From assembly GCF_020099395.1 (NCBI RefSeq), contig NZ_CP083590.1, positions 6,758,001 through 6,822,000 of the forward strand: 64,000 bases of DNA. Reading direction: 5' to 3'. The notes beneath the pieces are model-generated. The model was not told where the DNA came from and did no database searches. It saw nothing but the letters and a program-made list of their open reading frames with translations. Of this stretch, positions 1 through 64,000 are shown one piece after another (position 1 is the first letter of the stretch; every line of letters starts with the position of its first letter). This DNA is from Streptomyces mobaraensis. Lineage in GTDB: Bacteria; Actinomycetota; Actinomycetes; Streptomycetales; Streptomycetaceae. The position numbers were made by a program, and so were the translations under genes.

Positions 1-19
1 GCTGAATGCAGGGACGCGC

Positions 20-1454
20 ATGAAAGCTTTTCGGGTCACTCGCGAGTTTCCTCTCGCATTGCGACTGCTACTGATCAACCAGTTTGGCATCGACATCGGG
101 TTCTATATCCTGGTGCCATTTCTCGCGGCATATCTGGGTCAGGAACTCGGAATGTCCGACGCGCTCGTCGGCCTGGTGCTCGGCGTGCGCAACCTCGGCC
201 AGCAGGGCCTGTTCCTCCTCGGCGGCTCCGCCGCCGACCGGCTGGGCCCGCGCGCCGTCATCATCACCGGATGCGCCCTGCGCACCCTGGGCTTCTCCCT
301 CTTCGCCTTCGGCACCACGCTGCCGGTCGTCCTCGGGGCCTCACTGCTCAACGGACTGGCCGCCGGCCTCTTCTACCCGTCCGCCCGGGCCTACGTCGCC
401 CTGGAGGCGGGGGACCGCAAGGCGGAGGCGTTCGCCCTGCTCAACGTCTACGCGACCATCGGCTCGCTGATCGGGCTGCTCCTCGGCAGCGTGCTGATCC
501 GCGCCGACTTCCGGATCTGCGCCGTCGCCGCCGCCGGCGTCTACGCGCTGCTCACCGTCGCGCAGGCCATGGTCATCCCGGAGCGGCCGGCCCCCGCCGC
601 CGACCGGAGCACCGTCCTCGGCGACTGGCTGGAGGTCTTCGGCAACCGCCGCTTCCTGCTGTTCTCCCTCGCCACCACCGGCATGTTCACCGTGGAGAAC
701 CAGCTCTGCCTGCTGCTGCCCGCCGGGGCGAAACAGGCGTCCGGCTGGGAGGGCGCGGCCGGCGTACTGCTCGGGGCCGGTGCCGCCGTCAACCTCTTCC
801 AGATGCCCATCACCCGCGCCCTGGAACGGCACGGCGGCGGCAGCCGGTGGGTCGGCGGCGGCCTCGTCCTCATGGGCCTCGGCTTCGTCCCCCCCACTGC
901 TGATCTGCGCCGACGGACCCCCCGACGGGCTGCGGGAGGTCGTGCCGCGGATGCTCGTCATGCTGATCGGTTCGCTGCTGCTGTTCGTCGGCACGATGGT
1001 CGCCCACCCGGCGGTCCTGGAGATGATCCCCCGGTTCGGCCGCGAGACGCTCGCCGGCACCTACTTCGGGCTGTTCTACGTCTTCGCCGGGCTGACCGCC
1101 GCCGGCGGCAACGCCGTCGTCGGCTGGACGATGGACATCGGCAAACAGTACGAGTGCCCGTGGCTGCCTTGGATCGGCTGCGTCGCCTTCGGCCTCTCCT
1201 CCGCCCTCGCCGTCACCCTCCTCTACCGCACCCGGCTCCTCCCGGACCGCCCGGAGGTCTCCGCGATGGAGGGCACCGTCATCCCGTCCGGCCTGCCCGA
1301 GCGGAGCGGCGCGATGGCCGCGGAGGCGAGCTCCGGCCCGGCCGGGCCGACGGCGGAGAGCGTCGGCCGCTGGGAGGCGGGCTTCCTCGGCCGGACCCGC
1401 CTGCCGGGCCCGGGCCGGGCGGCGGACGAGGCGCGGGAGAAGCCGCCGCGCTGA
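20..1454 (+). pseudogene. MFS transporter, interrupted by a one-base frameshift
   Basis: The first ~290 codons encode a hydrophobic major-facilitator protein: an N-terminal helix with LLINQFGIDIG, then a RLGP loop between helices 2 and 3 typical of MFS antiporters. At about 889-896 a run of seven C follows GT. With six C the frame would read GFVPPLLICADG and continue through further membrane helices to the TGA at 1452-1454; with seven it leaves the family and runs on in a low-complexity frame. Repaired length is about 477 residues, normal for a 12-helix MFS drug/sugar efflux protein. The C-terminal ~60 residues are hydrophilic. Substrate cannot be read from the sequence. The homopolymer makes sequencing error and genuine inactivation equally possible. 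Confidence 0.75.
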
Positions 1455-2011
1455 GCGGCGCTCGGCGGCGCTCGGGCGCCGCGGCGTCTTGGCCGCCGGC
1501 GGTGAGGCGGGGCCGCCGGCTGGGCAGCTTGCCGGCTTGGCTGCCGGCGGTGACCGCGATGCCGGCTTGGCGGCTTGGCAGCCGGCGGTGACTCGGTGCC
1601 GGACGGGCCCCTTACCGGCCCGCGTGGCCCGGGGGCCCGCAGGGGACCGCCGTCGGCACCCGCCACGCGTCGTACCGCACGGCCGCTCCTCCCGCCCGCC
1701 TCGCGCGGCCGGGGCGGAGCGGCCGTTCCGGCGTGCGGGGCCGGGGGGAGGGGGCGGGAACGCGCCCGGTCCCGATGCCGGGGCGGTCCGGTCCCGACGC
1801 CGGGCCGTCCGGCCCGTGAGCGGCCCGCCCCGTGCGTACGGCCGCCTTGCGCGGGCAGGCGGAGCGCCGCAAGGTCGAGACGAGGAGACCCGGCACCGCG
1901 CCGGTGCCGCCCCGGCGTACGGACGGGCGGGGACGGGCCGCCGGGCCCGTGCCGCGCGAGGCGCCAGGTGCCGTCGCCGGGTCACCGAGCCGCCGCTGAG
2001 GAAGGACGCCC
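1455..2011. other. Gene-free GC-rich stretch between the MFS gene and the aldehyde dehydrogenase
   Basis: No convincing coding region. Long open frames here are by-products of extreme GC. The left part carries short imperfect repeats (see 1489-1592). The 3' end must hold the promoter and ribosome site of the dehydrogenase (GAGGAAGG at about 1998-2005, a usual distance before the ATG at 2012). Confidence 0.6.
1489..1592 (+). repeat. Three imperfect direct repeats of TTGGCNGCCGGCGGTGA
   Basis: Copies at 1489-1505, 1537-1554 and 1575-1592 share TTGGC(C/T/A)GCCGGCGGTGA, spaced 48 and 38 bases apart. The last two also share an upstream TGCCGGCTTGGC. The array lies just downstream of the transporter gene. 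It could be a decayed tandem duplication or a set of binding sites. No dyad good enough for a terminator is seen. Confidence 0.6.
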
Positions 2012-3430
2012 ATGCCCATCGCCACGGTGAACCCCGCGACCGGCGAGACCCTCAAGACGTTCGAGGCCCTGGCCCCGGACGGGATCGAGCGCCGGGTGGC
2101 CGCCGCGGCCGCCGCGTTCCGGCACCACCGGACCCGGGACTTCGCCGAGCGGGCCCGGCTGCTCCGCCGCGCCGCCGACCTCCTGGAGGAGGACGGGGAC
2201 GACATCGCCCGCACCATGACCCTCGAAATGGGCAAGCCGCTCGCCGCCGCCCGCGCGGAGGCGGCCAAGTGCGTGAAGGCCATGCGCTGGTACGCCGAGC
2301 ACGCCGAGGCGCTGCTCGCGGATGAGCACCCGCCGGCCGACGCGGTCGCCGACTCGGGCGCGTCGGCCGTCCGCGTCCACCACCGCCCGCTGGGCCCGGT
2401 GCTGGCCGTCATGCCGTGGAACTTCCCGCTGTGGCAGGTCGTCCGGTTCGCCGCCCCCGCGCTGATGGCCGGCAACGTCGGGCTGCTCAAGCACGCGTCC
2501 AACGTGCCGCAGACGGCCCTGTACCTGGAGGACCTCTTCCGCCGGGCCGGCTATCCCGAGGGCTGCTTCCAGACGCTGCTCATCGGCTCCGGCGCCGTCG
2601 AGTCCGTCCTGCGCGATCCCCGGGTGGCCGCCGCCACCCTCACCGGCAGCGAGCCGGCGGGCCGTTCGGTCGCGTCCGTCGCCGGGGACGAGATCAAGAA
2701 GACGGTCCTGGAACTGGGCGGCAGCGACCCGTACGTGGTGATGCCCTCCGCCGACCTGGCCCGCGCCGTCCGGACGGCGGTGACGGCCCGCGTCCAGAAC
2801 AACGGCCAGTCCTGCATCGCCGCCAAGCGCTTCATCGTCCACACGGACGTCTACGAGACGTTCCTGGAGCGCTTCACCGCCCGTATGGACGGTCTGACCG
2901 TCGGCGACCCCCTGGACGAGGCCACCGACGTCGGCCCGCTCGCCACCGAGCAGGGCCGCGCCGACGTCGAGGAACTCGTCGACGACGCGGTGCGGCAGGG
3001 CGCGGTGCCCCGGTGCGGCGGCGGCCGGCCCGCCCTGCCCGGGAAGCTGGCCGGCGGCTGGTTCTACGAGCCGACCGTGCTCTCGGACGTCACCCCGGAG
3101 ATGCGCATCCACCGCGAGGAGGCGTTCGGCCCGGTCGCCACCGTCTACCGCGTCGCGGACCTCGACGAGGCGGTGACGGTGGCCAACGACTCGCCGTTCG
3201 GCCTCAGTTCCAACGTCTGGACCCGGGACGAGGGCGAACAGCGGCGCTTCGTCCGCGACCTGGAGGCGGGCGGCGTCTTCTTCAACGGCATGACCGCCTC
3301 CCACCCGGCCTTCCCCTTCGGCGGCGTCAAGCGCTCGGGCTACGGCCGTGAGCTGTCGGGGCAGGGCATCCGCGAGTTCTGCAACGTCACCACGGTGTGG
3401 TACGGAGCGGAACCGGCCGCCGACGCCTGA
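2012..3430 (+). CDS. gabD: NADP-dependent succinic semialdehyde dehydrogenase family protein
   Basis: 472-residue aldehyde dehydrogenase, full family length. It opens with the NPATGE motif of the succinic semialdehyde branch, has the cofactor-site motif MPWNFPLWQ, the general-base glutamate in LELGGSDPYVV (about Glu234) and the nucleophile cysteine in NNGQSCIAAKRF (about Cys268). Expected reaction: succinic semialdehyde to succinate with NAD(P)+, in the cytosol, as the last step of GABA degradation. A glutamate decarboxylase lies in the window but 36 kb away, so any GABA-shunt link is inferred only. It converges with dhaK, leaving 12 bases between the two stops. Other short aldehydes are possible substrates. 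Confidence 0.88.
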   Translation: MPIATVNPATGETLKTFEALAPDGIERRVAAAAAAFRHHRTRDFAERARLLRRAADLLEEDGDDIARTMTLEMGKPLAAARAEAAKCVKAMRWYAEHAEALLADEHPPADAVADSGASAVRVHHRPLGPVLAVMPWNFPLWQVVRFAAPALMAGNVGLLKHASNVPQTALYLEDLFRRAGYPEGCFQTLLIGSGAVESVLRDPRVAAATLTGSEPAGRSVASVAGDEIKKTVLELGGSDPYVVMPSADLARAVRTAVTARVQNNGQSCIAAKRFIVHTDVYETFLERFTARMDGLTVGDPLDEATDVGPLATEQGRADVEELVDDAVRQGAVPRCGGGRPALPGKLAGGWFYEPTVLSDVTPEMRIHREEAFGPVATVYRVADLDEAVTVANDSPFGLSSNVWTRDEGEQRRFVRDLEAGGVFFNGMTASHPAFPFGGVKRSGYGRELSGQGIREFCNVTTVWYGAEPAADA

Positions 3431-3442
3431 CCTGAGGGGGGA

Positions 3443-4435
3443 TCAGCATCCCCAGCGCAGGGCGGGCGTCCGCACCGGCGCGTCCCACCACCGCAGCATC
3501 TCGTCGTCGACCTGGCAGAGCGTCACGGAGGCGCCGGCCATGTCCAGGGAGGTGACGTAGTTCCCGACCAGCGTCCGGGCGACGGGCACCCCGCGCTCGC
3601 GCAGCACGCGGTGCACCTCCGCCGCGAAGCCGTACAGCTCCAGCAGCGGCGTCCCGCCGGCCCCATTGACGAGCGCGAGCACCGGACCGGTGGGATGGAG
3701 ATCGTCCAGCACCGCGTGCACGGCGTAGTCCGCGACCTCTCCGGACGTCATCATCGCCCGGCGCTCCCGGCCCGGCTCCCCGTGGATGCCGACCCCGAGC
3801 TCCAGCTCACCGGCCGGCAGATCGAAGGTGGGACCGCCCTTGCTCGGCGTCGAACAGGCCGACAGCGCGACGCCGAAGCTCCGCGACGCCTCGTTCACCC
3901 GCCGCGCGACCGCCTCCACCCGCGCCAGCGGCGCCCCCGCCTCCGCCACCGCCCCCGCGATCCTCTCCACGAACAGCGTGGCCCCCGTCCCCCGGCGACC
4001 GGCCGTGTGCGTGCTGTCGGTCACCGCGACATCGTCGTTGACGAGCACGCTGGCCACCTGGATCCCCTCGTCCTCGGCGAGCTCGGCGGCCATGTTGAAG
4101 TTCAGGACGTCACCGGTGTAGTTCTTCACGACGAACAGCACGCCCGCCCCACTGTCCACGGCAGCCGCCGCCCGCACCATCTGGTCAGGCACGGGACTCG
4201 TGAAAATCTCCCCGGGGCACGCGGCATCCAGCATCCCCAGCCCCACGAACCCCCCATGCAACGGCTCATGCCCCGACCCACCCCCCGACACCAGCCCCAC
4301 CTTCCCCGCCACCGGAGCCTCCCGCCGCCGCACGACCCGCCCCTCCACATCCACGACCAGTTCGGGATGCACGGCGGCCATACCCCGCAGGGCGTCGGGG
4401 ACGACGGACTCGGGGACGTTGATCAGCATTTTCAC
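3443..4435 (-). CDS. dhaK: Dihydroxyacetone kinase subunit DhaK
   Basis: 330 residues, the length of the DhaK substrate-binding subunit. It shows the glycine-rich VSGGGSGHEPLH motif (residues 49-60), the NYTGDVLNF segment and the GIHGEPG motif whose histidine (about His218) forms the hemiaminal bond with dihydroxyacetone in characterised DhaK proteins. In the family, phosphate comes from DhaL (ADP-bound) and in PTS types from DhaM. Neither gene adjoins this one: the downstream neighbour is the convergent dehydrogenase and the upstream side is a gene-free gap. It therefore either partners a DhaL encoded elsewhere or binds dihydroxyacetone without phosphorylating it. GGAGCTCC precedes the ATG. 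Confidence 0.9.
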   Translation of the reverse strand: MKMLINVPESVVPDALRGMAAVHPELVVDVEGRVVRRREAPVAGKVGLVSGGGSGHEPLHGGFVGLGMLDAACPGEIFTSPVPDQMVRAAAAVDSGAGVLFVVKNYTGDVLNFNMAAELAEDEGIQVASVLVNDDVAVTDSTHTAGRRGTGATLFVERIAGAVAEAGAPLARVEAVARRVNEASRSFGVALSACSTPSKGGPTFDLPAGELELGVGIHGEPGRERRAMMTSGEVADYAVHAVLDDLHPTGPVLALVNGAGGTPLLELYGFAAEVHRVLRERGVPVARTLVGNYVTSLDMAGASVTLCQVDDEMLRWWDAPVRTPALRWGC

Positions 4436-4811
4436 GGGGAGCTCCTCCGGTGACGGGTGATGAGGTCGCTGACCTGTATTTCCGCAGGCCAGGCGTGGTG
4501 ACAGGAGTGGTTGATCTTGACGGACCCTGGCGGTTGTCCGCGGTCTGTGACGATACTGATGCTGACCTCGTGCTGACTCTGCTGATCGGTCGTCAGTTCC
4601 CGCAGCTTGTCACTGAGCGTAATAGACGCACGGTAGCCAAGAGCGATAGCAGGCGGAAGCCGACTGAGGTGGCTCGCACCGTGCGTGCCGGCCGGCTGCG
4701 GCAGCGAGGGCACGGCAACTGCGGAAACCGACGAGCGTGTGGCTGACTTTGCTCACTTGTTCATCGGTGTCGCGACCATCAAACTGCTTCCGGACGGAGA
4801 GGTGGGGTGCT
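4436..4811. other. Gene-free stretch between dhaK and the WS/DGAT gene; left edge of the lower-GC block
   Basis: No open frame here resembles a protein. The base composition drops noticeably relative to the DNA to the left, for example around 4540-4640. It must contain the divergent promoters of dhaK (leftward) and of the acyltransferase (rightward). A good ribosome site, GGAGAGG at 4796-4802, fixes the GTG start at 4812. I see no integrase, tRNA end or obvious attachment site. Confidence 0.5.
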
Positions 4812-6191
4812 GTGGCCAGGATCAGGATGTCCGACCGGGTCTTTCTCGCGTTGGAGTCCGCCACCACTCCCCAGCATGTGGCGCTCCTGGCCACCTTCGG
4901 ACTGCCCGCCGGTGCCGAGCCCGGGCGGTACACGCAGCGCCTGTTCCAGCGGATCAACGATGCTCCCGTCGCGGCTCCCTTCACCTTCCGGTCACGCCAT
5001 GCGCGGCGGTGGGCCTTTGACGGCACCTGGGAGGAACTCGCTCCGGAGAACGTCGACCGGACGTATCACCTGCGTCGCTCCGCGCTTCCCGCGCCCGGGG
5101 GCGAGCGCGAGCTGACGGACCTCGTCTCACGGTTGCACTCCCGCCCGCTCGACCCCACGCGCCCTCTATGGGAGTGCTATGTGATCGAGGGCTTGGCGAA
5201 CCACCGATTCGCCCTGTACTTCAAGGTGCATCACGCGCTCATGGACGGGCTCGGAGTCCAACAGCGCCTACGGAGAATGCTCAGCACCGATCCACAGGAC
5301 GAGGAGCCGCACCCGCTGTGGAGCGGCGGGGGTCCCGTCGACGGCACCGCTGGGGCCAGCGGAACGACAGTACGGCGACTGGCGGTCAGCGCGCTAGGGA
5401 TTGGCAAAGCCGCCGGCACCATGGTGCGAGGCGCCCGCGACATGACTGACCATGCCCGGGCGGTGCCGTTCATGATCCCACGCTCTCCGCTGAACGCCGC
5501 TGTCGGGCGACAGCGCCTGGTGATCACCCGGAGCTACGACCTCGACCGGTTCCGGATGATGGCGAAGGCTGCCGACGCGACGATCAACGATGTCTTGCTG
5601 TCCGTGTGCGGTGGCGCCCTCCGGCGGTGCCTGGCGGCGGCTCGGGCGCTTCCGGTTCGTTCCCTGACCGCAGGGACACCTGTCTCGACGAGGGCGGCGG
5701 GCGACACGACCACCGCCAACTCCTTCGCCATGACGGTCATGAGCCTCGGCACCGATGTCGAGGACCCGCTGGAACGGCTCCGAACCGTGGCTCGGTCCAG
5801 CGCCCTCGCCAAGCGAGAGCTCGGCGAGTTGGCGAGGGGCGCCACCGGGCTCTACGGAGCCCTGTTCACCTGGCCGTTCGTCGCGCAGAACGCGCTGGGC
5901 CTGGCAGGCGCGACACGCCCCCCGTACAACATCGTGGTGTCGAACATCACCGGCTCCCCGCAGCCGATGTACTTCGCCGGATGCCGACTCGAGTCGATCT
6001 ACCCCCTGGGCAGTGTCTGCCATGGAGTCGGCCTGTTCATCGCGGCCCACTCTCTATGCGGGCGGTTGAACCTGTGCCTCGTGGGAGATCGCGCCCTGCT
6101 CGCCCCACTAGAGGGTCTGCAGCGTCAGCTGAGTGAGGAGGTCGACCGCCTGGAGCAGGCGGTAGGTACGCCCGTCGGGTCAGCGCAGTAG
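4812..6191 (+). CDS. Wax ester synthase / diacylglycerol acyltransferase (WS/DGAT) family protein
   Basis: 459 residues from the GTG at 4812, which follows GGAGAGG at a normal distance and places the family N-terminal pattern (MSDRVFLALES...) at the start; a longer frame opening at 4737 lacks a ribosome site. The catalytic motif HHxxxDG appears as VHHALMDG (His140-Gly146). The C-terminal PPYNIVVSNITG block is the conserved second region of bacterial WS/DGAT proteins. Known relatives esterify acyl-CoA with long-chain alcohols or diacylglycerol at the membrane-lipid droplet interface. Its 3' end overlaps the convergent NUDIX gene by 12 bases. It may be storage-lipid metabolism or an acyl-transfer step of the adjoining biosynthetic set; the sequence does not decide. 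Confidence 0.85.
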   Translation: MARIRMSDRVFLALESATTPQHVALLATFGLPAGAEPGRYTQRLFQRINDAPVAAPFTFRSRHARRWAFDGTWEELAPENVDRTYHLRRSALPAPGGERELTDLVSRLHSRPLDPTRPLWECYVIEGLANHRFALYFKVHHALMDGLGVQQRLRRMLSTDPQDEEPHPLWSGGGPVDGTAGASGTTVRRLAVSALGIGKAAGTMVRGARDMTDHARAVPFMIPRSPLNAAVGRQRLVITRSYDLDRFRMMAKAADATINDVLLSVCGGALRRCLAAARALPVRSLTAGTPVSTRAAGDTTTANSFAMTVMSLGTDVEDPLERLRTVARSSALAKRELGELARGATGLYGALFTWPFVAQNALGLAGATRPPYNIVVSNITGSPQPMYFAGCRLESIYPLGSVCHGVGLFIAAHSLCGRLNLCLVGDRALLAPLEGLQRQLSEEVDRLEQAVGTPVGSAQ

Positions 6192-6581
6192 TCCGTCGGC
6201 CAGCAGGCGGTCAAAAATGATCTGGTCTACGGGGGACGTACGGTGCTTGTCGCCGTGGGTGAGCCACACCATCTCGGCGATCTCGCTGGCCGGAGCGAGC
6301 ACTCCCTCGTACGCGGCGGTATAGCACGTCATGCGTACGGCCACGCCCGGCAGGTGCCCGTGTGCCTGGGCTTCGAAGACCCCCAGGAGGGCCGCCGAGT
6401 TCCGCACGACGGCGACGGAGAGTTCCTCCCTGATCTCCCGGCACAGCGTGTCGAGGTCACTCTCTCCCTGTTCCCGTTTTCCTCCGGGCAGGTAGTACGC
6501 GTCTTTGCCGTGGGAGCGCGTGCTCAGCACCATGCCGTTCTCGGTGTGCACCCATGCCACTTTGTCGATGACCGCTGTCAT
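6180..6581 (-). CDS. NUDIX hydrolase
   Basis: 133 residues from the ATG at 6581, preceded by AGGAGG eight bases upstream; an upstream in-frame start at 6629 lacks such a site. The NUDIX box fits G-x5-E-x7-R-E-x2-x-E-E as GGKREQGES...REIREELSV, with the usual glycine after EE replaced by serine. NUDIX enzymes cleave nucleoside diphosphates linked to another moiety. It is the last gene of the leftward operon that starts with the cupin. That position suggests house-cleaning or a dephosphorylation step on a pathway nucleotide, which is inference. Confidence 0.85.
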   Translation of the reverse strand: MTAVIDKVAWVHTENGMVLSTRSHGKDAYYLPGGKREQGESDLDTLCREIREELSVAVVRNSAALLGVFEAQAHGHLPGVAVRMTCYTAAYEGVLAPASEIAEMVWLTHGDKHRTSPVDQIIFDRLLADGLLR

Positions 6582-6635
6582 GCGCCAGTCCTCCTGTACT
6601 CGGCCGGTCCAGGAGAATACCGCCTTCATCCTCCC

Positions 6636-7241
6636 TCAGCCGTCGCACAGTTCCTTCATATACGTGGTGATGACCTGCCGCACGGCGTAGGTCAGGTCGG
6701 CGGACAGGGCTTCGCGTGACGTCAGCCAACGGGGTGCCTCACCTTCCTCGTTGACGGTGATACCGCCCCTGTCCGGCGCCGTCAGCAGGTACACGTGCCA
6801 GACATGTGCGTCCGAGCCGCGTCGGCAGGAGTCCCCGGGGATCGGAAGCCTGGCGACGAACCGGAGTCCGCCACCGGCGATCAGGCCGACTTCCTCCCGC
6901 AGTTCGCGGGCCGCGGCGTGGGCAGGGTCCTCGCCCCGCGCCACATGGCCGGCCGGGACCGTCAACGCGTAGGGGAAGGACGTTCGTTGGAAAAGCAAGA
7001 ACCTGTCCGACGCGTCGCGCACGAAGACCGCCGCGGTCTCGTGCCAGTACTCGCCGTCGTCGGCGGACCACCAGGAGATATCGGGATCGATGACGATGGC
7101 CCGGGCACTTCGCTCACCACAGTCGGCACAGCGGACCTCTCTCCTGCCTCCGACCGTGATCCATTCGACGGGGCCGCCTCGGCACAGCACGCAGTACTCC
7201 GCGTAGGTGTCCGGCTCCGGTCTCAGCGTCTCGATGTTCAT
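6636..7241 (-). CDS. NUDIX hydrolase with N-terminal zinc ribbon
   Basis: 201 residues. The N-terminus has two CxxC knuckles, CVLC (residues 17-20) and CADC (38-41), forming a probable zinc ribbon as in NudC-like and some ADP-ribose pyrophosphatase proteins. The NUDIX box follows as GHVARGEDP...RELREEVGL. Relatives hydrolyse NADH, ADP-ribose or other nucleotide conjugates. It lies 54 bases upstream of the second NUDIX gene and 38 bases after the HAD gene in the same direction, so all three are likely co-transcribed. Two adjacent, clearly different NUDIX proteins in one operon suggest two phosphorylated intermediates. Confidence 0.85.
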   Translation of the reverse strand: MNIETLRPEPDTYAEYCVLCRGGPVEWITVGGRREVRCADCGERSARAIVIDPDISWWSADDGEYWHETAAVFVRDASDRFLLFQRTSFPYALTVPAGHVARGEDPAHAAARELREEVGLIAGGGLRFVARLPIPGDSCRRGSDAHVWHVYLLTAPDRGGITVNEEGEAPRWLTSREALSADLTYAVRQVITTYMKELCDG

Positions 7242-7279
7242 GTGCTCTTTCTCGACAATGGATGAATTGCCCTGCCCGA

Positions 7280-7948
7280 TCAGGGCAGCAGGGTCGGAAG
7301 CTGCCGTATGTCGTCGAGGATGTGCTCGGCGCCGGCTCGCGCGAAGGTCTCCCGGGTACAGAAGCCGGTGGAGACCCCGACGAAGCGCAGCTTGGCCCCT
7401 GTGGCCGCCGTGTGGTCGATCAGAGCGTCACCCACGTACCAGATGTCGTCGACGCCGACTCCCCTTTCGCCGAGCGTCGCCAGCACGGAGTCGAACACTC
7501 GGGGGTCCGGCTTGTGGAACCGACTGTCATCCGCTCCCTGCAACAGGGTGAGCCGGTCTGTCCGCAGCCCGATCCGCTCGATGTCCCGGAGCGCCGAGGA
7601 CCGATTCGTGGACGTGACGACACCGACTTCGATGCCCCTCCGCCACAGCTCGTGAATGACGTCGACGGCACCGGGGAGGGGTTGTTTGAGGAAGTCCTCC
7701 TCCAGAGAGAGGTTCGCCTCACGCATCCTTTCCAGGGTGTCGCTGTCACGGTAAAGGGCACGGATCATCGCGTCGAACGGCCGGCCCCAGTGCAGCCGCA
7801 ACTCGGCGTCCGTCAGCTCGATATCGTAGAACCGCCGGGCGACCGCCTTGTGATGGGCCCATTTGACCTTCGCGGTCACGACCAGGGTGTCGTCCAGGTC
7901 GAAGAGGACCACACGGGGCTCGCGGATGGTGGGCGTCGCGCGCGTCAT
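7280..7948 (-). CDS. HAD-superfamily phosphatase (phosphoglycolate phosphatase-like)
   Basis: 222 residues. HAD motif I is FDLDDTLV near the N-terminus, with nucleophile and acid-base aspartates both present. Motif II is VTSTN. Motif III Lys is in FHKPDPRVF, and motif IV is WYVGDALIDHTAA. A helical cap sits between motifs I and II, as in phosphoglycolate/beta-phosphoglucomutase-type enzymes. The start overlaps the MFS stop by four bases (ATGA), so translation is coupled to the exporter. It probably removes a phosphate from a small pathway metabolite in the cytosol; substrate unknown. Confidence 0.88.
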   Translation of the reverse strand: MTRATPTIREPRVVLFDLDDTLVVTAKVKWAHHKAVARRFYDIELTDAELRLHWGRPFDAMIRALYRDSDTLERMREANLSLEEDFLKQPLPGAVDVIHELWRRGIEVGVVTSTNRSSALRDIERIGLRTDRLTLLQGADDSRFHKPDPRVFDSVLATLGERGVGVDDIWYVGDALIDHTAATGAKLRFVGVSTGFCTRETFARAGAEHILDDIRQLPTLLP

Positions 7949-9243
7949 GACGTGAGGTCCCCTCCGCTGGTCCGCCCTTGAGGTACAGTCGCTCGGCTGG
8001 AGGCTGGATTCGCCTCCTCATAGCGCCTTTGAAGCCGGGCGGAATCGCGCACAGCGGGCAACGACAGCGCAAGTAGCAGGGCGGCGCCGACTGCTGTGAA
8101 GGCGAGCGCGGCCAGGCCGGCGCCGAGCCACCCGGCGAGGTCCACGGCCAGGCTGAAAGCAGGCGGCCCGACCAGTGTGCCGAGGCTGCCGAACTGGGCC
8201 ACCAAGCCATTGGTGATATCGGCCCGCCGGCGGGCGCCGGCGATGCGCGGCACCGAGGCGAACATTACGGAGATCATCACCCCGTTGGACACCATACCGA
8301 CGCAGGCCAGGACCATGACGGCCACCAGGGGGAGGTGCGACGCGAAGACCAGTAGCGCCGAGACAGGGAGCACCACCAGCACCGGTGCGATCGCGAGCAG
8401 CCCGATTCCCCGGCGCAGCAGCAACCCGCTCAGCGCGCTGCCGAGCACGCTGCCGAGGGAGACGACGGCGGCGACGCTGCCGGCGGCGGCGGTGGAGGCG
8501 CCGCGTTCCTCCGTCAGGAAGGTGGGCAGCAAGACAACGATGGCGACACCGGCCAGGCAGACGCACGCGAAGCTCAGCGCGAAGAAGACCGGGGGGACCC
8601 AGGTGGTGAGGGGGGACGGCCCTCCCGGGGCGTCGTCGGCCGTCGTCGGCGCGCGGGTGGCGACAGGACGCAGGGCACGAACCGCGACCGCCAGTGCGAG
8701 CGGGACGAGCGCGGTCCCGCCGATCCAGCCGCGCCAGCCGACCACCCCGCTGACTGCCCCTCCCAGCGCGGTGGCCAGGGCGAGTCCGGTGGGGACGCAT
8801 GTTCCCCACAACGCCAGAGCGGTGGCCTGGACCCGCCCTTCGGCCAACCGCGTCAGCATGATGGGCCCCCCTACGAAAACCAAGAGGTACCCGAGGCCCT
8901 GCGCGGTGCGTGCCCCCAGCAGCAGCGGCCAGTTCGCCGTGAAGGCCGTCGCGACCACGGACAGTGCGGTGAGGGCGAGACCGCCGGCCACGGCCTTTCG
9001 GGCGTCGAGTCGGCTGATCCACCAACCGGCGGGGACCCCGAGTACGGCGCTCACCGCGGTGATGCTGGAGGTCGCCCAAGTGAACTGGCCAAGGGAGAGG
9101 TTCATGTCCTGTCGGATCTCGGACCCGAGCGGGGAGAGGGCACCCAGCCCGAAGGCGGCGACGACCCCTGAAAGCCAGGTGATCATGACAGTCGGCCACG
9201 GGGAACCGTCGCTTTCGCGGGACGCAACGGTGTTCTCGCGCAT
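7945..9243 (-). CDS. MFS transporter (probable exporter or nucleoside/cyanate-type permease)
   Basis: 432 residues with about twelve hydrophobic segments and a central hydrophilic loop (APTTADDAPGGPSP) between the two six-helix halves. The RLDARK loop after helix 2 is the MFS signature position. The protein most resembles CynX/NimT-like and general drug/metabolite MFS carriers. Its place inside the leftward operon, coupled to the HAD gene, makes it the likely exporter of the cluster product. The start is the ATG at 9243, preceded by GGGAGAGAG. Direction and substrate of transport are inferred. Confidence 0.82.
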   Translation of the reverse strand: MRENTVASRESDGSPWPTVMITWLSGVVAAFGLGALSPLGSEIRQDMNLSLGQFTWATSSITAVSAVLGVPAGWWISRLDARKAVAGGLALTALSVVATAFTANWPLLLGARTAQGLGYLLVFVGGPIMLTRLAEGRVQATALALWGTCVPTGLALATALGGAVSGVVGWRGWIGGTALVPLALAVAVRALRPVATRAPTTADDAPGGPSPLTTWVPPVFFALSFACVCLAGVAIVVLLPTFLTEERGASTAAAGSVAAVVSLGSVLGSALSGLLLRRGIGLLAIAPVLVVLPVSALLVFASHLPLVAVMVLACVGMVSNGVMISVMFASVPRIAGARRRADITNGLVAQFGSLGTLVGPPAFSLAVDLAGWLGAGLAALAFTAVGAALLLALSLPAVRDSARLQRRYEEANPASSRATVPQGRTSGGDLTS

Positions 9244-9350
9244 GGTTCTCTCTCCCGGGAGTGGACCGGCCGACAGGTATGCCTACGGCGGCTGGCTGGT
9301 CGTGTGGTGGGAGGGGGGAAGACGTCGGCACCCTCCCACCACTCGACGCG

Positions 9351-9884
9351 TCAGCGCTGCTGACCGTACGCCGTCAACAGCTCGGTGTCACCGGTCACAT
9401 ACGTCGTGTCGGTGATGACGGTCTGGTCGGACGGACCGCGGCTGCACATGCACATGTGCCGTCCGCTCGACTCCACACGCACGGCACGTGCCCCGCCCGA
9501 GGACATGATCTCCTCGGCTATGTCCTTCACCAGGTGCTCCTGGATCTGGAACCGCTTGCTGAATGCCTGTACCAGGCGCGGGAACTTGCCCAGCCCCAGG
9601 ATCCGGTCTCCGGGGACGTAGGTGATGTCGACCTTGCCGTAGAAGGGCAGGAAATGGTGTGCGCAGATCGAGTAGTAGTTGATGTCGCGTACCCGGACGA
9701 CGCCCTGGTGGTCACCCTTGACCAGGACGGTCGTCTTGAGGATCTTTGATGTATCGACCTCGTAGCCGCTCAGCAACTCCTTGTAGGCGCGTACGATGCG
9801 AGGCTCGCACTCGGGTTCTGTGTACCAGTCCAGAGCCCGCTTGTCCGTGGTGACGTTTTCCTGGAGCCACTCGGCGATCGTCAT
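9351..9884 (-). CDS. GTP cyclohydrolase I-like enzyme with altered active-site motifs
   Basis: 177 residues from the ATG at 9884 (GGAGAA upstream), standard FolE core length. Zinc ligands are kept: Cys74 and His77 in ICAHHFLPF, and Cys145 in RHMCMCSRG, with His143. The guanine-anchoring Gln-Glu pair is present in RFQIQEHL. Two usually invariant patches differ: CEHH is CAHH and GLSK is GLGK. GTP cyclohydrolase I turns GTP into dihydroneopterin triphosphate, the entry to folate, pterin and 7-deazapurine pathways. No queuosine-type partners (QueD, QueE, QueC) are in the window. The gene follows a phosphoribosyltransferase-like gene in the same operon, so a specialised paralogue is more likely than the housekeeping folE. 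Confidence 0.85.
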   Translation of the reverse strand: MTIAEWLQENVTTDKRALDWYTEPECEPRIVRAYKELLSGYEVDTSKILKTTVLVKGDHQGVVRVRDINYYSICAHHFLPFYGKVDITYVPGDRILGLGKFPRLVQAFSKRFQIQEHLVKDIAEEIMSSGGARAVRVESSGRHMCMCSRGPSDQTVITDTTYVTGDTELLTAYGQQR

Positions 9885-9996
9885 GTGTTCTCCGTTCTCG
9901 GTCTGTCCGGCGAACTCTGTCGCCGGCTCCGCCGGGGTCAGCTCCGGCGAATTCTCAAAAGTGAGTGCGGGAGATGAGAGGGGAAGCCGACCGTCC

Positions 9997-11091
9997 TCAG
10001 CGCGGCGGTTCTCCGTTTCCCAGGCGTGCGGCGGCGTAAGCTCCGATGGGCGTCGTCTCCGCGTACTCGCGTGCTTGTCGTCCCAGCGCATGGAGGTCGG
10101 CGTGGTCGACGCCGAGGTGCCGCACGTTCTCCGGCGCCGCCCAGGCGATCTCCCCCAGCCAGTCGTCGAAGGGCCGGGCGTACTGATCGAGACCGGCGGT
10201 GGTCCGTCCCAGGTCGAGCAGGGAGAGCCCGGCGTCGGACCCCCGCCGTTGAATCTCCGTCCACCACTCCGTCCGGAACAGCCGGTGCTCACCGGGCGTA
10301 TAGGCGCGCACGCCTCCGTCGTAGATGGCGCACTTCTCAAAGAGACTGTCCCGGCGACCCAGACGGTGTAGTTCGAAATCCGGAGACGACCGCTGGGGAG
10401 ACCTCAGGAAGTCGAAGGGCAGCTGAGGGAATGCCTGCCCGAGGCCGGTGCGGTCGGGCAGCTCGAAGAGTGCCTCAAGGGCCACGACGGCCGCACTGAA
10501 TCGGTCACCCCGCGCGGACAGTTCGGCGAAGAAGTTCCGTAGACGGGTCACGCCTTGCCGGGACCCGACGGTCAGCACCAGGTAGCCGCTGATCTCCTCC
10601 CCGCGGTCGCGCGCCGTATCCCGTGCCACTCGGAGTACCTTCTCCACCGTCGCCCCGGTGCCGATGATGTCCCCGAGCACCAACAGCGGTCGCTCCGCGA
10701 ATTCCCAGCGCTCGTACGAGATGTCGAGCGGGCGACAGGCACCTCTGTCGGTACCGACGAAGCTCACCGCCGCGGGAGAGCCGAAGCGGTGCGACAGCGC
10801 GTTCTCGACTCCGAAACTGAGCCCGCCGCGCAGGATGTTGACGACCGTCGCCGCATCGGATGCCAGGGCTTCGGCCACCGTCGGATCGGTCTCCGCGACC
10901 AGGTCGAGCGCGGTCGAGACCGCGGTGCCGAGCAGCGAACGGTACCGGTGGCCTGATACGGCCGGGTCGGTGAGCAGGTCACGCGACGCTGCGGTCGAAC
11001 AGACGAAGACCCGAGTCGGGGAGGCGGCGGAATCCAAGCAGTAGCATGCCGCGTCGTTGCTGCGCAGGAGATATTTCACCGGGTGCTCCAT
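9997..11091 (-). CDS. Phosphoribosyltransferase-like protein 1 (uracil-PRTase-like fold)
   Basis: 364 residues from the ATG at 11091. A 13-residue PRPP-binding motif is visible as VLGDIIGTGATV (residues 138-149), and VVNILRGGLSFG (83-94) resembles the ILRAGL loop of uracil phosphoribosyltransferases. That covers the first ~200 residues. The remaining ~160 have no family I recognise and include WWTEIQRRGSD. Known PRTases join PRPP to a base or other acceptor with loss of pyrophosphate. It sits 18 bases after the ThDP beta subunit and before the cyclohydrolase-like gene. It could instead use the fold only for regulation, but the intact motif favours catalysis. Confidence 0.72.
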   Translation of the reverse strand: MEHPVKYLLRSNDAACYCLDSAASPTRVFVCSTAASRDLLTDPAVSGHRYRSLLGTAVSTALDLVAETDPTVAEALASDAATVVNILRGGLSFGVENALSHRFGSPAAVSFVGTDRGACRPLDISYERWEFAERPLLVLGDIIGTGATVEKVLRVARDTARDRGEEISGYLVLTVGSRQGVTRLRNFFAELSARGDRFSAAVVALEALFELPDRTGLGQAFPQLPFDFLRSPQRSSPDFELHRLGRRDSLFEKCAIYDGGVRAYTPGEHRLFRTEWWTEIQRRGSDAGLSLLDLGRTTAGLDQYARPFDDWLGEIAWAAPENVRHLGVDHADLHALGRQAREYAETTPIGAYAAARLGNGEPPR

Positions 11092-11109
11092 CAACTCGAT
11101 CGGTGAGAT

Positions 11110-11694
11110 TCACGGTTTGAGTGCAGGGCGCCTAGGCGTTCCACCGGTACGTTCGGCCAGCACTCTCTCCACCTGGTACGAAGACTCGACTCCGTCGATT
11201 GTTTTCAGCGCGTCCGGTGCGGGTGCCGGATTGTGGACCGCAGCGATGAGGACCGTGCCGGGAAGTGGCAGCACATCCGGTATCCGGTGCGGAGTTTCGA
11301 TGAGGATCGACTTCAGTCCGACGGCGCCGAAGAGTGAACCCCAGTCCAGCGCCGCCTTACGGCTGGGCAAACCACCACCGGACTCGTACAGGCGGTTGTC
11401 GACAATAGCCAGAGTGTAGTTGGGAAGACGCGGCAATTGGTCGCCCAATGCCATGAGAACGGACAGATTCATCAGAAAGCTGCCGTCCGTATCGATGCCG
11501 ACCACGGACAGTGGAGCCGCCGCCATGGCCATTCCCAGGGAAATGGCGGTGACATCGCCCATGGTGTCGGTGAAGAGGGTGTCGGCGGGGCGAAGCGCAT
11601 ACATCACCTCGCTTGTCCGGCCGAGTGGTGCGACCGACACCGAGTCCGTGGGGAGCCTGTCGTACAGGGCTTCGAGGAATTCTGCGGTGTCTAT
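11110..11694 (-). CDS. ThDP-dependent decarboxylase, beta (cofactor-binding) subunit, apparent ATA start
   Basis: About 194 residues. It matches the C-terminal, pyrophosphate-binding half of phosphonopyruvate/sulfopyruvate decarboxylases: APLGRTSEVMYAL, the ThDP motif beginning GIDTDGSFLMNL and ending in VDNRLYESGG. The alpha-subunit stop sits in GCGTAATAGAC, so the expected TAATG overlap reads TAATA. A strong GAGGAG lies six bases before this ATA. The only conventional start in frame is a GTG at 11790, which would add ~32 poorly conserved residues and overlap the alpha gene by 97 bases. With its partner it should decarboxylate a 2-oxo acid carrying a negative group, such as phosphonopyruvate or sulfopyruvate; no PEP mutase gene is nearby. 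Confidence 0.75.
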   Translation of the reverse strand: MDTAEFLEALYDRLPTDSVSVAPLGRTSEVMYALRPADTLFTDTMGDVTAISLGMAMAAAPLSVVGIDTDGSFLMNLSVLMALGDQLPRLPNYTLAIVDNRLYESGGGLPSRKAALDWGSLFGAVGLKSILIETPHRIPDVLPLPGTVLIAAVHNPAPAPDALKTIDGVESSYQVERVLAERTGGTPRRPALKP

Positions 11695-12200
11695 TACGCA
11701 CTCCTCAATTCCGCAGTCAAGCCGGCGTTCGCCACCAGTGCCACGCTCCGCTGTCCTGTATCGAGTGTGGCGTAGGCCTTGCGAAGGCACTCGGCCAGCT
11801 CACCGCACGAATCGACTTCCGCTGTCACGAGTGACAGCATCGCCGTGTGCTGATGCATCGTCTCCTCGTGCGGTATCCCCCACCAGTTAGGTTCGCCGAA
11901 GGCCCCGCGCCGGGATATGAGCAGTGCGGTGTGCAGTCGATGGCTCATGGTCAGGCGAGCCAGGGTCTCGCATGCCCGGCGCAGCCCCGAGTTCTCCATC
12001 ACCACCAACGGGCGAGCGCCGGCCAGCCGGGCGCCGGCCGCCAGACCGACCGCCGTGGCCTCATCGTTGACCTGCATGTAACGGATCTCGTGGCGCATCG
12101 ACGCCTCCCGGCACAGTGGTGCCAGGAGTGAGTCGGGTACCGCGTAAACGATCTCCACGCCCGCCCCGACCAGTGCCTCGTATGCCGTGACAGCCGACAT
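11694..12200 (-). CDS. ThDP-dependent decarboxylase, alpha (PYR) subunit
   Basis: 168 residues corresponding to the N-terminal PYR domain of phosphonopyruvate/sulfopyruvate decarboxylases. It starts with the typical helix and VYAVPDSLLAPL, and contains the cofactor-activating glutamate in QVNDEATAVGLAAGA (about Glu47). Later segments MENSGLRRACETL and RRGAFGEPNWW fit the same family, in which GxxGEPxxQ is common. The split into two chains is like archaeal ComD/ComE and unlike the one-chain phosphonopyruvate decarboxylases of most phosphonate clusters. It is translationally linked to the beta gene at TAATA. The start at 12200 lies nine bases downstream of the cupin stop. Confidence 0.8.
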   Translation of the reverse strand: MSAVTAYEALVGAGVEIVYAVPDSLLAPLCREASMRHEIRYMQVNDEATAVGLAAGARLAGARPLVVMENSGLRRACETLARLTMSHRLHTALLISRRGAFGEPNWWGIPHEETMHQHTAMLSLVTAEVDSCGELAECLRKAYATLDTGQRSVALVANAGLTAELRSA

Positions 12201-12209
12201 GAGGAAGCC

Positions 12210-12515
12210 TTATTTGCCAGTGGCCAGTAGCTCTACGATGATGTTCGAGTAGTGAGTGTCCCCGATATTCCGCAGAAGATGTGGCTGCCCCGCTTCGTGG
12301 TAGACGGCGTCGCCTACTTTATCGTCTCCGACGTAACTGGTGCCGTCGTGATTCACCGTCTCCGCCCGGCCGCTTTCCGTGACGACGTAGACGTAATCGC
12401 AGGGATGCTGGTGGACAATCGTCTGCTCTCCTGCCTCCAACTCCAGGACCCACACCCTGACGCGATCATCGGAGTAAACCAGTTTTGTGCCGACCTGCTC
12501 GATGTGCTCATGCAT
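12210..12515 (-). CDS. Small cupin-domain protein
   Basis: 101 residues from the ATG at 12515; longer in-frame starts extend into the intergenic region without a ribosome site. It is a single cupin barrel: motif 1 as [16 protein letters not shown] with metal-type histidines, and motif 2 around [16 protein letters not shown]. Small cupins bind a metal and act as isomerases, dioxygenases or ligand sensors. It is the first gene of the leftward operon, so either an early pathway step or a regulatory/stabilising role would suit. No substrate can be assigned. Confidence 0.78.
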
Positions 12516-12934
12516 TTTCGCACCCCGATCCGTTCTGTCAGACACTATCGATGGCTTGTTTCGCGTGACCGGAATCCGAGGGTATTGAACATCATCGGAC
12601 AACGGGTGAGGAGAGACTCTAGACGAACCTTCAACCAGTGGCAATGGGTCGGTTTCCCTCCCGCCGGTAACGAGCCAATCTGCTGCGTGCCGGCCCGATT
12701 TCGGTGCAGTCCCGGAGGATGGATGTGTGGATCACCGTACTCGCTTCTGGCCAGTGGTTCCGTAGCGCTCACCCGTGGTCATGCGATCATGAGAGCCTTG
12801 GTTGCGCCGTAGCCACGGATGTGACCGAAAGCGCCTACCGGCGCTCCATGGGCCTTGATCTTTCCACCTCGGCAGGTGTCCCATGAAATACGTCAAAATA
12901 TGCGCCCGCTCCACTCGTGAGGAGCCCATGGTTT
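12516..12934. other. Divergent regulatory gap between the two halves of the nucleoside-like cluster
   Basis: About 420 bases with no credible gene, separating the leftward cupin operon from the rightward decarboxylase operon. It is AT-richer than the flanks and must carry both promoters. A nested dyad at 12847-12885 is the most obvious regulatory structure. The rightward ribosome site is AGGAG at 12920-12924. No pathway-specific regulator gene is found inside the cluster. Confidence 0.6.
12847..12885. promoter_or_regulatory. Nested inverted repeat upstream of the rightward operon
   Basis: Outer arms CATGGG (12847-12852) and CCCATG (12880-12885) enclose inner arms CACCT (12865-12869) and AGGTG (12874-12878), all perfectly complementary. 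Symmetry at two levels over 39 bases suggests a repressor or activator site, or a transcript hairpin. It ends about 50 bases before the decarboxylase start. The binding protein is unknown. Confidence 0.4.
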
Positions 12935-14200
12935 ATGGACGTCGAGGTCGGGGAAGCAGTGACGAAACCGGCGTTATCCGAAACCCGATGGGAAACACCG
13001 GCCTACCTTTACGACCTGGCCGCCGTGAGGGACGCCCACCGCCGGCTCGTGGGTTCACTGCCCGACTCCGCCGGGCTGCTCTACTCCCTCAAGGCCAACG
13101 CACATCCCGCCGTTCTCGGCCAACTGGCAGCGCTCGGCTGTCAGGCCGAGGTCAGTTCCTCCGGTGAACTGCGGGCCGCCGTCCAAGCCGGCTTCGCTGC
13201 CGACGGCATCCTCTACACAGGCCCCGGCAAAAGCGACGGGGCGGTAATCCGTGCTCTCAAGGCGGGTGTCAGGCAGTTCTCCGTCGATTCTCCGCATGCC
13301 CTGGACCAGCTCGACCGACTGGGCCGGGCCGAAGGCACGCGTGTCTGTGCGCTGTTACGGGTCAACCCGCCCGTTCCACCGGCGGGGGCCGGGCTCGCGA
13401 TGACCGGCGGTCCCTCCCAGTTCGGCGTCGATCTGTCCTGGGTACTGGAACGACCCTGGCTCTTCGAGAGCCGGGAGTACGCGGATCTGATGGGCATGCA
13501 CCTCTACATGGGCAGCAACCTAACCCAGGTGACAACACTGCTCGCGATGTTCCGCTACGGGCTCGATGTCGTGCGGCAGGTCGAGACGGCACTCGGTCGT
13601 CGGCTCCACATGGTCGATCTCGGCGGAGGCTTCGGCGCACCGTACGCCGTCCATGGCGAGCTGCCGCGGTTCGACGCACTGAAGAGCCGGCTCGACGCTC
13701 TGCTCAAGGAAGAACTTTCCGGCTGGCAGGAAGGTGAGCGGCGGGTCGTTTTCGAGTCGGGCCGGTATCTTTCGGCGAGTTGCGGTCGGCTGCTGACCAG
13801 TGTGCTGGACGTGAAGCACTCCCACGGGCGGCGCGTCGTTGTCCTGGACTCCGGCGTCCATCACCTCGGAGGGATGTCAGGGCTCGGTAAAGAAGCACAG
13901 ATCGAGCCGCAGTTCCAGTGCGATCAGGAGCCCCACGCCCTCACCGGCGGGGACGGATCCGAAGAAACCATCGTCGCCGGTCCGCTCTGTCACCCGCTGG
14001 ACGTCTGGACCAGGAATGCTCGACTTCCTGAGGTGGCCATCGGAGACGTGGTGACGGTGCCGAACGTCGGCGCTTACGGCCTGCAGGCGGCGCTGGCCCT
14101 GTTCCACCTCCACCCCATGCCTCTCGAGGTAGTGCTCGACGGGGAACGGGAGATCACCCGCGGCAGGCTGTTCCTGGGCCGGGGCCGGAGCGCGCGTTGA
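12935..14200 (+). CDS. PLP-dependent decarboxylase, fold type III (diaminopimelate/ornithine decarboxylase family)
   Basis: 421 residues from the ATG at 12935 (AGGAG ten bases upstream). The cofactor lysine is in LLYSLKANAHPAV (about Lys53), the phosphate-binding glycines are in VDLGGGFG, and the C-terminal substrate region shows GPLCHPLDVW...PNVGAYG. This is the LysA-like group that also supplies decarboxylases to aminoglycoside (BtrK) and siderophore pathways. It is not the housekeeping lysA, judging by context: first gene of the rightward operon, with its TGA overlapping the TTG of the next gene. Probable role: decarboxylation of an amino acid or amino-acyl intermediate in the pathway. Confidence 0.82.
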   Translation: MDVEVGEAVTKPALSETRWETPAYLYDLAAVRDAHRRLVGSLPDSAGLLYSLKANAHPAVLGQLAALGCQAEVSSSGELRAAVQAGFAADGILYTGPGKSDGAVIRALKAGVRQFSVDSPHALDQLDRLGRAEGTRVCALLRVNPPVPPAGAGLAMTGGPSQFGVDLSWVLERPWLFESREYADLMGMHLYMGSNLTQVTTLLAMFRYGLDVVRQVETALGRRLHMVDLGGGFGAPYAVHGELPRFDALKSRLDALLKEELSGWQEGERRVVFESGRYLSASCGRLLTSVLDVKHSHGRRVVVLDSGVHHLGGMSGLGKEAQIEPQFQCDQEPHALTGGDGSEETIVAGPLCHPLDVWTRNARLPEVAIGDVVTVPNVGAYGLQAALALFHLHPMPLEVVLDGEREITRGRLFLGRGRSAR

Positions 14201-15303
14201 TACGCGTCGCCTCCGATCACCATCTCGTACGCCCCGACCCGACCGCCGATGGGACGACCTGCATCGATGTTCCCGCCACGGGCGCGTTCGTCGTGGTGAT
14301 GCGTGACGACACCCTCTACTGCGTCCGGAGAATGAGTCACCCGCCGGCCAGGGGTGGCTCGCTGTCACCGAGTGGCTCGGAACTCGCCATCGCGGAGATC
14401 TACCGCGCCTTCCAGCGTGACATGAGAAACGCACTGCGGAACGTGCTGCCACACCCCGGTGGTCTCCTGTTCCATCTGGTCGACGCGCGCTGTCTTGAGC
14501 TGGCGGTCCGCCGCCGGGTCCCGCGCGGACCGCTGGTGAGCCTCGATCCACTCATCGAACGGGCGGTCTGGCCGTTGCGTGTGTCCCGAGGGTTCCTGCT
14601 CGGCGGCCGCAAGCAGGTCGGGCTGGTGCCACGGCCCGGTGCCGCTCCCATCTGCGAACAGATCGCTTCGCTCCCCGGCGACCCGGCCGGCCAGGGCTAC
14701 ACCCTCATCGAGGACGACATGGCAACCGGTGGAACCGTCACCGACGTCATCCGCCTGCTCCAGACCGCGGGAAGACGAGTCCGGTGCGTCATCCCCGGAA
14801 TTCGTCTGGGCGATTCGACCCGGTCCGGCATCCTGGGCGCCACCGTCAATCCCGTGCTCCAATACCGGGCCACCGGGAACGGGCGGGGTACACCCACCAT
14901 GGAACTGATCGACCCGAGGAACTTCCTGTTCGGTCTGTCAGGACTTGTGGTCCGGCTGCCGGACGGAACGTGGGGCCGCGCGCCTTATTGGCTCCCTTTC
15001 GTCAGAACCTCGGAACGACTCGGCAGCCCCGCCGAGTCCGACCGGGACTTCGCCATCCTCATGCTGGAGGCCAATGTGCGCTTCTTCGCGCGTGTCGATC
15101 AATTGATGCGCCGTACTGTCCGGGTGGCCGACCTGCAACCTGACGTGCGCCGACTGCTGTTGTCGCTGGAGATGACGGAGCCCAGCGCGCCCGTCCGTTC
15201 GGTTCTGCGGGAACTCATGACGCGGATGGACGGTTGGTGCGGCTTGATCACGGGGCTCGAGGAGCGGAGCATGGGCACGCCGGCAGGGTCGGCCCCCCTA
15301 TGA
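14197..15303 (+). CDS. Phosphoribosyltransferase-like protein 2
   Basis: 368 residues from a TTG that overlaps the preceding stop (TTGA), a coupled start. The PRPP-loop motif is LIEDDMATGGTV (residues 170-181). The ~160 residues before it and ~185 after it are not assignable by eye, although the run GFLLGGRKQVGLVPRPG before the loop fits the PRTase alpha/beta fold. It is distinct from the other two PRTase-like proteins of the cluster in everything but this motif. It probably transfers or removes a ribose 5-phosphate group on a pathway intermediate. A four-base ATGA overlap links it to the following HAD gene. Confidence 0.68.
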   Translation: MIRVASDHHLVRPDPTADGTTCIDVPATGAFVVVMRDDTLYCVRRMSHPPARGGSLSPSGSELAIAEIYRAFQRDMRNALRNVLPHPGGLLFHLVDARCLELAVRRRVPRGPLVSLDPLIERAVWPLRVSRGFLLGGRKQVGLVPRPGAAPICEQIASLPGDPAGQGYTLIEDDMATGGTVTDVIRLLQTAGRRVRCVIPGIRLGDSTRSGILGATVNPVLQYRATGNGRGTPTMELIDPRNFLFGLSGLVVRLPDGTWGRAPYWLPFVRTSERLGSPAESDRDFAILMLEANVRFFARVDQLMRRTVRVADLQPDVRRLLLSLEMTEPSAPVRSVLRELMTRMDGWCGLITGLEERSMGTPAGSAPL

Positions 15304-16142
15304 CAGGGCGCGACCACGAGCCGTTCGCCGTGGTGTTCCTCGACGTCAACGGCACTTTGGTGCCCTCCGAGCCAGGCGTTCCTCCGGAAGCCTTCTCCCT
15401 GCGGTGCTTCCGAGGTCTCGTGCGACGACTGACGTCGCTGGGCGTCGCCGTCGGCCTGTGCTCGGACTCGCCACTCGAACAGCTCTGGGAGTTCGGTGTG
15501 CGTATCGGCCTGGGCACGGCACCCGAGTTCCCGGTGATCGCCGAGAACGGCAACGTGGTCGCGGTCGGCGGAGCGGTGCGTGTCATCACCCCATTCCCGG
15601 CATTGCCGGACCTTCGCGCTGAAGTGACAAGAACGGCCGTCGCCCACGGGCTGGCCCGAGTCGGCGATGTGGCGGCACCCGAGTTCGGGGGCCGGCCACC
15701 GTTCGGCCGTGAGTGGGCCTTCGGGGCGAACCGCCGGGCGTCCGCCAGCGTCTTCGGCGCCCCCGATTTCATCCGCGACGTGCGGCAGCGCGTGACCGAG
15801 TGGTGTGCCGAGAACCACTGCGATATCTCGGTCGGCGTCGGTCCGGATGGCTCATATGCCGGAATTCACCCCTATGCGCGTGTGGAGCTGGGCAAACGCG
15901 TGGCGCTGGCCGAACTGGCCGCGCGCGACCCGATGGAGAGAACTCTCATGGTGGGGAATTCGCTCGCCGACTGGGTCCCCGGGGTACCTGGCGTCGGATG
16001 CGCATTCGTGGCGGACACCGCTGTGCCCCAGTACGTGCGGGACGCGGCCTGGTACGTCTCCCCGAAGAGCGACCTGGAGGGGGTCATCGACGTCCTGTGG
16101 CACGTGGTGCGACGCCAACCGCCGGTACGAGGATCAGTCTGA
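15300..16142 (+). CDS. HAD-superfamily protein with Asp-Val-Asn-Gly-Thr motif I
   Basis: 280 residues from the ATG at 15300, which overlaps the previous TGA. Motif I is FLDVNGTLV: the nucleophile Asp15 is kept, but the usual acid-base aspartate two residues on is Asn17. Motif II is LCSDSP, a lysine is available in ELGKRVALAELA, and motif IV is LMVGNSLADWVPG. The arrangement with a large cap after motif II resembles Cof/sucrose-phosphatase (type IIB) members. Replacing the second aspartate usually weakens phosphatase turnover and appears in HAD enzymes with other chemistries, so function is left open. It lies inside the rightward operon, ten bases before the oxidoreductase. Confidence 0.75.
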   Translation: MTGRDHEPFAVVFLDVNGTLVPSEPGVPPEAFSLRCFRGLVRRLTSLGVAVGLCSDSPLEQLWEFGVRIGLGTAPEFPVIAENGNVVAVGGAVRVITPFPALPDLRAEVTRTAVAHGLARVGDVAAPEFGGRPPFGREWAFGANRRASASVFGAPDFIRDVRQRVTEWCAENHCDISVGVGPDGSYAGIHPYARVELGKRVALAELAARDPMERTLMVGNSLADWVPGVPGVGCAFVADTAVPQYVRDAAWYVSPKSDLEGVIDVLWHVVRRQPPVRGSV

Positions 16143-16152
16143 GGAGGACGAC

Positions 16153-17253
16153 ATGTTCCGTGTCCGTGTGGGGGTAGTGGGCTGCGGGATGATCGCGCAG
16201 CTGGTGCACCTCCCTTACCTGAGGGCATTGGTCGACCGCTTCGACATCGTGGCGCTCTGCGACCGCTCATTCGACCTGGCACAGTCGGTGGCCGAACACT
16301 TCCGGGTCCCGAACGTCTACGCCGCCGTCGAGGACATGCTGGCGAAGACACCCGGGTTGGATGCCGTCGTCGTCCTCACGCCCGACCACAGGGATCCGGT
16401 GCTTGCCGCGCTGGAGCGTGGCAAGCACGTGTTCACCGAGAAACCCCTCGGTCACACCATCGCGGAAATCGAGGAAGTGATCGCCGCGGCCCACCGTACG
16501 GGGTCCAAGGTCATGGTGGGCTACATGAAGCGGTACGACAGCGGTGTCCGCCGCGGCCTCGAAGAAATCGCGCGGATCGTGCGACCCACCATGGCGAGAA
16601 TCCACATCGTGGTAGGACCCGAGTACGGAAACTGGATCATCCCCGAACTCACCCGGATCAAGCGCGCCGATGGCTCTTCCCCCACGGGACGACAGGATGA
16701 GCGACGCCGCCGGGTCGACCTGGAGTTCGGCAGCACCTCGTCCGGAGCACTGGAAGCCTATATGGACATGTTCGGGGTGTGGAGTCATGACGTGAACGTC
16801 TATCGAGCTGCTTACCCCGCCATGCCCGACTCCATAAAGGCGCACTGCTCGCCGGACGGCAAGACGCTCACCGCCTCACTCCGGTACGCCGACGGGTTTC
16901 AGTGCGTCTTCCAGGGTTCGTCCACCTCGATCCACCGGTTCGAGGAGAGTCTCACCGTATGGGGCTCGGACCGTACGGTGACGCTGGACATCTCCAACCC
17001 TTTCCTGCCCAACGCACCGTCGACCGTGCGGATCTGGCGGGACGAGCCGGCAGCGGACACGGGTGCTGGGAGGGGAGCGGCTCTGGAAGAGGTCATCACG
17101 GGGTCCTACGAGGAGGCGTTCAGAGCACAGCTCGCGCATTTCCACGACTGCGTCACCTCGCCGGGACTGCATCCCCTCACCAGCGCGCACGAAGCGCTGA
17201 TGGACACGCGCTTGATGATCGACATCGTGCGGGCAGCAGATGAACGGCCGTAG
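16153..17253 (+). CDS. Gfo/Idh/MocA family NAD(P)-dependent oxidoreductase
   Basis: 366 residues from the ATG at 16153, after GAGGAGG. The Rossmann motif is VGVVGCGMIAQ (residues 6-16) and the catalytic EKP triad is FTEKPLGHT (Lys97), followed by an alpha/beta C-terminal domain. Family members oxidise or reduce sugars, inositols and nucleotide-sugar hydroxyls. In this cluster the likely substrate is a ribose- or sugar-derived intermediate made by the phosphoribosyltransferase-like enzymes. It is followed after 35 bases by the MbtH-A-T gene. Confidence 0.87.
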   Translation: MFRVRVGVVGCGMIAQLVHLPYLRALVDRFDIVALCDRSFDLAQSVAEHFRVPNVYAAVEDMLAKTPGLDAVVVLTPDHRDPVLAALERGKHVFTEKPLGHTIAEIEEVIAAAHRTGSKVMVGYMKRYDSGVRRGLEEIARIVRPTMARIHIVVGPEYGNWIIPELTRIKRADGSSPTGRQDERRRRVDLEFGSTSSGALEAYMDMFGVWSHDVNVYRAAYPAMPDSIKAHCSPDGKTLTASLRYADGFQCVFQGSSTSIHRFEESLTVWGSDRTVTLDISNPFLPNAPSTVRIWRDEPAADTGAGRGAALEEVITGSYEEAFRAQLAHFHDCVTSPGLHPLTSAHEALMDTRLMIDIVRAADERP

Positions 17254-17288
17254 CGCCGCATCCACCGTAGGTCAGGAGACGGGGAACT

Positions 17289-19295
17289 GTGAGCGATTCC
17301 ATGCATGATGCGGACGAGGCAAGGACCGTTCTCGTCAACGACGCAGGGCAGTACTCGTTATGGCCGGCCCGGCTCGGCCTCCCGCCGGGCTGGCGCGTCG
17401 CATACTCGGCCTCGACCCGCCGGGATTGCCTCGACTACGTGGCGGAACATTGGACGGACATCCGTCCTCGGGGGCCCCTGGGTGAAGCCGGGGCGCGCCT
17501 CCACCAGCTGTTCGCCGAGCAGGTGGCGCGCACACCGGAAGCGCCGGCTCTGATCTGGCAGGATCAGTGCATCTCCTATCGCAAGCTGCACAGGAGATCC
17601 CAGCGGCTCACCCGGTTTCTGTCGCGACGCGGGATCGGGGCAGGGGCTCACATCGGGGTCTGTGTGGAACGGTCCCCAAGAATGATCGCCGCCCTGTTCG
17701 CCATTATGCAGGCTGGAGCCGCCTACGTCCCGCTCGACCCTGAGTATCCTGTCGAGCGATTGCAGTACATGCTCGAGCACAGCGGGGCGGAAGTCCTGCT
17801 GACGCAGAGGAGCCTCGGTCCCCTCTTCCCCTCATACCAGGGTGAGATCGTCGATCTCGACGAAGTCCAGGCACACATCGACACCTTACCCGTCGAACCG
17901 ATGCCCTTCGCATCCGGAGCGGACACCGCCTACGTCATCTACAGCTCCGGTTCCACCGGAAGGCCGAAAGGCGTCCTGGTCGGGCACCGCTCGCTGGTGA
18001 ATCACAGTTTCGCGGTGAACCGTCATTTCCGGTTCGGGCCGGGTGACCGGGTGCTGCAGTGCAGGCCGATCAGTTTTGACGCCGCTGCTGAGGAAATCTT
18101 CCCGCCTCTCCTGCACGGCGCCGCCCTCGTGCTCGGCAGCGACCCGCTTCGGCAGACCTTTCGCGCTCTCACCCAGCAAGTGATCGATACCGGGACGACC
18201 TTTATGAGTGTCCCCACCGCCTTCTGGCACAGCTGGGTACGGGAGGAGGACTGCTTGATCCGACTGGCATCAGAATCCTCACTCCGCCTGGTGATCGTGG
18301 CAGGGGAGAAGGTGACGCGCCAGGCTCTGCTGACCTGGAAGAAGCGGATTGGCGAGCGGATCCGCTGGTGCAACGTCTATGGGCCGACCGAGGCGACCAT
18401 CACATCGACCGTCTTCGAACCGGGGGCCGACTGGAACTCGGACCGGTCCTCCTCCGTTCCCATCGGGCATCCCATCGAGAACGTGCGGTGCCATGTGCTC
18501 GACGACGATATGACTCCCGTGCCGACGGGCGTGGTGGGGGAGTTGTACCTGGGAGGGGAAGGCGTTGCCATCGGGTACCTCGACGCACCGGGAATGACGG
18601 CGGAAAGCTTTGTGGCCGATCCGTTCTCGGCAGCGCGGGGAAAACGTTTGTACCGCACCGGGGACCTGGCGCGGACGGGCGCTGACGGCCTTATCGAGTT
18701 CGTCGGCCGCCGCGATCACCAGGTGAAAATCCGCGGATACCGGATCGAGTTGGGCGAGATCGAGGCGGTGGCCGGCGAACACCCTGCCGTCCGGCAATGC
18801 GTCGTCGTGCTGGACGACAGTACCCCGGACAACCCCTCGCTAAGCCTTCATGCGGTCGTGAACCAGCACGCCGGCCTGTCCGACCAGGAGTTGCTCGGCT
18901 TTCTTCGCCGAAAACTACCGTGGTATATGATTCCCGCAGGGGTTCGCTTCCTTGCGGAAATGCCGGTGACGCCCAGTGGGAAGATCGACCGCGGCGCCCT
19001 CATGTCTCGGGAGGCCGGCGCCGAAACCGACGTCGCGTACATCGCTCCGCGTACGCCGGCCGAGACGGCGCTGACAGCCATCTGGGAAGAGCTTCTCGGT
19101 CAGCGGAAGATCAGTGTGGACGCCGACTTCTTTCAACTGGGGGGCCACTCTCTGATTGCCGCTGGTCTGATTTCCCGGATTCGCGCGCAGTTGAACGTCA
19201 GCGTTCCGGTCCGTGTGCTCTTCGAGCACCCGACCATCGCGAGTCTCGCCGTCGCGGTCACACGGTGGGCCGAGGAAGGAGCGGGTGATTCATGA
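17289..19295 (+). CDS. Stand-alone NRPS loading protein: MbtH-like domain fused to adenylation and carrier domains
   Basis: 668 residues. Residues ~12-62 are an MbtH-like domain (VLVNDAGQYSLWP, CLDYVAEHWTDIRP). Residues ~75-570 are an adenylation domain with A3 YSSGSTGRPKG, A5 NVYGPTEATI and A7 RTGDLAR. Residues ~585-660 are a carrier domain with the phosphopantetheine serine in GGHSLIAA (Ser621). By hand alignment the binding-pocket residues read D-A-E-A-I-A-V-I-T, which I cannot assign to an amino acid. There is no condensation or thioesterase domain. The same MbtH-A-T architecture is found in NikP1 of nikkomycin biosynthesis, where the bound amino acid is beta-hydroxylated by a P450. The adjacent P450 gene fits this. 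Confidence 0.88.
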   Translation: MSDSMHDADEARTVLVNDAGQYSLWPARLGLPPGWRVAYSASTRRDCLDYVAEHWTDIRPRGPLGEAGARLHQLFAEQVARTPEAPALIWQDQCISYRKLHRRSQRLTRFLSRRGIGAGAHIGVCVERSPRMIAALFAIMQAGAAYVPLDPEYPVERLQYMLEHSGAEVLLTQRSLGPLFPSYQGEIVDLDEVQAHIDTLPVEPMPFASGADTAYVIYSSGSTGRPKGVLVGHRSLVNHSFAVNRHFRFGPGDRVLQCRPISFDAAAEEIFPPLLHGAALVLGSDPLRQTFRALTQQVIDTGTTFMSVPTAFWHSWVREEDCLIRLASESSLRLVIVAGEKVTRQALLTWKKRIGERIRWCNVYGPTEATITSTVFEPGADWNSDRSSSVPIGHPIENVRCHVLDDDMTPVPTGVVGELYLGGEGVAIGYLDAPGMTAESFVADPFSAARGKRLYRTGDLARTGADGLIEFVGRRDHQVKIRGYRIELGEIEAVAGEHPAVRQCVVVLDDSTPDNPSLSLHAVVNQHAGLSDQELLGFLRRKLPWYMIPAGVRFLAEMPVTPSGKIDRGALMSREAGAETDVAYIAPRTPAETALTAIWEELLGQRKISVDADFFQLGGHSLIAAGLISRIRAQLNVSVPVRVLFEHPTIASLAVAVTRWAEEGAGDS

Positions 19296-19385
19296 GCTCG
19301 TTCGTACTGCCGCACGGCCGGTGAATGGACCCTGTTTTCTCAGCGCTTCTGACGACTGTCCGAACACCGATATCCGGAGTGATGG

Positions 19386-20585
19386 ATGAACGTCGATCTG
19401 TCGGATCCACTTCTGTACCAGGAATCGGACCCGGAGCCGGTGTGGGCGCGACTGCGCGCCGAGCACCCGGTGTACCGGAACGAGCGACCGAACGGTGAGT
19501 ACTTCTGGGCCGTGATGACGCATCGCCTCTGCACGGACATGCTCACGGATCCCCAAGTGTTCAGCTCCGAGAACGGCATGAGGCTGGACTCCAATCCGAA
19601 AGTGCTGGCTGCGGCGGCGGGAAAGATGCTCAATGTCACCGACCCGCCGCGGCACGACAAGATCCGGAAGGTCATCAGTTCGGCGTTCACGCCCAAAATG
19701 GTCGACCGGCTCGAAGCCAACATGCGGAAGACGGCCGCGAAGGCCATTGAGAACGCGATGGCCGAGGAGCGGTGCGAATTCACTCGAGTCGCACAGAAGC
19801 TACCGGTTTCGGTGATCTGCGACATGATGGGGGTCCCCGAGGCCGACTGGGACTTCATGGTCGAACGTACCCGTTTCGCCTGGAGCTCCACCGCACTCGA
19901 CGAAACGGACGAGGCCGGAAAGGTACAGGCCCACACCGAGATTCTCTGCTACTTCCAGGAGTTGGCCGAGGAGCGGAGGAAGCGTCCGCAGGACGATCTC
20001 ATGAGTGCCTTGGTGTGCGGTGAGATCGACGGATCTCCCCTGACCGAGCAAGAGATCTTCTACAACTGCGATGCCCTGATATCCGGCGGGAACGAGACGA
20101 CACGGCACGCCATCGTGGGCGGGTTGCTGGCCTTTGTCGGCAATCCGGACCAGTGGCGCATGCTCCGGGAGGATCCCGGCCTGATGCCCTCCGCGATCCA
20201 GGAGATCATCCGGTACACCTCCCCCGTCATGCATGCTCTCCGCACCGCCAGGAGGGACGTGGACCTGGGTGGTCAGCCGATTCGTGCGGGTGATCATGTC
20301 GTGGCGTGGCTGCCGTCGGCCAATCGCGACGAGGAGGTCTTCACCGACCCGGAACGCTTCGACATCCTGCGCTCCCCGAACCGTCACCTGGGTTTCATCG
20401 TGGGAAACCACTACTGCATCGGTTCTGCGCTCGCCAAGCTCGAACTGACCGTCATGTTCGACGAACTCACGCGGCGGGTCCGGACGGCTGAGATCACCGG
20501 CCCGGTCCGCCGACTGCGCTCGAATCTCCTATGGGGGTTCGATTCGCTCCCGCTGACGTTCCTCCCGAATCGAGGCAGCCGATGA
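19386..20585 (+). CDS. Cytochrome P450, probable hydroxylase of the carrier-bound amino acid
   Basis: 399 residues. The heme loop is FIVGNHYCIG (proximal Cys344), the I-helix motif is ISGGNETTRH, and the K-helix ExxR is in QEIIRYTSP. An asparagine before the ET pair is common in P450s that beta-hydroxylate aminoacyl-carrier proteins, such as NikQ- and NovI-type enzymes. It lies 90 bases after the MbtH-A-T gene, so a carrier-bound amino acid is its likely substrate. No ferredoxin or reductase gene adjoins it; electrons would come from elsewhere. ATGA couples it to the third PRTase-like gene. Confidence 0.9.
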   Translation: MNVDLSDPLLYQESDPEPVWARLRAEHPVYRNERPNGEYFWAVMTHRLCTDMLTDPQVFSSENGMRLDSNPKVLAAAAGKMLNVTDPPRHDKIRKVISSAFTPKMVDRLEANMRKTAAKAIENAMAEERCEFTRVAQKLPVSVICDMMGVPEADWDFMVERTRFAWSSTALDETDEAGKVQAHTEILCYFQELAEERRKRPQDDLMSALVCGEIDGSPLTEQEIFYNCDALISGGNETTRHAIVGGLLAFVGNPDQWRMLREDPGLMPSAIQEIIRYTSPVMHALRTARRDVDLGGQPIRAGDHVVAWLPSANRDEEVFTDPERFDILRSPNRHLGFIVGNHYCIGSALAKLELTVMFDELTRRVRTAEITGPVRRLRSNLLWGFDSLPLTFLPNRGSR

Positions 20586-21391
20586 AAAGCGCCCGCAGAG
20601 TGCTACGAGACGCTATCTCCCCTGACACTCGGCGTACTGTGGAGAAGTACGAACGGGAGTACGGTGCTTGCTTCAGTCATCTGCTGCATTTCGACTCACA
20701 CACGCTGAAGTCCCTGCACGCGCCGGGCGAGTTGCCGAGCAGCGTGCGTGTGGCCTCTGACGAGCACCCTGCCGTGATCGATCGGATGGCCGTTGTGACG
20801 GAGATCGCCAACCTTCCCGAGCGGCAAGAGGCGGACCGCCGCAATTATCTCCGTGCCCTGCTCGATATCTACGACATGTTGCCCACGCAGGTGAGGGATG
20901 CCGCCTCCGTACCAGGAGCAGTCGTCATCGCACCGGAGCGCGAGGGGCGGATCCTGGCCGAACTGCTTGGCGTGCTGACCCACCACCAAGGGTGGACACC
21001 ACAGGCCAAGCGCATGCCCACGGCCGGCGGTCTGGTCGTCGGAGTCGACCGCCGGCTCCCCGCTCGATGCGACCGGCTGGTGATCGTCGATGGCGTCGTG
21101 GCCAGCGGGGCGACCCTGATGGCGATGATGCATCTGGCCACCCGGCCGGGCGCTGTGGTGGACGTTTTCACCTGCCACGCGACTGCGGAGGGAGCACTCG
21201 CGCTGTCACGATACGCAGAACAGTGGGGCGTTTCGTTGACAGTCCACGTCGGCCACGTGTCGGGAATTCTCAATGAGAAGTTCTACTCGGTGGAACCGGG
21301 CGATCAGTCAACCCTGGTCCTGGGCGACATCGGCGACACCATCAGCCCGATCGCTTCGGGGACCAAGGGGGTGGGCCATGACGAGCGCTGA
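20582..21391 (+). CDS. Phosphoribosyltransferase-like protein 3
   Basis: 269 residues from the ATG at 20582, overlapping the P450 stop by four bases. The PRPP loop is LVIVDGVVASGATL (residues 166-179), close to the VDPMLATGGT of uracil PRTases. An upstream VVIAPEREGRILAELLG supplies the other conserved strand-loop, and the C-terminal HVGHVSGIL...GDIGDTI resembles the end of uracil PRTases. The N-terminal ~100 residues are unassigned. It is the third protein of this fold in 12 kb. It may attach ribose 5-phosphate to the base-like portion of the product or act on a different acceptor. Confidence 0.7.
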   Translation: MKSARRVLRDAISPDTRRTVEKYEREYGACFSHLLHFDSHTLKSLHAPGELPSSVRVASDEHPAVIDRMAVVTEIANLPERQEADRRNYLRALLDIYDMLPTQVRDAASVPGAVVIAPEREGRILAELLGVLTHHQGWTPQAKRMPTAGGLVVGVDRRLPARCDRLVIVDGVVASGATLMAMMHLATRPGAVVDVFTCHATAEGALALSRYAEQWGVSLTVHVGHVSGILNEKFYSVEPGDQSTLVLGDIGDTISPIASGTKGVGHDER

Positions 21392-21535
21392 CGAGACCTT
21401 GCCCGCCCGGGGGCCCATCAGCCCAGTGCGACGCCAGCCAGGCAGTGCCGCCAGATCGAATTCGTCACCGAGGCCGATCGACTCGCCGGTGATGTCCGGC
21501 AAAGCCTCCTCCTGACCGCGCAGTGCAAGGAGAAC
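21378..21535 (+). pseudogene. Apparent remnant of an HD-domain (YfbR-like) nucleotide phosphohydrolase
   Basis: From the ATG at 21378 the frame reads MTSADETLPARGPISPV; one frame over, from about 21450, it reads RQIEFVTEADRLAGDVRQ and then SLLL...CKENDA. The combination resembles the N-terminus of HD-type 5'-nucleotidases (R-Q-x-E-F-x-x-E-x-D-R-L, then R/K-E-N-D-A-E-H-S). Similarity stops exactly at KENDA, where the metal-binding EHS should follow, and the alcohol dehydrogenase begins at 21543. This looks like a 5' gene fragment with a frameshift and a downstream deletion. The match is by eye and short, so confidence is limited. Confidence 0.45.
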
Positions 21536-21542
21536 GACGCCT

Positions 21543-22559
21543 ATGCGAGCCACGCTCATCCATGCCTCCGGCGACGTCCGGCTGGAGAGGCTTCCCGATC
21601 CGAAAATCCTCAAGCGAACCGACGCGGTGATCCGCACCGTCGCCACGTGCGTGTGTGGAACCGACCTGTGGGCGTACCGCGGCGTCAGTGCCGTCGACGA
21701 GCCGCGCTTGATCGGCCACGAATACGTCGGCATCGTCGAGGAAACCGGCAGTGAGGTCAGCAGCGTCAAGCCCGGCCAGTTCGTCATCGGATCGTTCTTC
21801 GCTTCTGACAACACCTGCCCTCACTGCCGGGCGGGGTACCAGTCGTCCTGCCTCGATCGCGAGTTCATCAGCGGCTGTCAGGCGGAGTACGTCCGTGTCC
21901 CGCTGGCCGATGGCACCCTGGTGGCGCTCGACGGACAGCCGGACGAAGAACATATCCCCAGCTTGCTCACCCTCTCCGATGTCATGGGCACCGGCTGGTA
22001 CGCAGCGGTGGCCGCTCGGATCAAGCCCGGCGACACCGTCGCCGTTGTGGGTGATGGTGCGGTAGGCCAGTCGGCTGTGATCGCCGCCGGAGAGCTTGGT
22101 GCCGAGCGGATCATCATCATGAGCCGTCATGCCTCCCGTCAGAGGCTGGCTCTCGCATTCGGCGCCACCGATGTGGTGGCCGATCGCGGAGACATGGGCG
22201 TGGCACAAATCAAGGGACTCACCGGGGGCGTTGGTGCCGACGCGGTGCTCGAGTGTGTCGGCACAGCCGAGTCGATGCGGCAGGCCATTCGTTCCACTCG
22301 CCCCGGCGGGAACGCCGCATTCGTCGGTGTTCCGCACGGTGTGCAGATCGACGGCAGGGAATTGTTCGACTCACACGTTGCCCTGCGCGGGGGCCCGGCC
22401 CCAGTACGCCGCTTCTTGCCTCACCTGATCGAGCGGGTCCTCGACGGCCGCATCAACCCGGGCAAGGTGTTCGACCTCGTCCTCCCCCTCGACCAGGTCG
22501 CCGAGGGCTATCAGGCCATGGATGAACGGCGCGCTGTCAAGGCATTACTGCTCCCCTGA
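21543..22559 (+). CDS. Zinc-dependent alcohol dehydrogenase (MDR family)
   Basis: 338 residues. The catalytic-zinc cysteine lies in ATCVCGTDLW, with GHEYVGIVEE following. The structural-zinc loop has three cysteines (TCPHC...SSC), the first of the usual four being aspartate. The NAD(P) motif is VAVVGDGAVGQ. It probably oxidises a primary or secondary hydroxyl of a cluster intermediate, or reduces an aldehyde made by the ThDP decarboxylase. GGAG at about 21528 serves as ribosome site. It is the last gene of the rightward operon and of the lower-GC block. Confidence 0.88.
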   Translation: MRATLIHASGDVRLERLPDPKILKRTDAVIRTVATCVCGTDLWAYRGVSAVDEPRLIGHEYVGIVEETGSEVSSVKPGQFVIGSFFASDNTCPHCRAGYQSSCLDREFISGCQAEYVRVPLADGTLVALDGQPDEEHIPSLLTLSDVMGTGWYAAVAARIKPGDTVAVVGDGAVGQSAVIAAGELGAERIIIMSRHASRQRLALAFGATDVVADRGDMGVAQIKGLTGGVGADAVLECVGTAESMRQAIRSTRPGGNAAFVGVPHGVQIDGRELFDSHVALRGGPAPVRRFLPHLIERVLDGRINPGKVFDLVLPLDQVAEGYQAMDERRAVKALLLP

Positions 22560-22776
22560 TGAAACCGTCGTGATGCCGGGGCCGGCCATCGGATTGAGAT
22601 CCGACCTGGGGATTGGCCACAGGGTTTCATGCGCTATGGGGCGTTTCGCGAGCGATGGGCTCACTGGTCATGATGCTGTTGACAGCGGCGCACTGGTCTT
22701 GCCGCTGCCTCCTGACGATCCGGCCGGGGATGCGTTCGAGGCCCTCGTTGTGCCGTGACGGTCGGAGTCCACGTGC

Positions 22777-23901
22777 TCACCGACGCGGCCACCGGGCAGA
22801 GTTCCGCGTCGAGCCCGGCCCGGGGTCGGGGGAGTGGTGGCGGGCCGCGGCGTGGCCCGCGCCGGGGCCGGTGGCGTGGCCGGTGATCAGGCCGTCGCGG
22901 ATCCGGACGGCGAGCTCGGTGCGGTCGTCGGGTGAGGGGTGGCCGAGGGCTGCCGGGACCGTGCCGGTGTCGTCGAGCACGACGCGGGCCCGGGGCAGCC
23001 GGTCGGGCGGGAACACTCGGCGCAGGCAGCCGACGAGGTCCACGATCCGGAGCCGGGCCAGTCGGCCGGTCTCGGCGGGGTCGCTGGTGACGACGACGAT
23101 CGTCACCTCGTCGTCCGGCCGCGCCGAGCGCATCACGTCCTCGGCCGCGGACAGGCGCCCCACGCCCAGCACGGCGACCACTCCGTCGGCGCCGAGGTCG
23201 ACCGGCCCGTCGGTGATCTCGTCGCGCAGGCCGCCCGGCGGCGTCCATGGGGTCGCGGTCGAGCGCGCCGGAGTGATGTAGGGCAGGTGCGGCGGCTCCG
23301 GGGTGTCGCCGAGGGCGATATCCCCGAGATGTTCGGCCGCGCGCGCCAGGTCGAAGGGGTCGCCGACGCCGGGGGCGTTCTCCGCGAGGCCGGCCGCGCC
23401 GTGGAGCAGGGTCAGGGCCAGTCCGGCGGGGCGCACGGTGCCGGCGCGTACGGCGGAACGCGGCTCGAGTGCCAGCGCGAGCAACAGCGCCTCGAACCGG
23501 ACGAGTTCCGCGAGCGCGGCCCGGGCCGGCTCGGTGTCCAGCACTCCGGACAGCGAGCGCAGCTGGAGGTGGCCGCTCCCCGGGGTGTCGCCGAGGAAGG
23601 GGAGTCTTTCGAGCCATACCCGGGCGAACGAGCCGAGCGCCTGTCCGACGGAGTCAGGGGACGCGGCCGGGGGTTCGGCGGCGTCCCGGGCCCGTTCGAC
23701 GGCGTCGACCAATACCGCGAGGTAGAGCGCGCGCTTGCCGGTGAAGTTGGAGTAGACCGCCCCCCTGGTCAGTTCGGCCCGCTCGGCGATGCGGTCGATC
23801 CTGGCCTCGGCGAAGCCGCGTTCGGCGAACTCCTGCCGTGCCGCGACCAGCACCGCCGCGCGGGTCCGCTCCTGTTGCTGTGCGCGGGTCAGTCTCGCCA
23901 T
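22777..23901 (-). CDS. TetR-family regulator with a long C-terminal extension
   Basis: 374 residues. Residues ~8-55 are a TetR HTH (TRAAVLVAARQEFAERGF, AVYSNFTGKRALYLAV). Residues ~60-200 fit the helical ligand-binding domain, giving a normal-size TetR protein. About 170 further residues follow, including VVAVLGVGRLSAAEDV and DDEVTIVVVTSDPAETG, an alpha/beta-like pattern I cannot place. The reading frame continues without a break and uses the same codon pattern. A dyad at 23946-23968 in the divergent gap may be its operator. It likely controls itself and the rightward operon at 24090. Confidence 0.8.
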   Translation of the reverse strand: MARLTRAQQQERTRAAVLVAARQEFAERGFAEARIDRIAERAELTRGAVYSNFTGKRALYLAVLVDAVERARDAAEPPAASPDSVGQALGSFARVWLERLPFLGDTPGSGHLQLRSLSGVLDTEPARAALAELVRFEALLLALALEPRSAVRAGTVRPAGLALTLLHGAAGLAENAPGVGDPFDLARAAEHLGDIALGDTPEPPHLPYITPARSTATPWTPPGGLRDEITDGPVDLGADGVVAVLGVGRLSAAEDVMRSARPDDEVTIVVVTSDPAETGRLARLRIVDLVGCLRRVFPPDRLPRARVVLDDTGTVPAALGHPSPDDRTELAVRIRDGLITGHATGPGAGHAAARHHSPDPGPGSTRNSARWPRR

Positions 23902-23945
23902 CGTGCCCCTTCCTCGGCTTCTGGTGTGTCATGATACGCCCGGCA

Positions 23946-23968
23946 TCCAGATGATGGTGATATCTGGA
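23946..23968. promoter_or_regulatory. Dyad TCCAGAT-N9-ATCTGGA, candidate TetR operator
   Basis: Seven-base arms TCCAGAT (23946-23952) and ATCTGGA (23962-23968) are perfectly complementary and lie 45 bases upstream of the TetR start and about 120 bases before the divergent gene. Size and position are typical for a TetR-family site. Confidence 0.5.
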
Positions 23969-24089
23969 ATGTGTGACCATCGGAGGCGAGGCGTGAGGCC
24001 GGTCGCGTCCGAGCGGCGTACCCGCGAGCCGGCCGAGGACCGGTCCACCTCCACAACCACCCGCACCACACACCCGGGAGGAACACCCC

Positions 24090-24716
24090 ATGACCTGGCC
24101 CGAAGCCCGCGCGACGGATACCGGCCTGCTCGTGCTGCACGCCCTGCGCTGCGCCGGCACCATCACCCTCGCCCGGCTCCACGCGATCACGGGGCTCGAC
24201 GCCTCCGATGCCGAGTCCGAGCTCATCGATCTCGGGGCCGAGGGTCTGGTCACGCGCTTTTCCGGCGCGATACCGGGGTGGAGCCTCACGGACGCCGGCC
24301 GCGCGGCGGATGCCGAGCGGATCACCCGCGAACTGGAGTCGGCCCGGGCCCGCGAGCGGGTGACGGCGGCGTACGAGCGGTTCCTCGTCCTCAACCCCGA
24401 GCTGCTCGACCTCTGCACGGCCTGGCAACTCCGCTCCGTCGACGGCGTCATGTGCGTCAACGACCACAGCGATCCCGGTTACGACTCCCGGGTGCTCGCC
24501 CGGTTCGCCGACCTGGACCGCCGCGCCGACGCCGTCTGCGCCGAACTGGCCGCGGCCCTGCCCCGGTTCGGCCGCTACCGCGTCCGGCTCACCGAGGCCC
24601 TCGAACGCGCCGCCGCCGGCCGGTCGGAGTACGTGGCCGACGGCACCGCGTCGTACCACGTCGTGTGGGCGGAACTCCACGAGGACCTGCTGGCCACACT
24701 CGGACTCCATCGATGA
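24090..24716 (+). CDS. Winged-helix-type regulatory protein linked to a PPDK-like gene
   Basis: 208 residues. The N-terminal ~70 residues look like a winged helix (LLVLHALRCAGTITLARLH, then ELIDLGAEGLVTRF...WSLTDAGR). The C-terminal part has the pattern FLVLNPELLDLCTAWQLR and DHSDPGYDSRVLARFADLDRR. I know no enzymatic motif in it. Its ATGA overlap with the PPDK-like gene indicates a functional pair, probably a dedicated regulator or subunit of that enzyme. Confidence 0.65.
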   Translation: MTWPEARATDTGLLVLHALRCAGTITLARLHAITGLDASDAESELIDLGAEGLVTRFSGAIPGWSLTDAGRAADAERITRELESARARERVTAAYERFLVLNPELLDLCTAWQLRSVDGVMCVNDHSDPGYDSRVLARFADLDRRADAVCAELAAALPRFGRYRVRLTEALERAAAGRSEYVADGTASYHVVWAELHEDLLATLGLHR

Positions 24717-26335
24717 GGTGGATTCGCGCGCTCTCCGCCCGGTCCGAGGAGACGGCGGAGACCGTGGGAGGCAAGGCGCTCGGCCTGGTCGTCCTGCACC
24801 GTCTCGCACTGCCGGTGCCGGCCGGGTTCGTCATCACCACGGAAGGCTGCCGCGCCTTCCTGCGGGACGGGCGCCTTCCCGAAGGGCTCGGCGACGAGCT
24901 CGCGACGGCCATGGCGGACCTCGAACGCTCCACCGGGCGTGCCTTCGGGGGACCGCACAAGCCGCTGGCGGTGTCCGTCCGTTCCGGGGCCAGTGTGTCC
25001 ATGCCCGGCATGATGAGTACGATCCTCAACCTCGGCCTCACGGCGGCGGCCACCGAGGGCCTGGCCGCCGAGACCGCCGACCGGCCGTTCGCCCTCGCCT
25101 CCCGGCTGAACTTCCTGACGAGCTTCGCCTCCGCCACCACGAACGTGGACACCGCCCCGGCCGCCCCCGCGGAACGTCCCGGGCGGCGGACCGAGAACGA
25201 GGAGGCCTCCCTGATCCGGTCGGTCGAGGCGGTCGAGAAACTCGTTCGGCGACGAAGCGGCCGATCCGTCCCGGACGACGCCAACCACCAGCTCACACAG
25301 GCCGTCGAGGCCGTCTTCTCGTCCTGGGACACACCCCGCGCGCGCACCTACCGCGAGGTGAACGGCATCCCGCACGACCTGGGCACAGCCGTGATCGTCC
25401 AGCACATGGTGTTCGGCAACCGCGACGCCCGCAGCGGCACCGGAGTCGCGTTCAGCCGCGACCCCGCCACCGGCGAGAACGTCCCGTTCGGCGAAGTCCT
25501 GTTCGGGCGTCAGGGAGAAGAGGTCGTCTCCGGGAGGTCGACGACCCGGCCCCTGCGCGAACTCGCCGAGCGGGAGCCGGAGGTGTGGGCAGGGCTGCTC
25601 GACGCCCTGCGCCGGATCGAAGGGCACTACCGCGACGCCTGCTACGTCGAGTTCACCTACCAGTCCGGCGAACTGTGGCTCCTGCAGGTCCGGCCCGGCC
25701 GGTTCGTGGGGGGTGCCGCGGTCCGCGTGGCCACCGAACTCGTCGACCAGGGACTCATCGGGCGGGAGGAAGCACTGCTCAGGGTGTCACCGCTCCATCT
25801 CCGGCACGTGCGCACACCGCGCATCGCGTCCGCCGGGGAGGCCGACGTCCTCGCCCGGGGAACCGGCGCCTGCCCCGGTGTCGCCACCGGCCGCATCGCG
25901 ACCACGGCGGACGACGCGGTACGCATGGCCCGCACCGGTCCGGTCGTCCTGGTACGCCCGGAGACCTCCCCGAACGACATGCACGGCCTCGCCGCCGCCA
26001 CCGGGATCGTCACCGCGCGCGGCGGGCCCGCCAGCCATGCCGCCGTCGTCGCCCGGGCCATGGGCAAGCCCGCCGTCGTGGGCGTACCCGGCCTCACCGT
26101 CGACGGCGCCTCCGTGACGGCCGCCGGCCGCACCCTCCCGGAGGGGACGCTCATCACCGTGGACGGGACCAGCGGCGACGTGGCCCTCGGCAGCCCCCGC
26201 GTCGTCACCGACGCCGCCGACGCACACGTCCACCGACTGCTCGCCTGGGCCGACGACGCGTCGGGCGACCACTCCGCCGCCCGCGACGAGACCCAACGCC
26301 TCGACGCGGCCCACAGGGCCCTGCGCGACCGCTGA
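24713..26335 (+). CDS. Truncated pyruvate phosphate dikinase-like / PEP-utilising protein
   Basis: 540 residues from the ATG at 24713. The N-terminal ATP-grasp domain is recognisable (GGKALGLVVLHRL; SVRSGASVSMPGMMSTILNLGL) and a swivelling phosphohistidine domain follows (TARGGPASHAAVVAR, His442). The C-terminal TIM barrel that binds pyruvate/PEP in full-size PPDK (about 880 residues) is absent, and the frame ends naturally after the swivel domain. It can therefore carry out ATP-dependent histidine phosphorylation, but the acceptor must be another molecule or protein. It may act as a PEP-synthase-like or drug-phosphotransferase-like relative. A histidine phosphatase gene follows after 30 bases. 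Confidence 0.82.
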   Translation: MRWIRALSARSEETAETVGGKALGLVVLHRLALPVPAGFVITTEGCRAFLRDGRLPEGLGDELATAMADLERSTGRAFGGPHKPLAVSVRSGASVSMPGMMSTILNLGLTAAATEGLAAETADRPFALASRLNFLTSFASATTNVDTAPAAPAERPGRRTENEEASLIRSVEAVEKLVRRRSGRSVPDDANHQLTQAVEAVFSSWDTPRARTYREVNGIPHDLGTAVIVQHMVFGNRDARSGTGVAFSRDPATGENVPFGEVLFGRQGEEVVSGRSTTRPLRELAEREPEVWAGLLDALRRIEGHYRDACYVEFTYQSGELWLLQVRPGRFVGGAAVRVATELVDQGLIGREEALLRVSPLHLRHVRTPRIASAGEADVLARGTGACPGVATGRIATTADDAVRMARTGPVVLVRPETSPNDMHGLAAATGIVTARGGPASHAAVVARAMGKPAVVGVPGLTVDGASVTAAGRTLPEGTLITVDGTSGDVALGSPRVVTDAADAHVHRLLAWADDASGDHSAARDETQRLDAAHRALRDR

Positions 26336-26365
26336 AGCGACCCCCCTCCCGACAGGAGATCCACC

Positions 26366-26953
26366 ATGGCGACCCGGCACGTGTACCTGGTACGACACGG
26401 GGCGGCCGACCCCTTCGGCACACTGACCGACGTCGGCAAACGGCAGTCGGAGCTGGTCGGCGAGCGTCTGGCCGGCCTTCCGATCGACTCGGTCCGGCAC
26501 TCACCGCTGCCCAGGGCCGCGCACTGCGCGCGGATCGTGGCTGCCGCTCTGCCGGGCGCCGTCGTGCGGGAGGCACCGGAACTGGTCGATCACATCCCAT
26601 ACGTCCCGGCCGACGTACCGCCGTCGTGGGCGGCGTTCTTCGACGGCTACGCCGCCGAGGAAGCCGAGGACGGGCGCCGCCGCGCCGACGCCCTGACCGC
26701 CAGGTTCGCGTGCCCCGCCGCGACCGAGACGCACGAAGTCCTCATCACGCACGCCTACCAGGTGGCCTGGCTGGTCCGGGACGCCCTGGACGCGCCGCCG
26801 GTGCGATGGCTCGGCCTGAACTGCGGGAACGCATCACTCACCGTGATCGAGTACCGCGACGGCACGGCACCGGCGGTCCTGCTGTACAACGACATGGGCC
26901 ACCTTCCGGCCGAGCTGCGGTGGACGGGGTTCGGAGCCGGTATCCGCCCCTGA
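26366..26953 (+). CDS. Histidine phosphatase (phosphoglycerate mutase-like) family protein
   Basis: 195 residues. The RHG motif is YLVRHGAADP at the N-terminus, the phosphate-pocket arginine is in HSPLPRAAHCARI, and the second histidine is in LITHAYQVAWL. GACAGGAG precedes the ATG. Such enzymes remove phosphate from small molecules or from phosphohistidine (SixA type). Its position directly behind a phosphohistidine-type gene suggests a role in reversing or tuning that phosphorylation, which is inference. Confidence 0.85.
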   Translation: MATRHVYLVRHGAADPFGTLTDVGKRQSELVGERLAGLPIDSVRHSPLPRAAHCARIVAAALPGAVVREAPELVDHIPYVPADVPPSWAAFFDGYAAEEAEDGRRRADALTARFACPAATETHEVLITHAYQVAWLVRDALDAPPVRWLGLNCGNASLTVIEYRDGTAPAVLLYNDMGHLPAELRWTGFGAGIRP

Positions 26954-27208
26954 ACGCCTTTTACGGTTGCTGCTCTCGCGGTCGTCGCCCCGGCCGCTCC
27001 CGGGCGGTGCCGGGCACTGGTGCCCCGGGCCCGGGTGTCGGCCAGGGTTCGGCACGGGTTCGAGGAGGCCCTCGTTCCGGGATCGTGAACGGCGGGCGCC
27101 GGGCGGCGTCCGGCGCGTGGCGCGCATCCGCTGTCGTCGTCGCCGGCCTCGCGCCGCCCCACGCACGCGAGGCACGCGAGAGCGATACCGGGAAGAGACA
27201 GGACGGGC

Positions 27209-28618
27209 ATGAGACCGATCACCACGGCGATGGTGGGCCGCGAGGGCGAACAGGCGGAGCTCGGGGCGTTCGTGAAGTCCGGCATGGGCCGGGCCCTCGT
27301 CCTGCGGGGGGAGGCGGGAGTCGGCAGGAGCGCGCTGTTGGGCCACGCCGCGGCGGTGGCGGAGCGGGAGGGGTACGTCGTCGTCCGGGCCGCCGGCGTC
27401 GAGGCGGAGTCCGCGCTGCCCTACGCCGGGCTGCATCAGCTCCTCCATCCGCTGCTCGCCGGCGGCGGCGCGTGCCCGGACGAGGGGGCCCGGGCGGAGC
27501 TGGACGCCGTGTTCGGCGGGACGCGGGGCGACCGGCCGTCGGTCATGGCGCTCGGCATCGCCGTACTCCGCCTGCTGTCGCGGCCGTTCCCCCGGCGGCC
27601 GCTCCTGCTGGCCCTCGACGACGGGCAGTGGCTGGACGACGCCAGCGCCGACGTCCTCGGCTTCGTGGGCCGACGTCTGGCCGGCAGTCCCGTGAAGCTG
27701 CTGGCCGCGGTCCGCGGCGACATCAGGTCGCGGCTCGACACCGCCGCGCTGCCCGAACTGCCGGTCGCCGCCCTCGCCGACGAGGACGCGGCACGCCTGC
27801 TGGACCACGCGTACCCGGACCTGGACCGACGCCTCCGCCGCGTCGTCCTCCGGCAGGCCCGGGGCAACCCGCTGGCCCTGCTGGAGCTGCCCGCGGACGT
27901 CGGTGGCGGCGGTGAAGGCGGTGAGGGTGGCGAAGGCGGCGACCGGCTCTTCGGGCAGCATGGCGTCCCGCTGTCCCCGCGGCTGCGGCGGCTGTTCGGC
28001 GCCCGCGTCGAGGCCCTCGACGCGCGGGTGCGGGCCGAACTGCTGATGGGCGCGCTCGACGGCGCCGACGCCACCCCCGGCACGCGCTACGTCATGCGCG
28101 ACGCCGACGCGGCGGTGGCCGTCGGGCTGCTGGACGTGGGGGTGGCCGGCGGCGACTACGTCTTCCGGCACCCGTTGGTGCGGGCCGCCGTCGTGCGGAT
28201 GGCCACACCGGACCAACGCCGCGCCGCGCGGCGGGCGCTGGAGCGGTTCCGTCGGGGGAACTGCGAACCCGGGGCGGCGCACCCGGTGGCGGCCGGTCCG
28301 GCGAGGAACGGTCCGGCGGCGGCCGGTCCGGAGAGGGCCCGGCCCGTACCGCGCCCGGCCGGCACCCCGCCCCCCACACCCACCCTCACGCTCACCCCCA
28401 CCCCCACACCCGACCCGCCCCCGCTCACCTGGCAGGAACGCCGCATCGCCGACCTCGCCGCGAGCGGCCTGACGAACAAGGAGATCGGCGAGCGGATGCA
28501 CCTGTCGCCGCGTACCGTCGGCTCGCACCTGTACCGCGCCTTCCCGAAGCTGGGCATCACGACCAGGGCGGCCCTGCGCGACGCGCTGAGCCGGTCCGAG
28601 GAGGCCGCGCGGGTCTGA
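27209..28618 (+). CDS. Short LAL-type LuxR regulator with degenerate Walker A
   Basis: 469 residues. The N-terminal AAA/STAND region has RGEAGVGRSALL (residues 33-44), in which the canonical Walker A lysine is arginine, and a Walker B-like LLLALDDGQWLDD. The C-terminal LuxR helix-turn-helix is LTWQERRIADLAASGLT then NKEIGERMHLSPRTVGSHL. Between them a Pro/Thr-rich tract (TPTPTLTLTPTPTPDPPP) replaces the ~400-residue repeat region of normal ~900-residue LAL proteins. A second, full-length LAL follows in the same direction. It may be a shortened paralogue that no longer binds ATP normally. Confidence 0.82.
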   Translation: MRPITTAMVGREGEQAELGAFVKSGMGRALVLRGEAGVGRSALLGHAAAVAEREGYVVVRAAGVEAESALPYAGLHQLLHPLLAGGGACPDEGARAELDAVFGGTRGDRPSVMALGIAVLRLLSRPFPRRPLLLALDDGQWLDDASADVLGFVGRRLAGSPVKLLAAVRGDIRSRLDTAALPELPVAALADEDAARLLDHAYPDLDRRLRRVVLRQARGNPLALLELPADVGGGGEGGEGGEGGDRLFGQHGVPLSPRLRRLFGARVEALDARVRAELLMGALDGADATPGTRYVMRDADAAVAVGLLDVGVAGGDYVFRHPLVRAAVVRMATPDQRRAARRALERFRRGNCEPGAAHPVAAGPARNGPAAAGPERARPVPRPAGTPPPTPTLTLTPTPTPDPPPLTWQERRIADLAASGLTNKEIGERMHLSPRTVGSHLYRAFPKLGITTRAALRDALSRSEEAARV

Positions 28619-28752
28619 CGCCCGCCCCCGGTCCAGGGCCGGGCGCCGGGCGCCGAGCCCGGCGGTCGATGACCGAATCCATGCAGGTCAGCGCGGTCGG
28701 ATGTTCGTAGGATGGGGGAAACTCCTCCGGGAGCGACACATCCGGAGGTCAT

Positions 28753-31509
28753 ATGCCGCACCACGCGAAACGCCGGCTGCTCGGGCGGAAGCCGGAGCTG
28801 GAGGCGCTGGACCGCCTGCTGCGCGACGTTCGCGACGGGCGCAGCCGGGTCCTGGTGCTGCGCGGCGAGGCCGGCGTCGGCAAGTCGGCGCTGCTCGACC
28901 ACCTCGCCGAGCAGGCCGCGCCGTTGCGGACCGTGTACGCGGCCGGCGTCGAGGCCGAGAGCGAGTTCGCCTACTCGGCCCTGCAACGCCTCTGTGCCCC
29001 GCTGCTGTCGCACCTCGACCGGCTGCCTCCGGTCCAACGGGACGCGCTGCGCGTCGCGTTCGGCCTGAGCGCCGGGAACCCGCCCGAGATGCTGCTGGTC
29101 GGGCTCGCGGTCCTCGGCCTCTTCGCCGAGGCCGCGGCGGAGTCCCCGCTGGTGTGCCTCGTCGACGACGCGCAGTGCCTGGACCTGATGTCCCAGCGGA
29201 TCCTGGCGTTCGTCGCGCGCCGGCTGGACGCCGAATCGGTGGCGCTGGTGTTCGCCGAGCGGATCACCGACGGGCAGACCGGCGGGCAGACCGGCGGGCA
29301 GACCGACGGGCAGAAGGAAGAGGCCCTCGCCGGTCTGCCGGCCCTCGCCCTGCGCGGGCTGGCCGACGCCGACGCGCGGGCCCTGCTGGACAGCGTGCTC
29401 CCCGGGCCGGTCGACGCCCGTGTGCGGGACCGGATCGTCGCCGAGACGGGCGGGAACCCGCTCGCCCTCCTGGAGTTGCCCCGGGACCTGTCACCGGCCG
29501 AGCTGGCGTTCGGCTTCGGAGGACCCGGTGCCGGCCCGCTGGCGACCCGGGTCGAGGACGGCCTGCGACGGCGCGTCGACGCGCTGCCGGCCGACACCCG
29601 CGCCCTGTTGCTGGTCGCGGCGGTCGAACCGGTCGGTGACGCGGCGGTGTTGTGGCACGCGCTGCGCCTGCTCGGCATCGGGTTCGAGGCCGCGGCGCCG
29701 GCCGAGGCGGCGGGCCTGATCGCCCTCGGAGCCCCGGTGCGGTTCCGCCACCCGCTGGTGCGTTCGGCCGTCTGGCGCGGCGCGGACGCCGCCGCGCTGC
29801 GTGCGGCGCACGGAGCGCTGGCCGAGGCCACCGACGCCGGGCGTGACCCCGACCGGCGGGCCTGGCACCGGGCCCACGCCGCGGTCGGGCCGGACGAGGA
29901 GGTCGCCGCCGCGCTGGAGCGCTCCGCCGACCGGGCCCTCGCGCGCGGCGGACGGGCGGCCGCCGCGTCCTTCCTGGAACGCGCCGCCGCGCTCAGCCCC
30001 GACCCGGAGCAGCGGGCGCGGCGCGCGCTGGCGGCCGCGGCGGCCCACCTCGCCGCGGGCGTACCGCACCGGGTGCCCGACCTGCTCGCCGCCGCCGAAC
30101 TGGGGTCGCTGGACGCGCTGCGGGCGGCCCACGCCGGCCGGCTGCGGGCCAAGGCGTCGTCGGCGGCCAACCCGGGGTTCGGCTCGGTGCAGCCGCTGCT
30201 CGACGCGGCGGACCGGCTCAGGGACCTCGACCCGGCCGCCGCGCGGGAGACGTACCTCGCCGCGTTCGGCGCGGCCATCTGGGCCGGCCGGTACGACGGG
30301 AGCGGGCTGCGGCGCGCCGCCGAGGCGGCTCGCGGCCTGCCGCCCGGCGATGAGACGGCGGGGGTCTTCCTGCGGGCCCTGGTCACGTGGACCACGGACG
30401 GCCCGGCCGCCTCCTTCCCGCTGCTGGGACGGGCGTTGCGCTCCCTCACCGACGGCGCCGACCTGGCCGTCCTGTGGCCGGCCGCCAACGCGGCCGTGGA
30501 GCTGGGCGACCTCCGGTCCTGGCTGGACATCACCGGCCGGGCGGTCCGCTTCGCCCGGACGACGGGCACGCTGTCGGTCCTCTCGACGGCGCTGCCCTAC
30601 CGGGCGGCCTCGCTGGTCTACGTGGGGCGCTTCGCCGAGGCCCGGGACCTGCTGGTCGAGGCCGAGGCCGTCGAGGAACCGGTCGGCGCGGCGACGAGCA
30701 TGGTCTCCAAGGCCCTGCTCGGCGCGTACCAGGGACGGAAGCGGCCGGCCCTGGAACTGATCGAGGCGATGGAAAGGGAGGGCGAACGGCGCGGCCTGGG
30801 CCGGCTCACCGGCATGGCGGCGTGCGCGCGGGCCGTGCTCCACAACGGCCTGGGCGACTATCCGCTCGCCGTGGAAGCGGCGCTCCGGGGCGGGGAGTAC
30901 CAGGACCTCGTCGTGCACCACTGGACGTGCGCCGAGCTGGTCGAGGCCGCGACCCGGGCCGGCCGGCCGGACGTGGCGGCCCGGGCGCGCGAGCGGCTGG
31001 CCGACTGGGGCCGGGCCGGCACGCCGTGGGCCCTCGGCGCGCTGGCGGTCGCCGACGCCCTGGCCGGGGACCCGGGGCGGGCCGAGGACCGCTACCGCGA
31101 GGCCGCCGACCACTTCGGCCGGGGCGGGCTCGACGTACTGGAGGCCCGGGCCCGGCTGCTGTTCGGCGAATGGCTGCGCCGCCGGAACCGCCGGGCCGAG
31201 GCCCGTACCGAGCTGCGCGCGGCGCACGAGGCGGCCTCCGCCATCGGCATGGAGGCGTACGCCGAGCGGGCCCGGCGGGAGCTGATCGCCACGGGCGAGA
31301 CCGTCCGCAAGCGGACCCCCGGCACACCGGTCCTGACCCCGCAGGAGTCCCGGATAGCCCGGCTCGCGGCCGCCGGGCACCCGAACGCGGAGATCGGCGC
31401 GCAGCTGTTCCTCAGCCCCCGCACGGTCGAATGGCACCTCCGCAAGGTCTTCGCCAAGCTGGGGGTCTCGTCCCGCCGCGAAATCGAGGGGGCCTTCTCC
31501 GGCCGGTGA
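28753..31509 (+). CDS. LAL-family LuxR transcriptional regulator (full length)
   Basis: 918 residues, standard LAL size. Walker A is GEAGVGKSALLDH (Lys44), Walker B is LVCLVDDAQCLDL, a long helical repeat region runs from ~300 to ~840, and the C-terminal LuxR HTH is LTPQESRIARLAAAGHP then NAEIGAQLFLSPRTVEWHL. It shares N-terminal sequence with the shorter LAL just upstream. Four 12-base units at 29269-29316 encode a TGGQTGGQTDGQ stretch. Targets are unknown; LAL proteins commonly activate nearby sugar or secondary-metabolite genes. Confidence 0.9.
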   Translation: MPHHAKRRLLGRKPELEALDRLLRDVRDGRSRVLVLRGEAGVGKSALLDHLAEQAAPLRTVYAAGVEAESEFAYSALQRLCAPLLSHLDRLPPVQRDALRVAFGLSAGNPPEMLLVGLAVLGLFAEAAAESPLVCLVDDAQCLDLMSQRILAFVARRLDAESVALVFAERITDGQTGGQTGGQTDGQKEEALAGLPALALRGLADADARALLDSVLPGPVDARVRDRIVAETGGNPLALLELPRDLSPAELAFGFGGPGAGPLATRVEDGLRRRVDALPADTRALLLVAAVEPVGDAAVLWHALRLLGIGFEAAAPAEAAGLIALGAPVRFRHPLVRSAVWRGADAAALRAAHGALAEATDAGRDPDRRAWHRAHAAVGPDEEVAAALERSADRALARGGRAAAASFLERAAALSPDPEQRARRALAAAAAHLAAGVPHRVPDLLAAAELGSLDALRAAHAGRLRAKASSAANPGFGSVQPLLDAADRLRDLDPAAARETYLAAFGAAIWAGRYDGSGLRRAAEAARGLPPGDETAGVFLRALVTWTTDGPAASFPLLGRALRSLTDGADLAVLWPAANAAVELGDLRSWLDITGRAVRFARTTGTLSVLSTALPYRAASLVYVGRFAEARDLLVEAEAVEEPVGAATSMVSKALLGAYQGRKRPALELIEAMEREGERRGLGRLTGMAACARAVLHNGLGDYPLAVEAALRGGEYQDLVVHHWTCAELVEAATRAGRPDVAARARERLADWGRAGTPWALGALAVADALAGDPGRAEDRYREAADHFGRGGLDVLEARARLLFGEWLRRRNRRAEARTELRAAHEAASAIGMEAYAERARRELIATGETVRKRTPGTPVLTPQESRIARLAAAGHPNAEIGAQLFLSPRTVEWHLRKVFAKLGVSSRREIEGAFSGR
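29269..29316 (+). repeat. In-frame 12-base tandem repeat within the LAL gene
   Basis: Four copies of G(A/G)CGGGCAGACC, the last ending in AAG, starting at 29269, 29281, 29293 and 29305. They encode repeats of (D/G)GQT inside a loop of the ATPase region and keep the frame. A likely site of length variation between strains. Confidence 0.85.
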
Positions 31510-31514
31510 CCGCG

Positions 31515-31536
31515 GCGGCCGCTCGCGAGCGGCCGC
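31515..31536. terminator. Perfect 22-base palindrome between convergent genes
   Basis: GCGGCCGC-TCGCGA-GCGGCCGC is self-complementary over its full length. It starts six bases after the LAL stop and ends 18 bases before the stop of the convergent inhibitor gene. This placement suits a bidirectional terminator, although no T-run follows, as is common in streptomycetes. Confidence 0.55.
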
Positions 31537-31554
31537 GCCGGGTTCTCCGTCACG

Positions 31555-31992
31555 TCAGCAGTACTTGAACGAGCTGATCTTGTCGTTGATCCAGGAGGGG
31601 ACGGAGGGCCACTGCTCGTGGGGGCCGATTTTGAACTGCAGGCCGCCGTATCCGTTGTGCTCGTAGAAGCAGATGCTGCTCCCCGTGTTGTTCACCACCG
31701 ACGACGCGACGTCCTGCATGCCCTTGTCCCCGGATTCGGTGCGCGCCAGCTTTCCCATGTCGCCGATGTTCTGGTTCGACGCGAAGGAGCCGAACTTGTG
31801 GTCGTAGACGAACCCGCCCTGGATGAAGTTGCCTTCCGACCACAGGCAGACGTAACCGCTCGGGCACGAACCGGCCCCGTGGCCGATGTTGAAGGCAGTG
31901 GCGGCGCTCGCGGAGGGCGCCGTGGCCAGGAGCAGCCCGGCCGCGGCGGCGGCGCCCAGGGCGAATCTCGTCATCTTGCTTTTCGCGAACAT
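31555..31992 (-). CDS. Secreted peptidase inhibitor family I36 protein (copy A)
   Basis: 145 residues from the ATG at 31992. Residues 1-31 are a signal peptide (KSKMTRFALGAAAAAGLLL, cleavage near ASA-A). The mature part has the I36/beta-gamma-crystallin pattern CPSGYVCLWSEGNF, DMGKL, SSVVNNTGSSICFYEHNGY and ends SWINDKISSFKYC, with four cysteines. Streptomyces I36 proteins inhibit metalloproteases or simply bind surfaces. It follows copy B by 26 bases and is clearly its paralogue. Confidence 0.82.
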   Translation of the reverse strand: MFAKSKMTRFALGAAAAAGLLLATAPSASAATAFNIGHGAGSCPSGYVCLWSEGNFIQGGFVYDHKFGSFASNQNIGDMGKLARTESGDKGMQDVASSVVNNTGSSICFYEHNGYGGLQFKIGPHEQWPSVPSWINDKISSFKYC

Positions 31993-32018
31993 GAGTTCCC
32001 TCTTTCCGGTCGGCAGGG

Positions 32019-32462
32019 TCAGCAGTGCTTGAAGGAGCTGATCTTGTCGTTGATCCACGACGGGACGGAGGCCCACTTCTCCCCGGGGCCGATCTTGAAC
32101 TCCAGGCCGCTGTAGCCGTTGTGCTCGTAGAAGCAGATACTGCTCCCGGTGTTGTTCACGACCGAGGAGGCTTCGTCCTGCATGCCCTTCCAACGCCAGA
32201 GCTTGCTCTCGAACTTGAACTTGCCCATGTCCGAGACGTCACTGTCCGAACCCACGGCCCCGTAGTCGGTCCCGCCCCCCGGATTGCCTCTGATGTAGTT
32301 GTTGTCGCTCCACAGGCACACCCAGTTGGCGGGGCACTTGCCGGGTCCGGTCTGGATGTCGGTGAGGATGGCGGCGCTCGCGCCCGTCGTCGTGGCGACG
32401 ACCGCCCCGGCCAGCGCGGCCGCGCCCACCGTGAGCCTCGACAGTGTTCTCCGCAGGGTCAT
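32019..32462 (-). CDS. Secreted peptidase inhibitor family I36 protein (copy B)
   Basis: 147 residues. A signal peptide occupies residues 1-30 (RLTVGAAALAGAVVATTTG, cleavage near ASA-A). The mature protein shares with copy A the CPANWVCLWSDNNY start, DMGKF, and an almost identical last ~50 residues beginning SSVVNNTGSSICFYEHNGY. Signal peptides and central loops differ strongly. It is the first gene of a two-gene leftward unit. Extracellular, probably disulfide-bonded. Confidence 0.82.
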   Translation of the reverse strand: MTLRRTLSRLTVGAAALAGAVVATTTGASAAILTDIQTGPGKCPANWVCLWSDNNYIRGNPGGGTDYGAVGSDSDVSDMGKFKFESKLWRWKGMQDEASSVVNNTGSSICFYEHNGYSGLEFKIGPGEKWASVPSWINDKISSFKHC

Positions 32463-32663
32463 CTTGGTCTCCTTCTCCTGTCAGGGGGTTGCTCCGAGGC
32501 CTCCGCTCGCGAGCAACACCACTGTGCCGCCGGAGATGTGCGGGTGGCTTGAGTCATTTGACTGCTCCTGCGGCGGCCCTGTTCCGGCGCACGCGGCGGC
32601 GACCTGAGAGCCTGGAGCGCGACCGACCGCCCGGGACCGGAAGAAGGAAGCAGGCCCGACACC

Positions 32664-33848
32664 ATGAGCGACCCGCTGTCGTCCCCGGAGTTCCTCCGGG
32701 ATCCCTACCCCTTCTACGACGAGCTCCGGGCGGCGTCCCCGGTGCGGCGGACGGCCACCGGGCCCGGTGGCGGACCCGGCTACCTCGTGACCGGCTACGC
32801 CGAGGCGAAGGCGGCCTTCACGGAGCCGGGGCTGTCCAAGGACACCGCCCGCTTCTTCGCCGGCCGTCCCTCCGGCCGCGACCTCCACCCCGCGGTCGCC
32901 CGCACCATGCTCGCCACCGATCCGCCCGAGCACACCCGGCTGCGCCGCCTCGTGACCGAGGCGTTCACCGCGGGCGCCGTCGACCGCCTGCGCCCGTACC
33001 TCCGCGACACCGTCGACCGGCTCCTCGACGCCCTCCCGGACGGCGGTGAGGCCGACCTGGTCGCCGGGCTCGCCGTCCCGCTGCCGGTCGCGGTGATCTG
33101 CCGGCTGCTCGGCGTGCCCGAGGCCGACCGGGCCCGGGTCCGGGCCTGGTCGGACGACCTCTTCGCCGCCGGCCGGCCCGAGCGGATCGACGCCGCCTCG
33201 CATGCCGTGGCCGGCTATCTGGCCGGCCTCGTCGAGGCCAAGCGCCGGGCCCCGGACGACAGCCTGCTGTCCGGCCTCGTCGCCGTCCGGGACACCGACG
33301 GCGACCGGCTCGGCGAGGAGGAACTGGTCTCCCTCGCCGTCCTCCTGCTCATCGCCGGCCACGAGACCACCACGAACTTCATCGGCAACGCCGTCCTCGC
33401 CCTCCTCCGGCACCCCGAACTCGTCGACCGGGTGCGGGCCGAACCCGACCGGACGGGCGAGGTGCTGGAGGAACTGCTGCGCTACGACTCGCCGGTCGGC
33501 ATCGCCACCTTCCGCTACACTACCCGGCCGGTCACCCTCGGCGGGACCGAGATCCCGGCCGGCGTCCCCGTGCTCATCTCGCCCGGGGCGGCCAACCGGG
33601 ACCCGGCCCGGTACCCGCGTCCCGATCGCCCCGACCCCGACCGCGGCGCCCGGGGGCACCTGGCGTTCGGCCACGGCGTCCACCGCTGCCCCGGCGCGTC
33701 GCTCGCCCTGGCCGAGGCGGAGACCGCCGTGCGCGCGCTGCTCGCCCGGTTCCCCGGGCTGCGCCTCGCCGTGGGGGCCGACGAACTGCGGTGGCGCCGC
33801 ACGCGGCTCATGCGGGGGCTGGAGGCCCTGCCGGTGTTCACACGGTAG
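32664..33848 (+). CDS. Cytochrome P450
   Basis: 394 residues. Heme loop FGHGVHRCPGA (Cys342), I-helix LLLIAGHETTTNF, K-helix EELLRYDSP. It is a class of soluble actinobacterial P450 that hydroxylates small lipophilic compounds. No ferredoxin, reductase or biosynthetic genes surround it: on the left are secreted inhibitors, on the right a secreted cupin converges. It appears to be a free-standing oxidation gene. Confidence 0.92.
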   Translation: MSDPLSSPEFLRDPYPFYDELRAASPVRRTATGPGGGPGYLVTGYAEAKAAFTEPGLSKDTARFFAGRPSGRDLHPAVARTMLATDPPEHTRLRRLVTEAFTAGAVDRLRPYLRDTVDRLLDALPDGGEADLVAGLAVPLPVAVICRLLGVPEADRARVRAWSDDLFAAGRPERIDAASHAVAGYLAGLVEAKRRAPDDSLLSGLVAVRDTDGDRLGEEELVSLAVLLLIAGHETTTNFIGNAVLALLRHPELVDRVRAEPDRTGEVLEELLRYDSPVGIATFRYTTRPVTLGGTEIPAGVPVLISPGAANRDPARYPRPDRPDPDRGARGHLAFGHGVHRCPGASLALAEAETAVRALLARFPGLRLAVGADELRWRRTRLMRGLEALPVFTR

Positions 33849-33858
33849 CGATACGGCA

Positions 33859-34317
33859 TCACGGGGCGTCGCAGCGCGAGAGGTCCGTCTCCGCCAGTGG
33901 CTTCCCCTTCGGGGTCACGTACGTCGCCCAGAGCACCAGGGGAGTGGTCCCCTCGTTGCGCCCCTCGTGGACGTAGCCCTTGCCTTCCGTGAGGGAGTCG
34001 CCCGTCCGGTACACGTGGACCCCGCCGGGGTACAAGGGCGCGTAGTGGGTGAGCGTGCCGGCCTTCACGACACCGACCAACTGGCCGTGGTGGCAGTGCT
34101 TTCCCGTGCCACCGCCCGGCGGGATGGTGATGGTGCGGAAGTCGACCTGGAGCGGGCCGTCCACCGCCACCTTCACCGGACCGGTCTGCGTTCCCCGCGC
34201 CACCTCCACGATCCGGGGTGCCGGACCGGTGGCGGCGTCCGAGGGGAGGCAGAACGCCGCCGTCGCCACCAGCGCCACCGCGGCGACGGCCGACCGCCGC
34301 CCGCGTACACGTCTCAT
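33859..34317 (-). CDS. Secreted cupin-domain protein
   Basis: 152 residues with a signal peptide (RRSAVAAVALVATAAFCL, cleavage near SDAA). A cupin barrel follows: motif 1 GGGTGKHCHHGQLVGVV and motif 2 GYVHEGRNEG, histidines consistent with a metal site. It is exported, so a role in extracellular metal or small-molecule binding is possible. Its stop lies ten bases from the convergent P450 stop. Confidence 0.75.
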   Translation of the reverse strand: MRRVRGRRSAVAAVALVATAAFCLPSDAATGPAPRIVEVARGTQTGPVKVAVDGPLQVDFRTITIPPGGGTGKHCHHGQLVGVVKAGTLTHYAPLYPGGVHVYRTGDSLTEGKGYVHEGRNEGTTPLVLWATYVTPKGKPLAETDLSRCDAP

Positions 34318-34420
34318 GGGTCAACCTCTTTCCCTTGGGTGCCGTCGTGTACCTGATTCCCCTCGCGCGGGTGCGGAACGCGCGGCACCACAGGCCGTCC
34401 CCGGGTGCGAAGATCGCGGC

Positions 34421-34654
34421 GTGAACACGCATACGCGCGACGAGTCCGGCCGGCCGCCCGGCGCCCCGGTCCGGGCCGGCATCCCCGAGCACGGGCGGAT
34501 TCCCAAGTACTACGCGGTCAAGACGCATGTCGCCGGCCTGCTCGACGAGCTGGGGGAGGGCGGCCTGCTGCCCACCGAACGGGAGCTGGCCGCACGCTTC
34601 GAGGTGTCCCGGGAGACCGTCCGGCAGGCCCTCCGCGAGCTGTTGCTGGCCGGC
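34421..34654 (+). pseudogene. 5' fragment of a GntR-family regulator (phosphonate locus)
   Basis: From the GTG at 34421 about 78 codons encode a GntR winged helix: IPKYYAVKTHVAGLLDEL, LLPTERELAARFEVSRETV, RQALRELLLAG. Immediately after, the sequence enters the middle of a HAD gene in another frame, so the effector-binding (UTRA) domain is lost. An intact copy would normally control the 2-aminoethylphosphonate genes that follow. The fragment could still encode a bare DNA-binding domain. Confidence 0.75.
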
Positions 34655-35162
34655 TCGCCGACGGCGACGAGGAACGGGCCCGGAGCGCCAACGCCGCCTT
34701 CGAGTCCGCCTACGGACAGTCGGTCGCCGAAGGCCACTGCCGGCCCCTCCCCGGCGCCCGCGAGGCGATCGAACGGCTCCGCGCCGACGGCCGTACGGTG
34801 GTCCTCACCACCGGCTTCGCCCGCGTCACCCAGGACGCCATCCTCGCCGCCCTCGGCTGGACGGACCTCGCCGACCTCACCCTCTGCCCGGCCGACGCCG
34901 GCGGGCGCGGCCGCCCGTGCCCCGACCTGGTCCTCACCGCCCTGCTGCGCACCCGCGCCGCGGACGACGTACGCCGGATCGCCGTCGCGGGCGACACCTC
35001 CTCCGACATGCTCTCCGGCACCCGGGCCGGGCGGCCGTCGTCGCCGGCGTGCTGACCGGCGCCCACGACGAGGCCGCGCTCCGCGCCGCCGGGGCGACCC
35101 ACGTCCTCGGCTCTGTGGCCGAACTCTCGCCCCTCCTCGCACGGTTGGAGGACGGCCGTTGA
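34655..35162 (+). pseudogene. HAD phosphonatase-like hydrolase, N-terminally truncated and frameshifted
   Basis: The frame from ~34655 reads DEERARSANAAFESAYG, PLPGAREAIERL, VVLTTGFARVTQDAIL and IAVAGDTSSDML, matching phosphonatase-like hydrolases. The first ~65 residues, including the catalytic DxAGT motif, are missing, fused instead to the GntR fragment. Near 35025-35032 GCCGGGCGG should be GCCGGGGCGG: one G is missing, and the C-terminus (AAVVAGVLTGAHDEAALRAA) continues in the next frame to the TGA at 35160-35162. No catalytic activity is expected. Confidence 0.78.
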
Positions 35163-35649
35163 GCACCGGCATCCGCTTCGACGGCGTGACGGTCGCCTAC
35201 GACGGGAACGTCGTCCTCGACGCGTTCGACCTCACCGTCGAGCCCGGCGAGGTCATGGCCCTGCTCGGGCCGTCCGGCTCCGGCGAGACCACCGCCCTCC
35301 GCGCGGTCGCCGGCTTCGTCCGGCCGGCCGCCGGACGCGTCCTCATCGGCGGCGACGCCGTCACCGACGTGCCGCCGCACCGGCGGGGCATCGGCATGGT
35401 CGTCCAGCAGTACGCGCTCTTCCCCCACCTGCGTGTCGACGCCAACGTCGCGTTCGGCCTCAAGGCCCGCAGGACACCGCGGGACGAGACCGCCGCGCGC
35501 GTCGCGGAGGCGCTGGAGGCGACCGGCATGACCGGCTACGCCCAGCGGTACCCGCGCGAACTCTCCGGCGGCCAGCAGCAGCGCGTCGCCATCGCCCGGG
35601 CCCTGGCCATCCGGCCCGGCGTGCTCCTCTTCGACGAGCCGCTCTCGGC
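35159..35649 (+). pseudogene. ABC transporter ATP-binding subunit, 3'-truncated, Walker A Lys to Glu
   Basis: Starts at a TTG overlapping the HAD stop (TTGA). About 163 codons read as the ATPase of a phosphonate/polyamine-type ABC importer: Walker A GPSGSGETT where the essential lysine (position 43) is glutamate, Q-loop VVQQYALFPHL, signature LSGGQQQR and Walker [11 protein letters not shown]. At that point the sequence switches to the substrate-binding gene, so D-loop, H-loop and the C-terminal domain are gone. Both the point change and the truncation would abolish function. Confidence 0.85.
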
Positions 35650-36422
35650 CTGCCGCCCTTCGTCCAACAGGCCGATGGCAAGGGACTGTTGACGGCCTAC
35701 CGGCCCGCGGGCTTGACAAGGTCGCGGACGGCGACAAGGACCCGGCCGGCAAGTGGACGGCGGTCGTCAACAACTACTTCTGCTTCATCTACCACTCCAA
35801 GGAGCTCAAGGACGGCCCACCGAAGACCTGGCGCGACCTCCTGGACGGCAGGTTCAAGGGCAAGCTCCAGTACTCCACCCCCGGAGTCGCGGGCGACGGC
35901 ACGGCCGTCCTCATCAAGGCGATGCACGACCTCGGCGGCAGGGAACCCGCCATGGCCTACCTCAAGGAGCTGCAGAAGAACAACGTCGGCCCCTCCAAGT
36001 CCACCGGCCAGCTCGCCCCGAAGGTCGACAAGGGCGAACTCCTCGTCGCCAACGGGGACGTGCAGATGAACTTCGCCAACATGAAGACGATGCCGAACCA
36101 GGGCATCTTCTTCCCCGCCGGCGACGACGGAAAGCCCACCACGTTCGCCCTCCCGTACGCGGCCGGGCTGGTGAAGAACGCCCCGCACACCGAGAACGCC
36201 AAGAAGTTCCTCGACCACCTCCTCGGCGAGCGTGCGCGGCGCGACGTCTCGGCCGTCGGCGGCGGCTTCTCCGCCCGTACGGACGTCAAGGCGACGGACC
36301 CGAACGCCGCCTCCCTCGCCCGCGTCATGAAGGACGTGGAGGTCTTCCGCCCCGACTGGGCCGGCATCGACAAAAACCTCGCCTCCTACGTCGCGGCGTG
36401 GCGGGAGGCCACCGGCAGCTGA
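35650..36422 (+). pseudogene. 2-aminoethylphosphonate ABC transporter substrate-binding protein, 5'-truncated
   Basis: The C-terminal ~250 residues of a periplasmic-binding-type lipoprotein remain: [21 protein letters not shown], then after a one-base frameshift near 35713 [30 protein letters not shown], and onward to WREATGS at 36422. Signal peptide and first lobe are missing, and the permease gene expected between ATPase and binding protein is absent. The pattern matches PhnS-like 2-aminoethylphosphonate receptors. An ATG at 35922 could still produce a 166-residue C-terminal piece without export signal. Confidence 0.75.
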
Positions 36423-36549
36423 CGGCGGCGCTCAGGCCCGCCGACGCCCTCGGAGGGCGACAGCGCCTTGTAGGACAGGAATTGGCCTAGAGGGGTTCTA
36501 GCGTGGCCACCACGTCGAGGCGAGCACGCGCACTCCAGGAGGCAGCAGG

Positions 36550-37047
36550 ATGTCCGTCCACCCGGTTCCCCAGGGCTACCACACCGTGACGCCGTGGATC
36601 ATCTCCCGTGACACGGTGCGGCTCATCGGCTTCATGAAGAGGGCGTTCGACGCGGAGGAGCTCGCGTGCCTGGCCGGCCGGGACGGGAGCATCGCGCACG
36701 CGGAGGTGCGGATCGGCGACTCGGTGGTGATGATGTTCGACGCGCGGCCGGAGTGGCCGCCGACGCCGGGCTTCCTCCGGCTCTACGTCGAGGACGCCGA
36801 CGCCGTCCACCGGCGGGCCGTCGCGGCCGGCGGCACCTCGGTCACCGAGGTCACCCACTTGTTCTTCGGCGACCGCGTGGGACGGGTGCGCGATCCGCTC
36901 GGCAACCTGTACTGGATCCAGACGCGGGTGGAGGAGCCGGGCCCGGAGGAGATCGAACGCCGCCTCTGCGACCCGGAGTTCACCGAGGCGATGGAGTACG
37001 TCCAGAGCGCCGACTTCTTCCCCGGGCGCGCCTCCGGCCTCGGCTGA
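36550..37047 (+). CDS. VOC-family protein (PhnB/glyoxalase-like)
   Basis: 165 residues after GGAGG. One VOC-type repeat is visible: GYHTVTPWIISRDTV at the start, AHAEVRIGDSVVMMFD in the middle and GDRVGRVRDPLGNLYWIQT near the end. The DPxGN(L/R)W motif and length suit the PhnB-like subgroup, many of unknown function, some conferring resistance by sequestering drugs. It stands alone behind the decayed phosphonate genes. Confidence 0.82.
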   Translation: MSVHPVPQGYHTVTPWIISRDTVRLIGFMKRAFDAEELACLAGRDGSIAHAEVRIGDSVVMMFDARPEWPPTPGFLRLYVEDADAVHRRAVAAGGTSVTEVTHLFFGDRVGRVRDPLGNLYWIQTRVEEPGPEEIERRLCDPEFTEAMEYVQSADFFPGRASGLG

Positions 37048-37065
37048 GGACGCACCGCCGGGACG

Positions 37066-37719
37066 TCAGGGGATCCGGGCCTCGATCTGGGCGAGGTGGG
37101 CGGCGAGGAGCTCCTCGAACGCGGCGCGGCGGTCCGCCCCGAGGGGGCGGATGTCGCGGGCGAAGTGGGCCAGAGCGGGGAAGCGTTCGGGGTCGGCGCC
37201 GAGCACGGCGACGCGGAACTGCTCCATGCCCTGTTCGTACTCCTTGGGGCTGGTGGCGGTGATGCCGGCCTCGGAGGTGATCAGCGCGGAGAGGAGGATC
37301 ACGATGCGGTGGTAGCGCGCCGGGATCTCCTCGTCGGGCAGGCCGGACGCGCGCAGGGCCTGCAGCAACTCCTCCATGACCAGCCGGGATCCGGCGCCGC
37401 CGGACCCGTAGCGGCCCCACACGGCGGCGATCTGGAGCTGCTCGCCGAACGCCTCCCGCAGGCGCAGGGCCAGCGCGGTGATCCGCTGCTTCCAGTCGCC
37501 CTCGGGACGGTAGCCGTCCATGGCGGCCAGCAGGATCCGGTCGGCGACCGCGCGCATCAGCTCGGTCTTGTTACGGAAGTGCCGGTAGAGGCTGGAGGAA
37601 TCGGTTTCGAGCGCCGCGGCGAGCCGGCGCACGCTGAACGACTCGGCGTCGCCCGTGCGCAGCAGTTCCGCCGCCGTCTCCAGGATCTCCTCGGTCGACC
37701 ATCGTCTGCGGCCCGTCAT
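37066..37719 (-). CDS. TetR-family transcriptional repressor
   Basis: 217 residues from the ATG at 37719; an upstream in-frame start at 37743 is also possible. HTH: ILETAAELLRTGDAESFSVR then LAAALETDSSSLYRHFRNK. A helical ligand domain follows. It is divergent from the esterase at 37851, with a strong dyad inside a promoter in the gap. It probably represses the esterase gene and perhaps itself, relieved by an ester or its hydrolysis product. Confidence 0.87.
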   Translation of the reverse strand: MTGRRRWSTEEILETAAELLRTGDAESFSVRRLAAALETDSSSLYRHFRNKTELMRAVADRILLAAMDGYRPEGDWKQRITALALRLREAFGEQLQIAAVWGRYGSGGAGSRLVMEELLQALRASGLPDEEIPARYHRIVILLSALITSEAGITATSPKEYEQGMEQFRVAVLGADPERFPALAHFARDIRPLGADRRAAFEELLAAHLAQIEARIP

Positions 37720-37757
37720 GACGCCCCTCTCGTCCGGACTCACCCTAACTCATGCAC

Positions 37758-37785
37758 TTGCTGTTGCACGCACCGCGTGCATAAT
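37758..37785 (+). promoter_or_regulatory. Esterase promoter with embedded operator dyad
   Basis: A -35 like TTGCTG (37758-37763) and a -10 like CATAAT (37780-37785) are 16 bases apart and face the esterase. Between and overlapping them lies the perfect dyad TGCACGC-ACC-GCGTGCA (37765-37781). A repressor bound there would block polymerase directly. The adjacent divergent TetR gene is the obvious candidate. Confidence 0.62.
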
Positions 37786-37850
37786 GGCGGCAACCGTCAA
37801 GGCGCCCTTCAAGGCAGCCATCAAGGCATCCGTCACAGCAGGGGGAGAAC

Positions 37851-38813
37851 ATGACCGAGACCACCATCGCGCCGCGCCCGCCGGAGCCGGACTTCTCGAC
37901 GGTCACGGCCGACGAACTGCGCGCCTACCGCGTCGCGGAGAACCGCTTCCGGGCCTCCGACGACGCCCGTACGCTCCTCGGGGAGCCGGACGCCGGCGCC
38001 GTGACCGCCTGGCAGCAGATCGCGCTGCCCGGCCGCGACCTCCCGGTCCGGGTCCACCGGCCGGCCCCGCCGGGCGACGGCGGAGCCGCGGCCGCCTCCG
38101 GCCTGCCCCTCGTGGTCCACGTCCACGGAGGCGGCTTCGTGGGCACGGCGACGCAGTGCGACTGGACCAACAGCCGCCTGGCCGTCGAACTGCCGGCCCT
38201 CGTCGTCTCGGTGGAGCACCGCCTCCTCGCCCCCGGCAGCACCCTCGCGGACGCCGTCGACGACGGCTGGGACGTGCTCCGGCACGTGGTGCGGCACGCG
38301 GCGCGGTGGGGCGCCGACCCGGCGCGCGTCGCCGTCTTCGGCGAGAGCTGCGGCGCCCTGATCAGCGCGCTGACGGCCGTCCGGGCCAGGGAGGCCGGCC
38401 TGGAACTTACCGCCCAGGTCCTGGTCAACCCCCTCACCGACGTGACCGGGACGATGTTCGACCACACCTCGATGACCATGTACGCGGACACCCCGACCCG
38501 GGCCCTGCCCCCACTGCGGCTCATCCGGCGGCTCGCCGTCCCGCCGGGGGCCGACGCCGCCGCCGTCTCGCCGCTGTACGTCGAGGGCCTGGGCGGTCTC
38601 GCCCCGGCGCTCGTGGTGGTGCCCACCCGGGACGCGCTCGCCGACCACGGCCGCCGCTACGCCGAGCGGCTCCGGGCGGCCGGCACCCCCGTGCGGCTCA
38701 CCGAATACCCGGGCGCGCGGCACGCGTTCCTCACCCTGCCCGGCGTGGAACCGCAGGCCGCGGCCGCCCGGGCGGAGATCCTCGCGTTCCTCCGCGCGGC
38801 CCTGGCGCGGTGA
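37851..38813 (+). CDS. Alpha/beta hydrolase, hormone-sensitive-lipase type esterase
   Basis: 320 residues. Oxyanion motif HVHGGGFVG (HGGG at 92-95), nucleophile elbow FGESCGALI (Ser166; the usual GDSAG is GESCG), aspartate in VVPTRDALADH and histidine in GARHAFLTL. The set is complete, so it should be an active carboxylesterase on short acyl esters. Cytosolic, no signal peptide. Controlled by the operator-promoter at 37758-37785. Confidence 0.9.
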   Translation: MTETTIAPRPPEPDFSTVTADELRAYRVAENRFRASDDARTLLGEPDAGAVTAWQQIALPGRDLPVRVHRPAPPGDGGAAAASGLPLVVHVHGGGFVGTATQCDWTNSRLAVELPALVVSVEHRLLAPGSTLADAVDDGWDVLRHVVRHAARWGADPARVAVFGESCGALISALTAVRAREAGLELTAQVLVNPLTDVTGTMFDHTSMTMYADTPTRALPPLRLIRRLAVPPGADAAAVSPLYVEGLGGLAPALVVVPTRDALADHGRRYAERLRAAGTPVRLTEYPGARHAFLTLPGVEPQAAAARAEILAFLRAALAR

Positions 38814-38838
38814 CGGAAGAACCGGGAACGGGCCCGCG

Positions 38839-39708
38839 CTAGGCGGCCTTCTGGGAGGCGGCGGCGTCCGGGTTCAGGTCGGTGAGGCTCAGGCGGTGGG
38901 CCGGGGCCTCGGGGAGGACCACGCGGCGGGTGGTGTGGGGGCCGGGGGCGACGTGGAGGAGTTCGCCCGGCTCCATCAGGCGCCAGTGGGGGTTGTCGTC
39001 CATGCGCTCGCTGGCGACGACGACGGCCGGGTGGCCGGCCAGGTCTGCGGAGTGGACGCGCAGGCGCCCCCGGCTGCCGCTGTGGTCGAGATGGCGTCCG
39101 CCGTGCGGGCCGCCCGCCAGGCGCTCCAGGACGTACAGCTCGTGGGTGTCCGGGTAGCGCAGTGCCCACAGGTGCGTGGGCGTGACGAGGACGAGGTTGA
39201 GGGCGTAGACGGGCAGGTTGCGGGCGATCCAGCGGGCGGCGTGCTCGATGCCGGCGCCGACGTCGCCGCCCCTCTCCCTCGTTTCACGGGTGATCAGGGC
39301 GAAGAACCGTTCGGAGTCGGTGTCGCCCTTGACGAGGGAGCGGTCCTCGCCCAGGTGGGCGTCGAGCGCGTCGAGGCCCTCGACGACGCCGTTGTGGGCG
39401 AACAGCCGCCCGTCCTGTGCGAAGGGGTGGGTGTTGCGGGTGTCCAGGCTGCCGGTGGAGGCGTAGCGCACATGGGCGACGAAGGTGGCCGACCGCACCC
39501 GGCGGGCCTCCTCGGCGAAGGCGCGGTCCCGGTAGGCGGCGATGGGCGCCTTGTCGACGTGCGGGGTCCCGTCCGCCGCGAAGTGGCCCAGGCCGGTGCC
39601 GTCGGGGTCCCTGCGGCTCTGCCGGCTGAGGCTGTCGGGGGCGTCCAGCAGCCAGAACGTCGCGGAACCGCGCTGCGGGGCACTGCTGAGACCGAACAGG
39701 CGACACAT
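38839..39708 (-). CDS. Class II glutamine amidotransferase
   Basis: 289 residues. The start at 39708 (AAGGAGAAGGACC upstream) exposes the nucleophile Cys2 after methionine removal: MCRLFGLSS. HVRYASTGSLDTRNTHPF and FAHNGVVEG are the glutamine-binding loops, and a KGDTDSERFF segment follows. It resembles YafJ/EgtC-type stand-alone glutaminases. There are no ergothioneine genes nearby. It sits 73 bases downstream of glutamate decarboxylase in the same direction, so it may feed glutamate to that enzyme. Confidence 0.87.
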   Translation of the reverse strand: MCRLFGLSSAPQRGSATFWLLDAPDSLSRQSRRDPDGTGLGHFAADGTPHVDKAPIAAYRDRAFAEEARRVRSATFVAHVRYASTGSLDTRNTHPFAQDGRLFAHNGVVEGLDALDAHLGEDRSLVKGDTDSERFFALITRETRERGGDVGAGIEHAARWIARNLPVYALNLVLVTPTHLWALRYPDTHELYVLERLAGGPHGGRHLDHSGSRGRLRVHSADLAGHPAVVVASERMDDNPHWRLMEPGELLHVAPGPHTTRRVVLPEAPAHRLSLTDLNPDAAASQKAA

Positions 39709-39781
39709 GGTCCTTCTCCTTGGTCGCCAGGCGGCCGGCCCCCGCGCCCGCGAGAGCCGGCCGTCCGGTGGTGGTGGGTGG

Positions 39782-41206
39782 TCAGTGACGGCCGGGGCGG
39801 CGGGGGTTCTTGGTCTCCGCGCCATGGGCGAAGCCACCCGCGTCGTCGGCGTCGCGGTGCGGCTCGTGCTGCTTGTCCAGCCGGGTCAGGACCCGGCCCA
39901 GGTCCTCCAGGAGCAGGTCGGCCAGGTCGTGGCTGAACCCGTTGCGGACCACGACGCGCAGGACGGCGAGGTCCGTGCGGTTCTTCGGGAAGGTGTAGGC
40001 GGGCAGCAGCCAGCCGCGTTCGCGCAGGGCGGCGGAGACGTCGAAGACGCTGAAGTGGTCGATGCCGTCCCGGATCCGGAAGGCGAAGACGGGGAGGTCA
40101 CCACCGTCGGTGAGCAGCTCGAACGGCCCGAGCCCGGCGATCTCGGCGGCCAGGCGGGTGGCCACGTCGCGGCAGGTTCGCTGGACCCGCCGGTAGCCGT
40201 CGAAGCCGAGGCGGAGGAAGTTGTAGTACTGCGCGACGACCTGGGCGCCCGGCCGGGAGAAGTTCAGCGCGAACGTGGGCATGTCTCCGCCGAGGTAGTT
40301 GACGTGGAAGACCAGGTCGTCGGGGAGGGCCTCCCGGTCGCGCCACAGCGCCCACCCGACCCCGGGCATGACCAGGCCGAACTTGTGCCCGGAGGTATTG
40401 ATCGAGGCGACCCGCGGCAGCCGGAAGTCCCACTCCAGGTCGGGGTCGAGGAATGGCGCGATCATCCCGCCGGACGCCGCGTCGACGTGGACGGGGATGT
40501 CCAGGCCGGTCCGGTCCCGCAGGCCGTCCAGGGCCGCCGCGATGCCGGCGACGGGCTCGTAGCCGCCGTCGAAGGTGGAGCCGAGGACGGCGACCACGCC
40601 GATGGTGTTCTCGTCGCACAGCTCCACCGCCGTCTCGGGGGTGAGGTGGTAGCGGTCGCCCTCCATGGGCACGTAGCGGGGCTCGACCTCGAAGTAGTCG
40701 GCGAACTTCTCCCAGCAGATCTGCACGTTGATACCCATGACGAGGTTGGGCCGGTCGGTGGGCCTGCCCTCGGCGCGGCGCCGGTGCTGCCACCGCCGTT
40801 TGAGCGCCAGCCCGCCGAGCATCGCCGCCTCGCTCGACCCGGTGGTCGAGCAGCCGATCGCGTGGCGGGGGTCCTGGGCGTGCCAGAGCCGGGCGAGCAT
40901 GCGCACGCACCGGTTCTCGAGTTCCGCGGTCTGCGGGTACTCGTCCTTGTCGATCATGTTCTTCTCGGCGCACTCCGCCATCAGGCGCCGCGCCTGCGGT
41001 TCGGCCCACGTGGAGACGAACGTCGCCAGGTTCTGCCGGGCGTTCCCGTCGAGCATCAGCTCGTCGTGCACCACCTGATAGGCGGTGTCCGGATGCATCT
41101 CCCCGTCCGGCAGCGCGTAGCGCGGCACCCGGACGGGCTCCCTGCTGAAGACAGGATTGACCTCCAGGTCCCTGCTCTCGCCGCGGTCGTCGCGCTCGAC
41201 CGTCAT
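39782..41206 (-). CDS. gadB: Glutamate decarboxylase
   Basis: 474 residues from the ATG at 41206. PLP-dependent fold: substrate-site STTGSSEAAMLGGLALKR, cofactor aspartate region HVDAASGGMIAPF and the Schiff-base lysine in INTSGHKFGLVMPG (Lys275). The sequence follows bacterial GadB closely. It converts glutamate to GABA and CO2, consuming a proton. With the downstream glutaminase-like gene it could form a glutamine-to-GABA acid-stress unit. No GABA antiporter is present in the window. Confidence 0.92.
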   Translation of the reverse strand: MTVERDDRGESRDLEVNPVFSREPVRVPRYALPDGEMHPDTAYQVVHDELMLDGNARQNLATFVSTWAEPQARRLMAECAEKNMIDKDEYPQTAELENRCVRMLARLWHAQDPRHAIGCSTTGSSEAAMLGGLALKRRWQHRRRAEGRPTDRPNLVMGINVQICWEKFADYFEVEPRYVPMEGDRYHLTPETAVELCDENTIGVVAVLGSTFDGGYEPVAGIAAALDGLRDRTGLDIPVHVDAASGGMIAPFLDPDLEWDFRLPRVASINTSGHKFGLVMPGVGWALWRDREALPDDLVFHVNYLGGDMPTFALNFSRPGAQVVAQYYNFLRLGFDGYRRVQRTCRDVATRLAAEIAGLGPFELLTDGGDLPVFAFRIRDGIDHFSVFDVSAALRERGWLLPAYTFPKNRTDLAVLRVVVRNGFSHDLADLLLEDLGRVLTRLDKQHEPHRDADDAGGFAHGAETKNPRRPGRH

Positions 41207-41523
41207 ACGCGCTCGGTCCTCTCCGCCCCTCCGGCGAACGCGGTCGGCCACCGGGACGGGCATGACGCAGGGCATTCACATGGCTTCACATGGTAGCGGC
41301 CGCCGCTCTTCCCCGACCGGCTCCCCGCCCGCCCCCTGGCGCCCGTCGGCAGCGCCGCGTACTCCGGTGCGCGGTGAGCTCGGGAGAGGGCTGCCCGCGC
41401 GGTCGCGGCCGCGGGCCGGGCGTCCCGACGGCCGTCCGTACGTGGACCGGCAGTAGGGTGCGGCTTCGGGGCCGGCCACCGGACGGCCCTCAGGGCCCGG
41501 CCACCGGACGGCGGAGGATGGAC

Positions 41524-41799
41524 ATGGCGTACTACGTACTGGAATACGCGCTCGTCGACGACTACGTCGAGCGCCGGGCGCCCCTGCGCGAGGAGCACCT
41601 GGGGCTCGCGCGGGAGGCGCACGAGCAGGGCGCGCTGGTCCTGGCCGGAGCTCTCGACGGGCCGATGGACCGGGCGTTGCTGGTGTGGCGGGTCGATGAC
41701 CCGTCGGTCGTCGAGGAGTTCGCCGAGCGGGACCCGTATGTGCGGCAGGGGCTGGTCACGCGGTGGTCCGTGCGGCCGTGGACCGTCGTCGTGGGGTGA
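41524..41799 (+). CDS. YciI-family protein
   Basis: 91 residues. The ATG at 41524 is six bases after GGAGG, better placed than the ATG at 41518. It contains the YciI pattern of a dimeric ferredoxin-like fold: YVLEYALVDDYVERRAPLR, REEHLGLAREA, then DPSVVEEFAERDPYV with the conserved His-Asp positions. Function is unknown in most bacteria; some relatives are dehydrochlorinase-like. Confidence 0.85.
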   Translation: MAYYVLEYALVDDYVERRAPLREEHLGLAREAHEQGALVLAGALDGPMDRALLVWRVDDPSVVEEFAERDPYVRQGLVTRWSVRPWTVVVG

Positions 41800-41850
41800 C
41801 GCCGAGCGTCGCCGGGCATCGCCGGGCGCGTCGCGGCGCGTCGACGGCGC

Positions 41851-42117
41851 TCAGTCGCGCGAGTTGCCGAACAGGATGCGGTATCCGATCAGCAGGACCA
41901 GCGAGCCCCCGATGGCGGCGGCCCAGGTGGCCGCGTCGAAGAAGTGGTGGGTGACCGACCGGTGCAGGAACTTCGCCGACAGCCAGCCGCCGATGAACGA
42001 GCCCGCGATGCCGATCAGGGTGGTGCCGATGAGGCCGCCCGGGTCCCGGCCCGGGAGCAGGATCTTCGCGATCGCTCCGGCCAGCAGGCCCAGGACGATC
42101 CAGCCGATGATGCCCAT
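41851..42117 (-). CDS. GlsB/YeaQ/YmgE-family small membrane protein
   Basis: 88 residues. Three hydrophobic segments with MGIIGWIVLGLLAGAIAK at the start and GRDPGGLIGTTLIGIAGSF in the middle, the transglycosylase-associated protein signature. It is induced by stress in several bacteria, and its function in the membrane is not established. GGAGGAAC precedes the ATG. Divergent from TerD. Confidence 0.87.
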   Translation of the reverse strand: MGIIGWIVLGLLAGAIAKILLPGRDPGGLIGTTLIGIAGSFIGGWLSAKFLHRSVTHHFFDAATWAAAIGGSLVLLIGYRILFGNSRD

Positions 42118-42424
42118 GTGTGTTCCTCCGCCCTTTCCGGGGTGGCCGGCGCACGCGCCGCCGTCGGTCGTCGATGGTGAGAACGGTCGGGTAGGAGAAC
42201 GGTCGGAGCCACCCCTACGGTTCCCCTGTTGCGCAAGCGCTAAAGTATGCGCGTCAGGCGGTGACATGGCGACGAGCCGGGGCGACATGACGTTCCCCCA
42301 GGTGAGAGCCGTCGTGTCAGCAAGAACCAAGGGAATCGACGGAAACGGTCGAGCCGGGCCCCGGGCGCATCCCGTGCGGTGCGCCGCGTGGGACCGGAGC
42401 GGCTGTGAGGGAAGGGAGAGGGGT
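42118..42424. other. Divergent control region between the YmgE-like and TerD genes
   Basis: About 307 bases with a clear promoter-like element at 42229-42252 facing TerD and a leader of ~170 bases before the GTG. ATG codons at about 42266 and 42287 open in the TerD frame but lead through a poorly conserved N-terminal segment, so I treat it as leader. No separate gene is seen. Confidence 0.45.
42229..42252 (+). promoter_or_regulatory. TTGCGCAA-N4-TAAAGT promoter element upstream of TerD
   Basis: Reads TTGCGCAA-GCGC-TAAAGT-ATGCGC. TAAAGT fits the TAnnnT form of a -10, and TTGCGCAA is a palindrome four bases upstream. The same 24-base layout recurs at 43682-43705. The spacing is too short for an ordinary -35, so TTGCGCAA is more likely an activator or repressor site. 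Confidence 0.5.
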
Positions 42425-43639
42425 GTGGCGGGTGTGGCCCTGACCAAGGGCGGCAACGTCTCGCTGAGCAGGCAGGCCCCCGGGCTGACCGCGGTGACGG
42501 TCGGACTGGGCTGGCAGGCGGCCCCGGGATGCGACCTGGACGCCAGCGCGCTGCTGTGCGGCGGGTCCGGGAAGGTGCTCTCCGACGGGCACTTCGTCTT
42601 CTTCAACAACCTGACCAGCCCGGACGGTTCCGTCCGGCACGCCGGGGACGCCGGCGGCGCCGGTCCGGCGGGTGACGCCCAGCGGATCCACGTCGACCTC
42701 GGACGGGTCCCGGCGGACGTTATGAAGATCGTCTTTCCGGTGTCCCTGTACGAGGCCGAGTCGCGCGGCCAGGACTTCCGGCAGGTCCGCGGCGCCCACA
42801 TCCGGGTCACCGACCAGGAAGGCGGGGCCGAACTGGCCCGCTACGAGCTCGCGGCCGGGGACGCCGGGGACGAGACCGCGATGGTCTTCGGGGAGCTGTA
42901 CCGCCACGGCGCCGAGTGGAAGTTCCGGGCGGTGGGGCAGGGGTACGCCTCGGGGCTCGCGGGGATCGCCGCGGACTACGGGGTGGACGTGCTGCGGGAC
43001 GCGGCGCCGGCGGCGCCTGCCGCGACCCTGACACCGGCCACGTCCGCCGGGCCCGCCGCGTCCGCGTCGATCCTGAAAGCCGCCGACGGCGCCCCGGCCC
43101 CGGCGCAGACCCCGCCACCCGCGCCGGCCCCGCCCTCCGCGCCGACCCCGACGGTCGTCGTCCCCTCGACGCCCCACACCGCGCCGACGATTGCGGCGGC
43201 ACCCCAGCAACCCCCAGGGAGTCCTTCCGTGACCTGCTTCTTCGACCCCAGCCACGGCCCCGGCATGACGACGGTGTCCTGGTCGCCGCAGTGGGGCGTG
43301 CCCCGGCCGGTCCAGGCGTGCGGCGGCTGCGCGCACCGTGTGCAGACCACGCCGCCCCCGTACTACACCCCGCAGCAGCAGGGTTACCCCCAGCAGGGGT
43401 ACCCGCAGGCCGGCTACCCGCAGCCGCAGCAGCAGGGTTACCCGCAGCCCCAGCAGCAGGGCTACCCGGCCCCGCACGCCGACCCGCAGCAGGGCGGCGG
43501 ACAGCAGGGCGGGCGCCGGTTCGGCGCGGGCGCGCTCATCGGTGCCGGTGCCGCCGGACTGGTCGGCGGTGCGCTGCTGAACGAGGCGTTCGACGACGAC
43601 GAGCCGGACGTGGTCGTCAACAACTACTACGAGGACTGA
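42425..43639 (+). CDS. TerD-family protein with Gln/Tyr/Pro-rich tail and C-terminal Gly-rich helix
   Basis: 404 residues from the GTG at 42425. Residues ~1-185 are a TerD domain: ALTKGGNVSLSRQAPGL, VGLGWQ, the calcium-site DLDASALLC and FVFFNNLTSPDGSV. The middle is Pro/Ala-rich, followed by a block with CFFDPSHGPGMTTVSW and a CGGC pair, then tandem QQQGYPQ-type repeats. The C-terminus is a hydrophobic Gly-rich segment (GALIGAGAAGLVGGALL) and an acidic end. TerD proteins bind calcium and act in stress and tellurite responses. The tail suggests surface or condensate-like association; that is inference. Confidence 0.85.
   Translation: MAGVALTKGGNVSLSRQAPGLTAVTVGLGWQAAPGCDLDASALLCGGSGKVLSDGHFVFFNNLTSPDGSVRHAGDAGGAGPAGDAQRIHVDLGRVPADVMKIVFPVSLYEAESRGQDFRQVRGAHIRVTDQEGGAELARYELAAGDAGDETAMVFGELYRHGAEWKFRAVGQGYASGLAGIAADYGVDVLRDAAPAAPAATLTPATSAGPAASASILKAADGAPAPAQTPPPAPAPPSAPTPTVVVPSTPHTAPTIAAAPQQPPGSPSVTCFFDPSHGPGMTTVSWSPQWGVPRPVQACGGCAHRVQTTPPPYYTPQQQGYPQQGYPQAGYPQPQQQGYPQPQQQGYPAPHADPQQGGGQQGGRRFGAGALIGAGAAGLVGGALLNEAFDDDEPDVVVNNYYED
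43372..43470 (+). repeat. Degenerate CAGCAGGG(T/C)TACCC repeats coding the TerD tail
   Basis: Roughly five units based on CAGCAGGGNTACCCGCAGCC encode QQGYPQ-like motifs in frame. Irregular unit length and coding continuity mark these as protein repeats. Confidence 0.8.
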
Positions 43640-43681
43640 CGGCCTGCCGCCGTCCTCCGGCCGCCGCCGTTTGTTCCCCAC

Positions 43682-43705
43682 TTGCGCAATGCGTAAAGTG
43701 TCCGC
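43682..43705 (+). promoter_or_regulatory. TTGCGCAA-N4-TAAAGT element directly before a probable leaderless gene
   Basis: Reads TTGCGCAA-TGCG-TAAAGT-GTCCGC and is followed at once by the ATG at 43706. Placed seven bases after TAAAGT, the ATG would coincide with the expected transcript start. It matches the element at 42229-42252 in 18 of 24 positions. A weaker relative, TTGCGCAG, lies at 43998. Confidence 0.55.
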
Positions 43706-43936
43706 ATGGCGGGAGACGGCGTGCGGGGGCAGGAGACGGCGGTGTTGGCCGGCGGGCCGGCCGACGGCATGAGGATCACGGTGGCCGACCGGCCGGCGGT
43801 GCTGCAGGTCACCCGTCCGTGCGTCGTCGAAGTCCCTTTCGATAACGTGCGCGTGGACGGGCTGTACGTCTACCGGCGCGATCTGCGCGTGGACGAAGAG
43901 CCGCTCCGCTACGGTTTCGACCCGGCCAGCCCGTAA
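43706..43936 (+). CDS. Small conserved hypothetical protein, probably leaderless
   Basis: 76 residues. No ribosome site precedes the ATG; instead a promoter-like element abuts it. Recognisable pattern: VLAGGPADGMRITVADRP, then VTRPCVVEVP and the ending LYVYRRDLRVDEEPLRYGFDP. Similar short proteins with GGPADG...VYRRD...YGFDP occur in actinobacteria and their phages; the role is unknown. No signal peptide or membrane segment. Confidence 0.65.
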   Translation: MAGDGVRGQETAVLAGGPADGMRITVADRPAVLQVTRPCVVEVPFDNVRVDGLYVYRRDLRVDEEPLRYGFDPASP

Positions 43937-44084
43937 CCCCTTCCCCTCGCGAACCGCCCGCGCGTCAGGACGATCTCCGGCCCGTGTGGTTGCCCGGTTG
44001 CGCAGTGGGGCAAGTCATGTGCGCGACCCGGCGACCACTCGTCGCCACCACGCGTCGCGACGACTCGTCCGAAGGGGGCTGCGG

Positions 44085-44465
44085 ATGGCGCGGGACAGGA
44101 CGACACCGACGGCCGGCGGCGACCTGTTCGTCGGTGCCGCCGTGGCCGAAATCGAGGGTCTGTACACGGAGTTGCTCGGCGGGCGCGGCGAGCGGCCCCG
44201 GGACCGCGTCCTGGCCGACCTCGCCCGGGCGGGCCACCGCCTCGCCTCCGCCGCGCTCCCGTCGCAGGGCGCGCGGGGCGCGCGCTCCGCACGCCCGCGC
44301 TCGCGCCGGGAGCGCCGGCGCTTCCTGGCGGCCCGCGGCGCGGACTTGTGGCTGACGTTCGTCCTGGGCGGCGGCGAGGGTGACGGGAGTGGCGGGGAGG
44401 GGCGAAGGAGACGCGTCCTTCGCCGTCGCTCATCGGTCGGGTCGCCCGGCAACCGCCCCTCCTGA
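44085..44465 (+). CDS. Hypothetical protein
   Basis: 126 residues from the ATG at 44085, preceded by AAGGGGG. The first half (GGDLFVGAAVAEIEGLYTELL) has an amphipathic helical look. The second half is Arg-rich and low in complexity. I recognise no family. Codon usage is plausible but the frame could be fortuitous in GC-rich DNA. Confidence 0.35.
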   Translation: MARDRTTPTAGGDLFVGAAVAEIEGLYTELLGGRGERPRDRVLADLARAGHRLASAALPSQGARGARSARPRSRRERRRFLAARGADLWLTFVLGGGEGDGSGGEGRRRRVLRRRSSVGSPGNRPS

Positions 44466-44585
44466 GGGCGTACGGCAAGGCGTGAAGCGAGGCGCAGGGG
44501 GCCGGTCGCGCACCCATTTCCTCCATGATCTACGGTTTTCCGGCAACCGCCCCACGCGCCCCCTATCGCATGAAACGAGACGCCG

Positions 44586-45326
44586 GTGCCGTACCAGACC
44601 AGCCCCCGACGCATAGGCGCCGTCGCCGCCACCCTGCTGCTGCCGGTGTTCCTGACGGCGTGTTCGCAGGACCGGGACGGCGACTCCGGCGGCTCCTCCG
44701 ACGGCAAGCCGGGCTCGGTGAAGGCGGCGCTGGCGGAACTGCCGGTGAAGAAGGCGGCGCCGAAGGCCGGTTACGACCGGAACAAGCACTTCGGCCGGGC
44801 CTGGTCGGACCGGACCGACGCCCCCGGCTCCGGCAACGGCTGCGACACCCGCAACGACATCCTGCGACGCGACTTGAAGAACCCGAAGCTCGACGGCACC
44901 GCGCGATGCACCGTCACTTCCGGCACTCTCGCGGACCCCTACACCGGCAAGACCATCCGCTTCCGGCGCGGCGCCCAGTCCTCGGCGGTGCAGATCGACC
45001 ACATCGTCGCCCTCTCCGACGCCTGGCAGACCGGCGCCCAGAAGCTCTCCCAGGCGCGGCGCGAGGCCCTCGCCAACGACCCGCTGAACCTCGTCGCCGC
45101 CGACGGCCCGGCCAACATGGGCAAGGGTGACAAGGACGCCGCCGACTGGCTGCCCGCGAACAAGACGTACGCCTGCGACTACGTCGCCCGGCAGATCGCG
45201 GTGAAGCGCCAGTACAAGCTGTGGGTGACGCCGGCCGAGCACGACGCGATGACCAAGGTCCTCCGCACCTGCCCCGCCCACCCGGTGCCCACGGCGAAGA
45301 GCCCCGAGGTCGCGCTGAAGCACTAG
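44586..45326 (+). CDS. Secreted lipoprotein with HNH-type (DUF1524/GmrSD C-terminal-like) nuclease domain
   Basis: 246 residues. N-terminal signal with lipobox VFLTAC (Cys about 26), so the protein is anchored outside the membrane. The mature domain has CDTRNDILRRDL, then QIDHIVALSDAWQTGA with the nuclease histidine, NDPLNLVAADGPANMGKGD and DWLPANKTYACDYVARQ. This pattern is typical of extracellular HNH nucleases of actinobacteria, presumed to degrade nucleic acid outside the cell. Confidence 0.87.
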   Translation: MPYQTSPRRIGAVAATLLLPVFLTACSQDRDGDSGGSSDGKPGSVKAALAELPVKKAAPKAGYDRNKHFGRAWSDRTDAPGSGNGCDTRNDILRRDLKNPKLDGTARCTVTSGTLADPYTGKTIRFRRGAQSSAVQIDHIVALSDAWQTGAQKLSQARREALANDPLNLVAADGPANMGKGDKDAADWLPANKTYACDYVARQIAVKRQYKLWVTPAEHDAMTKVLRTCPAHPVPTAKSPEVALKH

Positions 45327-45381
45327 TACAGGCGCTGAAGCGCTATTGACGGGCGATGAAGCACTAGTGACAGGCGATGAC
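45314..45381. repeat. Tandem ~21-base repeat covering the ends of two convergent genes
   Basis: Three units, 45314-45333, 45334-45354 and 45355-45375, plus a partial CGATGA, share CG(C/A)TGAAGC(A/G)CTA. The first covers the 3' end of the nuclease gene; the last covers the stop of the leftward gene. Slippage duplication here could have moved either stop codon. Confidence 0.7.
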
Positions 45382-45792
45382 GACGGAGAAGGGCCGGTCG
45401 TCGTCCACGCTCCCGCTCGACGGGGTGGCGGTGCGCACGAAGATGCGGTTGGAGCTCACCAGCCCGACCAGGATCGACGAGGTCCCGGGGCCCGGGTCGG
45501 TGAAGTTGGCGTTGTTGACGGTGCCGGTGAGGGCGCAGTCCTGGGCGTTGAAGTTCGTGTCGAGGTTGTAGCGGCCGTTGCCGAACCTGACCACACTGGT
45601 GATGCCTTCGCCGGCGAACAGGGTTCCGCCCGCGCTCACCCGGGCCCAGTGCGGCGTCGTGGCCGCCGGGGCGGCGGCTCGTGGCTTCGGGTCGGCCGAC
45701 GCCGCCGAGATGACGAATGTGCTGCCTGCCGCGAGCGCCAGGGCCGCCGTTCCCAGTGCTCCCCACATGAGTCTCACCGATCTGACCACCAT
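45364..45792 (-). CDS. Secreted protein of unknown function
   Basis: 142 residues with a long N-terminal hydrophobic signal (ALGTAALALAAGSTFVI, cleavage near ASA). The mature part has NLDTNFNAQDCALTGTVNN and ends FSVVIACH, with two cysteines that could pair. It is beta-rich and without known catalytic motif. No family recognised. Confidence 0.7.
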   Translation of the reverse strand: MVVRSVRLMWGALGTAALALAAGSTFVISAASADPKPRAAAPAATTPHWARVSAGGTLFAGEGITSVVRFGNGRYNLDTNFNAQDCALTGTVNNANFTDPGPGTSSILVGLVSSNRIFVRTATPSSGSVDDDRPFSVVIACH

Positions 45793-46046
45793 GTCGTCCC
45801 CTCCTGGGAGTTGAGCCGCGCGGACTCTCCGGGCGGCTCGCGCCTAGAGAGTCCATCGCCCGCGTCGGCCTTGGAAGGCTTGTCACGCGCTCTCACCCGA
45901 ACGGATGGTGCGACGCCGGGGTGCCGCCCGGATCAGCGCCGCCTGCGCCCCGCGGTCCGGGCCGCCCGGCGGCGGGCGGCGCGGTCCAAGGCGGGGGTGG
46001 CCGGAGTGGCGGGGGTGTCGGCCGGTGTGGTGGCCGGGGCCTCGGG

Positions 46047-47146
46047 GTGCTGGAGCCGCTGCGGCTGGCCTTCCTGGGCGGCGACTGGCTGTCCGTGCCC
46101 GCCGTCCGCCGGCTCACCGAGGAGGCGGACGTCGAGGTGGTCAGCGTCGGCCCCACCGAGACCACGTTGTGGAACATCTGGCACCGCGTCCGCCGGCTGG
46201 AGCCGGGCCGGCGCACCGTCCCGCACGGCACGCCGATCGCCAACACCCGCTACCGGATCCTCGACGAGCGGCTGCGCGACCGGCCGGTCTGGGCGACGGG
46301 CGAGATGTACGTCGCCGGTGTCGGCCTCGCGCGCGGCTACTGGGACGACCCCGAGCGCACCGCCGCCTCCTTCGTCACCCACCCGGAGACCGGCGAACAC
46401 CTGTACCACACCGGTGACTTGGGCCGCTTCCTGCCGGACGGCACGATCGAGTTCGTCGGCCGCGCCGACTTCCAGATCCAGGTGGGCGGCCACCGGATCG
46501 AGCCCGGCGAGGTGGAGGCGGCGCTCCTGGCGCACCCGGACGTGACCGCCGCCGTGGTCACCGGGCGCCGGGCGGCGGCCGGACCCGGCCACCGGGGTCT
46601 GACCGGGTACGTCGTGCCGGCCGCCGGCGCGGACCGGGCCGCCTGCGGGAGCACCTGCGCGCCACGCTGCCCGGCCACATGGTGCCGTCCGCGTTCGCCG
46701 TCCTCGACGCGCTGCCGCTCAACGCCAACGGCAAGGTGGACCGGGCGGCCCTGCCCGAACCCGCCGCCGAACCCACCGGCTCCCCGGACGCGCCGCGCTC
46801 GGCGGTGGCCGAGGTCTGCGCCGGCGTCTGGGCCGAGGTGCTGGACCGCCCGGCGGTCGGCGAGCACGAGAACTTCTTCGCCCTGGGCGGGGATTCGGTG
46901 CTTGCCACCCGGATCGTCACCCAGCTCCGGCAGGTGTTCACGCCCGACGGGATCTCGCTGCGGACGCTGTTCCTGTCGCCGACGGTCGCCGGGCTCGCCG
47001 AGGCGATCACGGCGGGGGAAGACGTCCCCGGCCGCTCGGAGGCGGTCGCCGGGATCCACCTGCGCGTCTCCCGGATGACCCCGGAGGAGGTCGCCCGCGA
47101 GCTGTCCGCCCGCCGGGCCGTGGTGAAGGACGGTGCGGGCGCGTGA
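46047..47146 (+). pseudogene. NRPS fragment: C-terminal part of an adenylation domain plus carrier domain, frameshifted
   Basis: The frame starts inside an adenylation domain: FLGGDWLSVP, A5-like VSVGPTETTLWN, then GEMYVAGVGLARGYWDDP, A7 YHTGDLGRF and A8 GRADFQIQVGGHRIEPGEVE. Condensation domain and the first half of the A domain (A1-A4) are missing. Near 46643 a C is missing (GCCGCCTGCGG for GCCGCCCTGCGG), and the rest continues in the next frame: LREHLRATLPGHMVPSAF, A10 NANGKVDRAALP and carrier motif FFALGGDSVLATR. It overlaps the next fragment by four bases (GTGA). Confidence 0.78.
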
Positions 47147-47967
47147 AGGTGAGTGACCGTCAGGTACTGCTCCTGCCGCACGAGCGCGTCGCCCGCCAGG
47201 CGGCGCTGACCCCGGACGCCAAGGCGGTGACGGCCGGCCGGGAGCGGCTGACCTACCGGGAGCTGGAGGAGTCCGCCGAGGCGCTGGCCGCCCACCTGCG
47301 GCGGCTCGGCGCCGGGCCCGAGACGCCCGTCGGCGTCTGCCTGGGCCGCACCCCCTGGCTCGTGGTCGCGGTGCTCGGCGTGCTCAAGGCCGGGGCGGCC
47401 TACGTGCCGCTCGACCCGGCGTTCCCCGCCGACCGCATGGAGTTCATGCCGCGGGACAGCGGCGCGCGGCTGGTCGTCACCGAGGACGCGTACCGCGGCC
47501 GGCTGGAGGGCGCCCCCGGCACGGTGGTGTCGCTGGACCGCGACTGGTCCCGCATCGCCGCCGCCGACCCGGCACCCGTCCCCGGCCCCGACGCCGGAAA
47601 CCTCGCCTACGCCCTCTACACCTCCGGCTCCACGGGCCGGCCGAAGGGCGTGGCCGTCGAACACCGCAGCGCGGCGGCCTTCGTGGAGTGGGCGCTGGGC
47701 GAGTTCACGCCCCAGGAGCTGCGGTACACCCTGGCGTCCACCTCGCTCTGCTTCGACCTGTCGGTCTTCGAGCTGTTCACGCCGCTGGCGTGCGGCGGCA
47801 CGGTCGTCCTGGCGGAGACGGTCTTCCACCTGCCGGTGGCCGCCGCCCGGCGGCCCGTCACCCTCGTCAACACCGTCCCCAGCCTCCTCCTCGACCTGCT
47901 GGCCTCCCTGCCGCTCACCGTCACCGGGAAAATCGACGTCAACGCCCTCCCCGAGCCGCCCGGCTGA
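47143..47967 (+). pseudogene. NRPS adenylation domain with a large internal deletion
   Basis: 274 codons. The first ~255 are a good adenylation N-terminal half: LTYRELEESAEALAAHLRR, A2 LKAGAAYVPLDP, A3 YTSGSTGRPKGVAVEH and A4-region CFDLSVFELFTPLACGGTV. After NTVPSLLLDLLA the sequence jumps to SLPLTVTGKIDVNALPEPPG, the A10 end, removing about 240 residues with A5-A9. No carrier domain follows. It cannot form an active adenylating enzyme. Together with the preceding fragment it marks a lost NRPS pathway. Confidence 0.8.
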
Positions 47968-47999
47968 TGTGCCGTCGGGGCGGGGAATTCCCCGGGAAC

Positions 48000-48030
48000 G
48001 GAGGGCGGCCAAAATTCTCGGCCGCCCTCC
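48000..48030 (+). terminator. Hairpin terminator after the NRPS fragments
   Basis: Perfect 11-base stem GGAGGGCGGCC (48000-48010) and GGCCGCCCTCC (48020-48030) with the loop AAAATTCTC. It lies 33 bases after the stop of the A-domain fragment. Confidence 0.7.
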
Positions 48031-48074
48031 GAATAACCGGAAATCGAGTGCTAAACTCGCGGCCACCATGCGCG

Positions 48075-48090
48075 GTAAGGTGACCCTTAC
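48075..48090. promoter_or_regulatory. Dyad GTAAGG-TGAC-CCTTAC upstream of the MFS efflux gene
   Basis: Six-base arms are perfectly complementary and end about 100 bases before the GTG start of the transporter. The sequence loosely recalls iron-box half-sites but is shorter than the 19-base consensus. Likely an operator for control of the pump. Confidence 0.4.
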
Positions 48091-48191
48091 TCGATGAGGC
48101 GGCGGTATGCCGGAAATGAATTCGGAAACGATTGTCAATGCACCGCTCATGGCCCCGTCGGCCGCCGCAGCAACCCAACGGAGAGGCTTTA

Positions 48192-49766
48192 GTGAGCGCC
48201 ACGGATACCGCGGTGGGCCGGCAGGCCCGCATCGTGCTCATCATCACCGTCGTCGCCTCGGCGCTATTGGTCATCGATATCACTATCGTTTCCGTGGCGC
48301 TGCCCTCGATCCAGTCGGACCTCGGCGGTTCACTCGCCGCGCTGCAGTGGATCATCATCGGCTACACGGTCACGTTCGGCGCCTTCCAGCAGGCGGCCGG
48401 CTCGCTGTCCGACCGGCTGGGCCGCCGGGCGATGTTCATGAGCGGCATCGCCCTGTTCACCCTCTCGTCCCTCGCCTGCGGCGTCGCCCCCAACGCGCTG
48501 ACGCTGGACCTGGCCCGCGGCGTGCAGGGCGTCGGCGCGGCCTTCGTCCTCGCCAACGCGATGCCGCTGATCGCCCAGGTCTACGAGGGCCAGGCCCGCA
48601 ACATGGCCATCGCCGTCTGGGGCACCACCCTCGGCGCCTGCGGCGCGGTCGCGCCTGTCATCGGCGGCCTGCTCGTCGACCTCACCCAGTGGCGCTACCT
48701 GTTCCTGATCAACGTGCCCATCGGCGCGATAGCCCTCTTCCTCTGCCGCACCCGGCTGCCCGCCGACCCGCCGCGCACCTCCCTGGCCGGCATCGACTGG
48801 ACCGGCGCCGCCCTGCTCGTCCTCACCCTCGGCGTCGTCAACTTCGCCCTCACCCAGGGTGAGGAGCAGGGCTGGGCGAGCGCCGCGACCCTCGTCCAGC
48901 TCGCGGTGGGCGTGGTGCTGCTCGCCGGATTCCTGGTCCTGGAACGGCGGGTGAAGGCGCCCACGCTCGACCTGTCGCTGTTCAAGGTGCCCACCTTCGT
49001 CGCGGCCACCCTGATCGCCTTCTTCTCCCGCTTCGCCACGGTCGGCGGCTCGGTGTACTACATCCTGTACTTCCAGAGCGCCCGGGGACTCAGCCCGCTG
49101 CAGAACGGCCTGCTGATGATGGCCATCTTCGCCCCGCAGCTCGGCATGGGCCTGGTGGCCGGCAAGCTCCAGGCCAAGTACTCGCCGTCGCACATCATCG
49201 CCGCGGGCTTCGGCATCCTCGCGATCGGCGGCCTCGCCATGGCCTGGTCCTTCGACCGCTCCACGACCATCTGGGCCGCCCTGCCCGGCCTGCTCCTCTG
49301 GGGCGTCGGCGGCGGACTGGCCGGCAGCCCGTCGATGTCCCTCGCCGTCAACGTGGTGCCCAAGCAGCGGGCGGGCATGGCGTCCGGGGCCATCAACAGC
49401 CTCTTCATGTTCGGCGCCGGCGCCGGCGCCGCGATCTTCGGCATCCTCTTCCGCGACCGCATCTCCGACAAGGCCGGCGGCGAGGCCGTGCTGGCCGGCG
49501 CCGACCACGACGAGATCGTCTCCGCCGCCGCGCAGGGCGACATCTCCCGTGCCCTGGAGCACGTCCCCGACGCCGTGACCGGCCAGGTCCGCCGCACGCT
49601 GGAGACGGCCGTGTCCGACGGCGCGTCCAACGTGATGACCTGGGCCGCGATCATCTGCGTGGGCACCGCGGCCGTCGCGCTCACCCTCGTCCGCAAGAAG
49701 GACCTGCTCACCGGCGCCCCCGAACCGGAGAAGACCCCGGGCAAGGCCGAACCCGAACCGGCCTGA
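48192..49766 (+). CDS. MFS multidrug efflux transporter, 14-helix EmrB/QacA (DHA2) type
   Basis: 524 residues from the GTG at 48192 (GGAGAGG upstream); an earlier ATG at 48132 lacks a ribosome site. About fourteen hydrophobic segments. DHA2 markers are present: ALLVIDITIVSVALPSIQ in helix 1, DRLGRR after helix 2 and a motif-C-like GGLLVDLTQWRYLF. It probably exports a drug or the product of the now-broken neighbouring NRPS pathway. It is intact while the genes on both sides are fragments. Confidence 0.9.
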   Translation: MSATDTAVGRQARIVLIITVVASALLVIDITIVSVALPSIQSDLGGSLAALQWIIIGYTVTFGAFQQAAGSLSDRLGRRAMFMSGIALFTLSSLACGVAPNALTLDLARGVQGVGAAFVLANAMPLIAQVYEGQARNMAIAVWGTTLGACGAVAPVIGGLLVDLTQWRYLFLINVPIGAIALFLCRTRLPADPPRTSLAGIDWTGAALLVLTLGVVNFALTQGEEQGWASAATLVQLAVGVVLLAGFLVLERRVKAPTLDLSLFKVPTFVAATLIAFFSRFATVGGSVYYILYFQSARGLSPLQNGLLMMAIFAPQLGMGLVAGKLQAKYSPSHIIAAGFGILAIGGLAMAWSFDRSTTIWAALPGLLLWGVGGGLAGSPSMSLAVNVVPKQRAGMASGAINSLFMFGAGAGAAIFGILFRDRISDKAGGEAVLAGADHDEIVSAAAQGDISRALEHVPDAVTGQVRRTLETAVSDGASNVMTWAAIICVGTAAVALTLVRKKDLLTGAPEPEKTPGKAEPEPA

Positions 49767-49802
49767 GCCCCCAGCCCGTTCCCCCCACCAGGAGTCCCGT
49801 GC

Positions 49803-50064
49803 ATGCCTTCGTCCGGCCGCACCTCCCCGCTGCGCCTCCTGGTCCTGGGCGGTACCGGCTTCGTCTCCGGCACCATCGCCCGCGAGGCCGTCGCCCGCGG
49901 CCACGACGTGACCTGCGTGGCCCGCGGCACCGGCGGCGAACCGCCCGCCGGGGCCCGCCTGCTGCGCGCCGACCGGGCCGCGCCCGGCGCCCTCGACGCC
50001 CTGCGCGGCACCCCGTTCGGCGCCGCCGTCGAGACCGCCACCCTCGCCCTGCCCTGGGTGCGGG
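49803..50064 (+). pseudogene. 5' fragment of an NAD-dependent epimerase/reductase
   Basis: About 87 codons: LRLLVLGGTGFVSGTIAREA is a Rossmann GGTGFxG motif, followed by ARGHDVTCVARG as in epimerase/dehydratase-type enzymes. The sequence then runs straight into the C-terminal part of an unrelated membrane acyltransferase. Catalytic Ser-Tyr-Lys regions are missing. Confidence 0.72.
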
Positions 50065-50283
50065 AGGCGACATCTCGTTCGCCTTCTACATGGTCCACAT
50101 GCTCGTCCTCACCTACGGATACCGGCTGGTGGACGAGGACCGCACGGGCGGTGCGACGGCTTCCGGGCGCTCTGCGCCGTCGCCCTCCTCGCCGTCTCGG
50201 TGGCGGTGTCCTGGGCGATGTACGCGGGGGTGGAGCGGCCGCTGACCTGGCTGCTGGGGTCCGGGCGACGGCTCAAGCCGTAA
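50065..50283 (+). pseudogene. 3' fragment of an acyltransferase-3 family membrane protein
   Basis: Two hydrophobic pieces remain: GDISFAFYMVHMLVLTYGYR, and in a different frame after about 50150 ALLAVSVAVSWAMYAGVERP, ending GSGRRLKP at the TAA 50281-50283. FYMVHMLVL and ERPLTWLL are typical of the last helices of acyltransferase-3 proteins. The N-terminal eight or so helices are missing. Confidence 0.7.
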
Positions 50284-50299
50284 AACTCCCGGGAAATGA

Positions 50300-50332
50300 G
50301 GAACCGCCCCCGGCGGGGGCGGGGGCGGTTCC
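50300..50332. terminator. Bidirectional hairpin terminator
   Basis: Perfect 12-base stem GGAACCGCCCCC (50300-50311) and GGGGGCGGTTCC (50321-50332) around a nine-base loop, located between the acyltransferase fragment and the stop of the convergent CDF gene at 50358. Confidence 0.75.
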
Positions 50333-50357
50333 TGTTCATGGGGTGGGCCGGCCGTGC

Positions 50358-51461
50358 TCAGCCGGCCTCCGCCGCGCGCCGGTGGACCGTGCCGTGCGGG
50401 TCCTCGCAGTGCCGCCCGCCCTCGCCGGAGCCGACGCCCACCAGTTCGCCGGGCGCCTCGCAGACCTCCAGCGTCGCGTGGGTGATGCCGTAGCCCGCGC
50501 GGAGGTCGCCCTGGACGGCGGTCCGCACCGCGTGGCAGTCGCCGCCCGGCTCGACCAGGACGTGTGCCGAGAGCGCCACCTCACCCGAGGTGATCTCCCA
50601 GATGTGCAGGTCGTGGACCTCCACCACACCGTCCTGACGCGCCATCCGGGCGCCCACCTCGTCCGGCTCCATACCGGGGGGCGCGGCCTCCAGGAAGATC
50701 CGGCCCGAGGCGCGGACCAGGGAGATCCCGGACCGCAGCATCAGGGCCACGACGACCAGGGTGGCGATGGAGTCGGCGCGGGTGAACCCGGTCAGCATGA
50801 CCACCGCGCCGGCCACCGCCGTGGCGATGAAGCCGTACAGGTCGGTGATGATGTGCTGGAAGGCGCCCTCCACGTTGAGCGAGGAGCGGTTGGCCTTCGA
50901 CATGCACCACGCGGCGACGATGTTCACCACCACGCCCGACACGGCCGTGCCCAGCACCAGCCCGCCGCCGACCTCCGGCGGGTCGATCAGCCGCTCCACG
51001 CTCTCGTACGCCAGCCAGGCGGACAGCAGCAGCAGCGTCAGCCCGTTGCCCTGGGCCGAGAGGATCTCCGCCCGCTTCAGACCGTAGGTGTAGCCGCCCT
51101 TGGCGGGGCGGGCCGCCAGCCGCATCGCGACCAGGGCCAGCACGATCGAACCGGCGTCCGACAGCATGTGCGCGGCATCGGAAATCAGGGCCAGGGAATG
51201 GGCGAGGAAAGCGACGACGACTTCCACCGCCATATAGGCGAGGATCAGCCCGAGCGCGATGCTCAGCCAGCGGCGGTCCGCGTCGGCGGCCACCCCGTGG
51301 CTGTGCCCGCCGTGACCGTGGCCGTGTCCGTGGTGATGCCCATGGCCGTGACCGTGTCCATGGTCGTGTCCATGGGCGTGGTCGTGGCCGTCATGGGAAT
51401 CGTGGCGGTGTCCCTCCCCGTCCGCCTGTGTGTCCCCGGCGTGTCGGTGCGCCTGCTGCAT
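50358..51461 (-). CDS. Cation diffusion facilitator (ZitB-like zinc exporter)
   Basis: 367 residues from the ATG at 51461. A His-rich N-terminus (about 20 histidines in GHGHGHHHGHGHGHGG-type runs, residues ~15-55) precedes six hydrophobic segments. Metal-site helices are SLALISDAAHMLSDAGS (HxxxD) and FQHIITDLYGF (HxxxD), and a cytoplasmic C-terminal domain follows (VVEVHDLHIWEITSGEVALS). It is expected to export zinc or a related divalent ion from the cytosol in exchange for protons. AT-rich upstream DNA may hold a zinc-regulator site. It has no link to the biosynthetic genes. Confidence 0.92.
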   Translation of the reverse strand: MQQAHRHAGDTQADGEGHRHDSHDGHDHAHGHDHGHGHGHGHHHGHGHGHGGHSHGVAADADRRWLSIALGLILAYMAVEVVVAFLAHSLALISDAAHMLSDAGSIVLALVAMRLAARPAKGGYTYGLKRAEILSAQGNGLTLLLLSAWLAYESVERLIDPPEVGGGLVLGTAVSGVVVNIVAAWCMSKANRSSLNVEGAFQHIITDLYGFIATAVAGAVVMLTGFTRADSIATLVVVALMLRSGISLVRASGRIFLEAAPPGMEPDEVGARMARQDGVVEVHDLHIWEITSGEVALSAHVLVEPGGDCHAVRTAVQGDLRAGYGITHATLEVCEAPGELVGVGSGEGGRHCEDPHGTVHRRAAEAG

Positions 51462-51756
51462 GAAACCCCCTCGTTCCGGGCTGGGCAGGGAAAGTGAAGC
51501 GCATTGTTTCCGTGATTTCAAAGGCTGCAATGGAGACGGTTATCAAAAGCGCGCCCCGGTGCGGTAATTTCCCGATTTCTTTCGCCGTCATTCCTGTGCG
51601 GGCGGCCCTGTCGATGGCCGGAAAACGCCGGAAGGGGGCGGAGAACACCAGGAAGCGCCGCCGGGACGGCGGTATCCGGACAGATCACGGCCCCGGGGCC
51701 CATGGGGGCGGCGCAAGCGAGTCGTCAAACGAACTGCAAGCGGAGCCGTCGACTCT
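51462..51756. other. AT-richer divergent gap between the zinc exporter and the SARP regulator
   Basis: About 295 bases without a gene, locally much richer in A and T than the surroundings (around 51490-51600). It must hold both promoters. A weak dyad at 51531-51545, TGGAGAC-G-GTTATCA, is a possible but poor zinc-regulator box. Confidence 0.5.
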
Positions 51757-53466
51757 GTGCGCGTGACGCCCGAGAACACCTTCCCAGGACGTTGGCCGGC
51801 ACCGGACGCCCCCGCCGCCACCGCGGCCACGGCCCCCCGGTTCTCCCTGCTGGGCCCGGTCCGCGCATGGTCGGGGACGGCCGAGATCGACCTCGGCTCC
51901 CCACAGCAGCGCGCCCTGCTCGCGATCCTCCTGTTACGCCGGGACCAGCCCGTCCCGTGCGAACACGCCGTCCGCGCGCTGTGGGGCGACACCGCCCCCC
52001 GGTCGGCCGACACCACCGTACGCACCTACGTGTACCGGCTCCGCCGGCTCCTCGGCGACCTCGCCGGCGACGCCCCGGAGATCCGGAAGCAGGGCGGCGG
52101 TTACCTGCTCACCGCCGGCGGCGCGACGCTCGACACCGAACTCTTCCGGGACCTCCTGGCGCGGGGGCGCGAGGCCCGGGACCGGACGGACCCCGGCACC
52201 GCCCTCGGACACCTCCGGGACGCCCTCGCGCTCTGGCGCGGCACCCCCTTCGGGGAGGCGGACACCCCCTACTTCGCCGCCGAACGGGAGCGCTGGGAGC
52301 AGCTGCGGTCCGCCGCCACCGAGGAGCTGGCCGCCGTCCAGATCGGGCTCGGCCGGTACGCCGAGGCCGTGGCGATGCTCGAAACCGCGCTGGCCGGACG
52401 GCCGTTGTGGGAAAAACTGTGGGAGCTCCGGGTCCGGGCGCTCGCCGGCCTCGGCCGCCGGGCCGACGCCCTCGCGGCCTACCGGGACGCCCGCCGCCTC
52501 CTGCACACCGAACTCGGCCTGGAACCCGGACCCGCCCTGCGCGAGTTGCACCGCGGCATCCTCGCCCTGGAGCCGACGGCCCCGGAGATCCGCCCGGCGG
52601 TACGCTCCGAGGAACTGCCCCGGCTTCCCGCGGACTTCGTGGGCCGGGCCGCCGAACTGACCGCCCTGACCGAGCGGCTGACCGCCCCCGGTGACGCCTC
52701 CGGGGCGCCGGTTGTCATGTCTCTGACCGGTCCCGCCGGGATCGGCAAGACCGCCCTGGCCCTCCGCGCGGCACACGGTCTGCGGTCCCACTTCCCCGAC
52801 GGCCGCCTCTACGCGCGCCTCGGCGCGCCCGATGGCACACCACGGCCACCGGAGGACGTGCTGGGGGAGCTGCTGACGGGCCTCGGCGTCCCGGCCGCCG
52901 CCGTCCCCGGGCCGGCGTCCGAACGCGCCGCGCTCTGGCGGCGGATGACCGACGGCCGACGGCTGCTGCTCGTCCTGGACGACGCCGTGGCCGGCGCCCG
53001 CCCGGACCCGCTGCTCCCGGTGTCACCCGGCAGCGCGGCCCTGCTGGTGGGCCGCCGCCCGCCCGGCGAACTCCAGCCGCCGGGCCAGGGGTTCGCACTG
53101 GACGGACTCACCCTGGCCGACGCGCTCCAGCTGCTGGGCGCGGTCGTGGGTCACGAGCGGCTGCGGCAGGAGGCCGAGCCGTCCGCGCGGCTGGTGTCCA
53201 CCTGCGCGTACCGGCCGGCGGCGCTGCGGGCCGCGGCGGCCCGGCTGCTGGCCGACCCGCGCCGCAGCGTCCGCGACGTCGAGCGGGAACTGCGCACCGG
53301 CGCCGGCCACGGCCCCGTCGAGCTCCGCCTCGGCCGGCCGCCGGCCCGCGGCGGGCACCCGTCCCACGGCGTGTGCCCGCGCGCCGTAGCCGCCGGAGCT
53401 CACGCGGCGGACGCCCGTCGGGACAGCGACGCCGGCCGCATGTCCGTCCAGTGGCGCTCGACGTAG
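51757..53466 (+). CDS. SARP-family regulator with NB-ARC domain, C-terminally shortened
   Basis: 569 residues from the GTG at 51757 (a second GTG at 51763 is possible). Residues ~30-115 form an OmpR-type DNA-binding domain (LLGPVRAWSGTAEIDLGSPQQ, RALLAILLLRRDQPV), ~120-275 the bacterial activation domain (WEKLWELRVRALAGLGRRADAL), and from ~290 an NB-ARC ATPase with Walker A LTGPAGIGKTALALR and LLLVLDDAVAG. The last ~70 residues are low-complexity, and the TPR region of AfsR-size proteins is missing. SARP proteins activate antibiotic genes, so this is the likely activator of the leftward NRPS operon. Its 3' end overlaps mbtH by 67 bases. Confidence 0.85.
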   Translation: MRVTPENTFPGRWPAPDAPAATAATAPRFSLLGPVRAWSGTAEIDLGSPQQRALLAILLLRRDQPVPCEHAVRALWGDTAPRSADTTVRTYVYRLRRLLGDLAGDAPEIRKQGGGYLLTAGGATLDTELFRDLLARGREARDRTDPGTALGHLRDALALWRGTPFGEADTPYFAAERERWEQLRSAATEELAAVQIGLGRYAEAVAMLETALAGRPLWEKLWELRVRALAGLGRRADALAAYRDARRLLHTELGLEPGPALRELHRGILALEPTAPEIRPAVRSEELPRLPADFVGRAAELTALTERLTAPGDASGAPVVMSLTGPAGIGKTALALRAAHGLRSHFPDGRLYARLGAPDGTPRPPEDVLGELLTGLGVPAAAVPGPASERAALWRRMTDGRRLLLVLDDAVAGARPDPLLPVSPGSAALLVGRRPPGELQPPGQGFALDGLTLADALQLLGAVVGHERLRQEAEPSARLVSTCAYRPAALRAAAARLLADPRRSVRDVERELRTGAGHGPVELRLGRPPARGGHPSHGVCPRAVAAGAHAADARRDSDAGRMSVQWRST

Positions 53467-53612
53467 TCGACGCACTCGCCGTGGGGGGCCGGGCCGTGCG
53501 CCACGGCCCACCCGGCGGGCACCTCGGCGAAGTCCGGCCAGAGGGAGTGCTGGTTCTCGTCGTTGACGAGGACGCGGTACGTCCCGGTCTCGTCCTCGAA
53601 CGGGTTGCTCAT
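53400..53612 (-). CDS. MbtH-family NRPS accessory protein
   Basis: 70 residues, the family length. MSNPFEDETGTYRVLVNDE, then QHSLWPDFAEVPAGW and CVDYVERHWTDMRPASL carry the three invariant tryptophans. GGGAGGT precedes the ATG. MbtH proteins bind NRPS adenylation domains and support their folding and activity. It is the last gene of the operon and probably serves the NRPS at the right edge. Confidence 0.93.
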   Translation of the reverse strand: MSNPFEDETGTYRVLVNDENQHSLWPDFAEVPAGWAVAHGPAPHGECVDYVERHWTDMRPASLSRRASAA

Positions 53613-53656
53613 CGGTGACCTCCCGGTCGTCATGGGGTCGTTCGAAAGAAGAGCAC

Positions 53657-54610
53657 TCATCTTCCGGCCGCCCGCCCGTAGTCCTGTCTGCCCTTGCGTA
53701 GCGCCCCCACCAGGCCCGCGTGGAAGCGGACGTAGGACTTCTCCTGGATCGGGTGCGGGACAGGCATGGACCGGTGCAGCCGGTGCAGGTTGAGTGAGGA
53801 GACCGCCGGGTAATGGTGGTGCTCCGCGTGGTAGTTGGCGTTCCACATGAAGTAGCGGACGAAGCGGTTGGACCGGACCGTCCGGGTGTTGCGCGACACC
53901 TCCGGCACGCCCCACAGCCCGTAGTGCTCGGGCAGGCTGAGGAAGACGCTCGCGGGCAGCGAGAGCACCAGCGGCACCCAGTAGGCGATCAGCAGCGCGA
54001 ACGGGAAGAGGGCCGTGAGGACGGCCATCGCCATGATCCAGGCGAAGATCGCCCAGTTGTCCCGCTTCGCGTCGCGTCGGCGGTCGTCCGTCCGGACGCT
54101 CGCCGGGAAGTCGCCGCGCCAGGTCTTCACGATCCGGCGCGGGAAGCCCGGCCAGAACGGCAGCCCGGACAGGTTGTAGAGGTAGGCGCGCAGCGTCGCG
54201 TAGTGCTCGGCGGGCTCGCTGTCCCCCTCCACCCCGGTGTAGCGGTGGTGGACGAGGTGCTGGTGGCGGTAGATGGTGTAGTTGAGGAGGATCGGTGTCG
54301 ACCAGGCCGCGCCCGCGATCCGGTTGGCCTTCCTGGATCCCAGGTGAGTGCCGTGGACGCAGTCGTGGGCGGCGTTGATGAAGCCGGCGAGGACGAAGCC
54401 GAGGAACGCGGAGCCCAGCAGGCCCCACCAGCCGACGCCCGGCCGGAGCGCCACGGTCGCCGTCGCGGCGTAGACGACGGCCAGGACGGCCGTGCGCGCG
54501 GCGACCCGCCGCCGGTCCGCCCGGGCCAGGTTCATCAGCAGGGCCTTGTCGAGCCCCTGGCGGTACGGGCGGTCACCGGTCTCCTGCCGTACACCCTGGG
54601 TGTCGCTCAC
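53657..54610 (-). CDS. Membrane fatty-acid desaturase-type di-iron oxidase
   Basis: 317 residues from the GTG at 54610, which overlaps the ATP-grasp stop (GTGA). Three histidine boxes are present: HDCVHG, HQHLVHH and HAEHHH, between hydrophobic segments, as in membrane desaturases and hydroxylases with a di-iron centre. It may desaturate or hydroxylate an acyl chain or an amino acid held in the pathway. Position in the NRPS operon implies a tailoring role. The usual electron partners are not encoded nearby. Confidence 0.88.
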   Translation of the reverse strand: MSDTQGVRQETGDRPYRQGLDKALLMNLARADRRRVAARTAVLAVVYAATATVALRPGVGWWGLLGSAFLGFVLAGFINAAHDCVHGTHLGSRKANRIAGAAWSTPILLNYTIYRHQHLVHHRYTGVEGDSEPAEHYATLRAYLYNLSGLPFWPGFPRRIVKTWRGDFPASVRTDDRRRDAKRDNWAIFAWIMAMAVLTALFPFALLIAYWVPLVLSLPASVFLSLPEHYGLWGVPEVSRNTRTVRSNRFVRYFMWNANYHAEHHHYPAVSSLNLHRLHRSMPVPHPIQEKSYVRFHAGLVGALRKGRQDYGRAAGR

Positions 54611-55917
54611 GGCCGTACCTCCCCGACGGCGTCGCGGACCGCCGCCTCGACGGCACGGGCCCGCTCCCGCGTGGGGGCGAGGACCACGCACTCCAACGGC
54701 CGTTCCCCGGACGGGTCGTAGCCCAGGACGACCGTTCCCTCCCCGATCTCCGGCGAGAAGGCGAGCCCGTGCCGGCGGAGTGTGTCCAGCGCGGCCGGCA
54801 GCGGCAGCGCGGGCACGTCCCGCAGCCCGGACAGCACATGCGTGTCCAGATAGGCCGGCCCCAGCAGCCGTTCGCCGGCGGCGTGCAGCGCGAGGCTGCC
54901 GCCCCACCGGGCGTTGGCCTCGTTGAAGAGGACCTCGCCGGTGTCGGTGACGATGCCGTCGACGTTGATGTGCCCGCGGTAGCCGATCGCCGCCGCGAGC
55001 GCGACCATCCGGGCCGACGCGGTCAGGGCCCGGGCGCCGGCGCCCGGCGGCAGCTCGGCGGGCAACTCCAGTCCCACCCAGACGAGTTCGCTGGCGGCCG
55101 GGTCGATGTCGGCGCGCCGCCGGATCGTCCCACTGTTGAGAAACGTGACGTCCCCGGCCGGGCCGATCAGGTACTCGGCGTAGAAGCTGTGCGTGGACCG
55201 GTGGTACGACTCGACGGCCAGCACCGGGTTCTGTGCGTCCGTCAGCTCCGCCCACAGGACGTCCGCGGCGGCCTCGGGCGCGCGTGCGGCGAGGGTCGCG
55301 CGGGTGCCGGGGAGCGGCCGGGTCTCCTTGAGGGTGAGGGCCACGTTCCCCTGGCCGCCCAGGTCGTCGTCCCGCTTCACCACCACCGTGCCGGTGCGCG
55401 GCAGGTACCGCTCGACTGCGGCGGCCAGGGCGGCGGGCCCGGTGACGACGGTGCCGTCCGGCACCGGGACGTCCGCGCCCACGGCCAGCTGCCGGAAGTG
55501 CGACTTGCGGTTGAGCAGCACCGGTCCGCGCTGGGCCGCGAACCGCAGCCCGGTGTCGCCCGGCAGGCCGCAGAGGTCCGCGAAGGCGGCAACGCCCTCG
55601 GTGTGGTGGGCCGGCAGCAGCTCCCAGGCGTCGTGCTCCGCGAGCAGCGCGCGGACCTCGTGGATCAGCGCGGGCGCGGTCAGGGCCTCGTCCGTCAGGT
55701 TCTCCCCGGCGGACACGAAGCGCAGCGCGGCCCGGTCGACGCCGAGTTCGCCGCAGACGTACCGGAGGAAGTCCTCGTCCGGCACGAGGGGGCTCACCAC
55801 GACGTCGCCCTCGCGGAGCAGCCACAGCTGGCGGTGGACGGCGCGCGGGGCCGCGGTCCCGACGTTGAGCAGCACGATCCTCGGCACGGCCGGTCCTCCT
55901 GAGTGTCGGGTGGTCAT
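54607..55917 (-). CDS. ATP-grasp ligase with pre-ATP-grasp domain (PGM1-like)
   Basis: 436 residues from the ATG at 55917. The N-terminal ~130 residues are a Rossmann-like pre-ATP-grasp domain (RIVLLNVGTAAPRAV). The ATP-grasp part has TVVVKRDDDLGGQGNVAL and the metal-site GHINVDGIVTDTGEVLFNEANARWGG split over the C-terminal half. Relatives such as the pheganomycin ligase PGM1 join an amino acid or peptide through an acyl phosphate. It may couple the pathway amino acid to another acid, or cap the peptide. It starts five bases after the GGT-like gene ends. Confidence 0.8.
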   Translation of the reverse strand: MTTRHSGGPAVPRIVLLNVGTAAPRAVHRQLWLLREGDVVVSPLVPDEDFLRYVCGELGVDRAALRFVSAGENLTDEALTAPALIHEVRALLAEHDAWELLPAHHTEGVAAFADLCGLPGDTGLRFAAQRGPVLLNRKSHFRQLAVGADVPVPDGTVVTGPAALAAAVERYLPRTGTVVVKRDDDLGGQGNVALTLKETRPLPGTRATLAARAPEAAADVLWAELTDAQNPVLAVESYHRSTHSFYAEYLIGPAGDVTFLNSGTIRRRADIDPAASELVWVGLELPAELPPGAGARALTASARMVALAAAIGYRGHINVDGIVTDTGEVLFNEANARWGGSLALHAAGERLLGPAYLDTHVLSGLRDVPALPLPAALDTLRRHGLAFSPEIGEGTVVLGYDPSGERPLECVVLAPTRERARAVEAAVRDAVGEVRP

Positions 55918-55921
55918 CCGG

Positions 55922-57721
55922 TCACCGCACCACGCCGTACGCCTGGCCGCCGCGCGGGCTGGCGGCGGCGAGCACGCCGCCGTCGCCGTCGGGGCCGGTG
56001 GCACAGACCTTGCCCAGGCTCAGCGCGGGCGCCTTCCTGATCTCGTGCCCCCGGCGCTCCAGTTCGGTGAGGGTGGCCTCCGGGAATCCGCCCTCCTCGA
56101 CGACCACGCCGAGCGGGCGGGCCTGGCGGGGGTGGAACGAGGTGGGCACGTGCTCGGTGTGGAAGGTGGCCGCCTCGACGGCCTCCTGCGGGGACATGCC
56201 GAAGTCCACGTGGTTGACGAAGAAGTTGAGCGTCCACTGGTCCTGCTGGTCGCCGCCGGGCGTGCCGAAGGCGAGGTGCGGCCGGCCGTCGTCGGTGCGG
56301 ACGATGGTGGGGCTGAGGGTGGTGCGCGGCCGCTTGCCGGGGGCGAGCTGGTTGGTGTGGCCCTCGGCGAGCCAGGCCATCTGCCCGCGGGTGCCGAGCG
56401 GGAAGCCGAGCCCCGGTACGACGGGCGAGCTCTTGAGCCAGCCGCCGCTGGGCGTGGCGACCACCATGTTGCCGTCCTTGTCGGTGGCGCTGACGCAGGT
56501 GGTATCGCCCTTGCCGGCGGTCTTGCGGACGACGGTGGGGATGCCGTTGTGGAGCTCGGCCCGCCACTCGGGCTCGACCGGGCCGTCCGTGGCGTCGAGG
56601 ACGGGCGGGATCCACGGCTCGCGGCCGCCGGGGGCGCCGGGCCGGAGGACGGCCGACGCCTCGGGGCCGATGAGCGCCCGGCGGGCGTCGGCGTAGGCGG
56701 GGTCGAGGAGCGCGGCGAGGGGGACGTCCGCGTGCTCCGGGTCGCCGTACCACGCCTCGCGGTCCGCGAACGCCAGCTTGGCGGACTCGACGACGGTGTG
56801 GAGGTGGTCGGCGCTGCCGAAGCCCATCGCGCCCAGGTCGTAGCCGGCCAGCAGCGACAACTGCTGGAGGAAGACCGGGCCCTGGGACCAGGGGCCGGGC
56901 TTGTGGACCAGCATGCCCCGGTAGTCCAGGGTGGCGGCCCGCTCGACGCCCGGCCGCCAGCGGGCCAGGTCGGCGCCGGTGAGCAGGCCCTTGTGCGGGA
57001 CGCCGGTGGAGTCGACGACCTCGGTGGTGGTGACGAACGCGTCGATCGCCTCGGCGACGAACCCCTCGTAGAACGCCGTGGTCGCGCCGTCGGCCTGGGC
57101 CTCGCGGCCGGACCCGGCGGCCTCGGCCTCGGCGACGAGCCGGCGGTAGGTGCGGGCCAGGTCGGGGTTGCGCATCCGGGAGCCGGCCTTGGGGACGTCG
57201 CCGTTCCGCAGGTAGGTGGCCCCGGACGCGGTCCAGTGGTCGCGGAACAGCGGCGCCAGCGCCTCGATCATCAGGGCGGCGCGGGGCAGCAGCGGGTAGC
57301 CGTGCTCGGCGTAGCCGATGGCCGGTTCGAGGACGTCGGCGACGCGCAGCCGGCCGTGGTCGCGCAGGACCCGCATCCACGCGCCGAAGGCGCCGGGGAC
57401 GCAGGCCGCGACGAGGCCGGAGCCGGGGATCGCGTCCAGGCCGAGGGCGCGGACGGCGTCGACGGTGGCGGCCTCGGGCATCGGCCCCTGCCCGCAGACG
57501 ACCGTCACCTCGCCGGTCGCGCCGTCGTGCACCATGATCGGTACGTCGCCGGCCGGACCGTTGAGGTGGGGCTCGACGACCTGGATCACGAACGCGGCGG
57601 CCACCGCGGCGTCGAAGGCGTTGCCGCCGCGGTCGAACATCGCGTGCCCCGCGGCGGACGCGAGCCAGTGGGTGGAGGAGACGGCGCCCTGCGTGCCGTG
57701 GAGCTCGGGACGGAACAGCAC
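55922..57721 (-). CDS. Gamma-glutamyltransferase-like enzyme (LmbA type, C-C hydrolase in alkylproline pathway)
   Basis: 599 residues. The self-cleavage/nucleophile threonine is in GKGDTTCVSATDKDGNM (about Thr407), with the upstream GGNAFDAAVAAAFVIQVVEP segment and the small-subunit motif LSPTIVRTDDGRPHLAFGTPGG. No signal peptide is seen, unlike periplasmic GGT. In lincomycin, hormaomycin and pyrrolobenzodiazepine clusters a GGT homologue of this type cleaves a carbon-carbon bond of the DOPA-derived ring-opened intermediate. The neighbouring hydroxylase, dioxygenase and LLM genes place it in that pathway. Confidence 0.85.
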   Translation of the reverse strand: MLFRPELHGTQGAVSSTHWLASAAGHAMFDRGGNAFDAAVAAAFVIQVVEPHLNGPAGDVPIMVHDGATGEVTVVCGQGPMPEAATVDAVRALGLDAIPGSGLVAACVPGAFGAWMRVLRDHGRLRVADVLEPAIGYAEHGYPLLPRAALMIEALAPLFRDHWTASGATYLRNGDVPKAGSRMRNPDLARTYRRLVAEAEAAGSGREAQADGATTAFYEGFVAEAIDAFVTTTEVVDSTGVPHKGLLTGADLARWRPGVERAATLDYRGMLVHKPGPWSQGPVFLQQLSLLAGYDLGAMGFGSADHLHTVVESAKLAFADREAWYGDPEHADVPLAALLDPAYADARRALIGPEASAVLRPGAPGGREPWIPPVLDATDGPVEPEWRAELHNGIPTVVRKTAGKGDTTCVSATDKDGNMVVATPSGGWLKSSPVVPGLGFPLGTRGQMAWLAEGHTNQLAPGKRPRTTLSPTIVRTDDGRPHLAFGTPGGDQQDQWTLNFFVNHVDFGMSPQEAVEAATFHTEHVPTSFHPRQARPLGVVVEEGGFPEATLTELERRGHEIRKAPALSLGKVCATGPDGDGGVLAAASPRGGQAYGVVR

Positions 57722-57772
57722 AGGAGGAGAACCCTTTCGGGACGGGCCGGACGGCCGGGGGAGGGGAGGGGG

Positions 57773-58678
57773 TTACGCGGCGCGGCCGGGCAGCAGGACC
57801 TCGTTCGCGACGTCCTCCAGCACGGAGAAGTCGCCCTGGTACGGGAAGTCGGGGCGCGGCCAGTGCACGACGAGGTCGGTGATCCCGATGCCGCCGAGGA
57901 GGCCGCAGGCGTCGCGGTAGGTCTCGACGGACTCCATGACGCCGTCGATCATCGCGCCGGTGACCACCAGCCGGCGGACGGAGGCCGGGTCGCGGCCGAT
58001 CGCCTCGCACTCCTTGTCGAGCAGCGCCGACTGCTCGCGGAGCACGGGCAGCGCCTGGTCGTAGCGGACCGGTTCGCCGTGGCCGGGCCAGGCGATGGTG
58101 ACCCAGATGTCGGCGTGGCAGGCGGCCAGCCGGATGCCCCGCGGCCCGGTGGCGGCGACGGCGAGGGGCGCGCGCGGGCGCTGGACGCAGCCGGGGTGCA
58201 GCCGGGCACCGGTGGTGGTGAACCAGTCGCCGCGGTACGTGGTCTCGGGCTCGCGCAGCAGCTGGTCGGTGAGGTCGACGAACTCGGCGAAGCGGTCCGC
58301 CCGTTCGCGCGGGTCGAGCCGCCGCAGCCCGAGGGCCTCGTCGTCGAACCCGCCCGCCCCGGCGCCGACCCCGCAGATCGCCCGGCCGCCGGAGATGTCG
58401 TCCAGCGTCATGATCTCCTTGGCGAAGGCGACGGGGTGGCGGATGCCGGGGCTGGCCACCATGGTGCCGATGCCGATGCGGGAGGTCGCCGTGGCGGCGG
58501 CCGTCAGGGTGGGCATGGTCGCGAACCACGGCTTCTCGCGGAACCAGCGCCACATCAGGTGGTCGTAGGTCCAGGCGTGGTCGAAGCCCAGCCGCTCCGC
58601 CGTCACCCAGCGGTCCCGGGCCTGCTGCCAGCGCTGTTCGGGCAGGATGATGATTCCGTGGCGCATCGTCTCAGCCAT
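57773..58678 (-). CDS. LLM-class flavin/F420-dependent oxidoreductase (LmbY type)
   Basis: 301 residues with the luciferase-like barrel: GFDHAWTYDHLMWRW at strand 2, IGIGTMVASPGIRHP, and LDDISGGRAICGVGAGAGGFDDEALGL with the coenzyme-binding loop. In alkylproline pathways an F420H2-dependent LLM enzyme reduces the 1-pyrroline or exocyclic double bond (LmbY, HrmD, TomJ). Whether this one uses F420 or FMN cannot be seen directly. It lies 51 bases before the GGT-like gene and four bases after the tyrosine hydroxylase-like gene. Confidence 0.85.
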   Translation of the reverse strand: MAETMRHGIIILPEQRWQQARDRWVTAERLGFDHAWTYDHLMWRWFREKPWFATMPTLTAAATATSRIGIGTMVASPGIRHPVAFAKEIMTLDDISGGRAICGVGAGAGGFDDEALGLRRLDPRERADRFAEFVDLTDQLLREPETTYRGDWFTTTGARLHPGCVQRPRAPLAVAATGPRGIRLAACHADIWVTIAWPGHGEPVRYDQALPVLREQSALLDKECEAIGRDPASVRRLVVTGAMIDGVMESVETYRDACGLLGGIGITDLVVHWPRPDFPYQGDFSVLEDVANEVLLPGRAA

Positions 58679-58682
58679 GTTC

Positions 58683-59657
58683 TCAGCCGTTCCTTCGGGG
58701 GCTCGTCGGTCCGGTACCCGTCGGCTCGGCGCCGACGGCGGTGGCCAGCGCGGCCGTGCGGAGCACGATGTCGGTGAGCTCGTTCTCGCAGGCCAGGACG
58801 TCCGGCGTGCACAGCTCGTCCGGGGCGGGCCCGGGGTAGTGGGCGACGGACGGGTAGAGGCCGTTCGTCGTCAGGTCCATCGCGACCGCCTTGCAGCGGC
58901 GCAGGAGCTGGGCCAGCACCTCCTGGCCGGCGACCGGGGCGCGCAGGGTGAGGAAGTAGCAGTCGAAGACGCTCGTCCACATCCGGGGCTGCCGCTCGGG
59001 CGGGTTGTCGACCAGGTGCTGGAGCAGCGACCGGCCGTCGGCGACCAGCTTGGCGGCGGTCCCGAGGTGGATCCGGTGGCCGAGCGCCACCTCTCGTACC
59101 AGCGCGTCGGCCTCGGTGGCCGGCACCGGCGGCACCTTCCGGCCGCGGAACAGGCTGCGCACGGCCGGGAAGTCGGCCGCCCAGGTGCCGCTGAACGTGC
59201 TGTGCAGCCGGTACATGCTCGGCCGGATGACCGCGTTGTAGATCTCCGGGGTGCTGGATCCGGTGTACAGCATCATGGCGCTGTACGCCCGGACGTGGTG
59301 GTGGATCTCCCGGGCCGTCGCCAGGTCCTCCTCCTCGCCCGCGCCGAGCCGGTCGAGGGCGGCGGCGACGAGCCGCCAGAGGACGAACGAGATGTGGTGC
59401 CCGGTGATCCACCGGAACCAAAAGAGGCGTTCCAGGCCCTCCTCGGTCACCGGCTCGGTGAACAGTTCGCCCTCGTCGGCGGCGGCCAGCAACTCCCGGC
59501 ACGCCTCCCGGAGTTCCGGGCCCGCGTCCGGGGCGAGCGGCCACGGGTCGCCGGGGTGCGGCAGGGTCAGCGGTTCGAGGGCGTAGGGGTAGTCGCCGAA
59601 GTCCCAGCCGCGCGCGCCGGGCAGGGAGAGGGCGACCGCGGTCGCGTTGCGGCTCAT
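58683..59657 (-). CDS. Heme-dependent L-tyrosine 3-hydroxylase-like protein (LmbB2 type)
   Basis: 324 residues from the ATG at 59657, overlapping the VOC stop (ATGA). All-helical, histidine-rich in two places (FRWITGHHISFVLWR; REIHHHVRAYSAMMLYTGSS), followed by VIRPSMYRLHSTFSGTWAADF. These segments recall the LmbB2/TomI/SibU family, which uses heme and peroxide to turn L-tyrosine into L-DOPA. Identity rests on remembered motifs plus context: DOPA dioxygenase, GGT and LLM genes adjoin. A related heme-binding hydroxylase of another aromatic amino acid is the main alternative. Confidence 0.7.
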   Translation of the reverse strand: MSRNATAVALSLPGARGWDFGDYPYALEPLTLPHPGDPWPLAPDAGPELREACRELLAAADEGELFTEPVTEEGLERLFWFRWITGHHISFVLWRLVAAALDRLGAGEEEDLATAREIHHHVRAYSAMMLYTGSSTPEIYNAVIRPSMYRLHSTFSGTWAADFPAVRSLFRGRKVPPVPATEADALVREVALGHRIHLGTAAKLVADGRSLLQHLVDNPPERQPRMWTSVFDCYFLTLRAPVAGQEVLAQLLRRCKAVAMDLTTNGLYPSVAHYPGPAPDELCTPDVLACENELTDIVLRTAALATAVGAEPTGTGPTSPRRNG

Positions 59658-60127
59658 CGGGTGGGCTCCGGTACGTAGGTGAACTCGAGCTCGAGGCCGT
59701 TGACATCCAGGCAGTAGAAGCTCTGGACCCCCTCGGCGTCGGTGACGATCCCGGACGGCGGGTCGGGCAGCAGGAAGTCGTACCGCCCGGACGCGTACAG
59801 CTCCTGCCACAGCTCCCGGCGGCGGGCGAGCTCCTCCGGCGTGTCCACGGCGAGGCAGACGTGCTGGAACTGGACGCGGTCCTCGGGCCCGCGCTCCCGT
59901 ACGCGGGTGGTGCGCTCGATCAGGTGGAGCCGGACGCCCCCGGCGACGATCTCGGTGATCCGGGACACCCCGGGCAGCCGGCTGAGCGTCAGCTCCGAGA
60001 AGGTCTCGGCGGTCCAGGTCGGCCGGCAGCCGAGGAAGTCCCGGTACCAGGCGAGGGAGTTGTCCAGGTCGAAGGTCTGGACCCCGACGTGGTGCAGGTG
60101 TGCCGTGGGCACGGTGGGTGTCGTCAC
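59654..60127 (-). CDS. VOC-family L-DOPA 2,3-dioxygenase-like protein (LmbB1 type)
   Basis: 157 residues from a GTG overlapping the NRPS stop (GTGA). A single VOC domain with probable iron ligands His13 (HLHHVGVQ), His89 (VQFQHVCLAVD) and Glu148 (NGLELEFTYV). Size and fold match LmbB1, the small extradiol dioxygenase that opens the ring of L-DOPA to a product that cyclises to a pyrroline. It sits directly before the tyrosine hydroxylase-like gene, as expected if the two act in sequence. Confidence 0.82.
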   Translation of the reverse strand: MTTPTVPTAHLHHVGVQTFDLDNSLAWYRDFLGCRPTWTAETFSELTLSRLPGVSRITEIVAGGVRLHLIERTTRVRERGPEDRVQFQHVCLAVDTPEELARRRELWQELYASGRYDFLLPDPPSGIVTDAEGVQSFYCLDVNGLELEFTYVPEPTR

Positions 60128-63100
60128 CGGATTCCTCCGCGGTGGTCGTTCTCGTCGGACGCGCCGGACGCGGCGGTGGCGCCGGGCGCGGTGATCAGGG
60201 CGGCCGGGGTGGCCGAAGCGGCGGGGGCGAACGGCGCGTCCGGCCCGGCCGGGGAGGCCGAGGTGGCCGGTGCGGGAGGTGCGGGCGGGGCGTCCGGTGC
60301 GGTCAGGGCGGCCAGCCGCCGGTCGAGCTCCGGCCCGATCGCGGCGAGCGGCGCCGGCCGGGTCATGCCGCCGTGGTCGCAGTCCACGGCGTGGACGTCG
60401 AGCCGGCCGGCCAGGTACGGGCGCCACAGCTCCCGGGTGTACGGCGAGCCGTCCGGCTTGTCCGCCGCCGCCCGGAACAGCACCGCGTCTCCGTCGAACC
60501 GGCCCAGGACCGGATCGGCGTACACCCGGCTCATCTCCCGGTAGACCCGGACCAGCGACGCCACGTCCACGTCCGCCGGGCCCGCGAGGCTGCCGTCCGG
60601 GGCGACGTCCCGCCCCAGCGAGGCGGCCAGCGCCCGGAGCGCGGCGGCCTCGTCGGCGTCCTGCTCCTCGCCCGCGTCCTCCGGGGTCCGGGGGTAGGCG
60701 TCCAGCAGGGCCAGCAGCGGGACTTCCGCGCCCTCCTCCCGCAGCCGGACCGCCAGCATGTGCGCGATCAGCCCGCCGACGGACCAGCCCAGCAGGGCGT
60801 ACGGCCCGTCCGGGCACACCTCGCGGATCCGGGCCAGGTAGTCCTTCACCACGTCGTCCGGCGTGCCCGCCGCGTGCTCCGGCGTGCCCAGACCGGGCGC
60901 CTGGAGGGCGTACACCGGCCGGCCGGGGGCCAGGAAGCGGAGCAGGCCGGTGTAGACCCAGCCGGTGCCGGCCGCCGGGTGGACGCAGAACAGCGGGGTG
61001 CCGGTGCCGCCGCGCAGCCGCAGCAGCGGCGCCAGCGGATCCGCCGTGCCCGCCTCGCCCGCGGCCGTCCGCCGGGCGAGCGCGGCCGGCGTCGGCGCGT
61101 CCAGCAGGTCGCGGATGGTGACGTGGACGCCGCACGCCGCCCGGAGCCGGCCGGCGAGCCGGACGACGAGCAGCGAGTGCCCGCCCAGGTCGAAGAACGA
61201 GTCGTCGGGACCCACCCGTTCCACGTCCAGCACCTCGGCGAACAGCGCGCACAGCAGCTCCTCGCGCGCGGTGCGCGGCACGCCGCCCCGGGCCGCCCCG
61301 GCGAAGTCGGGCGCCGGGAGCGCGGCCCGGTCGAGCTTGCCGTTGGGCGTCAGCGGCAGCGCGCCGAGGACGACCACGGCGGCCGGGACCAGCGGGGCGG
61401 GCAGGAACCGTGCGACGTCCCGCCGCACCTCCTCCGGGTCGACGGCGGCACCCGGCTCGGGCACCACATAGCCGACCAGCCGCCGGTCGCCGTCCTCGGA
61501 CCCGGACCCGTGCACCGCCGCCGCGGCCCGGGCCACGCCCGGCCGCTCGCGGAGCACGCCCTCGATCTCGCCGAGCTCGATCCGGTGCCCGCGCACCTTC
61601 ACCTGGCCGTCGGCGCGCCCGGCGAACTCCAGCACGCCGTCGGTCCGCCGGCGCGCCAGGTCGCCGGTGCGGTACAGGCGGGAGCCGGGCGGGCCGTACG
61701 GGTCGGCCACGAAGCGGGCGGCGGTCAGCGCGGGCCGGTTGAGGTAGCCGCGCGCCAACTGGGCGCCACCGATGTACAGTTCGCCGACCGTGCCCGTCGG
61801 CGCGGGCCGCAGCCGGCCGTCCAGGACGTACGCCCTGACCCCGGGGAACGGCCGGCCGATCGGCACCGGCCCGGACGGCGTCGGCGCACCCGGCGGCAGC
61901 CGGTGGTCGCAGCAGTTGACGGTCGACTCGGTCGGCCCGTACGCGTTCACCACCCAGGCGTCCGGGTGCCGCTCCCGCCACCCCCGGAGCGCCCTGCCGT
62001 GCAGCGCCTCGCCGCCGATCACCAGGCAGGCACTCGGGGACGCCTGCTCGGGCAGCGACGCCAGCAGCTCCAGGTGGCTGGGGGTGGCCTTGACGAAGCC
62101 GGGCCGCGGCGCGTCGTCGTCGCCCAGCTCGCCCAGGTGGACACGGCCGCCGCTGACGAGCTGGCCGTACAGCGCCGTCACCGTCAGGTCGAAGGCCACC
62201 GACGAGTGCACGGTGCTCGTCCCCGGGATGCCGGGATAGGCCGTGCGGAGGTAGCGCAAGTAGGCGGCCAGGGCGCGGTGTTCGACGACGACGCCCTTCG
62301 GGCGGCCGGTCGAGCCGGAGGTGTGGATGACGTACGCCGGGTGGGCCGGGTCCAGGACGGCGGTCCGCTCGGCGTCGGTGACGTCGTCATCGGCGTACGC
62401 GCCGGTGTCCACCGGCCCGTCGAGGACGACGCGCGGCGCCGCGTCGGCGAGCAGGTAGGCGATCCGCTCGGCCGGGTACGCCGGGTCCACCGGCACGTAC
62501 GCCGCCCCGGCCTTCCACACCGCGAGCAGGGCCACGACCAGGTCGGCGGAGCGGGGGAGCACCACCGCCACCCGGTCCTCCGGGCCCGCGCCCCGGGCGA
62601 TCAGGTACCGGGCCAGGCGGTTGGCGCGGCGGTTGAGCTCGGCGTAGGTGAGGGACGCGTCGCGGTGGACGACGGCCGGCGCGGCGGGACGTTCGCCGGC
62701 CCGCTTCTCGATCATCCGGTGGGCGAACAGCTCGCTCTCACCGACCGGTTCGGGGGCCGGGCCGCCGTTCCCGTCGGTCAGCAGCCGCCGCCGCTCCTCC
62801 GGTCCGACCACGTCGATCTCCGACAGCCGGGTGCCGGGGGCGGCGAGGACGGCGGCCAGGACGCGGTGCAGGCGCTCGGCGACGGCGACGACCGTCGCGT
62901 GGTCGAACAGGTCGGTGCTGTAGTCGATGTTCCCCCGCACTCCGAGCGGCTCGCCGTCCGGCCCGAACTCCTCGCGCAGGTTCACCGAGAGGTCGAACTT
63001 GGCGACCTCCAGCGGCTCGTCCAGCGGCTCGGCGGCCAGGCCGGGCAGCCGGACCGCGGTGTCGGCCAGGTTGCTGTTGAACGGCATCATCACCTGGAAC

Positions 63101-64000
63101 AGCGGGTGCCGCCCCGCCGAACGCGCCGGGTTGAGCTCCCTGACCAGCTGCTCGAAGGGGACGTCCTGGTGGGCGAAGGCGGCGAGACCGGTGTCGCGGA
63201 CGCGGGTGAGGAGGTCGTCGAAGGCGGGGTCGCCGCTCAGGTCGGTGCGGAGGACGACGGTGTTGACGAAGAAGCCGACCAGGTCGTCGAGGGCTTCGTC
63301 GGAGCGCCCGGCGACCGGCGTGCCGACGGGGATGTCCGTACCGCCGGTCAGCTTCCCCAGCAGGACGGCCAGGGCCGCCTGGAACACCATGAACGTCGTC
63401 ACCCCGCGCCGCCGCGCCAGCTCCGCCAGGCCCGCGTGCGCGCCGGCGTCGACGAACAGGTCCACGGTCCCGCCCCGGTAGGAGGCGGCGGCCGGGCGCG
63501 GCCGGTCGAAGGGAAGTCCCATCTCGTCGGGGATGCCCAGCAACGCACCCTTCCAAAAGGCGAGTTGCGCGGCGGCCCGACTGTCGGGGTCGGCGGGGTC
63601 GCCGAGCAGGTCGCGCTGCCAGAGGGTGTAGTCCGCGTACTGGACGGGCAGCGGCGCCCACTCCGGCGCCCCGCCCCGGCCGCGCGCGGTGTACGCCGCG
63701 CCCAGGTCGCGGACGAGCGGCTCCAGCGACCAGCCGTCGGAGGCGATGTGGTGCACCACGACCATCAGCACGTGTTCGTCCGGGCCGAGCGCGTACAGCC
63801 GCGCCCGCACCGGGATCTCCCGCGTCAGGTCGAACGTCCGCCGTGCGTCCTCCCGCAGTCGCGCGTCCAGCGTGGCGGCGTCGAGGCGTACGGTCTCCAG
63901 TGCCGGAACCGCCTCCTCCGGCGCCAGGATCCGCTGGACAGGCTGTCCGTCGACCTCCGGGAAGACCGTCCGCAGGCTCTCGTGCCGCGCCACCACGTCC
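60124..64000 (-). CDS. NRPS terminal module: condensation, adenylation, carrier and thioesterase domains (5' end outside window)
   Basis: Partial: ~1290 codons inside the window, entering at the RHESLRTVF motif of a condensation domain. C domain: VVHHIASDGWS. A domain: A3 IHTSGSTGRPKGV, A5 VNAYGPTESTVNC, A7 YRTGDLAR, A10 NGKLDRAALP. Carrier: FFDLGGHSLLVVR. Thioesterase: LLGWSVGGLIAHM with the late histidine in DCDHGGMTRP. An Ala/Pro-rich tail of ~60 residues ends the protein. Hand-aligned pocket residues D-L-T-S-V-G-A-V-N match no code I can name and are not proline-like. It is the last module of its assembly line and releases product by hydrolysis or cyclisation. It heads the alkylproline-type operon within the window. 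Confidence 0.92.
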   Translation of the reverse strand, partial: DVVARHESLRTVFPEVDGQPVQRILAPEEAVPALETVRLDAATLDARLREDARRTFDLTREIPVRARLYALGPDEHVLMVVVHHIASDGWSLEPLVRDLGAAYTARGRGGAPEWAPLPVQYADYTLWQRDLLGDPADPDSRAAAQLAFWKGALLGIPDEMGLPFDRPRPAAASYRGGTVDLFVDAGAHAGLAELARRRGVTTFMVFQAALAVLLGKLTGGTDIPVGTPVAGRSDEALDDLVGFFVNTVVLRTDLSGDPAFDDLLTRVRDTGLAAFAHQDVPFEQLVRELNPARSAGRHPLFQVMMPFNSNLADTAVRLPGLAAEPLDEPLEVAKFDLSVNLREEFGPDGEPLGVRGNIDYSTDLFDHATVVAVAERLHRVLAAVLAAPGTRLSEIDVVGPEERRRLLTDGNGGPAPEPVGESELFAHRMIEKRAGERPAAPAVVHRDASLTYAELNRRANRLARYLIARGAGPEDRVAVVLPRSADLVVALLAVWKAGAAYVPVDPAYPAERIAYLLADAAPRVVLDGPVDTGAYADDDVTDAERTAVLDPAHPAYVIHTSGSTGRPKGVVVEHRALAAYLRYLRTAYPGIPGTSTVHSSVAFDLTVTALYGQLVSGGRVHLGELGDDDAPRPGFVKATPSHLELLASLPEQASPSACLVIGGEALHGRALRGWRERHPDAWVVNAYGPTESTVNCCDHRLPPGAPTPSGPVPIGRPFPGVRAYVLDGRLRPAPTGTVGELYIGGAQLARGYLNRPALTAARFVADPYGPPGSRLYRTGDLARRRTDGVLEFAGRADGQVKVRGHRIELGEIEGVLRERPGVARAAAAVHGSGSEDGDRRLVGYVVPEPGAAVDPEEVRRDVARFLPAPLVPAAVVVLGALPLTPNGKLDRAALPAPDFAGAARGGVPRTAREELLCALFAEVLDVERVGPDDSFFDLGGHSLLVVRLAGRLRAACGVHVTIRDLLDAPTPAALARRTAAGEAGTADPLAPLLRLRGGTGTPLFCVHPAAGTGWVYTGLLRFLAPGRPVYALQAPGLGTPEHAAGTPDDVVKDYLARIREVCPDGPYALLGWSVGGLIAHMLAVRLREEGAEVPLLALLDAYPRTPEDAGEEQDADEAAALRALAASLGRDVAPDGSLAGPADVDVASLVRVYREMSRVYADPVLGRFDGDAVLFRAAADKPDGSPYTRELWRPYLAGRLDVHAVDCDHGGMTRPAPLAAIGPELDRRLAALTAPDAPPAPPAPATSASPAGPDAPFAPAASATPAALITAPGATAASGASDENDHRGGIR

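Follow-up and report, generated by a model that had tools for sequence, protein, structure and literature searches.

The NikP1/NikQ pair of nikkomycin-type clusters consists of a histidine-loading MbtH-A-T protein and a carrier-dependent P450; we assume that the nik names apply to the nikkomycin-type counterparts compared here. BtrL and BtrP of ribostamycin are presumably a phosphoribosyltransferase (PRTase)/HAD pair, and we take the sets combining PRT3-HD with a GTP cyclohydrolase to be toxoflavin-like (tox). For the san genes, the legend to Fig. 2 of PMC2787493 lists SanO as an L-His-specific didomain NRPS, SanQ as a heme hydroxylase and SanR as a uracil phosphoribosyltransferase.

Here, we analyzed a 64,000-nt window of Streptomyces mobaraensis (NZ_CP083590.1), and all coordinates are positions in this window (Table 1). 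It holds what is likely a biosynthetic gene cluster of three blocks, probably acquired horizontally, for a nucleoside-like specialised metabolite. No paper on this cluster was found in the literature searched, while PDB entries exist that correspond to its GTP cyclohydrolase I (GCH-I; 9UJF) and to both ThDP subunits (9U8Q-S), indicating that the cluster is under study by somebody. The preliminary description of this DNA had named no characterised pathway with this gene set, a wording that is unsupported: nikkomycin biosynthesis offers a characterised counterpart of the A-T/P450 part, and crystal structures matching GCH-I and the ThDP enzyme have been deposited.

Extent and layout of the cluster

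All 17 genes of the preliminary gene list proved real, with open frames near the positions given there and Pfam/NCBIfam support for the assignments. The left border, placed at 6180 in that description, was wrong: the WS/DGAT acyltransferase gene also belongs to the cluster, which thus begins at 4827. The proposed two divergent operons with one shared gap were borne out, the gap measuring 419 bp when counted with the decarboxylase start at 12935. The claim of stop/start overlaps held for 5 of the 15 same-strand junctions (4 of these by 4 bases) but not for the looser MFS/GCH-I and GCH-I/PRT1 junctions, with gaps of 107 and 112 bp. The interval between PRT3 and the alcohol dehydrogenase (ADH) gene holds the relic of an HD gene. 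With a GC content of 65.8%, against 74 to 75% in the flanks, the cluster forms one low-GC island, and it is probably foreign to the Streptomyces chromosome.

Table 1. Features of the cluster in the 64,000-nt window
Feature	Position	Strand	Basis
WS/DGAT-type (condensation-superfamily) acyltransferase	4827..6191	+	PF03007 E 4.9e-62, TIGR02946 365 bits
NUDIX hydrolase a	6180..6629	-	PF00293 7.7e-9; present in CB02056
NUDIX hydrolase b	6636..7241	-	PF00293 4.8e-18; present in CB02056
HAD hydrolase a (HADa, HAD_2)	7280..7948	-	PF13419 3.6e-24
MFS transporter, probable exporter	7945..9243	-	PF07690 6.3e-38
GTP cyclohydrolase I, rare subfamily	9351..9884	-	PF01227 1.4e-43
PRT1, uracil-PRTase-fold protein, extra C-terminal part	9997..11079	-	PRPP-binding motif and fold
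ThDP decarboxylase-like beta subunit	11110..11694	-	TIGR03846 63.6 bits, cut-off 221.5
ThDP decarboxylase-like alpha subunit	11694..12200	-	TIGR03845 62.1 bits, cut-off 147.95
Small cupin	12210..12515	-	PF07883 4e-6, just under cut-off
Divergent intergenic region, presumed control region	12516..12934	.	419 bp, aligns with CB02056 gap
Fold-III PLP decarboxylase (DC), core	12935..14200 (start possibly 12917)	+	PF02784 3.4e-34
PRT2, APRT/OPRT-like phosphoribosyltransferase, core	14197..15303	+	PRPP-binding motif and PRTase fold
HADb, Cof-like HAD, DxN motif I, core	15300..16142	+	Alignment, PRT2 fusion
Gfo/Idh/MocA oxidoreductase, core	16153..17253	+	PF01408 1.4e-25
MbtH-A-T loading protein, L-His predicted	17289..19295	+	PF03621, PF00501, PF00550
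P450, NikQ-type, predicted beta-hydroxylation of carrier-bound His	19386..20585	+	Identity comparisons
PRT3, uracil-PRTase-like	20582..21391	+	PF14681 0.0057, TIGR01091 0.0013
Decayed HD (5'-nucleotidase-like) domain remnant	21419..21541	+	tblastn, S. eurocidicus HD domain
Zinc alcohol dehydrogenase (ADH), threonine-dehydrogenase-like	21543..22559	+	PF00107/PF08240

Conservation in relatives

Gene order from WS/DGAT to PRT3 was kept for 17 of 17 genes in Streptomyces sp. CB02056, with 72 to 94% protein identity, no inner stops and dN/dS values of 0.08 to 0.44 (compared starts were trimmed for some genes). The flanks differed: a single pair of script-called flanking genes matched (39%), and its two members do not lie on the same side of the cluster. 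The view that this is one functional cluster is thereby upheld, and separate housekeeping operons are rejected on the ground of synteny. The ADH gene was not found in CB02056, and the A-T protein encoded there (622 aa) lacks the MbtH part; PF03621 (MbtH) was likewise not detected in the A-T proteins of the Kitasatospora relatives P0053 and P0054. Kitasatospora NPDC018619 carries PRT1, PRT2 and A-T relatives, and NPDC001261 PRT1 and PRT2 relatives, in both cases on equally long contigs.

Among 394 family genomes, PRT1 matched in three, namely its own genome, CB02056 and, weakly, G290, where the surroundings of the match contained no cluster gene. Relatives of PRT1 (40 to 46%) occur in other Streptomyces and in Micromonospora. 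No PRT1 was found in plasmids, ThDP alpha matched six Rhizobium-type plasmid records (40 to 41%), and A-T matched 2746, the best at 39 to 44% among the matches listed, which we took as generic NRPS.

A probable nikkomycin-type histidine block

The A-T protein has the specificity code DAESIAVITK, read by the GrsA numbering, and the same 10 residues are found in both nikkomycin-type homologues, with overall identities of 63 to 64% to the copies within the two clusters. The P450 is 79 to 80% identical to that of the nikkomycin-type clusters and 84% to that of S. eurocidicus, versus 26 to 33% for five other P450s compared. Since A-T and P450 match the NikP1/NikQ pair, the beta-hydroxylated amino acid of the preliminary description, itself supported, can be named as L-histidine: judged from these matches, the A-T protein should load L-His and the P450 should then give beta-hydroxyhistidine.

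Profile matches of PRT3 were weak and below cut-offs. It shares 71% identity with the corresponding part of PRT3-HD from S. eurocidicus, and its match to the NikR-type protein of genome G547 covered a fragment only (29%, E 0.29), so that PRT3 does not qualify as a NikR-type uracil phosphoribosyltransferase. The HD remnant is 66% identical to the S. eurocidicus HD domain over 41 residues (tblastn against a 240-bp target, E 2e-13). The ADH scored 113.5 bits with the TIGR00692 tdh model (cut-off 458). It shares 76% identity with the S. eurocidicus ADH that follows PRT3-HD and 49% with an ADH whose gene neighbors the S. aureocirculatus core; it is probably an accessory cluster member.

A recurrent core module

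Pfam PRTase models matched PRT1 to PRT3 weakly or not at all, and "PRTase-like" therefore refers to motif and fold. Both PRT1 and PRT2 have the PRPP-binding motif and a PRTase fold, the fold being less firm for PRT2. By sequence, PRT1 had no match in the PDB, and the 22 rows returned for PRT2 were all armadillo-repeat chains, taken as chance. HADb had no Pfam match of its own and no PDB match at E <= 1. Its motif I reads DxN, not DxD, in 8 of 9 aligned sequences, the ninth (S. ipomoeae) being cut before the motif; the Asp replaced there is the usual acid/base residue of HAD phosphatases. PRT2 and HAD form one protein in two distant MAGs (loci L009 and L010), whose HAD parts are 23 to 24% identical to HADb (E 4e-16 and 5e-14).

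Gfo/Idh follows HADb in all six loci L001 to L006, and L007 ends before this position. The nearest solved structure to the decarboxylase is BtrK (176 bits; best diaminopimelate decarboxylase, 123). The WS/DGAT protein has an HHxxxDG motif, read by eye; its gene lies at the same position in CB02056 (77%), adjoins the decarboxylase in S. silvisoli and Streptomyces CB03234, and adjoins Gfo/Idh in S. aureocirculatus. Six more actinobacterial loci have the core, whole or in part, with other neighbors: it stands without the histidine block in S. silvisoli, CB03234, S. catenulae and S. aureocirculatus, and only parts of it occur in S. ipomoeae and S. pathocidini.

We tentatively suggest that WS/DGAT-decarboxylase-PRT2-HAD(DxN)-Gfo/Idh could be an undescribed portable tailoring cassette, in which a PRTase is coupled to a HAD protein without the usual acid/base Asp, the pair spanning Streptomyces to a Moranbacteria MAG. 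The cassette would be joined to interchangeable base-making modules (here histidine A-T/P450 and GCH-I, in S. pathocidini a GTP-cyclohydrolase-II-type set and in S. catenulae a thymidylate-synthase-like set), yielding a family of nucleoside-like metabolites.

The GCH-I block and the accessory genes

The cluster GCH-I is identical to PDB 9UJF and retains the zinc and catalytic Cys/His residues, with CAHHFLPF and HMCM motifs. In the alignment, CEHH is changed to CAHH and GLSK to GLGK; the originals are kept in the genome's two other GCH-I-like genes (40% and 36% identity). It scored below the NCBIfam folE cut-offs (144 versus 174, 141.8 versus 162, 125.3 versus 181.6 and 93.3 versus 202 bits), and at 1e-35 it was found in 1 of 394 class genomes, its own. 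A resistant target copy is unlikely, given just 40% identity to the likely housekeeping copy.

The ThDP subunits both match PDB 9U8Q/R/S (beta, 412.9 bits over 4-197 of the searched frame; alpha, 357.7 bits over 1-168), and neither reaches the curated scores for sulfopyruvate decarboxylase. The cupin is 86% identical in CB02056. Among the loci read, the block cupin-ThDP alpha/beta-PRT1-GCH-I occurs only in the cluster type of the window. The best NCBIfam match of HADa was a phosphonatase-like model (56.8 bits, cut-off 218.9), and a 51% homologue of the MFS protein adjoins the core module in S. aureocirculatus.

Alternative readings

A GTP-derived (pterin-, deazapurine- or azapteridine-like) metabolite, in which GCH-I would open GTP, the ThDP enzyme, PRTases and NUDIX/HAD proteins would process a pterin or pyrimidine nucleotide and beta-hydroxyhistidine would be a side chain only, appears rather unlikely to us. 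It would fit with GCH-I having the highest identity of all cluster proteins (94% in CB02056, dN/dS 0.11) and with the occurrence of PRT3 and HD alongside a GTP-cyclohydrolase-II-type set in five Streptomyces genomes (sets recognised by Pfam in G336 and for one G229 gene, RibD, by blastp at 68 to 78% in S. pathocidini and otherwise by gene size and order). In S. pathocidini, furthermore, the nucleoside hydrolase and questin-oxidase-like gene of the set adjoin DC-PRT2 and, on another contig, WS/DGAT adjoins the rest of the set. However, PTPS, radical SAM and RibD families are all missing from the cluster; the PTPS of this genome is encoded some 255 kb away, close to a GCH-I-like gene, and the altered CAHH and GLGK motifs, which the other two copies do not share, mean that GTP may not be the substrate. 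A 7-deazapurine pathway was rejected, the cluster lacking PTPS/QueD and radical SAM (QueE) families by Pfam.

Still less probable is a ribosylated amino-acid or peptide product without a nucleobase, with PRT2 and HADb acting like BtrL/BtrP to ribosylate an alcohol or amine. While the BtrK likeness of the decarboxylase and the PRT2-HAD fusion in two MAGs would agree with this, the presence of two other PRTases along with GCH-I and NUDIX genes speaks for nucleotides, and some PRT2 and PRT3 relatives accompany nucleoside enzymes. That two or three unrelated operons became neighbors by chance is very improbable and already largely refuted by synteny; the two loose junctions and the presence of the right-hand core alone elsewhere would allow it, but the order conserved in CB02056 between differing flanks and the single low-GC island speak against it. 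The preliminary description thus stands as to a functional cluster, nucleoside-type enzymes and a beta-hydroxylated amino acid, but not as to its novelty wording or left border.

Proposed pathway and significance

For the favored nucleoside-like product, our inferences from the genes begin with the loading and hydroxylation of L-His and extend to all subsequent substrates, the sequence of the steps and the product itself. Block 1 (MbtH-A-T, P450, PRT3 and ADH) would follow the base-forming logic of nikkomycin: L-His would be loaded on the T domain and its beta carbon hydroxylated by the NikQ-type P450, PRT3 would attach or exchange a 5-phosphoribosyl group on an imidazole-derived heterocycle, and the beta-hydroxyl may be oxidised by the ADH, which resembles threonine dehydrogenase. 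Block 2 is the core (WS/DGAT, BtrK-like decarboxylase, PRT2, HADb and Gfo/Idh), in which PRT2 would transfer phosphoribose from PRPP, HADb would act on the phosphorylated product, Gfo/Idh would oxidise a sugar, and the decarboxylase and WS/DGAT would form an aminoacyl or acyl tail and attach it. As none of the 18 cluster proteins has a thioesterase domain by Pfam, release of beta-hydroxyhistidine from the T domain may be a further task of WS/DGAT. Block 3 (cupin, ThDP alpha/beta, PRT1 and GCH-I) may supply a further building block by 2-oxo-acid decarboxylation and cyclohydrolase-type ring opening. The MFS protein would serve export, and the NUDIX proteins and HADa would trim or detoxify nucleotide forms.

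With one likely precursor step named (L-His to beta-hydroxyhistidine) in an otherwise unread pathway, simple tests by isotope feeding and comparative LC-MS come within reach. Defining the core allows relatives to be mined in other actinobacteria and raises the enzymological question of what a PRTase does when coupled to, or fused with, a DxN HAD; if the core is indeed a portable cassette, it would lead to several new nucleoside-like antibiotics.

Comparison with known systems

A phosphonate/sulfonate pathway was rejected, the ThDP pair and HADa scoring far under cut-offs and no phosphonate mutase family being seen. With the ComDE type of sulfopyruvate/phosphonopyruvate decarboxylase the cluster shares separate ThDP alpha and beta subunits matching the models, but scores are far under the curated cut-offs and no phosphonate mutase was recognised among its genes. 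The TerD-associated PRTase/HAD system for a "nucleoside-like metabolite" was considered because the cluster holds a PRTase and HAD pair; PRT1 to PRT3 gave no Pfam match to PRTase_1/2/3 or TRSP at E 0.01, and PRTase-CE appeared only at E 0.084, in locus L009. The decarboxylase, closest to butirosin BtrK among solved structures, and the PRTase and HAD logic recall BtrK and ribostamycin BtrL/BtrP, whereas the cluster has neither a free-standing carrier protein nor recognised aminoglycoside genes and HADb is a DxN HAD.

The toxoflavin-like azapteridine sets of Streptomyces also have PRT3 and HD, MFS and GTP cyclohydrolase, but theirs is cyclohydrolase II, not I; they carry WD40, FGE and nucleoside hydrolase, show no A-T/P450 match and have PRT2-core genes nearby only in S. 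pathocidini. In the S. eurocidicus locus (L022, L023), P450-PRT3-HD-ADH are linked, and A-T (64% identical), P450, PRT3 and ADH match those of the window cluster. Unlike that cluster, it has a thioesterase and HD; a free-standing thioesterase (NikP2/SanP) lies next to A-T in loci L022 and L024 (Pfam) and L027 (blastp). MFS, HAD and NUDIX genes are also there but do not match those of the window (blastp, 1e-4). Core, GCH-I, PRT1 and ThDP genes had no counterpart by tblastn (1e-12) in the 34 kb read.

The imidazolone branch of nikkomycin (nik/san) shares the A-T code, the P450 and the position of a PRTase after the P450, although PRT3 is not NikR-like. The ATP-grasp, PCP-aminotransferase, MutE, radical SAM and 2OG oxygenase families of nikkomycin are absent from the window cluster; by Pfam, no NikS-U/NikI-M type family is found among the cluster proteins, and these are present in genome G547. 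Conversely, the window cluster adds GCH-I, the ThDP pair, PRT1 and the core module. It is a new hybrid form among nucleoside biosynthesis clusters, and joins nikkomycin-type beta-hydroxyhistidine enzymes to a barely studied ribosylation module, the probable outcome being a nucleoside-like antibiotic.

Composition and conservation of the cluster

The gene set and the two divergent operons proposed in the preliminary description were borne out, the gene assignments by Pfam and NCBIfam, and one WS/DGAT acyltransferase gene was added to the 17 genes originally listed. Together they form an island with a GC content of 65.8% (approximately 4.8 to 22.6 kb) in a window taken from a 7.64-Mb contig (6,758,001 to 6,822,000); the initial 4 kb of the window has 74.7% and the sequence beyond 22.6 kb has 74.1%. 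The operons are separated by a 419-bp gap, with overlaps at 5 of 15 same-strand junctions. In Streptomyces sp. CB02056, all 17 genes from WS/DGAT to the phosphoribosyltransferase-like PRT3 were found with order and orientation kept, with protein identities from 72% (PRT2) to 94% (the GTP cyclohydrolase I homologue, GCH-I), dN/dS of 0.08 to 0.44 and no inner stops (some starts were trimmed for comparison). Across the flanks of the two loci, a single called-gene pair matched (38.9%), and its members do not lie on the same side of the cluster. The alcohol dehydrogenase (ADH) gene was absent from the CB02056 cluster, and the A-T protein there (622 aa) lacked the MbtH part, which is also missing in the Kitasatospora relatives P0053 and P0054. 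Homologues of PRT1, PRT2 and A-T, possibly on one contig, were found in Kitasatospora sp. NPDC018619, and of PRT1 and PRT2, again possibly on one contig, in Kitasatospora NPDC001261. Two further contigs may also hold PRT2 and A-T homologues together, one of 283 kb and one of 17.5 kb, the latter at 40% and 56% identity. We conclude that the cluster is a real unit. Coordinates of individual features in the window and compared loci are collected in the table.

Features in the window and in compared loci (positions without prefix are those of the window)
Feature	Position	Remarks
WS/DGAT acyltransferase	4827-6191	12-base tail-to-tail overlap with last NUDIX gene
HD remnant	21419-21541	PRT3/ADH interval
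PPDK_N/PEP-utiliser protein	24713-26335	outside cluster
Two adjacent AAA/LuxR-type regulator genes	27209-31509	right of island
Fold-I pyridoxal decarboxylase	39782-41206	outside cluster
TerD-domain gene	42434-43639	
GCH-I-like gene and PTPS matches	G000:C1:6504475-6508833	outside window; ~3.4 kb apart, ~255 kb from cluster
S. catenulae, core flanks	L004:4571-21019	nucleoside-deoxyribosyltransferase-like, enolase-like, TenA, amidohydrolase genes besides those named in the text
S. ipomoeae P450, then directly bacterial NO synthase	L005:5121-7532	~2.4 kb upstream of PRT2 frame
PRT2 and Cof-like DxN HAD as single protein	L009:1019-2704	Moranbacteria MAG
PRT2 and Cof-like DxN HAD as single protein	L010:307-2139	unclassified bacterial MAG
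Distant PRT2 fused to nucleotidyltransferase-like domain	L033:9397-12900	Streptomyces plasmid; adjoins nadE-like and 2OG-Fe(II) oxygenase genes
Distant PRT2 fused to nucleotidyltransferase-like domain	L034:4806-8885	Variovorax plasmid; adjoins nadE-like and 2OG-Fe(II) oxygenase genes

A recurrent core around PRT2

A profile scan of genome contigs with the PRT2 alignment returned ten loci. The order PLP decarboxylase (DC), PRT2, Cof-like HAD (HADb), Gfo/Idh was found in CB02056, S. silvisoli, CB03234, S. catenulae and S. aureocirculatus; in S. ipomoeae PRT2-HADb-Gfo/Idh was present with DC undetected, and in S. pathocidini the contig stops after DC-PRT2. WS/DGAT lies at the core locus in CB02056, S. 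silvisoli, CB03234 and S. aureocirculatus. At 1e-20, PRT2 was matched in 3 of 392 genus genomes (its own, CB03234 and S. pathocidini). Around the core, S. catenulae has thymidylate-synthase-like, carbamoyltransferase, phosphomethylpyrimidine-kinase-like and haem-oxygenase-like genes, and S. aureocirculatus has ADH and MFS homologues; in S. ipomoeae a P450 and an NO synthase, a thaxtomin TxtE/TxtD-like pair, lie upstream. No heterocycle enzymes were recognised adjoining it in S. silvisoli or CB03234. This part of the cluster is thus a recurrent core with varying neighbours. Separately, the plasmid-borne PRT2 fusions in the table, taken with their neighbours, look like a route to an NAD-like dinucleotide.

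PRT3 and an HD domain remnant

PRT3 was matched at 1e-8 in 7 of 392 genus genomes: its own, that of S. eurocidicus and five whose gene set differs. S. eurocidicus (G629, with an A-T identical to P0059 of that species) carries A-T, a thioesterase, P450, a PRT3-HD fusion and ADH; its P450, PRT3 and ADH are 84%, 71% and 76% identical to those of the window, whereas its HAD, MFS and NUDIX genes gave no blastp match to the window counterparts. Between PRT3 and ADH, the window retains 41 residues that are 66% identical to the S. eurocidicus HD domain, and descent from an arrangement like that of S. eurocidicus therefore seems likely from the sequences.

In one of the other five genomes (G336), PRT3, MFS and HD are surrounded by genes for WD40, GTP cyclohydrolase II, FGE-like, glycosyltransferase, nucleoside hydrolase and permease proteins. 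The Pfam basis of these GTP-cyclohydrolase-II-type sets (L042 to L050) is G336 and one G229 gene, a RibD; G217, G229 and G303 resemble G336 by gene size and order, and S. pathocidini by blastp, on a contig without the nucleoside hydrolase and permease. Elsewhere in S. pathocidini, DC-PRT2 adjoins genes for a nucleoside hydrolase and a questin-oxidase-like protein that are 60 to 61% identical to their G336 counterparts, and another contig has a WS/DGAT gene (51%) adjacent to the GTP-cyclohydrolase-II-type set, which there includes PRT3 and HD. The five-genome set, which carries PRT3, MFS and HD in addition, resembles toxoflavin-type sets. In the stretches covered of these five genomes, neither A-T nor P450 was matched at 1e-12.

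GCH-I and the ThDP subunits match solved structures

The cluster GCH-I is 40% identical to the likely housekeeping copy of the genome and 36% to a third copy, which lies close to a PTPS match at a distance of approximately 255 kb from the cluster. In alignment it retains the zinc and catalytic residues, with CEHH changed to CAHH and GLSK to GLGK, and at 1e-35 it was matched in 1 of 394 class genomes, its own. PDB entry 9ujf is identical to it across all 177 residues in the alignment, and the ThDP alpha and beta subunits match 9u8q, 9u8r and 9u8s (six copies of each per entry) at approximately 2.1 bits per residue, the level of a self-match by score. This cluster, or one all but identical to it, has therefore already been worked on; no paper relevant to 9UJF or 9U8Q/R/S was found in the open-licence literature, which leaves out most subscription journals.

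Comparison with nikkomycin biosynthesis

At E 1e-170, A-T relatives were found in 4 of 392 genus genomes, the window's own included. Those of Streptomyces sp. NBC_00461 (G547) and G537 sit in nikkomycin-type clusters, the Pfam domains being determined on G547 and G537 assigned through 89 to 98% identity to it. In G547, A-T is followed by thioesterase, P450, UPRTase, ATP-grasp, PCP-aminotransferase and MutE, while its opposite flank holds acetaldehyde dehydrogenase, HMGL aldolase, DegT aminotransferase, DAO oxidase, an A domain and a P450, with, beyond that P450, a 2OG oxygenase, radical SAM protein, aminotransferase, phosphatase and second 2OG oxygenase. In GrsA numbering, the specificity code of the window A domain is DAESIAVITK, shared by 15 of 28 aligned homologues (own protein excluded); another 11 depart from it at one or two positions, and the remaining 2 carry DLFTAALTYK. 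PMC2787493 describes SanO as an L-His-specific didomain NRPS, SanQ as a heme hydroxylase and SanR as a uracil phosphoribosyltransferase, with β-OH-His synthesis blocked by disruption of sanP. The highest-scoring solved P450 structure was a CYP125 ancestor, which counts against a nikkomycin-like base logic; we nevertheless read A-T, P450, PRT3 and ADH as following that logic, as predicted from sequence.

The data establish the gene blocks, their conservation, the match to NikP1/NikQ, the fusion of PRT2 with a HAD, and the PRTase folds of PRT1 and, less firmly, PRT2. By family knowledge, L-His would very probably be loaded on A-T and β-hydroxylated by the P450; PRPP-dependent ribosylation and export by the MFS protein are predicted as well. 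More speculatively, WS/DGAT might release β-hydroxyhistidine and ADH might carry out an oxidation; what GCH-I and the ThDP enzyme do, how the steps are ordered and what the product is are equally speculative.

The earlier interpretation is partly supported: it stands as a nucleoside-type cluster with a predicted β-hydroxylated histidine, but not as a wholly uncharacterised set, given the match to NikP1/NikQ and the PDB entries. Compared with the nikkomycin-type clusters of G547 and G537, the window A-T is 63 to 64% and the P450 79 to 80% identical, the latter against just 26 to 33% for five other P450s.
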